Assembly: GCA_016214745.1 (NCBI GenBank)
Contig: JACRNW010000010.1
Location: 1 to 33,609, forward strand
Length of the DNA: 33,609 nt
Direction of reading: 5' to 3'
Source of the DNA: Candidatus Falkowiibacteriota bacterium
Lineage (GTDB): Bacteria > Patescibacteriota > Patescibacteriia > XYB2-FULL-38-15
Part shown: positions 1 to 33,609 of the stretch, one piece after another
Numbering within the stretch: the stretch's first letter is position 1
Layout of the letters: each line of letters starts with the position of its first letter
The notes under the pieces: generated by a model
Database searches by the model: none
Seen by the model: the letters and a program-made list of their open reading frames with translations, nothing else
Told to the model about the DNA's origin: nothing
Program-made: the position numbers and the translations under genes

Positions 1-348
1 AAAATAAGTCCGCTTGATGCGGAGTTTGGAAGTTATCCGGTGGCAGAACTTTTAGAGTCAGGAAATGAGGCGGATTATTTTACCAATGCAGAAAATATTA
101 GAAATTACGCTTATGAAATATTTATTTTTGTGGAAGCGGAAAATCAAGGGTTGGATGCCGCATATAGCGCGCTTAGGAGCGCGGTAGACGCTTTAATCGA
201 TGCTTTTGACGCAGATTACACTCTTAGCGGCGTGGCGGACGGGGGAATTGACGCGGCGCCGTCGTCTTTCTCTGATTTTCGGGGTCGGGGCGGAAAGGTG
301 GCGGTCGCAGTTATTACTCTAAAATGCCATAAAACAAAAGTAGTTTAA
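1..348 (+). CDS. Phage tail terminator/completion-like protein (5' end missing)
   Basis: The reading frame is open from the first base to the stop at 346-348, so the gene starts outside the window; 115 residues are visible. It has no motif that names it by itself. Its position two genes before the tail tube gene is where siphoviruses keep the tail terminator or head-tail completion protein, and the visible part (a helix-rich stretch with NIRNYAYEIFI, then a strand-rich end GGKVAVAVITLKCH) fits a small alpha/beta protein of that type. A GTG at 40 could start a shorter version, but the frame continues upstream with no stop, so a longer protein is more likely. A head-tail connector is the alternative. 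Confidence 0.55.
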   Translation, partial: KISPLDAEFGSYPVAELLESGNEADYFTNAENIRNYAYEIFIFVEAENQGLDAAYSALRSAVDALIDAFDADYTLSGVADGGIDAAPSSFSDFRGRGGKVAVAVITLKCHKTKVV

Positions 349-366
349 TAATAATATTTTAAATTT

Positions 367-534
367 ATGCAAAAAATGAGCAAAAACAAAATGATTGATG
401 GAGAGGAAAACAAAACCGCGCCGGTCGAGGTGGGAGAAGATTATTTTTTTCCTGACTACGGCGTGACGGTTAGAGCGGCCTCGCGCGAAGAGGCCGAGGA
501 AAAAGCAAAAGAGTTAGCAAACGAAAATAAATAA
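367..534 (+). CDS. Small uncharacterised phage protein (55 aa)
   Basis: Short ORF between the tail terminator-like gene and the tail tube gene, on the same strand, 18 bp after the former and 18 bp before the latter. The product is 55 residues: a charged N-terminus, then a PDYGVTVRA strand-like segment, then an acidic/basic helix rich in EEAEEKAKEL. No signal peptide or membrane segment. There is no SD; the ATG follows an AT-rich leader, as for other genes of this phage. An alternative ATG lies three codons in. Function unknown; by position it may be a virion or assembly factor. Confidence 0.55.
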   Translation: MQKMSKNKMIDGEENKTAPVEVGEDYFFPDYGVTVRAASREEAEEKAKELANENK

Positions 535-552
535 TTTTTAAAGAAAAATTTT

Positions 553-1524
553 ATGAAAATTTTAGGTCGGAGAATTTCCCTGGGCATTGCCAAGGAAACA
601 GTGCGCGGCACGGCTGAAACCGCGGCCACTTTCTATCTTCCACTTTTGTCTAAATCTTACGATGAGAAGATTGAGCAGGTGGTGGATGAATCATCAATCG
701 CCGTGATTGAGGATTCAGTTGACGCGAAAATTATTAAGAAATTCGCGGCAGGAGATTTTGAATGCAACATTGGGGATAAATCGTTTGGATTGTTATTGCT
801 TTCTCTTTTAGGGACGGTTGCCTCGGCCGTAAAAGAAACTACGGCTTACAATCATACCTTCTCACTTGCTCAAACAGCGCAGCATCAAGCTCTGACAATG
901 TTTGTAGATGATCCGAACGTGCAGGACTACAAATACCCGCTCGGGATGGTTGAATCGCTGGAAATCAACTTAGAGACCGGAAAATTCGCCACGTTCAAAA
1001 TCGGGGTGAAATCTAAAAAAGGCGCGACGGCAACCTTGACGCCGAGCTACACGGCCGAAAATAACTTTTTAGCGCAACACGCGGTGTTTAAAATCGCGAC
1101 CAACCTTGCCGGCCTTACGGCGGCCAGCCCCGTCAGCATTAAAAAGATAACCCTTAAATTCAGTCCGAAACTTGAAGATGATGTTGTTTTGGGAAATGTT
1201 GAGCCAGCCGATTTTAACAACACTGAATTTTCAGTGGATGGTTCGGTTGAGCTGACTTACGACGATGCGACTTTCATCACAGCCCTGACTGGCGACACGG
1301 CAAAGGCCATGAGATTGGACATGATTAATACCGACATCACAATCGGCGCCACTTCAAATCCGGAATTAAAAATTGACTTCGCTAAAGTTAAATTCCAAGA
1401 GGTGGCGAGGAAAATGGACAACAAGAGCATCATCACCCAGACCTTGAAATTCAAAGCGTTTTATTCGATGACTGATTCGCAATTGCTGGCCATTGTCTTG
1501 ACGAACCTTCAGACGGCGTATTAA
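553..1524 (+). CDS. Phage major tail (tail tube) protein
   Basis: A 323-residue protein without signal peptide or membrane segment. It opens with KILGRRISLGIAKETVRGTAE, typical of tail tube proteins of siphoviruses and myoviruses, and continues as alternating beta-rich stretches (for example SLEINLETGKFATFKIGVKSK and the C-terminal TLKFKAFYS), as expected of a tube subunit that polymerises as hexameric rings. It lies between the terminator-like gene and the chaperone/tape-measure genes, the usual tail-module order. No sheath gene accompanies it, so the tail is inferred to be non-contractile. Assignment rests on fold pattern plus synteny, not on a diagnostic motif. Confidence 0.75.
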   Translation: MKILGRRISLGIAKETVRGTAETAATFYLPLLSKSYDEKIEQVVDESSIAVIEDSVDAKIIKKFAAGDFECNIGDKSFGLLLLSLLGTVASAVKETTAYNHTFSLAQTAQHQALTMFVDDPNVQDYKYPLGMVESLEINLETGKFATFKIGVKSKKGATATLTPSYTAENNFLAQHAVFKIATNLAGLTAASPVSIKKITLKFSPKLEDDVVLGNVEPADFNNTEFSVDGSVELTYDDATFITALTGDTAKAMRLDMINTDITIGATSNPELKIDFAKVKFQEVARKMDNKSIITQTLKFKAFYSMTDSQLLAIVLTNLQTAY

Positions 1525-1552
1525 GCGGTACGGGGCAAATAAAGCGATAAAA

Positions 1553-1575
1553 GGCCCCGCTTTTGGGGCGGGGTC
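1553..1575 (-). terminator. Hairpin between the tail tube gene and the antisense cargo genes
   Basis: CCCCGC (1555-1560) pairs with GCGGGG (1568-1573), extended by a G-T and a G-C pair, around a 7-nt loop. On the minus strand the hairpin is followed by TTTTATCGCTTT, so it best serves as terminator of the minus-strand cargo genes. On the plus strand no U-tract follows, so late phage transcription may read through. Confidence 0.6.
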
Positions 1576-1589
1576 GAGTTCATTGAAAG

Positions 1590-1796
1590 TTATTTAGCTG
1601 ACCGTTTTGAGTAATGCTTTGTTTCAGTTTTAACTTTAGTCGCATGGCAATGATATTCTCCGGTTTCCAATCCCCATTCGGGACAGTTAGTCTTGCAAGT
1701 ATGACATCCGTTAGAATCAGTGCGGCCTGGATGAGCGAAAATAATCGATGGTGCTAAAAATAGGATGGTTAGAATTAAAATAAAAAGTTTTTTCAT
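1590..1796 (-). CDS. Small secreted His/Cys-rich YHYH-like protein (prophage cargo)
   Basis: A 68-residue protein with a clear signal peptide (MKKLF followed by a hydrophobic stretch ending SIIFA, about residues 1-21). The mature part starts with HPGRTDSNGCH, has two more Cys (CKTNC) and ends its conserved region with GEYHCH, matching the YHYH-type motif of small secreted proteins in many bacteria and some phages. The clustered His and Cys could bind metal or form disulfides; the function is not established. A longer start at 1826 would put ten residues before the signal peptide, so 1796 is preferred. It is last of three antisense genes inside the tail module. Confidence 0.65.
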   Translation of the reverse strand: MKKLFILILTILFLAPSIIFAHPGRTDSNGCHTCKTNCPEWGLETGEYHCHATKVKTETKHYSKRSAK

Positions 1797-1807
1797 AGAA
1801 TTACCAA

Positions 1808-2023
1808 TTAAGAAATAGCAAAACAAATCACCAAAGCGGTTGAGATGATCACGGAAGCGAGAATTATTGCTACGCCAAGATTTCCTTTTTTGACCTCATC
1901 CCATTCATCAATTGGATTAATGGCAGAAAAGATTTTAAGGACAATTGGCAGAATAATCGCCATAGAAATTCCGCCCGCGATTGCCCAGCCAACCATGATA
2001 AGATACTCCTTGAAGATTAACAT
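1808..2023 (-). CDS. DUF350-like small membrane protein (prophage cargo)
   Basis: A 71-residue protein with two predicted membrane helices (about residues 10-33 and 48-70) joined by a charged loop with DEWDEVKKGN. The KKGNLGVAIILASVII segment resembles the GN-containing repeat of DUF350 membrane proteins; here only one unit is present. Function unknown. It sits 26 bp after the previous minus-strand gene and 11 bp before the next. The start is uncertain: an ATG at 1996 (62 aa) has an AAGGAG 9 nt upstream, whereas the ATG at 2023 has no SD. Membrane location fits a lysogenic-conversion role, but that is inference. Confidence 0.6.
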   Translation of the reverse strand: MLIFKEYLIMVGWAIAGGISMAIILPIVLKIFSAINPIDEWDEVKKGNLGVAIILASVIISTALVICFAIS

Positions 2024-2049
2024 AAAGATTTAATTAATAATTAAAAGAT

Positions 2050-2541
2050 TTAATTTAACTCAGTTCCATCAACAAAATGAATTCGTAAAATTTTAACATT
2101 TTTCACTTTTGTTGCCGAATCATAAAGGGCTAAATTAAATTCCGCCGGATAAAGTGCCCCAGAATTTATTTTTTCTTGTAATCTTCCTTGGAATGGTTCT
2201 TCAACCTTACGATCCCATTCTCCTACCGGTTCATCAAAATTATTATAAAAGTAAGCTTCTAGTTCTACCGCATCTATGGCTTTGTCAAAATTGTTTTTTA
2301 AAGTGACGTGAAATATGGGAGTTCCAATTGAATCTTCCACAATTTTTGACTGAGTAATTTCTAATTTAGAAAAATCAGTCACGATCACTTTGATTTCTGC
2401 GGATGGGGAAGTTGTGGGTGATTTATCAGTCAAAGAACCAATAAAAGTAAAAACAACAACTAAAATTCCAATCCCTGTTAAAATTTTATGCCTACTAAAC
2501 CAGTTTGGTTTTTTAGGAGAAATGATCGGTTGTGTGTCCAT
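2050..2541 (-). CDS. Membrane-anchored extracytoplasmic beta-domain protein (prophage cargo)
   Basis: A 163-residue protein with a short basic cytoplasmic N-terminus (PKKPNWFSRHK), one membrane helix (about residues 20-38), a Ser/Thr/Pro linker and an outside domain of about 110 residues. That domain contains FHVTLKNNFDKAIDAVELEAYFYNN and ends in ILRIHFVDGTELN, resembling the Ig-like FxLYD/DUF5780 class of surface proteins, but I cannot assign a family firmly. It is first of three minus-strand genes inserted antisense between the tail tube gene and the tail chaperone gene, starting only 33 bp from the divergent chaperone gene. It is probably expressed in the lysogen rather than with the virion genes. 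Confidence 0.55.
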   Translation of the reverse strand: MDTQPIISPKKPNWFSRHKILTGIGILVVVFTFIGSLTDKSPTTSPSAEIKVIVTDFSKLEITQSKIVEDSIGTPIFHVTLKNNFDKAIDAVELEAYFYNNFDEPVGEWDRKVEEPFQGRLQEKINSGALYPAEFNLALYDSATKVKNVKILRIHFVDGTELN

Positions 2542-2574
2542 AAATTAAATTTAATTAATTAATTTTTAAAAAGT

Positions 2575-2892
2575 ATGCAAAACGAACAAATCACTTTTAA
2601 AACAAAATCCGGACAAAATGAGGTTGTTTTGAAACCATTTATTACCGCGCGTGAAATGCGATCGTTGAAGGCAATTTATTATGATGCCGATGAGAACAAG
2701 GCAAAAGGCAAAAAAATGAGTGAAATAATGACAGAACTGGAAAATAAAACAATTGAACTGTTCATTATACTCCTTAATGGTGAAAATGTCAATATCCTCG
2801 AAAGAATGGAAAATTTGCCAGAGCAGGAATTTAAAGAAATTTACGAAAAAATAAACGAATTACAGAAAGAGGAGTCGGAAAAAAAAACTTAA
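2575..2892 (+). CDS. Phage tail assembly chaperone, G-type short product
   Basis: A 105-residue acidic, helical protein between the tail tube and tape measure genes, where siphoviruses place the tail assembly chaperone (lambda gpG position). It starts with MQNEQITFKTKSGQNEVVLKPF and ends in a charged KEESEKKT tail. The last codons run through nine consecutive A residues (2879-2887), a slippery site for a -1 shift into an open downstream frame (see the extended product). In known systems the short form is abundant and coats the tape measure protein. No SD is visible before the ATG. Confidence 0.7.
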   Translation: MQNEQITFKTKSGQNEVVLKPFITAREMRSLKAIYYDADENKAKGKKMSEIMTELENKTIELFIILLNGENVNILERMENLPEQEFKEIYEKINELQKEESEKKT

Positions 2893-3095
2893 TTGAGGAA
2901 GAATATTTATATTTTTTAAGGGTTGGGAAATCCAATCTTTGTGATGAGATGGTTGAAGCTGTTATTTGTGAAAAAATTGGATGGACACACGAGGAATATG
3001 AAAGACAACCGTCCTGGCTCATAGAGATATTATTCATCAAATGGAACTGTGAAGCAGTCTACAGCAGAGAACTACTACAAAAAAACAATATTTAA
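2575..3095 (+). CDS. Tail assembly chaperone, GT-type -1 frameshift product
   Basis: If ribosomes slip back one base on the A9 run at 2879-2887, translation passes the stop at 2890-2892 and continues in the -1 frame to a stop at 3093-3095. The extension starts NLIEEEYLYFLRVGKSNLC and is about 69 residues long, rich in Trp/Glu, ending RELLQKNNI. It has no good start codon of its own near the overlap (first ATG at 2949) and no SD. A -1 programmed frameshift between two small ORFs just before the tape measure gene is a conserved feature of long-tailed phages; the GT product links chaperone to tape measure and tail tube. The slippage is inferred from sequence only. Confidence 0.72.
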
Positions 3096-3134
3096 TCTAG
3101 TTTTAGAGTAATATAAAATTTCAAATTTGTAAAT

Positions 3135-5069
3135 ATGGCCGAAACCTCTTTGGACATCATAATAAAAACCGTTGATCAGGCCAGCAAAGAACTTGATAAG
3201 GTTAAAAGTGCTCTTAGTGGGATAGACAAAACTACCTCACAATTTAAATCTACCCAAACCGATCTGACAAAATCGGTTTTTGCCGGAATTGCGAGTTGGG
3301 ATATTTTAAAAAAGGCAATTCACGCAACCGGTGATTTTTTAAGAGAATCTGTTAAATTGGCCATGGAAAGTCAGGTTGCTTGGGCCGGTTTAGAACAGTC
3401 AGTAAAAAACGTTGGATTGAATGCAACCGAAGTCGTGCCTCAAATCAAATCTTATGCCGAAGAAATGCAAAATTTAGGATTTGATGGTGAACAAACCGCT
3501 CAGAGTATGAATATTCTTATCAGTAGCACAGGGAATTTAAATAAAGCATTTGAGTTGAATAAAGTGGCGATGGAAATCGCCTCATTTAATCTAATGTCTG
3601 GGAGAACTCAAACCTTAGATTTAGGTAATGCGACGGAACAATTAAATTTAATTTTAACCGGTGGAGCGAAGGTAGCTAAAAGGTTTGGTATAGATATCAA
3701 AGATGTTGGAACTCAAGGAGAACTTTTAAAGGAAATACTAAAGAAAGTTGGAGACTCATCAGAAAAAATGAGCAAAACCGCTCAGGGTGCGGCTTTAATA
3801 ATGAAAATTAAATTTGAAGATTTAAAAAAGGAGATAGGAAATAATTTTATCCAATCCGTTGGAGCCGCCCAAAAAAGTTTACAAATATTGGCAAGTGATC
3901 CCGCGGTTGAAAATTTTGTTAAAAAATCTTCTAAATTGTTTGGTGGCTTCACCGCCGATATGGTTCGGGGAGCTACAATGGCGGTTTCTATAGTAGTAAA
4001 CTTTGGCAAAGCAACCTTAGATGCGTTCAAGTCGGCCGTTTCTACCGCAGGAGCAGTATTAAAAGATTTTTTTACTGGAAAATGGGGTGAGATTGGCGGG
4101 GAAATAACAAAATATAGCGATGGGGTATCGGCAAAATGGAAGGACGCTTTTAATAATATTGGCAATTCATGGAAAGGATTAGAGGAAACCAGTGAAACCG
4201 CTTCAACAAATGTTGTAAATAACCTTGATGATTTTGCAAAAGGTATTGGATCATCGACTAGCAGTGCTAAAAATAATTTTTCTGAGCTTAAGGATAAAAT
4301 TAAGGATTTTGGACAAAGTTCCGCGGACGCATTGAACGAGACGGTCAACAAAATATCTGAATTATCAAATTCTCTTAATGAATTGTATGCCGGCCACACC
4401 AAAGAAGAGCAGGGGTTAGGGATGGATTATGCCGAGGCCTATGTAAAACAAGAAGAAAAGGTTAATGACTTGAAAAAGCAGGTTAGCATGGAAGGGGATA
4501 CTTCCAAAAGAATTGAACTTCAAAATGAATTATTAAGGGAACAACAAGCATTGAATACGAGAAAAACGGTTGAAATGGCTTACCATCAGCAGATTGAGGA
4601 TGTCCGCAAACAACATTCAATGACCGAATTTGAAAGAACTTTGGCTGACTTGCAAATGAAGCAGCAGACGATGAATGAGGAATTTGAATCCAAGAAAAAA
4701 AATATTGAAGATCAATTAAAGGTTGAACTTGAACGGTATAAAATCATGGAGGATATTAGAACTCAGGCACAAAAATTGACGGAAAAATTTTTGTTGGAAG
4801 GTGAATTGAAAACAGTTGAGAGCATCAATCGTGAAATTGCGAGATACAATGAACTGGCCAAGGCGATCTCGGCCGCTAAATCAGGGTTCACCTCAAGTCA
4901 AATCAGCGCCGGTTCAATCAATACCCAGCTTCAATCTTTGAAGGATAAGGGTACAAACATGCCAAATATCACGATAAATATTACCGGAAATACTTTGTTA
5001 GACAGTAAGGCAGCTGAAACGATAGGGAATAAAATTGTAGATAAAGTCAAAAGCAATATAAAAATTTGA
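3135..5069 (+). CDS. Phage tape measure protein
   Basis: A 644-residue protein after the chaperone pair. It begins MAETSLDIIIKTVDQASKEL, a typical tape-measure opening, followed by helical repeats, a more hydrophobic central part (about residues 270-310, with MAVSIVVNFGKATLDAFKSA) and a long charged coiled coil (about residues 430-580). In siphoviruses this protein sets tail length and is later ejected; by the usual 0.15 nm per residue this would suggest a tail near 95 nm, which is inference. The stop is 2 bp before the ATG of the hub gene. No lytic transglycosylase or peptidase motif was recognised. Confidence 0.85.
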   Translation: MAETSLDIIIKTVDQASKELDKVKSALSGIDKTTSQFKSTQTDLTKSVFAGIASWDILKKAIHATGDFLRESVKLAMESQVAWAGLEQSVKNVGLNATEVVPQIKSYAEEMQNLGFDGEQTAQSMNILISSTGNLNKAFELNKVAMEIASFNLMSGRTQTLDLGNATEQLNLILTGGAKVAKRFGIDIKDVGTQGELLKEILKKVGDSSEKMSKTAQGAALIMKIKFEDLKKEIGNNFIQSVGAAQKSLQILASDPAVENFVKKSSKLFGGFTADMVRGATMAVSIVVNFGKATLDAFKSAVSTAGAVLKDFFTGKWGEIGGEITKYSDGVSAKWKDAFNNIGNSWKGLEETSETASTNVVNNLDDFAKGIGSSTSSAKNNFSELKDKIKDFGQSSADALNETVNKISELSNSLNELYAGHTKEEQGLGMDYAEAYVKQEEKVNDLKKQVSMEGDTSKRIELQNELLREQQALNTRKTVEMAYHQQIEDVRKQHSMTEFERTLADLQMKQQTMNEEFESKKKNIEDQLKVELERYKIMEDIRTQAQKLTEKFLLEGELKTVESINREIARYNELAKAISAAKSGFTSSQISAGSINTQLQSLKDKGTNMPNITINITGNTLLDSKAAETIGNKIVDKVKSNIKI

Positions 5070-5071
5070 GT

Positions 5072-6571
5072 ATGTTAGTGATTAAAATAAATAGCGTAGA
5101 AAAGACGGATTTAATTGACTGGTCATCTTTTGCTAAAAGTGAAGTTTTGACAAATCAGGTAGATACGCTGGAATTTGAAATGAAAAATTATGGTGCAAAA
5201 ATATATAAACCCAATATTTTAGATGTAGTTGAGGTATGGAATGGAAGTACAAAAATTTTTGGCGGCATGATTACAAATATAGATGAAGTGGTAAAGGGTC
5301 GAGTATTTCGCAGAAAAATAAAATGCAAGGATTATTCACAAGAACTGGACCGCAAATGTGTAGTGGAAACTTATACGAGCCAAACGGTCAACGCGATCAT
5401 CGCGGATATTCTCGCGACATATTGTCCGGGTTTCACCGCGGTGAATGTCAGTTGTTCTTTGACAGTTGATTTCATCGCTTTTAATTACGAGCAGCCGTCA
5501 AAGTGTCTTCAGCAGTTGGCCGAGCTGTTTAATTACGATTGGTACATCGATTATGACAAAGACGTTCATTTTTTCAGTAAGGAATCAAACTTGGCGCCGT
5601 TTGATTTGGATGATACGAGCGGAAAATTTGTTTGGGATTCGTTAGTGCTAAATCGTAAGGCTGATCAAATAAGGAATGTCATCTATGTCCGCGGCGGCGA
5701 ATACAAAGGCAGCAGTTATACGGAAACAAAAATTTCGGTTAATGGGTCAGAAACAGTTTTTACTTTTGGTTATAAATATGCCGATATTTCAGTGACGAAA
5801 GGCGGAGCGGCGCAGACGGTCGGCATAGATTTCATTCATGATCCGGCGCTTTACGATTGTTTATACAATTTCAACGAAAAAGCGATTAAGTTTCGTTCTG
5901 ATAATAAGCCAGGAGCGGGAGTAGCCGTCGCGATTACCGGTCTTCCATACATTCCGGTAATTGTCAAAATCCAGGAAAATGCATCAGTGGCACTGTATGG
6001 AGAATATGAATTCAAGATCATTGATAATTCCATTGACAGCAAGGAAGGGGCACGGCAGAGGGCGAAAGCGGAACTCTACGCGTATGCTGATCAAATTTCG
6101 GAAGGCAATTTCAGGAGTTATGAGACCGGCTTAAAAGTCGGCCAGAAAATTCATTTGAATTCAGTGGTGTGGGGATATGATGAATGGTTCACTATCAATC
6201 GCATAGATTCAATAATCAGGAAACCGGACACCGGAGAAATGGAGCACACCTGTTCTTTAGTCACGACGCGAACAATGGGCATGATTGAAATTTTACAGAA
6301 ATTGCTGACCATGGAAGACAAAAAAATTGAAATTAAAAAAGATGAGGTTTTAGACAAAATTGAGACAGTCCAGGAGGAAGTTTCAATTACTGAATTGGTT
6401 ACTAAATACGCGAATATCAGCATAGCAGAGGCAATCAGTGTCAGCGAAAATGTCAGGCGAGATCCGTGGGGCGCGGGAGTTATTAATTTAGTTCTTGGGC
6501 CGTACACGCCGACAGGAGACAGCGATTCTAAAAGACCAATTTGGTTAGATCGCGGAGCATGGATTTATTAA
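5072..6571 (+). CDS. Baseplate hub / tail-tip protein (gp27/gpD-like)
   Basis: A 499-residue protein directly downstream of the tape measure gene. Features of hub proteins include the opening beta domain (LVIKINSVEKTDLIDWSSF), VVEVWNGSTKIFGGMITNID, KCKDYSQELDRK, and QPSKCLQQLAELFNYDWYID. The family forms the trimeric ring at the tail tip around which fibres attach. The C-terminus (from about residue 430) is a linker with a helix and a short tail ending PIWLDRGAWIY. A TTG at 5066 overlapping the tape measure stop could also start it; the ATG at 5072 is preferred. Translational coupling to the preceding gene is likely, since no SD is visible. Confidence 0.75.
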   Translation: MLVIKINSVEKTDLIDWSSFAKSEVLTNQVDTLEFEMKNYGAKIYKPNILDVVEVWNGSTKIFGGMITNIDEVVKGRVFRRKIKCKDYSQELDRKCVVETYTSQTVNAIIADILATYCPGFTAVNVSCSLTVDFIAFNYEQPSKCLQQLAELFNYDWYIDYDKDVHFFSKESNLAPFDLDDTSGKFVWDSLVLNRKADQIRNVIYVRGGEYKGSSYTETKISVNGSETVFTFGYKYADISVTKGGAAQTVGIDFIHDPALYDCLYNFNEKAIKFRSDNKPGAGVAVAITGLPYIPVIVKIQENASVALYGEYEFKIIDNSIDSKEGARQRAKAELYAYADQISEGNFRSYETGLKVGQKIHLNSVVWGYDEWFTINRIDSIIRKPDTGEMEHTCSLVTTRTMGMIEILQKLLTMEDKKIEIKKDEVLDKIETVQEEVSITELVTKYANISIAEAISVSENVRRDPWGAGVINLVLGPYTPTGDSDSKRPIWLDRGAWIY

Positions 6572-6586
6572 AATAATTTTATAAAT

Positions 6587-7042
6587 ATGTTCAATCATCG
6601 AATTAAAGAACCGGTCAAAATTATAGAAAATATTACCTGCACAATCAGGGACGCTAAAACTGGAAAAATCAAACGAGTTTATAAACACAAAAACACCGTG
6701 CAACTGGCCGGCCGGGCGGTCGTGTCTAGGCGTTTGGCAAATAATACTACTTACACCGGTATTATAAATTATGGCATTCTCTGCACTGGCGGCTCTCCGG
6801 CGGAGTATTTTCGTAAATTAAATCTTTCGGCAACTTACGATGACGCGACGGCCAAAGCATATATTTCATGGTTTTTTACGGCCGCGGAAGTTTCCGGAAC
6901 ATTTACTCAGTGGCGAAATGTAATTGACGGCGCGGCGGGGGCGGGAACCGGACAGGAATGGACAAGGGTAAATGTCAGCTGGGTGAAGTCAACGAGCGAA
7001 ACACTTACGATCGACGCGATCTATACTATAAATGCCGTCTAA
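6587..7042 (+). CDS. Probable phage distal tail structural protein
   Basis: A 151-residue protein 15 bp after the hub gene. It looks beta-rich with TCTIRDAKTGKIKRVYKHKN near the start and WTRVNVSWVKSTSETLTID near the end, and contains NYGILCTGGSP in the middle. This pattern (intro strand, loss-of-contact loop, C-terminal sandwich) occurs in small tail-tip or fibre-base proteins. No enzyme motif. Assignment is by position between hub and fibre genes; the exact role is not known. Confidence 0.55.
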   Translation: MFNHRIKEPVKIIENITCTIRDAKTGKIKRVYKHKNTVQLAGRAVVSRRLANNTTYTGIINYGILCTGGSPAEYFRKLNLSATYDDATAKAYISWFFTAAEVSGTFTQWRNVIDGAAGAGTGQEWTRVNVSWVKSTSETLTIDAIYTINAV

Positions 7043-7099
7043 TGTCATAATTTTAATTTGACAATAGACACAATTTACACTTTTAATGCTATATAATTT

Positions 7100-7300
7100 A
7101 TGCCAAAAATTCTAAAAATTGAAATTGAGGTTGATGACAAAATTGACGCCTATCGGGCCGTTAATATTTTGTCGCAAGAATACAAAATTACTTTTGCCTC
7201 CTGGAATGGAGAAAACTGGGTTTTTACCAAACCGGAGCAGGCTAAATATTTTTTAAATCACCAATATCTTGACGATACCGGAAAAGAAATTAAATTATAA
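7100..7300 (+). CDS. Small uncharacterised phage protein (66 aa)
   Basis: A 66-residue soluble protein, probably alpha/beta (KILKIEIEVDDKIDAYRAVN, then SWNGENWVFTKPEQAKYFL). It lies 57 bp after the distal tail protein and 5 bp before the fibre-like gene, so it is probably co-expressed with the fibre. No family is recognised. It could be a fibre-assembly factor by position only. The leader reads CTATATAATTT directly before the ATG with no SD. Confidence 0.5.
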   Translation: MPKILKIEIEVDDKIDAYRAVNILSQEYKITFASWNGENWVFTKPEQAKYFLNHQYLDDTGKEIKL

Positions 7301-7305
7301 TTTTT

Positions 7306-8100
7306 ATGTCAGAACCAACTAAAGTATGGGTGGCTGTGGATCAATTAAATGCCGCCGATTTGAATAATAATTTTACTGAGGCCTTAAACGACTATCGCGA
7401 TTTTACGCTCGGCGAAACTATCGCCGTGAACGACGCACTTTATTTGAAGGCCAGCGACGGCAAGGCGTGGAAGTGCGACGCTGATTTTGGAGATGAGAGG
7501 ATTTCAAACTTCATAGGGTTTGCCAAAGAAGCTGGAAACGCAAACGATGTAAAAAAAGTGCAAACGAGCGGAAAGGTAACCGGATTATCAGGTTTGACAG
7601 TCGGAGCGCTATATTATTTGTCAGGCACAGCGGGAGCAATTTCGGCCACGTCCGGGACTTACGCCAAACAGGTTGGCATCGCCGTTTCCGCAACGACTTT
7701 GATAATTAAACAAGAAGATCTGACCGCAGCAAGAAAAATTGGGGTTGCCACAAAGGATTTATCAGAAGCCAGCGGAAATCAGACGATCGCGCACGGGCTT
7801 GGAAGAACGCCAAAATATATCAGAATCAAAATTGTTTGCAATCAAAGTGTGATGGCCACTAATTGTGAGGGTGTCTACAACGGAGTTACTCAAGCATATT
7901 CACTTTTTGCCCACGATTTTTCAGCTAATGTTTATTATGTAGACAGTCCGGCGACAAAAATTGCCAAAATTTATGCCATAGACTCTGCCAAGTATCAAGA
8001 GGCAGTGGCTTCATTTGATGTTACAAATATCACTCTGGCTTGGACTAAAACAGGTTTACCAACCGGCACGGCGTATATTCTTTGGGAAGCGTACGCATAG
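7306..8100 (+). CDS. Phage tail fibre / receptor-binding-like protein
   Basis: A 264-residue protein at the end of the tail module. The N-terminal 35 residues (VWVAVDQLNAADLNNNF) resemble the attachment segment of tail fibres; residues about 60-135 form a beta-rich repeat-like segment with GKVTGLSGLTVGALYYLSG and KQVGIAVSATTLIIKQED, common in fibre proteins; the C-terminal domain (about 145-264, beginning LSEASGNQTIAHGLGRTP) is beta-rich and may be the tip that contacts the host envelope. It is the last structural gene before the integrase. The host-recognition role is inference. Confidence 0.6.
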   Translation: MSEPTKVWVAVDQLNAADLNNNFTEALNDYRDFTLGETIAVNDALYLKASDGKAWKCDADFGDERISNFIGFAKEAGNANDVKKVQTSGKVTGLSGLTVGALYYLSGTAGAISATSGTYAKQVGIAVSATTLIIKQEDLTAARKIGVATKDLSEASGNQTIAHGLGRTPKYIRIKIVCNQSVMATNCEGVYNGVTQAYSLFAHDFSANVYYVDSPATKIAKIYAIDSAKYQEAVASFDVTNITLAWTKTGLPTGTAYILWEAYA

Positions 8101-8217
8101 AATTTTTGAAACGATTTGATTTCTTTTTCGTCTAAATTAATAGAAAGACTACTGGGATTGTCTTGCTCACTGATATCCAAGTGCTTCCGGAGCTACGCGG
8201 CAGAGAGTTCTTGGTCC
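8101..8217. other. Intergenic region between the fibre and integrase genes (convergent)
   Basis: A 117-bp gap between converging genes. I see no strong hairpin with a U-tract and no ORF. It could hold an attachment site, but no partner repeat is visible because the left end of the prophage is outside the window. Confidence 0.3.
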
Positions 8218-9159
8218 CTACCGGTTATTTTTAAATAATTGGCTTTGTTGATGGTTGACAACACTATAAATTTTTCGGTATTCCAGCTCGATATCTTTGT
8301 TCTCAAGGTGAGTGTAGATCTGCGTGGACCGGATTGAGGCGTGACCCATCATTTCTTTTAAATACATCAGCTTAATATTATTTTTCACTCCCAACGTGGC
8401 AAATCCGTGCCGGCAAGAATGGGGAGTGATTTTTTTGTCTATGCCGCATTTCGCGCGTATCCGGCGAAATGTTTTTTGCACTGCATGATGGAAAAGGCGG
8501 TCGCCAAATTTATTTGAGTCAAGAGCGATGAAAAGGGCAATAGATTCCATATTTTTGTGATCAAGCAGTCTTTGCCTCAATTCAATCCATTTCGCGAGCA
8601 GGCAGTTTGTCGCGTCGTCCCAAAAAATCTGCCGTTTGTGATTTTTTCTTTTAAAAGTTTTTACTTCCGCAGTTTTCATTTCAAGGTTCATATCGGAAAC
8701 ATTGAGGCTTAAAAGTTCCCCGAGCCGCAGGCCGGTGGCGAAAAGCAGGGAAATAGCTGTCTTGTCGCGAAGATCTTTTGGAAATAACTCGTCAAAGCAA
8801 GAAATCATTTTTAAAAATTCGTCGGGGAAAAGACACTCGTGGGATTTAACATCATTCCGGTTTGGCAAGGGAATCAGGGTTTCGGGAAAATTTACACGCT
8901 GTTGCTGATACAGCCATCGCCAGAGGGTGCGCACGGTTCCGAGATAACTATAGCGAGTTCCACTATGCAGGCCGCGATTCTCAAGCCACAAATGATATTC
9001 TGGAAAATCCGGCATAGTCATTTTTAAAATTTCTTTTTTTCGCAGATCCAGCCAAATTTCAAACTGGCGCAATGCCCAAAAGTATGATGATACGGTTGCT
9101 CCCGAATGGCCGGCGCGAAGCCATATCAAGAATTGGTTGATAATTTCGTGGTTGACCAT
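8218..9159 (-). CDS. Tyrosine recombinase (prophage integrase, XerC/D-like)
   Basis: A 313-residue enzyme with an N-terminal SAM-like core-binding domain (about 1-95) and a C-terminal catalytic domain. The catalytic set is visible: Arg145 in ATGLRLGEL, Lys within KTFKRKNHK (about 167-175), His247 and Arg250 in HSCRH, His273 in MGHAS, and the nucleophile Tyr282 in TQIYTHL. These enzymes cut and rejoin DNA through a 3'-phosphotyrosine. Its place at the end of the tail module argues for the phage integrase; a host XerC/D dimer-resolution role is the alternative. A promoter lies at 9200-9227. Confidence 0.85.
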   Translation of the reverse strand: MVNHEIINQFLIWLRAGHSGATVSSYFWALRQFEIWLDLRKKEILKMTMPDFPEYHLWLENRGLHSGTRYSYLGTVRTLWRWLYQQQRVNFPETLIPLPNRNDVKSHECLFPDEFLKMISCFDELFPKDLRDKTAISLLFATGLRLGELLSLNVSDMNLEMKTAEVKTFKRKNHKRQIFWDDATNCLLAKWIELRQRLLDHKNMESIALFIALDSNKFGDRLFHHAVQKTFRRIRAKCGIDKKITPHSCRHGFATLGVKNNIKLMYLKEMMGHASIRSTQIYTHLENKDIELEYRKIYSVVNHQQSQLFKNNR

Positions 9160-9199
9160 AGTTTTTATTTTTGTTATTATTTAGACAGACGAACATTCC

Positions 9200-9227
9200 A
9201 CTTTACAACAGGCAGGGAATTTGTCAA
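9200..9227 (-). promoter_or_regulatory. Integrase promoter
   Basis: On the minus strand TTGACA (9227-9222), 16-nt spacer, TAAAGT (9205-9200), upstream of the integrase start at 9159. The -10 overlaps one of the ACTTTACA repeats described nearby, suggesting repression. Confidence 0.5.
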
Positions 9228-9243
9228 ATGAAAAACTTTACAC
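9200..9243. repeat. ACTTTACA(A/C) repeats (9200-9208, 9235-9243), inverted copy at 9527-9535
   Basis: ACTTTACAA and ACTTTACAC occur as direct repeats 35 bp apart between the divergent integrase and HTH genes. An inverted copy, GTGTAAAGT, lies downstream of the HTH gene at 9527-9535. They may be operator sites or integrase arm-type sites. Confidence 0.4.
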
Positions 9244-9261
9244 TTTTATTTAATAGATTTT

Positions 9262-9290
9262 TTGAAACAAATTTTATTTAATGATATAAT
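9262..9290 (+). promoter_or_regulatory. Promoter of the HTH gene (leaderless transcript predicted)
   Basis: TTGAAA (9262-9267), 17-nt spacer, TATAAT (9285-9290). The expected transcription start is at or near 9298, the ATG itself, so the mRNA would be leaderless. This also rules out the TTG at 9262 as start codon. Confidence 0.6.
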
Positions 9291-9297
9291 TAAAGAT

Positions 9298-9480
9298 ATG
9301 ATAAATAAACACGTTAGGCAGAGTATTTTGTGCCTTTATTTTTCCCCTAAATTTAAAGGAAAAAAGGATGATGATACCACCATAACTGATATTGCTAAAG
9401 CCCTAAAAATTTCTCGCCCCACTGTTTATAAAGCTATTAAAAAATTTCTGCGGGAAGAGTTAAAAAAGTTTACACATTGA
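9298..9480 (+). CDS. Small helix-turn-helix DNA-binding protein
   Basis: A 60-residue protein, nearly all HTH: TITDIAKALKISRPTVYKAIKKF (about residues 28-50) is a classic resolvase/Hin-like or HTH_23-type helix-turn-helix, followed by a basic tail. No catalytic domain is present. It is divergent from the integrase, with shared repeats in the gap, so it is a candidate repressor or excisionase-like regulator. A start at TTG 9262 is rejected because it lies in the -35 box. Function is inferred from the HTH and position. Confidence 0.6.
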   Translation: MINKHVRQSILCLYFSPKFKGKKDDDTTITDIAKALKISRPTVYKAIKKFLREELKKFTH

Positions 9481-9706
9481 ATTTTTGATTGTGGATAACT
9501 TGTGACTTGACGAAGGTATTGGTAAGGTGTAAAGTAAAAATATAATTTGACAATTTACGTTCTTGACTAAAGAGAGCATGTGGCGCTCCGCAGTGGCAGA
9601 AGCGTTAAGCTTTTGACGCGAAAAATTTATCGGAGTCCACCCTTTAGGGTGGCTGTCCCTGCCTAAAGGCAGGACTCCATTAAATGAAAAAAATGTTATA
9701 ATAAAA
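9481..9706. other. Prophage/chromosome junction region
   Basis: A gap without a credible gene. It holds the inverted GTGTAAAGT copy (9527-9535), TTGAC motifs that could be promoters (near 9506, 9548 and 9563), a hairpin GCGTTAA-GCTT-TTGACGC (about 9602-9619), the three-stem repeat at 9632-9678 and the queA extended -10 at 9694-9702. The right attachment site may be here or next to the integrase; I could not identify it. Confidence 0.35.
9632..9678. repeat. Three-stem palindromic repeat (REP-like)
   Basis: Outer arms GGAGTCC (9632-9638) and GGACTCC (9672-9678) enclose two hairpins, CCACCC-TTTA-GGGTGG (9637-9652) and CCTGCC-TAAA-GGCAGG (9658-9673). The two inner loops TTTA and TAAA are complementary. 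Such a compact three-way structure suggests a dispersed REP/MITE-type element. Confidence 0.55.
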
Positions 9707-9729
9707 GGGACGTTAATTCGTCTCTTTTT
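9694..9729 (+). promoter_or_regulatory. queA promoter and leader hairpin
   Basis: TGTTATAAT is an extended -10 (9694-9702) without a good -35. The transcript would start near the hairpin GGGACG-TTAATT-CGTCTC (9707-9724), followed by five T residues and then the ATG at 9733. This looks like a terminator placed within the leader; attenuation is possible but not shown. Confidence 0.4.
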
Positions 9730-9732
9730 CGT

Positions 9733-10785
9733 ATGAGATTATCTGAATTTGACTTTAATCTTCCGAAAAATCTAATCGCTCAAAAACCGGCTTCGCCGCG
9801 AGATGCCTGCCGGCTTATGGTTTTAGATCGTGAAAAAGGATCTATTAATCATGATCGTTTTTATAACCTTGGCGAATATCTACGGCCCGGCGATGTTTTG
9901 GTTTTAAATAATTCAAAAGTTTTGCCGGCAAGATTGATGGGGAAAAAAGAAACCGGCGGCAAGGTTGAAATTTTACTTTTAAAACAAATTTCTCCGGCGT
10001 CGTGGGAATGTCTTGTTGGTTCTGTGCCGGTCGCGAAGCAAGTGGGCTTGAAAATAAAGTTTGGCGGGAAATTAGTTGGCGAGATTACAAAAAGAGCAGG
10101 GGATACGGCGATTATAAAATTTAATTTGAGCGGCACGAAATTAATGGAACAAATTTTAAAAATCGGTCAGCCCCCGACTCCGCCCTATATTAAACGATTG
10201 GCAAAAGGCGCGGAATACCAAACCGTGTTTGCGGAAAAATTGGGATCAGTCGCCGCGCCAACCGCCGGGATGCATTTTACAAAAAAGTTATTGGCGAAAT
10301 TAAAAAAGATGGGCGTGCAGATTGAATATATTACGCTCCATGTCGGTCTTGGCACTTTTCAGCCGGTAAAAGAAAATGATATTACCAAACATAAAATCCA
10401 CAGCGAATATTTTGAACTGGATAAAAAAACCGCCGAGCGGTTGAACGTAGCAAAACGGGATGACAGAAGAATTATTGCCTGCGGGACAACCACGGTGCGG
10501 GTTTTGGAACATTGCGCCCGTCAAGAAGGAAAATTGCAAGCTCAAAAAGGTTACACAAATATTTTCATTTACCCCCACACCAAAATTTTTGGTGTGGGGG
10601 TGTATCCCGGCTATAAATTCAAATTTATTGACGCTCTGCTCACAAATTTTCACGTGCCGAGATCAACTTTGATTATGCTCGTCGCGGCTTTCGCCGGGAA
10701 AAAATTTGTTGATAAGGCTTATCAAATTGCGATAAAAAAGCGTTATCGGTTTTATTCGTTTGGAGATTCAATGTTAATAGTTTGA
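9733..10785 (+). CDS. queA: S-adenosylmethionine:tRNA ribosyltransferase-isomerase
   Basis: A 350-residue enzyme that moves the ribosyl part of SAM onto preQ1 at tRNA position 34, making epoxyqueuosine. Family signatures are LSEFDFNLPKNLIAQKPASPRDACRLMVL at the N-terminus, GKVEILLLK, APTAGMHFT, LHVGLGTFQPV and the C-terminal NFHVPRSTLIMLVAAFAG and YSFGDSMLIV. The usual NIFIYPGYKF block is interrupted by 11 extra residues (282-292, HTKIFGVGVYP) encoded by a palindromic element; the frame is kept. No SD is visible before the ATG. A second, diverged copy of its 3' end follows the stop. Confidence 0.93.
   Translation: MRLSEFDFNLPKNLIAQKPASPRDACRLMVLDREKGSINHDRFYNLGEYLRPGDVLVLNNSKVLPARLMGKKETGGKVEILLLKQISPASWECLVGSVPVAKQVGLKIKFGGKLVGEITKRAGDTAIIKFNLSGTKLMEQILKIGQPPTPPYIKRLAKGAEYQTVFAEKLGSVAAPTAGMHFTKKLLAKLKKMGVQIEYITLHVGLGTFQPVKENDITKHKIHSEYFELDKKTAERLNVAKRDDRRIIACGTTTVRVLEHCARQEGKLQAQKGYTNIFIYPHTKIFGVGVYPGYKFKFIDALLTNFHVPRSTLIMLVAAFAGKKFVDKAYQIAIKKRYRFYSFGDSMLIV
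10571..10601. repeat. Palindromic element family 1, copy inside queA
   Basis: Perfect 15-bp arms ACCCCCACACCAAAA / TTTTGGTGTGGGGGT around a single T. The insertion is 33 nt long, in frame, and flanked by TAC/TAT (part of the Tyr-Pro codons), suggesting a short target duplication. Confidence 0.75.
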
Positions 10786-10872
10786 TTTTTAAAAAAATAT
10801 AGATTTTTACCCCCACACCAATGCATTGGTGTGGGGGTGTACTCTTTCGGCGACGCGATGTTTATTGTTTAG
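10786..10872 (+). pseudogene. Duplicated queA 3' end carrying a palindromic element
   Basis: Directly after the queA stop, in the same frame, the DNA reads FLKKYRF, then 11 residues encoded by a second palindromic element (LPPHQCIGVGV), then YSFGDAMFIV and a stop. Without the 11 residues this is KKYRFYSFGDAMFIV, matching the real queA C-terminus KKRYRFYSFGDSMLIV. It is a remnant of a second, diverged copy of the gene end. It has no start and is separated from queA by one TGA. Confidence 0.7.
10809..10838. repeat. Palindromic element family 1, copy in the queA remnant
   Basis: A perfect 30-bp palindrome with arms ACCCCCACACCAATG / CATTGGTGTGGGGGT. Together with the flanking bases it makes a 33-nt in-frame insertion in the duplicated queA end, the same length and outer sequence as the copy in queA. 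Confidence 0.75.
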
Positions 10873-10877
10873 AATTT

Positions 10878-10970
10878 CCCCCTCTTAAGGTAAGAGGGGA
10901 TTAAGGGGAGTTATGAGTAGTATTCCGCGCTTCATAACCCCTCCCAACCTCCCCTTATCTTAAGGGGAGG
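10878..10970. repeat. Long imperfect inverted repeat (39-nt arms)
   Basis: Arms 10878-10916 and 10932-10970 match at 29 of 39 positions as inverted copies, and every mismatch is a transition; the spacer is 15 nt. Each arm also holds its own hairpin (CCCCTCTTA...TAAGAGGGG and CCTCCCCTTA...TAAGGGGAGG). It resembles a MITE/REP-type element. Confidence 0.55.
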
Positions 10971-10975
10971 TTTTT
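10948..10975 (+). terminator. Terminator-like hairpin upstream of the first cassette
   Basis: CCTCCCCTTA (10948-10957), loop TCT, TAAGGGGAGG (10961-10970), then five T residues. It is part of the long inverted repeat and could end queA transcription. Confidence 0.5.
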
Positions 10976-10979
10976 GATC

Positions 10980-11008
10980 TTGTTAAAATTATAAAAATAT
11001 TCTAAGAT
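10980..11008 (+). promoter_or_regulatory. Promoter of the first cassette (11030-11416)
   Basis: TTGTTA (10980-10985), 17-nt spacer, TAAGAT (11003-11008); followed by an SD GGAGG at 11019-11023 and ATG at 11030. Confidence 0.55.
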
Positions 11009-11029
11009 AAAACTAGAAGGAGGAAATCG

Positions 11030-11218
11030 ATGGTAGAAAAGAAGCGCGGGAAACCGCAGAACGACGACAGCAGCCGTGACGCAGATGTGCCGGGAATGCC
11101 CAAGGGTTGGAGACCCGGCCAATTGATCGTGATTCCGTTGGGACCAGACCCCCGCGCGATCGACGAGAGCAAGATGGATTTCTCGATTCCGTTCTGGGTC
11201 GGAGAACCCAGCCCGTGA
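11030..11218 (+). CDS. Cassette protein A1, D[FY]SxPFWVGxP family (62 aa)
   Basis: A 62-residue soluble protein I cannot assign. The N-terminal half is polar and charged, probably disordered (EKKRGKPQNDDSSRDAD). The C-terminal half is ordered-looking: GQLIVIPLGPDPRAI then DFSIPFWVGEP. The next gene encodes a relative with the same C-terminal pattern. It has a strong SD (GGAGG, 6 nt before ATG) and GC-rich codons, unlike queA and the flippase on either side. It is transcribed from its own promoter at 10980-11008. Confidence 0.65.
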   Translation: MVEKKRGKPQNDDSSRDADVPGMPKGWRPGQLIVIPLGPDPRAIDESKMDFSIPFWVGEPSP

Positions 11219-11233
11219 GGTAGGAGGATGCAG

Positions 11234-11416
11234 ATGGAGCGGAGAAATCAGAACAATCCGCGTGACGACTCGCGTGACGACGATCGCCGTTGTGATACCA
11301 AAGAGTCTCCTCGCCGACGACTTGTCGTGATCTACATTCCGGAAGAGCCCGATGCGATTCCGCCAGAGAGGCGCGACTATTCGCGTCCGTTTTGGGTGGG
11401 AACGCCGGTGGAGTAG
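11234..11416 (+). CDS. Cassette protein A2, paralogue of A1 (60 aa)
   Basis: A 60-residue protein encoded 15 bp after A1. The N-terminus is highly charged with Arg-Asp repeats (RDDSRDDDRR); the C-terminus reads RRLVVIYIPEEPDAI followed by DYSRPFWVGTP, aligning with A1 over about 33 residues. The shared pattern is L[IV]VI, P-x-AI, then D[FY]SxPFWVGxP. The ATG at 11228 lies only one base from the GGAGG (11222-11227 region), so the ATG at 11234 with normal spacing is chosen. It is followed by a strong terminator. Function unknown; a tandem duplication is the simplest origin. Confidence 0.65.
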   Translation: MERRNQNNPRDDSRDDDRRCDTKESPRRRLVVIYIPEEPDAIPPERRDYSRPFWVGTPVE

Positions 11417-11446
11417 GTTGCTTTTTGTTCGGTTAGTGCCATCGAT

Positions 11447-11478
11447 CGGCGCTGAGATTCGTCTCGCGCCGTTTTTTT
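11447..11478 (+). terminator. Terminator of the first cassette
   Basis: CGGCGC-T-GAGA, loop TTCG (11458-11461), TCTCGCGCCG, then seven T residues (11472-11478). The arms are complementary apart from one bulged T. Confidence 0.85.
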
Positions 11479-11483
11479 ATCCA

Positions 11484-11512
11484 TTGATTTTTTATCTAAA
11501 TCGCGGTAAAGT
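11484..11512 (+). promoter_or_regulatory. Promoter of the flippase gene
   Basis: TTGATT (11484-11489), 17-nt spacer, TAAAGT (11507-11512), 12 bp before the ATG at 11524. Confidence 0.4.
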
Positions 11513-11523
11513 TAAATAATATT

Positions 11524-13005
11524 ATGGCTTTGACTACAAGCCGAGTTGCGAAAAATACCATATTTTTAACCATTGCCACGGTCGGGCAAAAAGCCCTGGC
11601 TTTTTTGTATTTTATTTTGATCGCCCGTTTGGCCGGAGTGGAAGGCACGGGCAAGTATTTTTTCGTTGTTTCTTTTACGACAATTTTTTCTATTTTTGTT
11701 GATCTTGGACTTTCTTCGGTTTTGATTCGCGAGACGGCGAAGAAAAAGGAAATGGCGGGAAAATATTTGGGAAATATTTTGGGCGCAAAGATTGTTCTCG
11801 GCCTTCTGACCTATCTCGCGGTTATTCTCGCCATCAATGTCATGGATTATCCGCCGGCGACGAAATTCATGGTTTATCTTTCCGGGATTGTGATGCTTTT
11901 GGATTCATTCAATGTAACTTTCTACGCGGTTTTCCGCGGCCATCAAAATTTGCGTTACGAATCAATGGGCGTGGTCGTAAGCGAAGTGTTGATCATAATT
12001 TTCGGCGGCGTAAGTTTATGGCTCCACGCGCCGTTGTATTTTTTACTGCTTGCCTTAATGTCGGGCAGTATTTTTAATTTTTTCTTTTCCTCAGTTTTAC
12101 TTTGGAAAAAAACCGAAGTTCGGCCGTGTTTATGTTTTGATAAAACTCTTTTAATATCACTTTTTAAAATTGCTTATCCTTTTGCGCTGGCCGGGATTTT
12201 TGTAAAAGTTTATTCTTATCTTGATTCAGTTTTACTTTCAAAAATGGTGGGGGACGCGGCAGTTGGATTTTGGAGTGTGGCTTATAAATTGACTTATGCC
12301 TTTCAATTTATTCCCATGGCTTTCGCCGCGGCCGCTTTCCCGGCGATGAGCGCGTATTTTGTTTCCGATAAAACCATGCTCAGAAAAACTTTTGAGCGCG
12401 TGTTGTTTTATCTTGCGATTTTGGCGATGCCGATTGCTTTTGGCATTTTTTCTCTGGCCGAACCGCTGATTTTAAAACTTTATGGCGCATCGTACGTCCC
12501 GTCAGTTTTGCCGCTTCAGGTTGCCATCTTTGCCGTGATTTTTATTTTCTTAAATTACCCGGTTGGTTCGCTCCTGAACGCGACGGACCGTCAGATGACC
12601 AATACTGCCATTATGGGCGTTTCTATGCTCGTAAACGTCATTTTAAACGTAATTTTGATACCGCGGTACTCATTCCTTGGCGCGGCAATTTCTGCGGTTA
12701 TCTCGCATACTTTTCTTTTTATTGTAGGTTTGATTTTTGCCGGACGGGTGGTGGATTATAATAAAAAATTTATTTTCAGCGCTTTGTTTAAAATTGTTAT
12801 TTCGGCCGTGGCGATGAGCGCGGTAATAATTTATTTACGGCCGTATGTTTATTGGATATTTTTAGTTCCGATCGGCGCGGCAATTTATTTTGGTTTATTA
12901 TTTTTAATTCGCGGTATGGAGTGGCGCGACGTTTTAAATATTTTTAAAGCCCTGAAAAAAGAAGAAGCAGTGGAGATGATTGACGGAAGAAGTGAAAAAA
13001 TATGA
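11524..13005 (+). CDS. Polysaccharide/oligosaccharide flippase (Wzx-like, MOP superfamily)
   Basis: A 493-residue integral membrane protein with about 12-14 helices across its length, no signal peptide. The N-terminus (TSRVAKNTIFLTIATVGQKAL) and the segment LVLLxIxRLAGVEGTGKYFF-like (here FILIARLAGVEGTGKYFF) are typical of flippases that turn lipid-linked sugars across the membrane. Its stop overlaps the start of a glycosyltransferase by 4 bp (ATGA), so the two are coupled and probably work in the same surface-glycan pathway. Substrate unknown. A peptidoglycan-lipid flippase role is less likely from the partner gene. Confidence 0.85.
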   Translation: MALTTSRVAKNTIFLTIATVGQKALAFLYFILIARLAGVEGTGKYFFVVSFTTIFSIFVDLGLSSVLIRETAKKKEMAGKYLGNILGAKIVLGLLTYLAVILAINVMDYPPATKFMVYLSGIVMLLDSFNVTFYAVFRGHQNLRYESMGVVVSEVLIIIFGGVSLWLHAPLYFLLLALMSGSIFNFFFSSVLLWKKTEVRPCLCFDKTLLISLFKIAYPFALAGIFVKVYSYLDSVLLSKMVGDAAVGFWSVAYKLTYAFQFIPMAFAAAAFPAMSAYFVSDKTMLRKTFERVLFYLAILAMPIAFGIFSLAEPLILKLYGASYVPSVLPLQVAIFAVIFIFLNYPVGSLLNATDRQMTNTAIMGVSMLVNVILNVILIPRYSFLGAAISAVISHTFLFIVGLIFAGRVVDYNKKFIFSALFKIVISAVAMSAVIIYLRPYVYWIFLVPIGAAIYFGLLFLIRGMEWRDVLNIFKALKKEEAVEMIDGRSEKI

Positions 13006-14135
13006 AAAAATTATTGATTGCGACAATTGAGTTTCCGCCGCAGAAAGGCGGAATCGCAAATTATTTGGCCGGACTTGCCGGTGCGTTGCCGGTTGATAAG
13101 GTTGTAGTTTTGTGTCCGAAAAATCCCTCTCCATCTCTCCCTTTCAAAAAGGGAGAGAGTTATAAAGTGTACAGAAAAAATTTAATAAGCCGGATGCTTT
13201 TTATTTGGCCAAGGTGGCTGCCGATGGTTTGGCATTTATGGCGAACGGCACGACGGGAAAAAGTTGAAGCGATTTTAGTTGGTCAAGTTTTGCCGGTTGG
13301 GACTGCGGCTATGATTTTAAATAAATTTTTACGTTTGCCATATTTTGTTTCATGCCACGGCATGGATATTTTGACTGCCGCCGGAGATCCGCGCAAGAAA
13401 AAGTTATTGAACAAAATTTTAGAACAGGCGGCTCACGTCGTGGCCAATAGTGAATTTACAAAAAATGAACTTTTAAAATTAGCCGTTCCGGAAAATAAAA
13501 TTGCGGTTGTATACCCATACCCAAATGAAGTATCGGGAATCGCGCTAGAAAAAATTTTGGAAATAAAAAATCGGCTGGGACTAGCCGATAAAAAAATTAT
13601 TTTAACTGTGAGTAGGTTAATGGAACGCAAGGGTCACGATAAAGTGATTGAGGCGATGCCAAAAATTTTGGAAAAAGTTCCAAACGCGATTTATGTTATT
13701 GTGGGCGGTGGGCCAGAAAAAGAAAAGTTGCAAGTTTTAAGTTCTAAATTACAAGTGGAAAATAATATCTTATTTACTGGAGAAATTTCTGAAGAAAAAA
13801 AGACGGCTTTTTATCAATTGTGCGATGTGTTTGTAATGACGCCGCGGCAGATTGGGCCGGACGTGGAAGGATTTGGGACGGTTTATCTTGAAGCAAATCA
13901 ATATGGCAAACCAGTCGTAGCTGGGCGAAGTGGCGGCGTGGCGGAAGCAGTGATTGACGGAGTAACGGGACTGATCGTAGATCCGGAAGATGTAAATCAG
14001 ATTACTGAGACGGTGATAAAAATATTATCCGATGAGAGTTTGGCGAAAAAAATGGGCGAGCAGGGGAGAGAGAGAGTGGAAAAAGAATTTAGGTGGGAAG
14101 TCCGGGTGGAAAAGTTAAAAAAGATTTTAAATTGA
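13002..14135 (+). CDS. Family 4 glycosyltransferase (GT-B, group 1)
   Basis: A 377-residue GT-B enzyme. The N-terminal Rossmann domain begins KKLLIATIEFPPQKGGIANYL; the C-terminal donor domain has LTVSRLMERKGHDKVIEAMP and EGFGTVYLEANQYGKPVVAG, the latter holding the E-x7-E motif that binds the nucleotide sugar. It starts within the flippase stop (ATGA). Residues about 41-54 (NPSPSLPFKKGESY) are encoded by a palindromic insertion of family 2. The -35 of the next cassette overlaps its stop codon. Acceptor and donor are unknown; a surface or lipid glycan is inferred. Confidence 0.87.
   Translation: MKKLLIATIEFPPQKGGIANYLAGLAGALPVDKVVVLCPKNPSPSLPFKKGESYKVYRKNLISRMLFIWPRWLPMVWHLWRTARREKVEAILVGQVLPVGTAAMILNKFLRLPYFVSCHGMDILTAAGDPRKKKLLNKILEQAAHVVANSEFTKNELLKLAVPENKIAVVYPYPNEVSGIALEKILEIKNRLGLADKKIILTVSRLMERKGHDKVIEAMPKILEKVPNAIYVIVGGGPEKEKLQVLSSKLQVENNILFTGEISEEKKTAFYQLCDVFVMTPRQIGPDVEGFGTVYLEANQYGKPVVAGRSGGVAEAVIDGVTGLIVDPEDVNQITETVIKILSDESLAKKMGEQGRERVEKEFRWEVRVEKLKKILN
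13123..13162. repeat. Palindromic element family 2, copy inside the glycosyltransferase gene
   Basis: CTCTCCCTTT (13135-13144), loop CAA, AAAGGGAGAG (13148-13157), preceded by AATCCCTCTCC. It adds roughly 14 codons in frame and shares its core and preceding bases with the copy in uvrD at 19969-20015. Confidence 0.65.
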
Positions 14136-14159
14136 CTTTTAATAGGGGTTTGATATATT
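14132..14159 (+). promoter_or_regulatory. Promoter of the second cassette (14184-14420)
   Basis: TTGACT (14132-14137), 16-nt spacer, TATATT (14154-14159). The -35 overlaps the stop codon of the glycosyltransferase. SD AGGAGG at 14171-14176. Confidence 0.65.
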
Positions 14160-14183
14160 TATTGGCAGAAAGGAGGGCAAGCA

Positions 14184-14420
14184 ATGTCTTGTCCAGAAGA
14201 GGTTTCCCGGGGTGACGCTGGTCGTGGAGAACTGGATCGTGTACCCGCGGTGTGCGAGGCAGTGGCGGCCACGGAGCAGGCCCGAGCTGAGGCTGCGGAG
14301 ACGATCATCCGGCTGGAGCCGCGCCACATTACGGGCTACGCGAGTCTCATCCAGATTCTGGAAACAGCCCTGATGCGAGCGCGCGTGCAGCAGGCTCTCT
14401 GCAAGCCAGGAGGGTTTTAG
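14184..14420 (+). CDS. Cassette protein B (78 aa), unknown function
   Basis: A 78-residue soluble, Ala/Arg/Glu-rich protein, mostly helical: VAATEQARAEAAETIIRLEP and YASLIQILETALMRARVQQA are likely helices. No signal peptide, no membrane segment, no recognised domain. By my count the gene is about 63% GC against roughly 40% around it. It has its own promoter, an AGGAGG SD 7 nt before the ATG, and a terminator 27 bp after the stop. The package suggests a single-gene cassette acquired from elsewhere. Confidence 0.62.
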   Translation: MSCPEEVSRGDAGRGELDRVPAVCEAVAATEQARAEAAETIIRLEPRHITGYASLIQILETALMRARVQQALCKPGGF

Positions 14421-14446
14421 GTCGCGCTTATTCGAGACATGTAGTC

Positions 14447-14478
14447 ACTGGCGAACCTTCGGGAACGCCAGTTTTTTT
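14447..14478 (+). terminator. Terminator of the second cassette
   Basis: ACTGGCG (14447-14453), AA internal bulge, CC-TTCG-GG, AA, CGCCAGT (14466-14472), then a run of T to 14478. A UUCG loop caps the stem. Confidence 0.85.
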
Positions 14479-14483
14479 AAACA

Positions 14484-14511
14484 AAAAATCTCCAGGATAA
14501 AGGAGATTTTT
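14484..14511 (-). terminator. Bidirectional terminator of the PD40 lipoprotein gene
   Basis: AAAAATCTCC (14484-14493) and GGAGATTTTT (14502-14511), 10-bp arms around 8 nt. A and T runs on both sides make it usable on either strand; it lies just after the minus-strand gene 14527-15456. Confidence 0.75.
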
Positions 14512-14526
14512 ATTATTTATTCTCTT

Positions 14527-15456
14527 TTATTTTTTATTAGCGACGTAAATGTCCGCTTCTAACATTTGGTCATCTTTATAATAATGATGAACAAAATAAA
14601 CGTTTCCCGCACTATCAATTGTGGCTTCGCCGGCGAGCGGCGAGAACATTAATTTTGGTTTTCCCCATTCGCCATTGATTTTTTTTGACCGCCAAATTCC
14701 GTAGTCTTTTGTAATCCACAATTCATTTTCGTCGGGTGAAAGAGCTGGCCAGCCTTCATCGCCAGAGGTGTTTACTGCACTGACATTTTCTGGCTCAAGC
14801 CACTCGCCATCAACTTTTTTTGAAACCCAAATATCCAAACCGCCTTTGCCGCCAGGTCGATCCGAGTGAAAATAAACTTCATTGCCGTCAGACGTAAAAT
14901 GTAATTCCCCAACTTTATAATCAGGCGGAAAGTCCGCATTTTTCCAATTTTGCCATTTGTTATTTTTAAATTCAGCAGTAAACCAATGAATGCCGTCGTA
15001 TCCTTCGCGCACAGAACAAAACCAAATTATGTTGCCCCGGACAAATTCGCAGCCGTCGCTACCAACGCCGCCAGGTTTGGATAAAAGTACTCGTTCGGGA
15101 TTAAGCCATTTGTCGCCAGATTTTTTAGCAACATAAATTCCCGTCACATTGTCAATAATTTGTTTTTCAACCGGAACCTTGACATCGGGCGTGAAAAAGA
15201 AATACAAAGTATTGCCGTCGGGTAAAATAAAGGGTGAGTCTTCCGCGCCGGCGGTGTTGACCGGAGCGGGCAGGGGAATTGGATTTTCGTATTCGGCGGA
15301 AAGAGATTTTACTGGCGAAACATCCGTTGCCGGCGTAATTTTTACCGCGTCAGTTGGAATTTTACTTTCTCGCGACGGCAGTTCGGCGGGTGCTTGCTCG
15401 CATCCGCCAGCGGTTAAAATCAGAATAGCGGATAGAAGTAGAAAAGTTTTTTTCAT
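14527..15456 (-). CDS. PD40/WD40-like beta-propeller lipoprotein
   Basis: A 309-residue exported protein. The first 20 residues are a lipoprotein signal (MKKTFLLLSAILILTAGGC; Cys19 would be lipidated). Several PD40-type blades follow, such as PFILPDGNTLYFFFTPD, FTSDGNEVYFHSDRPGGKGG with LDIWVSKKVDGEWLEPENV, and LSPDENELWITKDYGIWRSK. Such propellers resemble the TolB-type fold and bind proteins or ligands outside the cell; no enzyme motif is seen. It is transcribed alone on the minus strand, with its terminator at 14484-14511. Confidence 0.75.
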   Translation of the reverse strand: MKKTFLLLSAILILTAGGCEQAPAELPSRESKIPTDAVKITPATDVSPVKSLSAEYENPIPLPAPVNTAGAEDSPFILPDGNTLYFFFTPDVKVPVEKQIIDNVTGIYVAKKSGDKWLNPERVLLSKPGGVGSDGCEFVRGNIIWFCSVREGYDGIHWFTAEFKNNKWQNWKNADFPPDYKVGELHFTSDGNEVYFHSDRPGGKGGLDIWVSKKVDGEWLEPENVSAVNTSGDEGWPALSPDENELWITKDYGIWRSKKINGEWGKPKLMFSPLAGEATIDSAGNVYFVHHYYKDDQMLEADIYVANKK

Positions 15457-15498
15457 TTTAAGTTATGTTTTTATGGGAAATAAGTTGTGGTTTTAGGA

Positions 15499-15526
15499 TT
15501 GACAAAAAAATTTAAAGCAGTAGTCT
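15499..15526 (+). promoter_or_regulatory. Promoter of the third cassette (15545-15895)
   Basis: Consensus TTGACA (15499-15504), 16-nt spacer, weak -10 TAGTCT (15521-15526); SD AAGGAGG at 15533-15539. Confidence 0.5.
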
Positions 15527-15544
15527 TGGTGGAAGGAGGCGAAG

Positions 15545-15895
15545 ATGGCAACAAAACGAGGGCTGGTAACGATACGATCGGAGGGGAAGGTCGTAATGAA
15601 GGTCGTTGCTGGCTGTGACGGACAACTCGCGAAAAAGATCGCCGAGGAGTTGCGAGCCGCCTGGCCGGTGAATGCCAGTCAAGCCCATGCAATCGCTCGG
15701 AAGAGCGGATTTGGGTGCGCGAACTGTCTGGTCGTAGTGACGGAGTCCGGCATTGTGCTTTGCGGGGAAAATTGGGATTTGCCCGCCATTTATCGCGAGA
15801 CGTTTCAACAGCCGGATTTCAATCCTCGGTGGCGTGATGGGAGCGTTGACTTTCTGGAAATCGTTGACCTTTGTAAGGTCGATGCCAGCAAGTAA
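15545..15895 (+). CDS. Cassette protein C (116 aa), unknown function
   Basis: A 116-residue soluble alpha/beta protein: strand-rich start (GLVTIRSEGKVVMKVVAGCDG), helix KKIAEELRAAWPV, then GFGCANCLVVVTESG with two nearby Cys, and a C-terminal part RETFQQPDFNPRWRDGSVDF ending in EIVDL. Cys at CDG, CANC and LCGENW might bind a metal, but no known motif is complete. The gene is GC-rich with a strong SD (GGAGG, 5 nt before ATG) and stands between two minus-strand genes. I do not recognise the family; it looks well folded and conserved in style, so a real protein. Confidence 0.68.
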   Translation: MATKRGLVTIRSEGKVVMKVVAGCDGQLAKKIAEELRAAWPVNASQAHAIARKSGFGCANCLVVVTESGIVLCGENWDLPAIYRETFQQPDFNPRWRDGSVDFLEIVDLCKVDASK

Positions 15896-15898
15896 ATC

Positions 15899-15938
15899 CT
15901 GCGTGGGAAGGCTATAAGCCAACTTGCGCAGTTTTTTT
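15899..15938 (+). terminator. Terminator of the third cassette
   Basis: CTGCG...CGCAG outer pairs (15899-15903 with 15927-15931), wobble pairs, an AA/AA internal loop, inner GGCT-ATA-AGCC, then seven T residues. Confidence 0.8.
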
Positions 15939-16716
15939 ATTTAATTATTACTTTAAAATAATCTTCAAGCGCTTTTCTTGATCCTTTTTGTTTAACTTCT
16001 TCGGCAAATTTTTGGCGCTCTTTTTCGTCGCTCAATTCAATTGCTTTGGCGAGAGTGTCAATTTGTTGTTCAGAAATTATGAGACCCTGAAGCGAAAGCG
16101 GATCTTTGATTTTTATTCCGTCTATTTTTGTCGTAGAAAGATCAAGGCCGGATAAATCAGAACCGACAATTTCCCCCTCGCTTAAATCTGCGCCGGGGAA
16201 AAGCGCCTCAGAACCAGAATCTCCGCCGAAATCAATATTGTCCCATTTTGTTTTTTTAAAATTTCCTCCGCCACCATTAAAACCATAAAGGCCGCCGGAG
16301 TCCGCCGCATCAGGGCGTTCACCAGAATTATTCATCGCCGCGTGGCGATTACGTCGGGAAATTAAATCTTCCGTAAATCCGAAAGTTGCACCCTCGGCCT
16401 CAACTCTGCCAAAAATTGTGTCTTGTCCGGTGTCGGCGATGGTCGTGTCGGTAAAATCAGAGCGTCGAAGGTTTGTTATCAATTCAATAATTTTTCCATT
16501 CTCATCCCGTTTTTCTCCATAAAAATATACGCCCCGGATATCCGAGCCGCGGAAACTCTTGCCTTCAAAATCAAGTCCGGCCAAATCAAGGTCCACCAAA
16601 TATAAATTTTCTAAATTCTCACCGCGTGCGAGCCTGGCTTCTACTTCTTCTCGGGTTATTTTTTCTAATTTTTCAATTTCAGATTTTGGTGCCGCGTCTT
16701 GCCCAAATTCATTCAT
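15937..16716 (-). CDS. Pentapeptide-repeat protein
   Basis: A 259-residue protein. Residues about 36-70 (NLYLVDLDLAGLDFEGKSF and RGSDIRGVYFYG) and 85-95 (LRRSDFTDTTIA) and a later part (ADLSEGEIVGSDLSGLDLS) follow the A(D/N)LxX five-residue pattern of a right-handed beta-helix. The spacing is interrupted, so the helix is broken into parts. The C-terminus is a charged helical tail. No signal peptide. It starts 5 bp after the stop of the IPT/FN3 membrane protein gene, so they share a transcript. Function is unknown; such repeats usually mediate binding. Confidence 0.7.
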   Translation of the reverse strand: MNEFGQDAAPKSEIEKLEKITREEVEARLARGENLENLYLVDLDLAGLDFEGKSFRGSDIRGVYFYGEKRDENGKIIELITNLRRSDFTDTTIADTGQDTIFGRVEAEGATFGFTEDLISRRNRHAAMNNSGERPDAADSGGLYGFNGGGGNFKKTKWDNIDFGGDSGSEALFPGADLSEGEIVGSDLSGLDLSTTKIDGIKIKDPLSLQGLIISEQQIDTLAKAIELSDEKERQKFAEEVKQKGSRKALEDYFKVIIK

Positions 16717-16721
16717 AGTTT

Positions 16722-18131
16722 TTATAATTTTTTTAATTTTTCTTCTTGTCGTCCGAGATCGTCGAGGTGGATTTGCAAAATCACTTTCAAATTTACAAGA
16801 TCAGGCGCAAGAGTGTCGGCGTAGTTTTTCCATACCTCATCGGTTTTCATCACCTTTATATTTTTTTCGTAAGTAAAATCATCCCCTTGTTTTTTAATTT
16901 CATATTTACCGGCCGGCTGCAATCCGCCGTTCAGCGATACTTCAGCTATTTGCCATTCAATGTCAACTCCGCTTACCGGAGCAATAGTAATTGTATATTG
17001 AAGTACGCCCGTTTCTTTCGGCGGAATTTGTCCTAAAGTTTTTTGGAGCGCTTCTTTTTGCGTGTCTAAAATTTTAATAGCAAGATCAACGGGAAGGCCG
17101 TTTCCGGATTGAGAAGAATCTGAAACTATTAAATTAGAAATTTCTCGGACCAAATCCACGGTTTTTCCGCTGCCGGTTATAATCTCTAATTTTATGAGTT
17201 TACTATTTTTATTTAAAAAGCGAAATTTCTCTTCTCTTTTTATTTCAGTTTTTTTATCTTGAAGTTTTTTTGTTCGTTGTTTTGTTAGGGAATAAATTAA
17301 TCCGCCCAAAGCGGCAAGAGCCACAATAATAATGACCGGGATTAAATCGGCGGGAAAAATTTCTCCGCTAACTTTTTCTGTTTCACCCGGCGCGGTCGGC
17401 GCGGTCGCAACGTTTCCGGCGGGCGTTGTGGGGAAGGGGATAGTTACCGGCGGAACCGTGCTCGGCGTGGGTACCGCGTTTGCGGTTGAAACATTTTTGT
17501 CTTCATTGCCGTTTCTGTCTATCGCGGTTACGGCAAAATAATATTTTGTTCCGTTCGTAAGTCCGGATACCTGGTAAGCAGTGGTTATTTGGTCGGAAAT
17601 TCTTGCGGCCAAAGTCAAATCTGCCACGTTTGTAAAATCAACTTCACTCCAATAGAGAGCATAATAGCCAAAATCTTCCGCGTCGCTTTTTATCCAAGCG
17701 AGATCTATTTTCCCGTCAAGCGCGTCAGTGGCAGTGAGGCCGAGGATCGGCGGCGGAGGCGTTGTATCTGAAGGCGACCGCACCGTAAAACCTTGTAAAA
17801 AAGTACCCGTCGGCTGTTTTGGATTTGTCACAATTACGTCGCGTGCGAGAAGCGGCGCATCGGCGGCAATTGTTATGTTAGTTCTGATTTCCGTGGCAGT
17901 TATAAATTGCGTGGAAACTATAGAAATACCGTCAGCTGGATTAAAAGATACTTGCGCTCCAGTTTGAAAATTTTGTCCCGAAATAGTTAATCCCAAAGTT
18001 TGTCCTTGTTCACCGGAAGACGGGGAAACGCCCGCGACTAAAGGCCCGGTTGGCGGCGCAGCGACTTGCGCAGAGACGAGGGTGGGCGCGAGAAAGAGTA
18101 AGGCGAGGAGAATAAGTGTAATTTTTTTCAT
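16722..18131 (-). CDS. IPT/TIG and fibronectin-III domain membrane protein
   Basis: A 469-residue exported protein. Residues 1-21 are a signal peptide (ending TLVSA). An IPT/TIG domain follows (about 30-115, SPSSGEQGQTLGLTISGQNF), then an FN3 domain (about 125-220, with GLTNGTKYYFAVTAIDRNG), a Pro/Thr-rich linker, one membrane helix (about 253-280, PVIIIVALAALGGLIYSLT) and a 190-residue cytoplasmic domain with no recognised motif. This architecture recalls the type-IV-pilus or surface proteins of Patescibacteria, but that role is inference. The start is 5 bp after the methyltransferase stop. Confidence 0.75.
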   Translation of the reverse strand: MKKITLILLALLFLAPTLVSAQVAAPPTGPLVAGVSPSSGEQGQTLGLTISGQNFQTGAQVSFNPADGISIVSTQFITATEIRTNITIAADAPLLARDVIVTNPKQPTGTFLQGFTVRSPSDTTPPPPILGLTATDALDGKIDLAWIKSDAEDFGYYALYWSEVDFTNVADLTLAARISDQITTAYQVSGLTNGTKYYFAVTAIDRNGNEDKNVSTANAVPTPSTVPPVTIPFPTTPAGNVATAPTAPGETEKVSGEIFPADLIPVIIIVALAALGGLIYSLTKQRTKKLQDKKTEIKREEKFRFLNKNSKLIKLEIITGSGKTVDLVREISNLIVSDSSQSGNGLPVDLAIKILDTQKEALQKTLGQIPPKETGVLQYTITIAPVSGVDIEWQIAEVSLNGGLQPAGKYEIKKQGDDFTYEKNIKVMKTDEVWKNYADTLAPDLVNLKVILQIHLDDLGRQEEKLKKL

Positions 18132-18136
18132 AAAAT

Positions 18137-18631
18137 TTATTTATGTTCTAAAATCGCTAATTGATTAAATCCAATTTGAAATTTTTTGTATTTTTTTATT
18201 GTAAAACCGGTTTTCTCCGCCAAGTCAAAAATTTCCCTTTTGGTCCAATAATGTTTATGTTCAGCAATGTTTTCTTTATCAGCCAAACCGATGCGCGCCA
18301 TAAAGTTCAAAATCGGCTTTGAAGCTTTTGTCGGCGTGGTCAAAATAATTTTTCCCGCTGGCTTTAATCTTTCTTTAACTTTTTTAAAAATTTCGTAAAC
18401 TTCAGGAACATTTATATGTTCAATAACGGCCAGCGCCACAATTGTGTCAAAAGTTTTTCCTTCCATGGCTGAGTGGTCGTAATTCACGAGCGTATATTCG
18501 CCGTGGACAAACTTTTTTAATTCTCCCTCATTGCCGCCGAAATCCAAAACATCGCCGACCAAATAGGGGACAACCATTTTAAATCTCCAATTCTGAAAAA
18601 ATTTTTCTGTTGATTTTCTGCTGTTAATCAT
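18137..18631 (-). CDS. Class I SAM-dependent methyltransferase
   Basis: A 164-residue Rossmann-type methyltransferase (Methyltransf_11/23 class). Motif I is VLDFGGNEGEL (about 28-38); VNYDHSA fits the acidic-loop position; FDTIVALAVIEHI is motif IV; LKPAGKIILTTPT is the late-strand motif. It is short, lacking a substrate domain, so the substrate cannot be named. It is first gene of a minus-strand operon of three (with the IPT/FN3 and pentapeptide proteins). No SD is visible. Confidence 0.75.
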   Translation of the reverse strand: MINSRKSTEKFFQNWRFKMVVPYLVGDVLDFGGNEGELKKFVHGEYTLVNYDHSAMEGKTFDTIVALAVIEHINVPEVYEIFKKVKERLKPAGKIILTTPTKASKPILNFMARIGLADKENIAEHKHYWTKREIFDLAEKTGFTIKKYKKFQIGFNQLAILEHK

Positions 18632-18722
18632 TTTGGCTTAATTGCGATTTTTGTGTTATGATTTCTTAAAGAATTTTAGCATAAAAGAGCGGTAAAAACA
18701 AGAAATTTCACCCTCCCTTCAA

Positions 18723-18745
18723 TTCCCTCCCATCGAGGGAGGGAA
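18723..18745. repeat. Palindrome directly upstream of uvrD
   Basis: TTCCCTCCC (18723-18731), ATCGA, GGGAGGGAA (18737-18745), 11 bp before the uvrD ATG. The right arm is purine-rich and could act as an SD only at an unusually long spacing. It resembles the Pu/Py style of palindromic family 2. Confidence 0.6.
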
Positions 18746-18756
18746 GATAAAAAAGT

Positions 18757-21700
18757 ATGGTCGATTTATTAAAAGATTTGAACCAAGCCCAGAAGGAGGC
18801 CGTGTCTCATGAAGACGGGCCGTTGCTTATTGTTGCCGGCGCGGGGACGGGAAAGACAACAGTCATCACGCGGCGGCTGGCTTTTTTGATTTTGGAAAAG
18901 AAAATAAATCCCCACACCTTCCCGTCAGATATTCAATCTCAAGATAAGGATATTTTATCTCCGCACCCCAGCCGTCTCAAGGAGTCGGGACAGGGTATTC
19001 GAGAAGGTGTGGGGATAAAGCCGGACGAAATACTGGCCTTAACTTTTACGGAAAAAGCGGCCGGGGAAATGGAAGAGCGGGCGGACCAGATTTTGCCTTA
19101 CGGTTATGTTGACCTTTGGATTTCCACCTTTCATTCTTTTTGCGAGCGAATTTTAAAAGAACACGCCATTGATATCGGCCTACCGGGAGATTTTAAATTA
19201 TTAAATCAAACCGAGCAGTGGCTTTTAATGCGGCAAAATTTGGAGCGTTTTGATTTGGATTATTATCGGCCGCTCGGCAATCCGACAAAATTTATTCATT
19301 CACTTTTAAAACATTTCAGCCGGGCGAAGGATGAAGAAATTTGGCCGGAAAATTATTTGGATTACGCAGAAAATTTAAAATTAAACAAAGACAGCGCCAT
19401 TGCCGAAGACAAAGATCGTTTGCTTGAAGTAGCGAGCGCGTATCACGCTTATCAACAATTGCTTTTGGAAAATAACGCTCTGGATTTTGGCGATTTGATA
19501 AATTATACCTTAAAACTTTTTCGTACCCGGCCGGCGATTTTAGAAAAATACCGGCAAAAGTTTAAGTATATTTTGGTTGACGAATTTCAGGACACAAATT
19601 GGGCGCAGTACGAATTGATAAAAATGATCGCTTCGCCCAAAAATAATTTAACGGTCGTTGGCGATGATGACCAATCAATTTATAAATTCCGCGGCGCCTC
19701 AATTTCAAACATCATGCAGTTTAAAAATGATTTTCCCTATGCCCGAGAAATCATTATCACCGACAATTATCGCACGAAGCAAAACATTTTGGATTTAGCG
19801 TATAAATTTATAAAACAAAATGATCCGAATCGTTTGGAAGCGAAATTAGGGATTGTAAAAAAATTAGCGGCGCAGCGCGAAGGCGAAGGAATTATTGAAC
19901 ACCTGCACTACAAAACTGCCGATCAAGAAGCGCGGGCTGTCGCTGAAAAGATTTTGGAGTTGAAAAAAATCCCTCGGCCTTCGGCCACTCCCTTTGAAAA
20001 AGGGAGAGAAGAAATCGGCTACCAGGATTTTGCTATTTTGGTCCGCGCCAACAATCAGGCGGAAATGTTTATGGGAGTGTTTGACCAATATGGAATTCCA
20101 TATCATTTTTTGGCCTCGGCCGGACTTTATTCCAAACCGGTTATTTTGGATATTATCGCTTATTTAAAAACTTTGGATAATTACCACGAGTCCACCGCGC
20201 TTTACCGAGTTTTGAATATGCCGTTTGTTGGTTTGGCCTACGACGATCTTATCGCCCTAAATTTCGCCGTTCGGAGGAAAAATTGGTCGCTTTATGAGGC
20301 GATGAAACATGCCGCCGCGGTTGGCGTTTCTCCCGATGGTTTGCGAAAGATCAATAAGGTTTTAGGATTTATAGAAAAACACACGGCTATTGCCCGCGAG
20401 CGGGGAATAAGCAAGGTTGTTTTTAAATTTTTGGAAGATTTTAGTTATTTGGCAAATTTAACAAAACGTGCCGAGAAAGGCGATCTGCGCGCCGCGGAAG
20501 AGATAAGTTACGTCAATCAATTTTTGAAAAAAATAGAAGGGTTTGAAAGAGCGAATCCGGATAAGTCGGTCAAAAATTTTATGATCGGACTGGAGATGGC
20601 CTTGGAGTCGGGTGAGGAAGGATCGCTTGCCGGAAATTTTGACGAAGGTCCGGACACAGTAAAAATTTTAACGGTACATGGCGCCAAAGGTTTGGAGTTT
20701 AAATATGTTTTTATCGTGAATTTAGTTGATCTGCGTTTTCCGTCCACGGACAGAAAAGAACCGATTGAAATGCCGACCGCTTTGGTTAAAGAGATTTTGC
20801 CCGAAGGCGACATTCATCTTGAAGAAGAGCGCCGGCTTTTTTACGTGGCTATGACGCGGGCGCGCGACGGAGTTTTTTTAACTTCAGCGAGCGATTACGG
20901 CGGTCAGCGTAAGAAAAAACTTTCGCGGTTTTTAGTGGAACTTGGTTTTGTGGAAGAGGAGTCAAAAGCGCCGACCGGCCAGGTTTATTTTGACGAAGAA
21001 AAAATGGTCTCGGAAAGCGGACGAGCGACAAAAAAATATTGGTTGCCGAGTAAATTCAGTTTTACTCAGCTCAAGGCATTTGAAACTTGTCCTTTGCAAT
21101 ATAAATTTGCCCACGTTTTAGTTGTCCCAACGCAGGGAAAATTTACTTTCAGTTTTGGAAAAACCATGCACAGCACTTTGCAGAAATTTTTTGATCAAAT
21201 ATCAAAAAAAGAAAATCATAAACAAACTGATCTTTTCGGCGGGAAGGGGAGCGGAGAAGCGGCGGCGCCGACAGAGGATGAACTTTTAAAAATTTACGAA
21301 GAGACTTGGATTAATGATTGGTATGACAGTAAAAGTCACGAAGACGAATATCGAAAACTTGGCCGCAATAAATTTCGGGATTTTTATAAATTACATGAAG
21401 GTAAATGGCCGAAAACAAAATATTTAGAAAAGGGTTTTAATTTGCGCGTGGGCGAATGCACGATGCGCGGCGTGATTGACCGAGTGGACGAAGTCCCGGG
21501 CGGAATTGAAATTGTTGATTACAAAACCGGCAGCGTGCCCAAAGATGAAAAATATTTGGATAAAGACCAGCTTTTAATTTATCAAGCCGCGGCTCGCGAA
21601 GTGCTCGGCGAAAATCCGGTTTTATTGAGTTATTATTATTTGGACGAAAATAAAAAAATGTCATTTTTAGGAACTGACGAGGAGATCGGGGAAATTAAAG

Positions 21701-21816
21701 AAAAAATTGCCGCGACAATTCGGGAAATTAAAAAAAGCGAATTTCCTCCGAAGCCGAGTTTGTTTACTTGTAAAAATTGTGATTTTAAAGATATTTGCGA
21801 ACATCGCGTCTTATGA
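18757..21816 (+). CDS. UvrD/PcrA-type superfamily-1 helicase fused to a RecB-family nuclease
   Basis: A 1019-residue enzyme. Walker A is GAGTGKT (28-34); motif II VDEFQDTNW, motif III-like VVGDDDQSIYKFRGA and the late VAMTRARDG motif are all present, so ATPase and helicase activity are expected. The C-terminal 250 residues are a PD-(D/E)xK nuclease with Asp908, Asp921 and Lys923 (VDYKTG), and Cys778, Cys1005, Cys1008, Cys1014 that match the Fe-S staple of AddB-type nucleases. The role is likely double-strand break end processing and repair. Two in-frame palindromic insertions (residues about 51-87 and 404-420) lie outside the motifs. Confidence 0.88.
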   Translation: MVDLLKDLNQAQKEAVSHEDGPLLIVAGAGTGKTTVITRRLAFLILEKKINPHTFPSDIQSQDKDILSPHPSRLKESGQGIREGVGIKPDEILALTFTEKAAGEMEERADQILPYGYVDLWISTFHSFCERILKEHAIDIGLPGDFKLLNQTEQWLLMRQNLERFDLDYYRPLGNPTKFIHSLLKHFSRAKDEEIWPENYLDYAENLKLNKDSAIAEDKDRLLEVASAYHAYQQLLLENNALDFGDLINYTLKLFRTRPAILEKYRQKFKYILVDEFQDTNWAQYELIKMIASPKNNLTVVGDDDQSIYKFRGASISNIMQFKNDFPYAREIIITDNYRTKQNILDLAYKFIKQNDPNRLEAKLGIVKKLAAQREGEGIIEHLHYKTADQEARAVAEKILELKKIPRPSATPFEKGREEIGYQDFAILVRANNQAEMFMGVFDQYGIPYHFLASAGLYSKPVILDIIAYLKTLDNYHESTALYRVLNMPFVGLAYDDLIALNFAVRRKNWSLYEAMKHAAAVGVSPDGLRKINKVLGFIEKHTAIARERGISKVVFKFLEDFSYLANLTKRAEKGDLRAAEEISYVNQFLKKIEGFERANPDKSVKNFMIGLEMALESGEEGSLAGNFDEGPDTVKILTVHGAKGLEFKYVFIVNLVDLRFPSTDRKEPIEMPTALVKEILPEGDIHLEEERRLFYVAMTRARDGVFLTSASDYGGQRKKKLSRFLVELGFVEEESKAPTGQVYFDEEKMVSESGRATKKYWLPSKFSFTQLKAFETCPLQYKFAHVLVVPTQGKFTFSFGKTMHSTLQKFFDQISKKENHKQTDLFGGKGSGEAAAPTEDELLKIYEETWINDWYDSKSHEDEYRKLGRNKFRDFYKLHEGKWPKTKYLEKGFNLRVGECTMRGVIDRVDEVPGGIEIVDYKTGSVPKDEKYLDKDQLLIYQAAAREVLGENPVLLSYYYLDENKKMSFLGTDEEIGEIKEKIAATIREIKKSEFPPKPSLFTCKNCDFKDICEHRVL
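18904..19019. repeat. Palindromic element family 1, long copy inside uvrD
   Basis: 14-bp perfect arms ATCCCCACACCTTC (18908-18921) and GAAGGTGTGGGGAT (19003-19016), flanked by direct repeats ATAAA (18904-18908 and 19015-19019). The insertion length is 111 nt, or 37 codons, so the helicase frame is kept. Confidence 0.75.
19969..20015. repeat. Palindromic element family 2, copy inside uvrD
   Basis: CTCCCTTT (19988-19995), loop GAA, AAAGGGAG (19999-20006), preceded by AATCCCTCGGCC and a small GGCC-TTC-GGCC hairpin. It encodes about IPRPSATPFEKGREEIG, extra to the normal helicase sequence, in frame. Confidence 0.65.
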
Positions 21817-22109
21817 CCTTTATTCCCTTAAAAAATATTTTGGCGCAGAACGCGCGAGAGGCGGGCATCAGCCAGCAAGTTTTGGCTGCCCAGGCAATAG
21901 AAAAATTCAACAAAATTTTGGCCGAAGTTTTTGGTCCGGGCATTGCGCGAAAAGCAAGGGCGATGTATGTCCGAGGAAAAACTTTAACTGTTGGCTGTCT
22001 TTCGTCGGTTGTGACGCAAGAAATTTATCTGAAGCGGAATAAAATTATAAAAGAATTGAATCGGCGCCTCGGCGGGGAAGTGATAACTGATTTAAAATTT
22101 AAGATGTAG
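21813..22109 (+). CDS. DciA-like (DUF721) protein
   Basis: A 98-residue basic protein beginning MTFIPLKNILAQNAREAGI and containing KILAEVFGPGIARKARAMYVRGKTL then LTVGCLSSVVTQEIYLKRNK, the pattern of DUF721/DciA proteins linked to loading of the replicative helicase. It starts at 21813, where ATGA overlaps the uvrD stop, so translation is coupled. No SD is visible. The DUF721 assignment is by sequence pattern; the helicase-loader role is established only for other bacteria and is inferred here. Confidence 0.7.
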   Translation: MTFIPLKNILAQNAREAGISQQVLAAQAIEKFNKILAEVFGPGIARKARAMYVRGKTLTVGCLSSVVTQEIYLKRNKIIKELNRRLGGEVITDLKFKM

Positions 22110-22113
22110 GGGG

Positions 22114-22142
22114 TTGACAAAAAGGTAAAAAAGTGATAGAAT
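22114..22142 (+). promoter_or_regulatory. Promoter of the coiled-coil protein gene
   Basis: Consensus TTGACA (22114-22119), 17-nt spacer, TAGAAT (22137-22142). The transcript would have a leader of about 130 nt. Confidence 0.65.
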
Positions 22143-22201
22143 TTATTAAGGCATAGTTAAGCGCCAAAAGGTCTTTTTTAAAATTAAAACTAACATTAAA
22201 C

Positions 22202-22251
22202 GTCACGCCGGTTTGATCTTCGCTCAAGCGATTTTTAAACCAAAATGTGAC
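22202..22251 (+). promoter_or_regulatory. Structured 5' leader of the coiled-coil protein gene
   Basis: Nested pairs: GTCAC (22202-22206) with GTGAC (22247-22251), GGTTT (22210-22214) with AAACC (22237-22241), TCGC (22220-22223) with GCGA (22228-22231). A T5 run (22232-22236) follows the inner stem. It could act as an attenuator or RNA thermometer; unproven. Confidence 0.4.
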
Positions 22252-22281
22252 TTAAATAAATTTATGCCAAGAGGAGAATCA

Positions 22282-22944
22282 ATGAGTTTTTCGCCTGAGG
22301 AAAAAGTACCGTCACCAGAAAGGGGATTGGAAGAATTTATTATTAACGATTTAACGGATCTGATGGCTACGGCCCAAGAAAAAGTTAAAGGTGCCAAGAC
22401 GCCGGAGGAAGTGTTAAACGCCATTTTAGTAATGGAAAAGATTCAGCCGCGTTTAGAACAGGCTAAAACTAACGCAAGATGGCTAACCGTAGTTGAGTCG
22501 TCAGAAGGAGTTGAAGCGGGATTTAAGGAACAATTTTTAGAATTTGCCAAGAAAAGAGATGAAAATGCAGAAGCTATTAAGGAAGTGAGAGGCAACATTA
22601 AAAAAGTAACAGCCGATCTTAAAGCGGCTGAAGCAAAACTTGAAGGAGCTGATAGACCAGAAGCCATATTAAAGGAGATTTCTAATGTGGATGGTATCCA
22701 GGCGAAACTCTCTTCACTTGAAGCAGAAGTAAGACGCCTGGCTCTTGAAAATTTGGCTTTAGCTTCCAGTCTCTCTACAATGAAAGAAAAAAAATTAAGC
22801 GGTGAAAAACCCGCCTTTACTACGGCAGAAGAAAAGTGGTTTGGGAAAGGGAAAAAAATGTCTGATTTTTGGGAAGCCGAGGCAGCGGAAAGAGAAGCAA
22901 TAGTTGATCAGTTGGAAGAAGAGTTTATGGCTGAAGCCGCTTAA
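22282..22944 (+). CDS. Uncharacterised coiled-coil protein (220 aa)
   Basis: A 220-residue acidic, nearly all-helical protein. Residues about 20-165 are strong coiled coil (KVKGAKTPEEVLNAILVMEK, EAIKEVRGNIKKVTADLKAA, LSSLEAEVRRLALENLALAS). The C-terminus has KWFGKGKKMSDFWEAEAAERE. No signal peptide or membrane segment. The ATG at 22282 is chosen because AGAGGAG lies 5 nt upstream; earlier in-frame ATGs fall in the structured leader. Codon use is AT-rich like host genes. The gene ends at the shared terminator 22965-22992. Function unknown. Confidence 0.6.
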   Translation: MSFSPEEKVPSPERGLEEFIINDLTDLMATAQEKVKGAKTPEEVLNAILVMEKIQPRLEQAKTNARWLTVVESSEGVEAGFKEQFLEFAKKRDENAEAIKEVRGNIKKVTADLKAAEAKLEGADRPEAILKEISNVDGIQAKLSSLEAEVRRLALENLALASSLSTMKEKKLSGEKPAFTTAEEKWFGKGKKMSDFWEAEAAEREAIVDQLEEEFMAEAA

Positions 22945-22964
22945 GAAATAAAAAATAAAAAAAG

Positions 22965-22992
22965 AGAGACCCGGGTCGTGACCTGGGTCTCT
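22965..22992 (-). terminator. Bidirectional terminator between the coiled-coil gene and the fourth cassette
   Basis: AGAGACCCGGGT (22965-22976), loop CGTG, ACCTGGGTCTCT (22981-22992), one G-T pair. On the minus strand seven T residues follow, so it best ends the minus-strand cassette 23025-23603; it may also serve the plus-strand gene. Confidence 0.85.
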
Positions 22993-23024
22993 TTGTTTCT
23001 GTCCTCCTCGTCGATTTTCGGCAA

Positions 23025-23603
23025 CTAGGCCGCTGCCTCCTTCTCCGGGTAGAAGACGAAAACGTCCTTCTGGGGAGCGAAGTTCCTCGACTTGTCTCCG
23101 AGCCAGAGGACGACGCGCGCGATGTTATACGCGCGATGGTCTCTCCACGTAATCCTCTTGGCGTAGGCGTGAGTGTCCCACTCGGAAGTTGGGGAAAGCG
23201 GCAGGATGTACTTGTTACTGTAGATCCTGATCTCTCCTAGCTTGTCTACGCCGCACTCAATGCCTTCTCGTTGTTGTTCACCTTTCGGGAAAACGACCAT
23301 TCGTAGGTCGTGGAAGTCGTTCTTGGTCTTGGCGTCCGGCAGAACCACAATGAGGTTGTACCGGCGCTCGTAGACGTAGAGCGTCACGTATTCCACTCGA
23401 TCGAGCCAGGTCTCGTGCACTGGCTCAGGTTCGAGAAACTCGATGTCATCGACCGCCCGTCTCTTGGACGGGAGACTGTCGGTCGTCTTGGTTTCGGGCT
23501 GCCGGCCGACTTCCTTGCCGCGAGAAATGGCGCGGTAAAGGGCGACAATCGGCCAAGCGAACAAGAGCACGAAGCCCAAGATTTTTGAAAAGAGCCACTT
23601 CAT
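23025..23603 (-). CDS. Cassette protein D: membrane-anchored unknown protein (192 aa)
   Basis: A 192-residue protein. A membrane helix spans about residues 5-24 (FSKILGFVLLFAWPIVAL), followed by a charged linker and a soluble domain with NLIVVLPDAKTKNDFHDLRM and KDVFVFYPEKE. No known domain was recognised. The ATG at 23603 is chosen because AGGAGG lies 6 nt upstream; a longer start at 23654 lacks an SD and would disrupt the membrane helix position. The gene is GC-rich, with its own promoter (23701-23727), an untranslated leader of about 90 nt and a terminator, as for the other cassettes. Confidence 0.65.
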   Translation of the reverse strand: MKWLFSKILGFVLLFAWPIVALYRAISRGKEVGRQPETKTTDSLPSKRRAVDDIEFLEPEPVHETWLDRVEYVTLYVYERRYNLIVVLPDAKTKNDFHDLRMVVFPKGEQQREGIECGVDKLGEIRIYSNKYILPLSPTSEWDTHAYAKRITWRDHRAYNIARVVLWLGDKSRNFAPQKDVFVFYPEKEAAA

Positions 23604-23843
23604 CGCGCACCTCCTTTTGCAATGGAAGGGTGCGGGCGTTTGCGTTGAGATCAAGGGCAGAATTGCCCGATCAAATACGCTACGCTTCGCAGCCGTTTAC
23701 TTTATATAATAACTCATAATTTGTCAACCCTATACAAGGTTTAATTTAATTTTAGTTAACGGTGCGGCAACGGCGTATTTTCGTAATTAACTCCGCCGGT
23801 GCGTCAATAACCTTTACCTCGTACGGGGTAAGGAGGGTTAAGT
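23604..23843. other. Regulatory gap between the fourth cassette and the membrane protein gene
   Basis: The left part is the leader and promoter of cassette D, with a possible hairpin GATC-GGGC / GCCC-TTGATC (about 23649-23673). The right part, about 23756-23840, has weak hairpins (CCTTTACC...GGGGTAAGG near 23810-23832) and no ORF. I see no RNA gene. Confidence 0.35.
23701..23727 (-). promoter_or_regulatory. Promoter of the fourth cassette
   Basis: On the minus strand TTGACA (23727-23722), 15-nt spacer, TATAAA (23706-23701). Leader of about 90 nt to the ATG at 23603. Confidence 0.5.
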
Positions 23844-23872
23844 TTGTCTAAAAAGCCATAATTTGCTATACT
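23844..23872 (+). promoter_or_regulatory. Promoter of the 125-aa membrane protein gene
   Basis: TTGTCT (23844-23849), 17-nt spacer, TATACT (23867-23872). ATG at 23907. Confidence 0.6.
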
Positions 23873-23906
23873 TTTTACAAAAGATAACCGTAACTCTTAG
23901 AGTAAC

Positions 23907-24284
23907 ATGACTCTTAGACAATATTTGATTTTAATGACAATTAGCGCGATTTTCTGTTGGGGAATTTGGGGATTTGTCATTTATTCCGTTGATCCGACGG
24001 CCGCCGGCATTTTGGGCTTTATCTTTTTTTATTTTAGTTTATTTTTAGCTTTAACGGGAACTTTGGCGGTTTTGGGTTTGCTTTTGCGGATGAAATTCGG
24101 CAAAGAAGGATTAGTTTTTAAAACGGTCACAATTTCTTTTCGGCAGGCAACGCTTTTGAGTTTTCTTGTTATCGGCAGTTTAATTTTAAAAAGTCAGGGG
24201 ATTTTTACGTGGTGGAATATTATTTTTTTGGTTTTAGCTTTGACTGTTTTGGAGTTTTTCTTTATGTCTTATAAAAAAAGATAA
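23907..24284 (+). CDS. Four-helix integral membrane protein (125 aa), uncharacterised
   Basis: A 125-residue protein with about four membrane helices: residues about 8-28, 35-60, 77-92 and 98-120, a short basic tail (MSYKKR). It starts MTLRQYLILMTISAIFCWGIW. No SD is visible. It lies 31 bp before proS, and proS has no clear promoter of its own, so the two may be co-transcribed. Function unknown; no channel or transporter motif was seen. Confidence 0.65.
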   Translation: MTLRQYLILMTISAIFCWGIWGFVIYSVDPTAAGILGFIFFYFSLFLALTGTLAVLGLLLRMKFGKEGLVFKTVTISFRQATLLSFLVIGSLILKSQGIFTWWNIIFLVLALTVLEFFFMSYKKR

Positions 24285-24315
24285 AAAAATAATTTACAAT
24301 TTTTAAATTTTAAAA

Positions 24316-25572
24316 ATGTTACAATCAAAACTTTTTTACAAAACATCAAAAGATATTTCTCTGGAAGAAAAAAGCGTTAACGCCCAGTTACTTATCCGCG
24401 CCGGTTTTGTTGATAAATTAATGGCCGGCGTTTACACCTTTTTGCCGCTCGGCCTTCGGGTACTTGAAAAAATAAAAAAGATTATTCGCGAAGAGATGAA
24501 CGCTATCGGCGGACAGGAAATTTTGATGCCGGCTCTTACGCCCAAAGAAAATTGGACAACGACGGGGCGCTGGGATTCAATTGACGTACTTTTTAAATTA
24601 AAAGGATCCGGCGGCAAGGAATACGCGCTTGGTTCAACTCATGAAGAGATTGTTACTCCCTTGGCTAAAAAAATAATCAACTCTTACAAAGATTTGCCGT
24701 TGGCCGTTTATCAAATTCAGGACAAATTCAGGGATGAACCGCGGGCAAAATCCGGCTTACTCCGCGGGCGGGAATTTTCCATGAAAGATCTTTATAGTTT
24801 TCACGCCGACTTGGCCGATTTGGATCAATATTATGAAAAAGCAAAAGAAGCTTATTTAAAAATTTTTAAACGCTGCGGAATAGAGGCGATAGTTGTTGAA
24901 GCGTCGGGCGGAACTTTTTCTAAATATTCCCATGAATTTCAGGTATTGACGGAGAGCGGCGAAGACATTATTTTTTATTGTGAAAAATGTTCTTACGCGC
25001 AAAACAAAGAAATTGCCGGATACAAAGCCGGGGATAAATGTCCAAAGTGCGGTGGAAAAATGCTTGAAGGAAAAGCGATAGAGGTTGGCAATATTTTTAA
25101 ACTTAAAAATAAATTTTCCGAAGCTTTTGATTTGAATTTTTTGGATAAAGACGGCAAGAAAAATTTGGTTATGATGGGTTGTTATGGAATCGGGCCAAGC
25201 CGGATTTTGGGAACCGTGGCGGAAATTTCCCATGATGAGAATGGGATTATTTGGCCGGTCGAAATTGCTCCGTTTGACGTTCATCTTTTGGCGCTTTTTG
25301 GTAAAGACTCTAAAGTTAATGAGAAGATAAATAAAGAATCTAGCCGCCTCCAGGAATCTTTACAAAAAGCCGGATTTGAAGTATTATATGATGACCGAGA
25401 AAGCGTTAGTGCTGGCGTAAAATTCGGGGAGTCGGACCTTTTCGGCATCCCGACGCGGCTCGTGATTAGTGAAAAAACTTTAGCTAAGGATAGCGTGGAA
25501 TTGAAGATTAGGGCGGGGAATGAGGCGGAGCTGGTTAAATTAAATAAAATTGAAAAAGAATTGGGGAAATAA
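24316..25572 (+). CDS. proS: Prolyl-tRNA synthetase lacking the editing insertion
   Basis: A 418-residue class II synthetase that charges tRNA(Pro). Motif 1 region is GGQEILMPALTPKENW; motif 2 holds FRDEPRAKSGLLRGREFSMKD; motif 3 region is MMGCYGIGPSRIL. The usual bacterial enzyme is about 570 residues with an INS editing domain between motifs 2 and 3; here YCEKCSYAQNKEIAGY runs directly into KCPKCGGKM, so the editing domain is missing. Mischarged Ala-tRNA(Pro) would then need trans-editing. C-terminal anticodon-binding domain from about residue 320. No SD. mreB starts one base after its stop. Confidence 0.92.
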   Translation: MLQSKLFYKTSKDISLEEKSVNAQLLIRAGFVDKLMAGVYTFLPLGLRVLEKIKKIIREEMNAIGGQEILMPALTPKENWTTTGRWDSIDVLFKLKGSGGKEYALGSTHEEIVTPLAKKIINSYKDLPLAVYQIQDKFRDEPRAKSGLLRGREFSMKDLYSFHADLADLDQYYEKAKEAYLKIFKRCGIEAIVVEASGGTFSKYSHEFQVLTESGEDIIFYCEKCSYAQNKEIAGYKAGDKCPKCGGKMLEGKAIEVGNIFKLKNKFSEAFDLNFLDKDGKKNLVMMGCYGIGPSRILGTVAEISHDENGIIWPVEIAPFDVHLLALFGKDSKVNEKINKESSRLQESLQKAGFEVLYDDRESVSAGVKFGESDLFGIPTRLVISEKTLAKDSVELKIRAGNEAELVKLNKIEKELGK

Positions 25573-25573
25573 T

Positions 25574-26629
25574 ATGTTCAATAATTTGCTGGGCCATTTT
25601 TCTCGCGATTTAGGGATTGATCTCGGCACAGCCAATACAAAAGTTTTTGTCAAAGATAAGGGGCTCGTAATTAACGAGCCTTCAGTTGTCGCTCTAAATA
25701 TGAAGACCGGGCAGATTTTAGCTATTGGTGAAGACGCCAAAAAAATGCTCGGAAAAACTCCTCCGCACATTGTCGCTTCTCGGCCGATTGTTGGTGGCAT
25801 TATTTCGGATTTTGAAGTTACGGAAAAAATGCTTAAATATTTTATTGATAAAGTTCACCAAGAAGGTTTTACAATTTTGCCGAGACCTCGGGTAGTGATC
25901 GGCATTCCGCTTGATATTACCGAAGTTGAAAGAAAGGCCGTGGAAGACGCGGCTCTTTCAGCCGGCGCCCGTGAAGTATTTTTGATCGAAAAAATCATGG
26001 CCTCGGCTATCGGCGCGAGATTACCGATTTCCGACGCGGTCGGTAATATTATTATTGATGTCGGAGAGGGGACCACGGAGATTGCTGTAATCGCGCTTTC
26101 AGGTGTTGTCAACTGGAAAACTTTACGCGTTGCCGGCGAAGAAATGAACAAAAATATTATTCAATATGCCCGAGATGTTTTTAATTTACTTTTAGGCGAG
26201 AAAATTGCCGAAGATATAAAAATAAAAATTGGCTCGGCTTCCGAGCTCAAAGAACCGCTCACTATGGAAATGAGAGGACGAGATCTCTTGACTGGTTTGC
26301 CGAAGTCGGTGACGGTGAATGACACGCAAATTCGCGAAGCCTTGGGTCGTTCGGTAAAACAAATTATTGACGGTATTAAAGCTACTCTTGAAGTGACGCC
26401 GCCGGAACTTTTAGCCGATATTTTTGAACGTGGCATGATTTTGACTGGCGGAGGAGCGCTTCTTCGCGGCCTTGATCAAGCCATCACGCGAGCAACGGAA
26501 ATTCCAGTCAGAGTCGCCGATGATCCGGTTACTTGCGCCGTCCGAGGCACTGGTCTGCTTTTAGAAAATATTCCGTTATTGCGTGAAATTGCCATTCCTT
26601 CAACTCAGGAAGAAGAAAAAAGAAGATAA
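25574..26629 (+). CDS. mreB: Rod shape-determining actin homologue MreB
   Basis: A 351-residue actin-like ATPase that forms membrane-associated filaments guiding cell-wall synthesis. Phosphate 1 motif is GIDLGTANTKV (14-24); phosphate 2 is DVGEGTTEIAVI; adenosine motif is ILTGGGALLRGLD. The family usually has GGGTTE here, so the second Gly is replaced by Glu (DVGEG). The ATG at 25574 is chosen because residues before it are not family-like and the gene would overlap proS. First gene of mreBCD-PBP2. Confidence 0.93.
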   Translation: MFNNLLGHFSRDLGIDLGTANTKVFVKDKGLVINEPSVVALNMKTGQILAIGEDAKKMLGKTPPHIVASRPIVGGIISDFEVTEKMLKYFIDKVHQEGFTILPRPRVVIGIPLDITEVERKAVEDAALSAGAREVFLIEKIMASAIGARLPISDAVGNIIIDVGEGTTEIAVIALSGVVNWKTLRVAGEEMNKNIIQYARDVFNLLLGEKIAEDIKIKIGSASELKEPLTMEMRGRDLLTGLPKSVTVNDTQIREALGRSVKQIIDGIKATLEVTPPELLADIFERGMILTGGGALLRGLDQAITRATEIPVRVADDPVTCAVRGTGLLLENIPLLREIAIPSTQEEEKRR

Positions 26630-26698
26630 CTTTAAATAATTTTTAATTTTCAATTTCCAACTTTCAATGCCTAACCTTAGGTATTTTATTTTGTAAAT

Positions 26699-27496
26699 AT
26701 GCGTTTATCCGCTTCAAAGCCATTTTTGACGCTCATCATAGTTCTTCTTGCCGTAATGATTTTTCATTACAGCGGGATTCTTTTTCCCGTAGAAAATTTG
26801 GCGATGAAAGTTTTGACTCCGATCGGTTCCGGATTTTATATTTTTGGTCAAAAGATTCAGTCACTTTGGAAAGCGGACGTATCTCTCGCTGATTACGAAA
26901 AATTACAGGCGGAAAAAAATCAGCTGATTGCGAAAAACGCCGAATTGCAGATTTTAGAACGAGAGAATGATGAATTAAGAGCATCATTGAATTTTAAAAA
27001 AGAAAAACAGTATGATACTTTGATGGCGACGGTTTTGGGACGTGATCCGACGGTTTCCAATTATTTTATTTTAAACAAAGGATCAAAAGACGGCGTGCAA
27101 AATAATCTCCCGGTTGTTTCGCCCGAAGGAATGCTGGTTGGAAAAATTATAAAAGTTGAGGAAAATCTTTCCATAATGCTAATTCCGACTGATACTAATT
27201 TTCAAACTGCCGCCGCGATTTTGGGTGAAGGCAAAAATAGTACAAGCGGCCTCGTGCATGGCGAAAAAGGTTTGGGAATTAAAATGGAATTTATTCCTCA
27301 GGATGAAGAGGTGTTTCGCGGAGATGTTGTCGTAACTTCCGGGCTGGAATTAAATATGCCCAAAGGATTGGTTATCGGGCAGATTGCCGAGCTGAAGAGA
27401 GAATCCAGGGATATTTTTGGCGAAGCGACGATAAGTCCGCTCGCAGTTTACGAGAACCTAAATACAGTCATGGTGCTTCTGCCTCAAAAAGAATAG
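26699..27496 (+). CDS. mreC: Rod shape-determining protein MreC
   Basis: A 265-residue protein. Residues about 10-30 are a membrane anchor, 60-95 a coiled coil (DYEKLQAEKNQLIAKNAEL), followed by the two beta domains; ATVLGRDPTVSNYFILNKGS and TNFQTAAAILGE are family segments. MreC links cytoplasmic MreB with the periplasmic-side PBP2. It lies 69 bp after mreB; no SD, with AATATG directly after a T/A leader. Stop is 3 bp before mreD. Confidence 0.9.
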   Translation: MRLSASKPFLTLIIVLLAVMIFHYSGILFPVENLAMKVLTPIGSGFYIFGQKIQSLWKADVSLADYEKLQAEKNQLIAKNAELQILERENDELRASLNFKKEKQYDTLMATVLGRDPTVSNYFILNKGSKDGVQNNLPVVSPEGMLVGKIIKVEENLSIMLIPTDTNFQTAAAILGEGKNSTSGLVHGEKGLGIKMEFIPQDEEVFRGDVVVTSGLELNMPKGLVIGQIAELKRESRDIFGEATISPLAVYENLNTVMVLLPQKE

Positions 27497-27499
27497 CTT

Positions 27500-28057
27500 A
27501 TGAAAAAGTTTGAACGCGCAGGATTAATATTTGAAGTTTTTGGCAAAGCGCTGGCAATAGTTTTGCTTGTTTTGTTTCAGGCGAGTTTTATCGCCGCCTT
27601 GCCTTGGCCGGCCAATTACTTTAATTTAGTTTTATCAATTTTAATTTTTATCACGGTAATTTTAAATTTTCGGCAGGCGCTCTGGTTTGCCCTTTTTTCC
27701 GGTTTGATTCTTGATTTATTTTCTTTTTCCAATTTTGGGACGCTGGCGATAACCCTTCTTCTTGTCACGTCAATTTTAAATGTTCTTTTTAGAAATTTTT
27801 TCACCAACCGTTCTTTTTATTCTTTAATTATTCTCGGCCTGATAGGCAATTTAATTTATATTTTTCTTTTACTAATTTTTAATTTTTTGTTCTTTGTTCT
27901 GGGCGCGGCCGAAAATCTTGAAAAATTTTCAAGCCGCAGCAACATTTTTGGTTTTGGGTGGCAAATAATTTTTAGCATTTCTTTTTCAGCCATTTTATTT
28001 TTAGCGTTTAATTCTTTGGGCAAAAAATTAAAATCGGTATTCATTGATGCGGGTTAA
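27500..28057 (+). CDS. mreD: Rod shape-determining membrane protein MreD
   Basis: A 185-residue membrane protein with about five to six helices, typical of MreD (WPANYFNLVLSILIFITVIL, ALWFALFSGLILDLFSF). It belongs to the elongasome with MreC and PBP2. Start is 3 bp after the mreC stop, and the PBP2 gene follows 14 bp after its stop, so the four genes form one transcript. Sequence is low-complexity hydrophobic, so the call relies on synteny plus length. Confidence 0.85.
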   Translation: MKKFERAGLIFEVFGKALAIVLLVLFQASFIAALPWPANYFNLVLSILIFITVILNFRQALWFALFSGLILDLFSFSNFGTLAITLLLVTSILNVLFRNFFTNRSFYSLIILGLIGNLIYIFLLLIFNFLFFVLGAAENLEKFSSRSNIFGFGWQIIFSISFSAILFLAFNSLGKKLKSVFIDAG

Positions 28058-28071
28058 TAAATCTAAAATTA

Positions 28072-30051
28072 ATGAAGATTTTAAAAAAAAATAGGCCGCG
28101 CGGGAACGACCCATTCGCCATACAAGAAATCTCCACCAGAGATTTCCGTTTAAATGAAGACAGAAATTTAGACTGGGTTGAAGAAAATATTGGATTTGAT
28201 AATTCAGTTGAAGTTGAGGATCAGGAAGGGGAAGCGCGCGGGGCAAGGAAAGAATTTCTCGGATTGGCTTTAAGTCAAAAAAGGCTGACTATTTTTTTAA
28301 TTTTTATTTTCGGAATTTTGGGAATTTTATTTGCGAAAACCGTTTACCTTCAAATAATTCGGGGCGGGCATTTCAGGGAGATGGCCGAAGGCAATCGCAT
28401 CAGAACAATTTACACGGCCGCCGAGCGAGGCATTATTTATGACAGGAATTCAAAGATATTAGTAAAAAATATTCCAACTTTTTCGCTATATTTAATTCCC
28501 ACGGATTTTCCGAAAGACGACGAAGCGAGAATCGGCGCCATTGCTCATTTGGCGGAGGTAATAAAAGTTCCGCCGCTTGAAATTGAAGAAAAGTTGGGTG
28601 AAGTTTCTTCATATTCTTTTTCGCCGATTGTGCTTCGCGAAAATATTGATTATGAAGAGGCCATTCGTCTAAAAGTTGAAAGCGCCAGCTTATCGGGCGT
28701 TGAACTGAAACTTGAAAGTCGCCGGAAATATTCAAAAGGAGACGACGATAGTGTGCAAAGTTTATCTCATATTTTAGGTTATGTCGGCAAGGTTAATAAA
28801 GAAGATTTGGAACAGCACGAAGATTATAATTCAACTGATTTTATAGGAAAAACCGGCCTGGAATTATTTTATGAAAAATTTTTACGCGGACAAAATGGAA
28901 AAAAACAAGTGGAAGTTGACGCTCTGAGCAAAGAAAAAAGTGTGATTGCCAAAGAAGATCCGGTGCGCGGGAAAAACATAACTTTAACGCTGGATGTTGA
29001 TTTGCAGAAAAAACTTGAGGAGATTACGGCGAAGCATTTAAAGGCGGCAAAAAAATCTCGGGCCGCCGCCATAATTTTGGATCCCAATAACGGAAAAATT
29101 TTAAGCATGGTGAGTTTACCGGCTTTTGATAATAACCTTTTTGCTCTGGGAATTTCTTCAAAAGATTATGAGTCCTTGATTAGCGATTCCGACAACCCAT
29201 TGTTTAATCGGGCCATCATGGGCGAATATCCTTCCGGATCAACAATTAAGCCGGTAATTGCCGCCGCGGCCCTGGAAGAGGGGATTATTAACAGGAATAC
29301 ATCCTTTTTAAGCGTTGGCGGATTAAGAATCAGCAGTTGGTTTTTCCCGGACTGGCTCGCCGGCGGACACGGTTTAACAAATGTTACAAAAGCGATTGCC
29401 GATTCGGTTAACACATTCTTTTATATTATTGGCGGCGGTTATGATAATTTTGAAGGATTGGGCGTATCAAAAATCGTAAAATACGCCGAACTTTTTGGTT
29501 TTGGTAAAAAATTGGGCATAGATTTGCCAAATGAAGCCGAAGGATTTTTGCCAAGCGAAGAATGGAAAGAAAAAGCAAAGGGAGAGCAATGGTACATCGG
29601 CGACACTTATCATCTTGCAATCGGCCAAGGAGATCTTCTTGTTACGCCGTTTCAAATTGCCGCGGCCACGGCCGTTTTTGCAAATGGCGGCACGCTTTAC
29701 ACGCCGCATTTTTTGGGCGCGGTTGAATCAGTTCCGCCACCGGCAGAAAATTATTTAATCAGGGAAAATTTTATCAGCAAAGAAAATATTGAAATTGTCA
29801 GATCGGGAATGAGACAGACCGTAACTTCCGGCAGCGCCGAAAGGATGCTCGATTTGCCGGTAACTTCAGCCGCAAAAACCGGTACGGCGCAGTGGAGCAC
29901 AACAAAACCTCCGCACGCCTGGTTTACGGCTTTTGCTCCTTTTACAGATCCCGAAATTTCAATCACGGTGCTTGTGGAAGAAGGAGAAGAGGGGAGCAGA
30001 ATCGCCCTTGACATTGCGCGAGAATTTATGATGTGGTATTTTACTAGATAA
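28072..30051 (+). CDS. mrdA: Penicillin-binding protein 2, peptidoglycan transpeptidase
   Basis: A 659-residue class B transpeptidase of the elongasome. An N-terminal cytoplasmic tail of about 70 residues is followed by one membrane helix (about 75-100, LTIFLIFIFGILGILF). The dimerisation domain starts AERGIIYDRN. The catalytic motifs are S390-T-I-K393 (SxxK, nucleophile Ser390), S445-V-N447 (SxN) and K602-T-G604 (KTG). It follows mreD by 14 bp. The unusually long N-terminal tail is odd; no RodA gene accompanies it here. Confidence 0.92.
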   Translation: MKILKKNRPRGNDPFAIQEISTRDFRLNEDRNLDWVEENIGFDNSVEVEDQEGEARGARKEFLGLALSQKRLTIFLIFIFGILGILFAKTVYLQIIRGGHFREMAEGNRIRTIYTAAERGIIYDRNSKILVKNIPTFSLYLIPTDFPKDDEARIGAIAHLAEVIKVPPLEIEEKLGEVSSYSFSPIVLRENIDYEEAIRLKVESASLSGVELKLESRRKYSKGDDDSVQSLSHILGYVGKVNKEDLEQHEDYNSTDFIGKTGLELFYEKFLRGQNGKKQVEVDALSKEKSVIAKEDPVRGKNITLTLDVDLQKKLEEITAKHLKAAKKSRAAAIILDPNNGKILSMVSLPAFDNNLFALGISSKDYESLISDSDNPLFNRAIMGEYPSGSTIKPVIAAAALEEGIINRNTSFLSVGGLRISSWFFPDWLAGGHGLTNVTKAIADSVNTFFYIIGGGYDNFEGLGVSKIVKYAELFGFGKKLGIDLPNEAEGFLPSEEWKEKAKGEQWYIGDTYHLAIGQGDLLVTPFQIAAATAVFANGGTLYTPHFLGAVESVPPPAENYLIRENFISKENIEIVRSGMRQTVTSGSAERMLDLPVTSAAKTGTAQWSTTKPPHAWFTAFAPFTDPEISITVLVEEGEEGSRIALDIAREFMMWYFTR

Positions 30052-30067
30052 TTTTTAATGTAGTCTA

Positions 30068-30096
30068 TTGCTAATATTTTGTAAGTCCATTATACT
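30068..30096 (+). promoter_or_regulatory. greA promoter
   Basis: TTGCTA (30068-30073), 17-nt spacer, TATACT (30091-30096); leader of about 35 nt before ATG 30137. Confidence 0.55.
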
Positions 30097-30136
30097 TAAC
30101 AACATATTGTGCATAACTTTTAAGAAAACGTTTTTT

Positions 30137-30601
30137 ATGTCGGAGCAAAAAATGTATGTGTCGCGCGAAGGATTGGAAAGATTTAAACAAGAGTTAGACG
30201 AGTTGGTAAATGTAAAAAGAAAAGAAATTATTGAACGCATTGAACGGGCTAAAGAACTTGGTGACTTATCCGAAAATGCCGAATACGCGGCGGCCAAAGA
30301 CGAGCAGGCTTTTACCGAGGGTCGGATTATTGAATTACAGGATATGATCGCTCGCGCGGAAATTATAAACGGTTCGGGGAAAGTTGATTTGGTTCGAGTT
30401 GGTTCAAAAGTAAAAGTTAAAACTGACGGCACGGAAACGGAGTATGAAATCGTCGGCGTAGCCGAGGCAGATCCTTTGACTGGAAAAATTTCTAATGAAT
30501 CACCGCTCGGCCGGTCATTTCTGGGAAGAAAAATCGGAGATAAAATTCAAATTCAGATACCGAAAGGAATGGTTACTTATACGATTTTGGAGATTAGGTA
30601 A
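30137..30601 (+). CDS. greA: Transcription elongation factor GreA
   Basis: A 154-residue protein, near the usual 158. N-terminal coiled coil (about 1-75) with LSENAEYAAAKDEQAFTEGRI at its tip, where acidic residues enter the RNA polymerase secondary channel to stimulate cleavage of backtracked RNA; C-terminal FKBP-like domain with SPLGRSFLGRKIGDKIQI. ATG 30137 is chosen; the upstream in-frame ATG lies in the promoter. It has its own promoter and a terminator at 30619-30643, so it is monocistronic. Confidence 0.94.
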   Translation: MSEQKMYVSREGLERFKQELDELVNVKRKEIIERIERAKELGDLSENAEYAAAKDEQAFTEGRIIELQDMIARAEIINGSGKVDLVRVGSKVKVKTDGTETEYEIVGVAEADPLTGKISNESPLGRSFLGRKIGDKIQIQIPKGMVTYTILEIR

Positions 30602-30618
30602 TAAGTGATCAGTAGTTT

Positions 30619-30643
30619 AGCCAGGCCGTAAAGCCTGGCTTTT
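30619..30643 (+). terminator. greA terminator
   Basis: AGCCAGGC (30619-30626), loop CGTAAA, GCCTGGCT (30633-30640), then TTTTG. Strong stem. Confidence 0.85.
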
Positions 30644-30646
30644 GTT

Positions 30647-30685
30647 ATAAAAAACGCCGGCGTTTCCATTCTGTGGATTCGCCGG
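30647..30685 (-). terminator. Terminator of the fifth cassette
   Basis: On the minus strand CCGGCG (30685-30680) pairs with CGCCGG (30662-30657), followed by GTTTTTT. The AACGCCGGCGTT core (30653-30664) is itself palindromic. Confidence 0.75.
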
Positions 30686-30697
30686 TTTTGGTGTGCT

Positions 30698-30862
30698 TCA
30701 GTTTATGGGGAGTATGCCCTCCTGATTTTGCCAGTAGCGGAGCCCTCTCTTGTAGGCTGCGGCTTGTTCCTGCGGCGTGAGTTCCTTCCAGCTCCTCGCG
30801 CCGAGAGTTCGGAGATATTGAGTCCATCGCCTCGCCGTCGGCGGTTTTTCCCCTTTGCTCAT
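30698..30862 (-). CDS. Cassette protein E (54 aa), unknown function
   Basis: A 54-residue basic protein beginning MSKGEKPPTARRWTQYLRTL, then GARSWKELTPQEQAAAYKRGL and RYWQNQEGILPIN. Probably two helices; no signal peptide or membrane segment. An AGGAGG SD (30868-30873) lies 5 nt before ATG 30862, and the codons are GC-rich. It has its own terminator and a promoter that shares a palindrome with the lysS promoter. WKELTPQEQAAAY recalls small DNA-binding boxes in a loose way, but no family is assigned. Same cassette style as the four others. Confidence 0.6.
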   Translation of the reverse strand: MSKGEKPPTARRWTQYLRTLGARSWKELTPQEQAAAYKRGLRYWQNQEGILPIN

Positions 30863-30879
30863 TTGATCCTCCTTGCTTT

Positions 30880-30909
30880 ATTTTACTACATCGAGATGTC
30901 TAATGTCAA
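30880..30909 (-). promoter_or_regulatory. Promoter of the fifth cassette
   Basis: On the minus strand TTGACA (30909-30904), 18-nt spacer, TAAAAT (30885-30880). The -35 is one half of the palindrome 30901-30920. The predicted transcript starts close to the SD, so the leader is very short. Confidence 0.45.
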
Positions 30910-30920
30910 TTTTGACATTA
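30901..30920. promoter_or_regulatory. Palindrome containing both divergent -35 boxes
   Basis: 9-bp arms TAATGTCAA (30901-30909) and TTGACATTA (30912-30920) around TT. Each arm carries a consensus TTGACA for one of the two divergent genes, cassette E and lysS. It may be a shared operator. Confidence 0.55.
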
Positions 30921-30940
30921 ATTTATTTTTAAGGTAAAAT
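30912..30940 (+). promoter_or_regulatory. lysS promoter
   Basis: TTGACA (30912-30917), 17-nt spacer, TAAAAT (30935-30940); ATG at 30975. Confidence 0.6.
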
Positions 30941-30974
30941 TAAAACAATAAATTGCTTAAAATTACTTCAAAAT

Positions 30975-32450
30975 ATGGAAAAATCAACCGACGAACGGCT
31001 AGCCAGATTAGAAAAATTAAAAGAAATTAGGGGGCAAAAAGTTAACCCGTATCCTTCGACCGCTAAACGAAGCCATTTTGTTAGCGAGGTTTTGGCTTCA
31101 TTTGATAAATTTAGCGCCGGGAAAAAGATGATTTCTTTGGCTGGCCGGCTGAAGAGCGTTAGACTTCATGGCGGTTCGGCTTTTGCTAATTTGGAAGATG
31201 AAAGCGGGACAATTCAATTATTTTTTCGCGAGGATCATTTTGGCGCGAAGCCGTATAAATTTTTTAAAGAATTAATTGACATCGGTGATTTTGTCCGGGT
31301 TAAAGGCACGCTTTTTACCACGAAAACCGGCGAAAAAACTTTAGAAGTGGAAGCGCTAAAACTTCTTACAAAAACTTTGGCGCCGTTGCCGGAAAAATGG
31401 CACGGTCTTTCCGATGTGGAAATTCGTTATCGCCAGCGGTATTTGGATTTAATCGCGAATCCGGGAGTTCGAGAAATTTTTAAAAAGAGAAGTTTGATTG
31501 TTAAAACTATCAGAGATTTTTTGGAAAAAGATGGATTTACGGAAGTAGAAACTCCGATTTTGCAGCCGATTCCGGGCGGAGCGACGGCAAGGCCGTTTGT
31601 AACGCACCATAACGCGTTAAACAGCGATTTTTATCTTCGTATTGCCCCGGAACTTTATTTAAAGCGGCTTGTGGTCGGAGGATTTGAAGGCGTGTATGAA
31701 ATCGCGAGATGTTTTAGAAATGAAGGCATTGACTGGTCGCACAATCCCGAATTTACCCAAGTTGAACTTTACCGCGCTTACGCCGATTACAACGATTTGA
31801 TGAAAATGGTGGAAAAGTTTTTTGTTTATCTTTTTAAAAAAATAAACGGTGGAGAAATGAAAACGGTTTATGAAAAAGACACGATTGATTTTACGCCGCC
31901 CTACGAACGAATAACTTTCAGAGATATTTTAATAAAATTCGGTGGTTGCGATATTGAGCAATATCCCGATCGCGAGAGCATGGCGAAAAAAGCGCGAGAA
32001 CTCGGGCTTGAAATTTTGCCCTCTGATGATAGAGGAAAAATAATGGATGAAATTTTTAAAAAAGTCGTCAGGCCAAAAATGATTAATCCGGTTTTTGTCA
32101 TTAATCATCCGATTGAACTTTCACCTTTGGCCAAAAAAGTTCCGGGAGATCCTCGCTACGTGGAAAGATTTCAACTCCTCGTGGCCGGAACAGAACTTAT
32201 TAATGCTTTTTCCGAATTAAATGATCCGCTGGATCAGCGCGAAAGATTTGTCGCTCAGCAGGAAATGCGCGAAGCCGGAGACGCCGAAGCCATGAGAATT
32301 GATGAAGATTTTATTGCCGCCTTGGAGCACGGTATGCCGCCGACCGCCGGACTTGGGATGGGAATCGACCGCCTTACCGCACTTCTCACAAATTCGCACA
32401 ACATCAAAGAAGTAATTTTGTTTCCGACTTTAAAACCAGAAAATAAGTAA
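30975..32450 (+). CDS. lysS: Lysyl-tRNA synthetase, class II
   Basis: A 491-residue enzyme that charges tRNA(Lys). N-terminal OB-fold anticodon domain (about 50-150, with ISLAGRLKSVRLHGGSAFANL); class II core: motif 1 region around TEVETPILQPIPGGA, motif 2 CFRNEGIDWSHNPEFTQVE, motif 3 GMGIDRLTALL. Length matches the usual 490-510. It has its own promoter; the HD gene starts 2 bp after its stop. No SD. The class II (not class I) type is the common bacterial one. Confidence 0.95.
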   Translation: MEKSTDERLARLEKLKEIRGQKVNPYPSTAKRSHFVSEVLASFDKFSAGKKMISLAGRLKSVRLHGGSAFANLEDESGTIQLFFREDHFGAKPYKFFKELIDIGDFVRVKGTLFTTKTGEKTLEVEALKLLTKTLAPLPEKWHGLSDVEIRYRQRYLDLIANPGVREIFKKRSLIVKTIRDFLEKDGFTEVETPILQPIPGGATARPFVTHHNALNSDFYLRIAPELYLKRLVVGGFEGVYEIARCFRNEGIDWSHNPEFTQVELYRAYADYNDLMKMVEKFFVYLFKKINGGEMKTVYEKDTIDFTPPYERITFRDILIKFGGCDIEQYPDRESMAKKARELGLEILPSDDRGKIMDEIFKKVVRPKMINPVFVINHPIELSPLAKKVPGDPRYVERFQLLVAGTELINAFSELNDPLDQRERFVAQQEMREAGDAEAMRIDEDFIAALEHGMPPTAGLGMGIDRLTALLTNSHNIKEVILFPTLKPENK

Positions 32451-32452
32451 CT

Positions 32453-33331
32453 ATGAAAAACATAGAAAGAGAATTTCCTCCGGAGGCTGCCGCGGAAGGA
32501 GAACAGTTTATTATCAACCAATTTGAACGGGCGAATTTCGATATTCGGCAATATCCGGAATTATTTGAAAGATTTAAACGTTTACACAATCCGCCAGAGT
32601 CAAAACATTTTGAGGATGCGGTACAAATTGCTGATATCATTGAAACAATTTGGGATGAGCTTGATGCAGAACTACCATTTAAATTAGAGAAGAAAAGGAT
32701 GATTTTAGCGGCGCTTTTGCATGATATTGGAAAATCTGGACCGAAGGAGGCTGGTGCGGATGAGCAAAAATTAATAGTCGCTCTTTTTGATCCGAGTCAT
32801 TATAGAAAAATTACAGATGTGGGAAAAAATGTCGCGGAAGAAACTATCCTTCATGCTCTTCGTGATTCAGATTTGGACGATAGCACTCAGCGAAGAATCG
32901 CGAGATATTTGAATAGATTGGGTATTGATGTTGTGAATGAAAAAATGATTTCTTTTTGGCGCCGGCACGCGGATTGGACTTTTGATATTCTAAAAATTTA
33001 CAAGGAAGATAAAATTGATGAAAAACTTGCGATAATGGCCGCGTCGCATCATATTTTGGAGGGGAAAAATCCAGCCGGGCTTAATCCAGAAGATATTCCG
33101 CACGAATCACAGACGATTGAAATGGTCGAAACATATGAAATTCTGACCATGGTCGATCAATTCCAGGCTTATATAAAACGGAGTGGTAAAAGTCACAAAG
33201 AAGCTGTTGAGGAAGTGAGAAGTAAAATTAACAGACAAAAATTCTCGGATAAAGTTAAAAAAGAATATCTTGCAATTCTCGCTATAATAGAAAAATCGGA
33301 AGGCAAATTGCAAGCAAAATTAAAAAAATAA
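32453..33331 (+). CDS. HD-domain phosphohydrolase-like protein
   Basis: A 292-residue protein. The HD pair is His90-Asp91 in LLHDIGKSGP, with an upstream helix containing KHFEDAVQIADI that could provide the first His, and a later MAASHHILEGKNPAGLNPED resembling the HHE-x-DG-x-GYP part of HD-GYP enzymes but without GYP. A metal-dependent phosphohydrolase is therefore expected; substrate unknown. The ATG follows the lysS stop by 2 bp, so translation is coupled, but no functional link to lysS is evident. A partial gene follows 2 bp after the stop. Confidence 0.7.
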   Translation: MKNIEREFPPEAAAEGEQFIINQFERANFDIRQYPELFERFKRLHNPPESKHFEDAVQIADIIETIWDELDAELPFKLEKKRMILAALLHDIGKSGPKEAGADEQKLIVALFDPSHYRKITDVGKNVAEETILHALRDSDLDDSTQRRIARYLNRLGIDVVNEKMISFWRRHADWTFDILKIYKEDKIDEKLAIMAASHHILEGKNPAGLNPEDIPHESQTIEMVETYEILTMVDQFQAYIKRSGKSHKEAVEEVRSKINRQKFSDKVKKEYLAILAIIEKSEGKLQAKLKK

Positions 33332-33333
33332 CC

Positions 33334-33609
33334 ATGGCCAAGCCAGAAAAAAAAGTAATGGTATTTGGTACTTTTGCGGTTTTACATCCCGGCCATCTTT
33401 ATTTTTTTCACGAAGCAAAAAAACATGGAGAAAAATTGATTGTTGTTGTGGCGCGGGACGCAACGGTTTATAAAATCAAAGGATTTTTGCCGAAAATTGA
33501 TGAACAGGCGCGGCGGGACATGGTGGATGCCATAAAATTCGTGGACAAAGCGGTTTTGGGCGATAAAAAAGATTGGTACAAAATAATTTTAAAATATAAA
33601 CCGGAAATA
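33334..33609 (+). CDS. Adenylyl/cytidylyltransferase-like protein (3' end missing)
   Basis: The first 92 residues of an nucleotidyltransferase of the HxGH class: VMVFGTFAVLHPGHLYFFHEA carries HPGH, which binds the nucleotide phosphates. Then KLIVVVARDATVYKIKGFLP. Such enzymes make CDP-glycerol, FAD or CDP-ethanolamine type products; the substrate cannot be told from the part visible. It begins 2 bp after the HD-domain gene stop, in the same operon with lysS. Confidence 0.8.
   Translation, partial: MAKPEKKVMVFGTFAVLHPGHLYFFHEAKKHGEKLIVVVARDATVYKIKGFLPKIDEQARRDMVDAIKFVDKAVLGDKKDWYKIILKYKPEI

Follow-up and report, generated by a model that had tools for sequence, protein, structure and literature searches.

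The window analysed here, a stretch of 33,609 nt from a Candidatus Falkowiibacteriota genome, contains a queA gene that is interrupted in frame by a short palindrome, a second copy of this palindrome just downstream, and a longer relative within a helicase gene. The features are as follows:

9733..10785, + strand: queA ORF, 350 aa (Pfam PF02547, E=1e-125)
10568..10571, + strand: left tetranucleotide TTTA beside the queA palindrome
10572..10600, + strand: 29-nt palindromic element CCCCCACACCAAAATTTTTGGTGTGGGGG, in frame in queA
10601..10604, + strand: right tetranucleotide TGTA beside the queA palindrome, with one mismatch to TTTA
10810..10837, + strand: second palindrome copy, 28 nt, core AATGCATT, TTTA/TGTA flanks, 24 nt past the queA stop codon
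10840..10872, + strand: second, displaced queA tail TAC..TAG (YSFGDAMFIV*)
18757..21816, + strand: UvrD/PcrA-like helicase ORF with a 37-residue insert
18905..18908, + strand: TAAA, left member of the direct repeat around the helicase element
18909..19015, + strand: 107-nt relative of the palindrome, ends TCCCCACACCTTC..GAAGGTGTGGGGA, in frame in the helicase ORF
19016..19019, + strand: TAAA, right member of the direct repeat around the helicase element

Just upstream of queA, a tyrosine recombinase of the phage integrase family is encoded on the minus strand (8218-9159), followed by a small HTH ORF (9262-9480). Several long inverted repeats (CCCCTCTTAAGG.., CCTCCCCTTATCTTAAGGGGAGG) are located downstream of queA at 10876-10975.

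A sequence-only reading of this DNA had described a palindrome at 10571-10601 that adds 11 residues to QueA. The element is indeed present in frame, with arms that are 100% complementary over 10572-10600; the wider interval adds a symmetric A/T. The insert length of 33 nt given in that reading holds as well, since 29 nt of palindrome plus a 4-nt repeat make up 33 nt or 11 residues. The border repeat is, however, not only the proposed TAY triplet but the tetranucleotide pair TTTA/TGTA with one mismatch, which changes GTT to GTG and is synonymous in the queA frame. The palindrome and one 4-nt repeat encode residues 281-291 (PHTKIFGVGVY). None of the 19 relatives aligned around this site (46% identity up to the same genus, including the sister genome G001) has these residues; all read ..FI-YPGYKF. 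The solved QueA sequences 1VKY and 1YY3 also lack them, and in the alignment the 11 extra residues fall at exactly that site.

The insert splits the nearly invariant IYPGYKF motif of QueA. An AlphaFold2 model of the protein had a mean pLDDT of 83.8, with values below 50 for residues 279-290 and mostly high values for the remainder. The insert itself appears there as a loop with a low score (pLDDT about 36), the remainder of QueA being well predicted, and it may thus represent an added loop that is kept in the finished protein. It is likely that QueA tolerates the insert despite the split motif.

The queA locus also shows a duplication. The queA reading frame closes with its current tail at 10785, and a second tail follows within 10786-10872, 3′ of the second palindrome. 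With 24/30, this displaced tail resembles that of the sister genome more than the tail in use does (21/30). The doubled tail could result from recombination at the palindromes with the queA of a relative, or from misassembly. Since this one gene combines two palindromes with a duplicated tail, queA could also be decaying or an assembly chimera, with the insert irrelevant to a working protein, all the more as the sequence is a metagenome-assembled genome (MAG) in which a 28-nt repeat could misjoin contigs. Against this view, the queA frame is intact over 350 codons and the gene is under constraint, with a dN/dS of 0.07 to G001 at saturated synonymous sites (dS). Furthermore, among the matches listed, 20 other ORFs with in-frame copies belong to known, mostly housekeeping, families. 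We therefore consider a decaying or chimeric queA quite improbable.

The palindrome is repeated at unrelated sites in its own genome (G000, 923 kb). Of the two findings that would have spoken against the sequence-only reading, residues common to all related QueA proteins and a lack of further copies in the genome, neither was made. Counting the queA copy there are five exact copies, two of them within the window; four are of the 28-nt form with the core AATGCATT, and only the queA copy has 29 nt. Variant copies are present at C15:21984 and C15:80258, one of the variants being the symmetric form CCCCCCACC..GGTGGGGGG, and longer relatives were found on C5, C9, C10 and C16 as well as in the window. 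Within the window, seven arm-like 10-mers were observed, while 0.63 are expected. When the window was scanned blindly for inverted 10-bp arms accompanied by exact 4-bp repeats, the helicase element and one low-complexity chance match came up. The helicase element follows the same arithmetic as the queA copy: 107 nt plus 4 nt give 111 nt or 37 codons, inserted immediately ahead of KPDEILALTFT. A function of the arms as DNA uptake sequence was ruled out, as almost every one of the 17 arm sites in G000 is part of a paired element.

Scanning one genome per species revealed at least 116 stretches with the palindrome. Among the matches listed these were largely from Patescibacteria, but Omnitrophota, Myxococcota, Spirochaetota and others were also represented. 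Within the class of the window's own genome the distribution is patchy (21 of 381 genomes). Exact 4-bp direct repeats flanked 48 of 115 copies among the matches listed, compared to 8.3-8.6 expected and a maximum of 20 in 5000 permutations, and in the same copies the flank match was confined to offset 4. When copies with TTTA or TAAA as left flank were excluded, exact repeats still occurred in 19 of 72 listed copies versus 1.7 expected. The duplicated tetramers among the matches listed were mostly TTTA/TAAA (29), followed by CAAG, TCAA and TGAA, and the target preference was strongly asymmetric, TTTA being far more frequent than TTAA. Some repeats are imperfect, for example TTTA/TGTA at both copies of the queA locus.

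A single MAG from a Deltaproteobacteria/Myxococcota record (G381) has 133 arm sites. The stretches read from this genome contained 48 short-palindrome entries at many sites, 28 of them with exact 4-bp repeats. In several nested cases (L247, L248, L250, L251, L258, L264) a 29-nt palindrome lies within an element of roughly 105 nt, which itself occurs at several sites with TTTA/TAAA repeats.

Alternatively, the palindromes might be intrinsic terminators or regulatory structures that came to resemble each other by convergence: as RNA, the hairpins are stable (−23 kcal/mol), and the same pattern in IMG/VR viral contigs consists mostly of terminator-like, extended stems. Only 2 of 46 of these viral matches had direct repeats, so that palindromy by itself does not produce them. 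The 4-bp repeats, the dispersal of near-identical sequences and the in-frame sites in conserved genes contradict convergence for the copies inside genes, and we give it hardly any credence as a general explanation, although intergenic copies may secondarily act as terminators. The presence of terminal inverted repeats and of a target-site duplication, as in miniature inverted-repeat elements (MITEs) and other derivatives of elements with terminal inverted repeats (TIRs), suggests that the palindrome is, or was, mobile.

For the frame test on copies within protein genes, both flanks had to be open for at least 100 codons, and the frame on each side was chosen regardless of the element. Among the matches listed, the same frame continued across the element in 15 of 18 such copies (p=2e-5). 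The length plus 4 was divisible by 3 in 16 of the 18 copies deep in ORFs but in 21 of 55 elsewhere (Fisher p=2.5e-4; matches listed). By family scan, the hosts are PolX (two), FolD, LigA, UppP, GatB, TilS (two copies), RuvA, a P-type ATPase, TruB, NAD(P)H-hydrate dehydratase/epimerase, a KsgA-type methylase, RNA pseudouridine synthase, PCMT, MPG, a histidine kinase, PrmC, a prephenate dehydratase-aminotransferase fusion, an M16 peptidase and an HI0933-like protein. Depending on the frame, the peptides read PHTKxFGVGV, TPTPxxLVWGF or PPHQxLWCGG.

The queA hairpin is bordered by matching Tyr codons (TAC/TAT) and splits a conserved motif, and it is conceivable that the insert is excised from the RNA or hopped over by the ribosome, like the mitochondrial byp elements. 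Such removal would not need lengths divisible by 3, yet 15 of the 18 in-gene copies among the matches listed keep the frame, and the common forms of the palindrome are free of stop codons. Preservation of the frame argues that the insert is translated and not spliced or hopped over, which makes removal very improbable; the 11-residue peptide is probably part of the translation product. Stops do occur in some cores (TATGCATA, TAATTA). The idea that freedom from stops is an adaptation was rejected: composition-matched shuffles were 100% stop-free, and because a half-arm of only A and C makes this automatic, the lack of stops is no evidence of selection.

A 313-bp element, TTGA-CCCCCACACCTTTCGTTTTATT ... 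-TTGA, was reached through unpaired arms in the genome G382; its sole gene encodes a GIY-YIG nuclease. GIY-YIG loci were read in 22 genomes, and bounded elements of 281-313 bp were found that have terminal inverted repeats of the palindrome type, 4-bp repeats and, as sole gene, a GIY-YIG nuclease of about 85 aa:

G387: 286 bp, CCTA/CCTA, GIY-YIG element
G382: 313 bp, TTGA/TTGA, GIY-YIG element
G000:C3 (own genome): 281 bp, CGCG/CGCG, GIY-YIG element with TIR CCCCCACACCAATTATGTT
G381: 299 bp, TAAA/TAAA, element with a decayed GIY-YIG gene
G385: 284 bp, TTTA/TGTA, GIY-YIG element

The catalytic domain of the nuclease is PF01541, and the nearest solved chains are UPF0213 proteins. The window's genome has 13 GIY-YIG matches. 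One copy with decayed ends is common to G000 (C2) and G001 (C61); the GIY-YIG copy shared by these two genomes has a dN/dS of 0.03. The element in G000:C3 (19627-19907; L345 1828-2108) has the same ends as the palindrome in the same genome, as is expected of the parent of a MITE, and appears to be autonomous. The TIR extensions of parent and palindrome also agree, both in G000 (CCCCCACACCAAT) and in G381 (CCCCCACACCAAA). A second TIR family of GIY-YIG elements has the ends YCCCGTTAGA. Inverted plus exact direct repeats scoring at least 9 were found for 12 of 60 GIY-YIG genes and for none when flanks were swapped; about 45 of the 60 had no clear ends. In a tree of the nucleases the two TIR families lie on opposite sides of one branch (0 of 500 shuffles as low), and for the unlabelled rows L321 and L341, close to the CCCCCACACC rows, at least one such arm was found afterwards. 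In IMG/VR, a search with the GIY-YIG protein gave 12 weak relatives, none of them with palindrome-type arms. These sequence comparisons make GIY-YIG elements of 281-313 bp with the same ends the probable parent of the palindrome.

Another possibility is that a conventional transposase (DDE or HUH/Y1) mobilises the palindromes as its MITEs, with the GIY-YIG gene as mere cargo in some copies. Inverted repeats with 4-bp duplications are typical of DDE elements, targets like TTTA and TTGA resemble those of IS200/IS605, and Y1 genes were present in 11 of 13 genomes searched. Yet no arms were found around the Y1 genes examined, and none of these loci showed a REP-type Y1 tyrosine transposase bounded by arms. 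GIY-YIG is the only gene in the bounded 281-313-bp elements across several TIR families, and a symmetric DDE complex would hardly be expected to prefer targets as asymmetric as these. Among the positions listed for G381, long-range arm pairs that would indicate a conventional autonomous element were lacking. We regard a conventional transposase as an unlikely, though serious, alternative. G381 is the genome with most copies found, and yet its assembly holds only a decayed GIY-YIG copy; an intact, repeated copy could be missing because this is a MAG.

Our preferred reading, to which we assign a probability of roughly 0.7, is that the palindrome represents a non-autonomous mobile element derived from the GIY-YIG elements, which inserts with a 4-bp duplication and survives in genes when in frame. 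It would consist of two terminal inverted repeats (CCCCCACACC plus 2-4 nt) joined head to head with little else, and such palindromes would be the smallest units retaining both ends. The GIY-YIG nuclease would recognise the inverted-repeat ends, possibly in the form of an extruded hairpin, and cut the target with a 4-nt stagger, while host repair would finish the join; insertion would create a 4-bp target duplication, with TTTA/TAAA-like tetramers preferred. Copies could settle in genes and yield a short peptide on translation because 29 nt plus 4 nt give 33 nt and the A/C-only half-arms are stop-free, and frame-shifting copies would be purged by selection. The weakest link is the role of the nuclease, which we presume to be that of mobiliser rather than cargo. 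Slx1-type GIY-YIG enzymes cut branched DNA. On the other hand, a nuclease that is cargo would likewise produce the association of TIR type with GIY-YIG lineage.

The sites of the GIY-YIG elements follow a pattern of their own. In three cases an element adjoins the 5′ end of a tRNA, and in two of these, among them tRNA-Ile in G000:C3, the tRNA predicted by ARAGORN extends 3 nt into the element, so that the terminal Gs of the element rebuild the acceptor stem. In a search for the empty site, tRNA-Ile was contiguous in G001 and G002, but this supports insertion weakly, because a tRNA rebuilt by the element would look the same on its right side. GIY-YIG elements with other ends are found at start codons (L327, L336, L369, L342), where their last base appears to complete ATG; in YCCCGTTAGA-type cases it is the terminal A, together with a TGAA or TGGA repeat, that seems to recreate it. 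In L319 and L318, GIY-YIG genes adjoin rnpB-like sequence with long G/C-rich inverted repeats on either side; Rfam confirmed RNase P RNA in L319 only, not in L318. With somewhat less confidence than for the palindrome itself, we lean towards a new class of bacterial transposable element as an overall explanation. In this class, units of about 280-313 bp would be mobilised at their TIR ends by the nuclease of about 85 aa with a 4-bp duplication, would be harmless at tRNA 5′ ends, at start codons and near rnpB, and would spawn in-frame hairpins of 26-35 nt in essential genes.

The likeness to Rickettsia palindromic elements (RPEs) proposed in the sequence-only reading stands as an analogy. According to reviews, RPEs (Ogata et al. 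2000, 2002) are about 150 bp long, carry a CGTC tag at one end and are found in Rickettsia; like the present elements, they are palindromic repeats in frame in unrelated, apparently functional genes (PMC10969869, PMC3733652). The palindromes described here are nevertheless a different, shorter family: they have 26-35 nt (larger relatives up to about 107 nt), 4-bp direct repeats, a putative GIY-YIG parent, another sequence with symmetric CCCCCACACC ends and no CGTC tag, and they occur in Patescibacteria and other phyla. REPs associated with RAYT/TIRYT are also palindromes of 20-40 nt, some of them in ORFs, and their mobilisation in trans is attributed to a small enzyme; they have GTAG or CGTC at one end, and one TIR family has GGGG motifs (PMC3733652). 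In contrast, GTAG/CGTC is lacking here, and the ends are symmetric with matching tetranucleotides (TTTA, TAAA, CAAG, TCAA, TGAA and similar). MITEs of insertion sequences, described as 70-300 bp long (PMC3733652), share inverted-repeat ends, target duplication and the lack of coding capacity, but the present family goes down to a bare hairpin and its partner is a GIY-YIG gene element, not a known IS. GIY-YIG homing endonucleases and Slx1/UPF0213 proteins have the same catalytic domain PF01541, while the elements described here possess their own inverted repeats and 4-bp direct repeats and use varied sites. GIY-YIG genes are also known from non-intron insertions in rRNA genes of CPR bacteria and, according to the authors of that study, seem to fall outside spread by homing; its text does not mention inverted repeats, and the passages considered draw no tie to palindromes or in-frame insertions (PMC11270868).

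In the open literature (subscription journals lay largely outside the search) we found no description of CPR palindromes or of inverted-repeat GIY-YIG elements in bacteria, and both are provisionally considered novel. If our reading is true, GIY-YIG would be a further enzyme class that drives inverted-repeat transposons, the abundance of small GIY-YIG genes in Patescibacteria would be explained in part, and mobile DNA would supply essential proteins with short peptides across many phyla beyond Rickettsia. Were the GIY-YIG parent set aside, the palindrome on its own would count as a further variant of the RPE/MITE kind already known. Selfish DNA as a source of protein segments is directly testable with the 11-residue inserts in queA, ligA, gatB or ruvA. 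The queA gene of the sister genome G001 (L012) carries another repeat, HPVIARSVATRQSHSDRAGDCFASLA, which is likewise in frame and precedes the insert position of the window by about 20 residues, and the MATE-type ORF downstream of it begins with a similar repeat-like stretch (VILRSKATKNL..IPRYARND).

What the first reader, a model, noticed from the sequence alone, without database searches (positions are those of the whole stretch)
11030..30862. Five GC-rich, self-contained mini-genes dispersed between host genes
Units at 11030-11416, 14184-14420, 15545-15895, 23025-23603 (-) and 30698-30862 (-) each combine their own promoter, AGGAGG-type SD, one or two small ORFs without recognisable function, and their own hairpin terminator. 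Most other genes have no SD and are AT-rich; by my count the 78-aa gene is about 63% GC. The shared design suggests a cassette-like gene family, foreign in origin or highly expressed, inserted without disturbing neighbours. No integron attC-like site was identified.
Basis: partly seen in the sequence, partly recalled or inferred. Interest (0 to 1): 0.85.

Follow-up and report, generated by a model that had tools for sequence, protein, structure and literature searches.

The report
Self-contained GC-rich accessory mini-genes
This tiny AT-rich bacterium (a Patescibacteria-type genome) carries about 50 fast-changing, GC-rich genes, each packaged with its own start and stop signals and slotted between ordinary genes that lack those signals; nearly all have no known relatives, so they look like a hidden accessory-gene compartment.

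Summary
All five units are real: their six ORFs are 55-63% GC and each has an AGGAGG Shine-Dalgarno (SD), while none of 25 other window ORFs has one (all at most 46% GC). Each unit ends in a strong hairpin followed by a T-run, and each has a TTGACA-type promoter, weakest in unit 1. The 923-kb genome holds about 49 such ORFs, mostly unrelated to each other. A same-genus relative has about 32, and SD-start patterns are enriched patchily across the class.

Comparing the two same-genus genomes, 11 unit pairs are orthologous, at 27-57% amino-acid identity (host genes 73-90%; dN about five times higher; dN/dS 0.34). At five further gaps, including u1 and u5, the second species has an unrelated unit. 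The next genus has empty gaps at u1 and u5.

They are neither chance ORFs nor one homologous cassette family. I found no integron integrase, attC site, target duplication or shared boundary beyond the expression signals. The best-supported reading is moron-like accessory genes: autonomous transcription units gained singly from GC-richer sources (u3 has a jumbo-phage homologue; another unit is Tad4-like, an anti-Thoeris family), then kept under weak purifying selection. Function and expression are untested.

The parts
10980..11008 (+). u1 promoter candidate, TTGTTA-17-TAAGAT (weakest of the five)
   Evidence: read from sequence
11018..11218 (+). u1a: SD AGGAGG 11018-11023 and ORF 11030-11218, 62 aa, GC 0.593
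   Evidence: no Pfam or PHROG match; no homologue in 94 related genomes
11222..11416 (+). u1b: SD 11222-11227 and ORF 11234-11416, 60 aa, tandem paralogue of u1a (both end in ..PFWVG.P..)
   Evidence: E 7e-9; start corrected from 11228
11447..11478 (+). u1 intrinsic terminator
   Evidence: folded region dG -18.2
14132..14159 (+). u2 promoter TTGACT-16-TATATT; promoter/5'UTR 76% identical in sister genome G001
14171..14420 (+). u2: SD 14171-14176 and ORF 14184-14420, 78 aa, GC 0.633; syntenic orthologue (86 aa, about 46% identity) in G001
14447..14478 (+). u2 terminator, hairpin and T7 conserved in G001
15499..15526 (+). u3 promoter TTGACA-16-TAGTCT
15534..15895 (+). u3: SD 15534-15539 and ORF 15545-15895, 116 aa; homologues in four other bacterial genomes and jumbo phage Tunturi_5; predicted alpha/beta fold, pLDDT 86, no PDB match
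15899..15938 (+). u3 terminator
   Evidence: z -4.1
23699..23727 (-). u4 promoter TTGACA-17-TAAAGT, followed by a structured leader of about 85 nt
   Evidence: leader fold z -2.2
23025..23615 (-). u4: SD 23610-23615 and ORF 23025-23603, 192 aa, N-terminal hydrophobic helix
   Evidence: model poor (pLDDT 42); no viral relative
22958..22992 (-). u4 terminator, also usable by the convergent gene ending at 22944
30880..30909 (-). u5 promoter TTGACA-18-TAAAAT, back to back with the conserved lysS promoter
30698..30873 (-). u5: SD 30868-30873 and ORF 30698-30862, 54 aa
   Evidence: G001 carries an unrelated 114-aa unit here on the other strand
30650..30685 (-). u5 terminator
   Evidence: z -3.4

Best explanation
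The five units belong to a genome-wide set of about 50 moron-like accessory genes in a Patescibacteria-type chromosome. Each is a stand-alone transcription unit: an AT-rich TTGACA promoter, a full AAGGAGG SD, one (sometimes two) GC-rich small ORF, and a strong hairpin with a T6-7A tail. Shown: the architecture, the compositional split, intergenic placement between intact host operons, empty sites in a sister genus, replacement by unrelated units at the same gap, and fast evolution under purifying selection. Inferred: units arrive singly from GC-richer sources (phages and partner bacteria) by DNA uptake and illegitimate or flank-mediated recombination. They persist only if they carry or gain complete expression signals. 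The strong SD is needed because GC-rich, structured mRNAs cannot use the SD-independent initiation on which the AT-rich native mRNAs rely. Their products are rapidly evolving effectors of phage or partner interaction; one unit elsewhere in the genome is a Tad4-type Thoeris inhibitor homologue.
For: SD-ORFs versus other ORFs: GC 0.576 vs 0.427 in G000 (p 6e-17) and 0.571 vs 0.409 in sister G001 (p 3e-10); also raised in class members G005 and G010. GC is AT-like upstream of the SD (0.36-0.41), high across the ORF and terminator, and falls again after it. Terminators in 34/55 SD-ORFs vs 21/92 native (p 3e-6); T6A tail in 31/49 vs 12/84 (p 9e-9) and in G001 23/32 vs 8/39. TTGACAAA upstream of 16/49 units against a shuffle maximum of 5. 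16S rRNA keeps an intact anti-SD. Empty gaps in G002, different units on other strands in G001. 11 orthologous pairs at 27-57% identity; pooled dN 0.55 vs 0.12 for host genes, dN/dS 0.34. u3 homologues in unrelated contexts: L097, L098 and L100 have their own TTGACA-type promoter, and L097 and L098 also a clear SD and terminator; phage homologue. Tad4 match E 7e-19. ComEC present.
Against: Donors were not identified for the window units; u1, u4 and u5 have no homologue anywhere searched. Only two of the small units have phage matches. Eleven pairs predate the split of two species and remain GC-rich (GC4 0.68/0.66) although synonymous sites have turned over (about 1.2 substitutions per site by F81), so they are not recent arrivals. 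No insertion footprint was found. About a third of SD-ORFs lack a detectable terminator and about half lack a near-consensus promoter within 110 nt. In class member G009 (55% GC) the GC contrast is absent. No transcript or protein data.
Confidence: 0.55

Rival explanations
1. Native, lineage-specific genes whose GC-rich codons and strong SDs are maintained by selection or a local mutational regime, not by foreign origin; they look orphan because they evolve fast.
For: Most co-located gaps hold orthologues in the sister species (11 orthologous pairs, 5 gaps with unrelated units); GC4 stays about 0.67 in both lineages after synonymous turnover; promoter and terminator of u2 conserved while the CDS diverges.
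Against: Unrelated units, some on the opposite strand, at the same gap (u1, u5, and the L002, L008 and L033 loci); empty gaps in G002; u3 GC3 follows its host down to 0.25 in an AT-rich genome; native ribosomal-protein genes are AT-rich without SD; a phage homologue of u3.
Confidence: 0.25
2. Ordinary gene-by-gene transfer from one GC-rich partner bacterium, no special compartment; SD and terminator simply come with the donor DNA.
For: Larger SD-led genes in the set encode GGDEF, Ser/Thr kinase, PyrE, truncated PurA, CDP-alcohol transferase and a MopE-type repeat protein, typical of larger free-living genomes.
Against: Promoters are AT-rich and consensus-like rather than donor-like; most units are orphan, not recognisable donor genes; many are shared between two species at the same place.
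Confidence: 0.14
3. Mobile cassettes moved by a dedicated recombinase (integron or transposon-like).
For: Uniform single-gene packaging; same gaps reused with different content.
Against: No integron integrase above cut-off, 0/49 attC-like core pairs, no flanking direct or inverted repeats beyond promoter-like and T-rich words, own promoters, scattered rather than arrayed.
Confidence: 0.04
4. Spurious ORFs in GC-rich intergenic DNA.
For: Small and orphan.
Against: dN/dS 0.34 in orthologues, u3 conserved in four other bacterial genomes and a phage, confident u3 model, precise fit of SD and terminator to ORF ends.
Confidence: 0.02

Closest known systems
Phage/prophage morons
   Same: [quoted passage not shown] own promoter and terminator, composition unlike the flanks (own knowledge).
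   Different: Here they sit between chromosomal housekeeping genes, about 50 per genome, not within a prophage; the window's own prophage-like region (1-9.2 kb) has none.
Integron gene cassettes
   Same: Single small ORFs of unknown function, intergenic, foreign composition.
   Different: No IntI, no attC, own promoters, dispersed, either strand.
Orphan/lineage-specific genes
   Same: Short, fast-evolving, few homologues.
   Different: GC-rich with consensus SD and terminators, the opposite of the AT-rich native genes.
Tad4 (type I Thoeris inhibitor, PF25186)
   Same: One genome unit, L022:1536-1835, matches over positions 1-96 of 113 (E 7e-19).
   Different: Not a window unit; the other units are unrelated to it.

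Membership tests
Moron (as a class) | own promoter and own terminator | tested here: met
   all five window units (u1 promoter weak); enrichment genome-wide
Moron (as a class) | base composition different from flanking genes | tested here: met
Moron (as a class) | insertion between genes that are adjacent in relatives | tested here: met
   u1 and u5 gaps empty in G002; the age of the insertions is not resolved
Moron (as a class) | located in a phage or prophage genome | tested here: not met
   flanked by queA, flippase, glycosyltransferase, greA, lysS
Integron cassette | attC site | tested here: not met
   0 of 49 units, shuffled 0.35 (simple core-site scan)
Integron cassette | IntI integrase in genome | tested here: not met
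   only sub-cut-off tyrosine recombinases
Transposable element | terminal repeats or target-site duplication | tested here: not met
   only promoter-like or T-rich shared words
One homologous gene family | members share sequence | tested here: not met
   all-against-all
Tad4 / anti-defence set | window units match known phage or anti-defence families | tested here: not met
   no Pfam or PHROG match for the window units; inhibition itself not testable here

The most novel reading that the evidence does not exclude
A dedicated accessory-gene compartment of Patescibacteria: GC-rich, SD-dependent single-gene units that use a different mode of translation initiation from the SD-less AT-rich core. 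Fixed intergenic docking gaps are reloaded over time with unrelated, fast-evolving effector genes drawn from phages or the bacterium the cell lives on, possibly so that the same unit can be expressed in the partner cell as well.
Probability: 0.15. Interest if true: 0.9.

Novelty: new variant of a known kind. Interest (0 to 1): 0.66.

Why it matters
Patescibacteria genomes are small and full of genes of unknown function, and most of these cells are thought to live attached to others. A simple sequence signature (AAGGAGG start, GC-rich ORF, T7A hairpin) picks out about 50 genes per genome that turn over fast and are mostly unseen by domain databases. That gives a testable short list of candidate partner-interaction or phage-interaction proteins, and suggests that two modes of translation initiation coexist in one genome. 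My paper searches found no description of this, but the library lacks most subscription papers and bioRxiv preprints.

Tried and rejected
Single homologous family: all-against-all BLAST finds almost no similarity. Integron: IntI and attC negative. Transposon: no terminal repeats or duplications. Plasmid origin: no plasmid matches for any window unit. IMG/VR viral origin: none for u3 or u4. Known folds for u3: no PDB or viral-structure match better than E 0.1. u4 structure: single-sequence model useless. Rfam: no RNA family in the window. A first impression that many units match PHROG families was wrong: among the small units only the Tad4-like one does; the other hits came from the larger genes. 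'Mostly replaced between sister species' was also wrong: most co-located units are diverged orthologues.

Full report
OBSERVATION. The five units are real. Their ORFs are 54.7-63.3% GC; the 25 other principal window ORFs are 33-45.7%. All six unit ORFs carry AGGAGG at 5-7 nt and no other does (Fisher p 1.4e-6). All five end in a hairpin followed by a T-run. Promoter-like TTGACA/TATAAT pairs precede u2-u5; u1 has a weaker one. The second u1 ORF should start at 11234, not 11228.

GENOME-WIDE. The window is contig 7 of a 923-kb assembly, 95% complete. AGGAGG-N3-9-ATG occurs 72 times against 23 for the reversed control. In 47 fetched stretches plus the window, about 49 AGGAGG-led ORFs of at least 40 aa exceed 50% GC. 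SD-ORFs have median GC 0.576 and GC3 0.70, other ORFs of at least 150 aa 0.427 and 0.429 (p 6e-17). GC is low upstream of the SD, high over the ORF and terminator, and low again afterwards. Promoter, terminator and T6A tail are all enriched against native AT-rich genes. The strict composite promoter-SD pattern occurs 12 times against 1 in G000, 12 against 0 in sister G001 and 2 against 0 in G002. The 16S 3' end keeps the anti-SD GGATCACCTCCTTT, so the ribosome can presumably use SDs even though most native genes here lack them.

CLASS-WIDE. AAGGAGG-N4-7-ATG exceeds its control strongly in G001, G005, G008, G009, G010 and G016, and not in G006 or G020. The GC contrast is clear in G001 and G005, weak in G010 and absent in the 55%-GC G009.

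HOMOLOGY. Window units: u3 has relatives in three of 94 related genomes (G028, G010, G086) and u2 in the same-genus genome G001; u1, u4 and u5 have none. Most other units likewise lack class homologues, apart from a carbonic-anhydrase-like gene and a few others. Of 50 unit proteins, 21 Pfam families are hit in total, each by one protein, mostly the larger ones: PurA (truncated), PyrE, Ser/Thr kinase, GGDEF, CDP-alcohol transferase, MopE-type repeats, carbonic anhydrase, and Tad4. u3 also has homologues in an unclassified MAG (L100) and in the 308-kb phage Tunturi_5 (37% identity). In L097, L098 and L100 the u3 gene again has its own TTGACA-type promoter, with a clear SD and terminator in L097 and L098. 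u3 GC3 ranges from 0.25 (G086) to 0.72 (phage), following each genome. Its model is confident (pLDDT 86) but matches no solved structure.

SYNTENY. queA-flippase: u1 here, an unrelated 176-aa GC-rich unit on the other strand in G001, 3 bp in G002. greA-lysS: u5 here on minus, an unrelated 114-aa unit on plus in G001, 137 bp with only the conserved lysS promoter in G002. u2 is kept in G001 with 76% promoter/5'UTR identity but 53% CDS identity. Across co-located gaps, 11 pairs are orthologous (27-57% identity) and 5 gaps hold unrelated units; one of the 11 (L035/L219) was paired by similarity only, because its flanks were not mapped. Pooled dN/dS is 0.34 for ten orthologous pairs and 0.11 for seven host genes, with dN 0.55 against 0.12. 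dS is near saturation, so these ratios are approximate.

MECHANISM. Shown: autonomous expression signals in the sequence, foreign-like composition, intergenic placement, turnover at reused gaps, purifying but relaxed selection. Inferred: single-gene acquisition by DNA uptake (ComEC present) and recombination at transcription-unit boundaries; a filter in which GC-rich ORFs need a strong SD; roles in phage or partner interaction. Integron and transposon routes were tested and not supported. Persistent GC richness after synonymous turnover is the main point that a purely foreign-origin model does not explain, and it keeps the native fast-evolving rival alive.

LIMITS. Stretches were chosen by AGGAGG, so GC-rich genes without it are under-sampled. 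No expression data. The lineage name rests on relatives titled Candidatus Parcubacteria and on general genome features; the exact class was not tested.

Noticed in passing
window 1-9159: Prophage-like segment at the contig start: Phage_tube_2 tail tube protein (553-1524), long tail-type ORFs, and a tyrosine recombinase of the phage integrase family (8218-9159, minus). It contains none of the GC-rich units.
   Followed up: partly
window 10569-10602 and 10807-10839: Palindromic element TACCCCCACACCAA..TTGGTGTGGGGGTG occurs twice: once in frame inside the 3' part of queA and once just after its stop, where a second copy of the QueA C-terminal YSFGD motif follows. Single copies of the motif also occur in L044 and L213; looks like a small dispersed palindrome that can insert in coding sequence.
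   Followed up: partly
L022:1536-1835 (minus); L218:1896-2225: Tad4-family (type I Thoeris inhibitor) homologue as a GC-rich SD-led unit in this genome, with a homologue within a short gene cluster in the sister genome. A bacterial chromosome carrying an anti-Thoeris-type gene is unexpected.
   Followed up: partly
L030:1443-4413: Large GC-rich SD-led genes: a Ser/Thr protein kinase with TPR, followed by a 360-aa apparently secreted protein with a long coiled-coil stretch; unusual cargo for a genome this small.
   Followed up: no
L014:1081-1578, L047:1425-1943, L038:1447-2064: Paralogous GC-rich lipoprotein-like genes, two with acidic Asp-rich linkers, the only evident multi-copy family among the units.
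   Followed up: no
L032:790-1449 (minus); L029:52-1473 (minus): GC-rich purA and MopE-repeat ORFs end in a stretch that no longer resembles the family, as if frameshifted (decay or assembly error).
   Followed up: no
window 23604-23705 (minus): u4 has a long GC-rich leader with a stable multi-stem fold (dG -33, z -2.2), unlike the short leaders of the other window units; possible regulatory RNA.
   Followed up: partly
G063 (57% GC relative), L096:811-1089, 6668-6901, 8628-8864: Three small minus-strand genes led by GGAGGAGGG sit between the same kinds of host genes (one in the greA-lysS gap) and look mutually similar by eye, perhaps a true repeated small-gene family.
   Followed up: no

Follow-up and report, generated by a model that had tools for sequence, protein, structure and literature searches.

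The 37 residues that interrupt a UvrD-type helicase in a Candidatus Falkowiibacteriota bacterium are best explained as a MITE-like, non-autonomous copy from a family of palindromic transposable elements that is common in Patescibacteria and is moved, as we infer, by a GIY-YIG nuclease. We put the probability of this reading at about 0.7. At the level of sequence comparison, we can demonstrate the insertion, its 4-bp duplication, the structured ends, the existence of coding and non-coding members, and the retention of copies in frame.

The insertion in uvrD

The host gene encodes a UvrD/PcrA-type helicase in which Pfam recognizes UvrD N- and C-terminal domains and a PD-(D/E)XK nuclease domain. 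The relevant features, with positions in the window (the whole stretch of 33,609 nucleotides that was analysed), are:

18757..21816, + strand: uvrD-type helicase gene, 1019 aa (open reading frame and translation; Pfam PF00580, PF13361, PF12705)
18905..18908, + strand: left target duplication TAAA, 4 bp (sequence; single copy in the same-genus genome G001; family-wide 4-bp peak)
18907..19017, + strand: 37 added codons, residues 51-87, NPHTFPSDIQSQDKDILSPHPSRLKESGQGIREGVGI (translation and alignment with G001)
18908..18924, + strand: left arm, terminal inverted repeat (inverted-repeat detection)
18909..19015, no strand assigned: palindromic element of 107 nt, T CCCCACACC ... GGTGTGGGG A (inverted repeat; absent in relatives; homologues in other genomes)
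19000..19016, + strand: right arm, terminal inverted repeat (inverted-repeat detection)
19016..19019, + strand: right target duplication TAAA, 4 bp (sequence; single copy in G001; family-wide 4-bp peak)

The two arms, with ATCCCCACACCTTC at 18908-18921 and GAAGGTGTGGGGAT at 19003-19016, are 17 nt long each, 94% complementary and separated by 75 nt. The first-pass annotation had described a 111-nt element bordered by ATAAA repeats. An insertion of 111 nt is indeed present, but the element proper measures 107 nt (18909-19015) and reaches 111 nt, or 37 codons between Walker A and motif Ia, only together with one copy of the repeat. Direct repeats are likewise present, but not of 5 bp: they are best read as TAAA, since the extra A of the right-hand ATAAA belongs to the palindrome, as its final base, and matches by coincidence. 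The placement of 37 in-frame codons after Walker A was correct, as translation and the G001 alignment put residues 51-87 ahead of motif Ia. An alignment to PcrA (1pjr) locates the insert at residues ~55-56, which we take to be the loop that connects the helix following Walker A with the strand of motif Ia.

The UvrD protein of G001 lacks the 37 residues, its site reading LILEKKI-KPDEILALTFT, and the DNA there contains one ATAAA only. Over the 718-aa stretch compared, the two proteins are 92% identical, and the 37-aa insert is the sole run of at least five residues missing from G001. In the other relatives inspected, the helicase matches on both sides of the insert, with nothing similar between. 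The absence of the 37 residues from G001 and these further relatives therefore establishes that they were inserted. The proposal of a mobile insertion would have been undermined had UvrD alignments found the residues in the closest relatives with diverged DNA. They are absent there, and the empty site, the 4-bp duplication and dispersed homologues (see below) all agree with it.

The same gene contains a second, unrelated palindromic insert (window 19968-20015, residues about 404-415, ...CTCCCTTTGAAAAAGGGAGAGA...), of a type that also occurs in another gene at 13137-13158. The loop at residue ~404 carries a different insert in G001 and none in several other relatives.

Elements with the same ends

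The sequence CCCCACACC is common to the uvrD arms and to two short palindromes at queA, found at 10573-10599 and 10811-10836 and listed here with one further base on either side:

10572..10600, no strand assigned: short palindrome inside queA, in frame, flanks TTTA/TGTA (inverted repeat, same family)
10810..10837, no strand assigned: short palindrome just after queA, flanks TTTA/TGTA (inverted repeat, same family)

The window contains 8 copies of CCCCACACC when up to one mismatch is allowed; 2.6 are expected, and none of 100 shuffles reaches 8. In the whole 923-kb genome the reversed control is found 5 times and CCCCACACC 35 times, most of the latter in pairs that face each other at distances of 10-100 nt. 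Here the same ends are found on palindromes of 28-30 nt, on longer ones of ~70-107 nt and on coding versions, and the family as a whole comprises short elements of ~28 nt, long elements of ~70-113 nt and the coding versions. Searches of 285 genomes of the class found CCCCACACC-N0-30-GGTGTGGGG in 28 and the N76-106 form of the pair in 18, whereas the reversed control gave none; elements with these ends also occur in other genera of the class. No second copy of the uvrD element's interior exists in the same genome.

Past the nine fixed bases, the arms of long elements differ in sequence yet remain paired: position 10 pairs in 41 of 44 (20 expected), AT and TA being about equally common. Six uvrD-like elements from five genera can be aligned over their length, and a covariance model of these six copies has matches in 27 of the 285 genomes; its E-values are rough and some matches rest mainly on the ends. 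Among matches aligned to this model, both partners have changed at 23 of 25 pairs (216 cells; a mean of 74 after shuffling), counted on an alignment fitted to the model and with some elements entering on both strands.

Exact 4-bp repeats flank 23 of 72 elements, against 6.0 expected when partners are shuffled (maximum 13 in 500 shuffles), and none of the 72 has an exact flanking repeat of 5-8 bp. The exact 4-bp repeat is thus retained by only about a third of the elements. The sequences duplicated at long elements are TAAA, TTTA, TTGA, TCAA and CAAG, and the family prefers T..A or C..G.

These results bear out the earlier suggestions that the uvrD insert shares its ends with the queA elements and that short and long versions belong to one mobile family. 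The ends are enriched in window and genome, a genome-wide search recovers them in both sizes throughout, and the short and long forms have their ends, target duplication and covarying stems in common. A lack of direct repeats at other copies, which would have spoken against the proposal, was not found, as these show a sharp 4-bp peak.

In the stretch 10770-10875, past the queA stop, the second short palindrome precedes a diverged copy of the C-terminal part of queA (YSFGDAMFIV*), as if the 3' end of queA had been replaced by an insertion and the old end left behind.

GIY-YIG genes and the candidate enzyme

GIY-YIG nucleases have established roles in homing, repair and restriction, and the domain also occurs in Penelope-type retroelements. 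The genome studied here has about a dozen GIY-YIG matches, among them two ORFs of ~84 aa (contigs C2 and C3) that lie exactly between CCCCCACACCAATT and its complement, with a one-base change in one arm of the C2 element, and that are flanked by the duplications CAGG and CGCG. The coding version consists of one ORF of ~85 aa with a single GIY-YIG nuclease domain. The inverted repeats enclose it tightly: it begins just inside one arm, and its stop codon often falls within the other. We examined 78 homologues from named genomes, nearly all of them Patescibacteria MAGs; inverted repeats flank 54 of them (score at least 13; 2.8% in a null with mispaired flanks), and about a third show no bracketing repeats in this test. 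GIY-YIG elements with CCCC(C)ACAC ends have exact 4-bp repeats in 9 of 28 cases (1.0 expected), and two nuclease-carrying elements, L151 and L302, have exactly the terminal 12-13 bases of the uvrD element. The uvrD element itself has no GIY-YIG remnant or similarity to the nuclease, and its genome has no coding copy with the exact inner arms (CACCTT) of the uvrD-like subfamily. In viral contigs, relatives of the nuclease are rare, with 4 loci.

GIY-YIG elements with perfect inverted repeats are also found in or at genes for RNase P RNA (L035, L146), 16S rRNA (L149, L154, L240, L292) and 23S rRNA (L151, L302, L295); the RNase P gene of L035 holds a second palindrome. Two further GIY-YIG elements of our genome, L038 and L046 (G000:C11:14800, C10:75061), have different common ends, CCCCGTTAGAAGCC.

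We infer that the GIY-YIG protein is the mobilising enzyme and acts in trans on the miniature copies; no transposition has been observed and there is no biochemistry for these proteins. As we envisage it, the protein would recognise the palindromic ends in a folded state, as hairpin or cruciform DNA, and cut a YNNR target with a 4-nt stagger, whereupon the element would join at the staggered cut and gap repair would produce the duplication.

GIY-YIG genes and palindromes could also be separate passengers, the nuclease homing via double-strand breaks and recombination, and the hairpins spreading by recombination or template switching. GIY-YIG genes are, after all, classical homing endonucleases, and several lie in tRNA genes that appear rebuilt, as after recombination. 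We nevertheless consider this unlikely, though not negligible, as the ORF sits tight between the repeats, its stop codon often inside an arm, and as coding and non-coding elements have the same ends and the same 4-bp duplication at many unrelated sites.

The first-pass annotation had called for a transposase that could move the elements. No classical Y1 enzyme tracks them, and what lies between the same ends is the GIY-YIG nuclease. A GIY-YIG homologue is present in 17 of 18 genomes with long elements versus 104 of 267 others (p=2.7e-6), whereas Y1 genes show no association (11 of 18 versus 148 of 267, p=0.81); neither test is corrected for shared ancestry or genome quality. One genome with a long element, G180, has no GIY-YIG homologue at E<=1e-15. 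Y1 (HUH) transposases typically act on hairpin ends, and the genome studied here has two Y1_Tnp genes; these two facts favour REP/MITE-like palindromes moved by an enzyme of the IS200/IS605 or RAYT type. Against this, Y1 genes are no commoner where long elements occur, G001 has a short hairpin of this type without any Y1 gene, and the 4-bp duplication does not fit IS200/IS605 insertion, which makes none. Movement by a Y1 enzyme thus seems distinctly improbable to us.

Reading frames and tRNA genes

Within the uvrD-like subfamily, 17 of 37 examined members lie in frame within long ORFs. Their hosts include UvrD, ribosomal protein S9 (rpsI), RecG (recG), DNA polymerase III alpha (dnaE) and GatB (gatB), as well as a P-type ATPase, FemAB and glycosyltransferases. 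No long ORF reads through the remaining 20, and a search among these for a convincingly frame-broken gene found none. Three out-of-frame candidates with long open frames on both sides were rejected: L188 is located where a gene ends and is followed by a different gene, and L476 and L477 involve no convincing broken gene. The in-frame bias is most simply ascribed to purifying selection after insertion. In our reading, the uvrD copy survived because its 111 nt are a multiple of three, contain no stop in frame and fall in a loop, and we infer that translation would read straight through it.

A strong hairpin and the presence of related elements within essential genes might also suggest that the insert is removed or skipped, either as an intron-like RNA or as a hairpin bypassed by the ribosome, as in the byp elements of yeast mitochondria. 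We regard this as very improbable. The insert keeps the frame open and its length is divisible by three, no examined element sits in a convincingly frame-broken gene, though bypass would tolerate one, and no Rfam family, group I and II introns included, matches the uvrD locus. We dismiss with near certainty the view of the 37 residues as an ordinary loop, whether ancestral or drifting: although UvrD homologues do differ in loop length, as at residue 404, this is refuted by the empty site in G001, at 92% identity over the compared stretch, and by the homologous elements in unrelated genes of other genera, and a 4-bp duplication borders the insert.

Three elements carry an intact tRNA gene:

L024 1470-1640 (G000:C10:20150-20330): tRNA-cargo element, Gly-CCC (C10:20187)
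L022 1480-1640 (G000:C9:34060-34220): tRNA-cargo element, Leu-CAG (C9:34081)
L185 560-760 (G226:C47): tRNA-cargo element, Ala-TGC

Each of them interrupts another tRNA gene that has, by sequence, the same anticodon; for the interrupted outer genes and the Ala cargo, the anticodon was identified by visual inspection. In the Gly case, the syntenic position in G002 is occupied by an intact native tRNA, whose acceptor stem is matched by the two halves that flank the element; the inner copy is a different gene. It is as if the element brought a replacement for the tRNA gene it broke.

A sister subfamily with CCCCTCAC ends is found near the 5' end of tRNA-like sequences (L246, L255, L265, L267, L276, L278, L299). 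Exact 7-bp repeats flank 7 of 11 of its elements (1.1 expected), so that the 5' start of the tRNA appears rebuilt. At L044 1380-1840 (G000:C5:14400-14860), a GIY-YIG gene for which no inverted repeats are obvious has a partial copy of the tRNA-Glu 5' half on one side and a complete tRNA-Glu gene on the other, as if its insertion had rebuilt the tRNA.

Comparison with known systems

With slightly better than even odds, in our estimate, these elements represent a class of minimal bacterial DNA transposon whose sole gene is a one-domain GIY-YIG nuclease on palindromic ends, which makes a 4-bp target duplication, and which spawns miniatures that settle in frame in essential genes and others that carry a replacement tRNA with the anticodon of the tRNA they break. 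The GIY-YIG-bearing family looks like an undescribed kind of bacterial transposon. A search of an open-access library turned up no account of GIY-YIG elements with inverted repeats and miniature copies; this is weak evidence, as most subscription papers and all preprints were outside its scope. If the interpretation is true, GIY-YIG nucleases also drive a minimal transposon in Patescibacteria.

Bacterial MITEs share terminal inverted repeats, target duplications, the lack of an own gene and the existence of gene-carrying relatives. The uvrD element meets these criteria with its 17-nt, 94% complementary arms, whose changes are paired in the family; with TAAA on both sides, single in G001, and the 4-bp family peak; and as a non-coding element with partners of autonomous type, L151 and L302, that have the same terminal 12-13 bases. 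The differences are that the candidate enzyme is a one-domain GIY-YIG nuclease, not a DDE transposase, and that many copies are read in frame. REP/RAYT and IS200/IS605 elements resemble the family in their hairpin ends and short dispersed palindromes, but the uvrD family lacks the Y1 association and has 4-bp duplications, and so meets neither of the criteria for these systems (Y1 association, no target duplication). Nor is the uvrD element (locus L017) a self-splicing intron by the criterion of an Rfam match, of which it has none, or a homing element, as it encodes no nuclease and family copies occupy many unrelated sites.

Fungal mitochondria contain mobile hairpins, such as double-hairpin elements, and nuclease genes that restore the genes in which they settle. 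Both traits recall what we describe here; the differences are the bacterial chromosome, the union of nuclease and ends in one unit, the 4-bp duplications and the many unrelated sites.

In rRNA genes of CPR bacteria, small GIY-YIG ORFs have been found only in insertions that match no group I or II intron, and the authors concluded that these had not spread by homing; no inverted repeats, duplications or miniature copies were reported (PMC11270868). Our GIY-YIG copies in 16S rRNA, 23S rRNA and RNase P RNA genes, in contrast, come with the same kind of ends, and the CPR rRNA puzzle therefore probably has the same answer. The transposon proposed here, if real, would account for these non-intron insertions.

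The Rickettsia palindromic elements (RPE) are palindromes of roughly 100-150 nt spread across a small genome and found in frame in unrelated protein genes (PMC10969869). The elements of the uvrD family are also palindromic, dispersed, in frame in unrelated protein genes and absent from orthologues, as the empty uvrD site and the 17 of 37 in-frame relatives attest. They may thus be said to resemble RPE, a likeness of behaviour for which we claim no homology. They differ in their Patescibacteria host and in the 4-bp duplication, the fixed CCCCACACC ends and the coding partner with the same ends that are visible here. If our reading holds, this would be a second, independent case of selfish DNA putting readable peptides into essential proteins and, since target duplications and a candidate enzyme are visible, one in which the way such protein-inserting palindromes move becomes testable.
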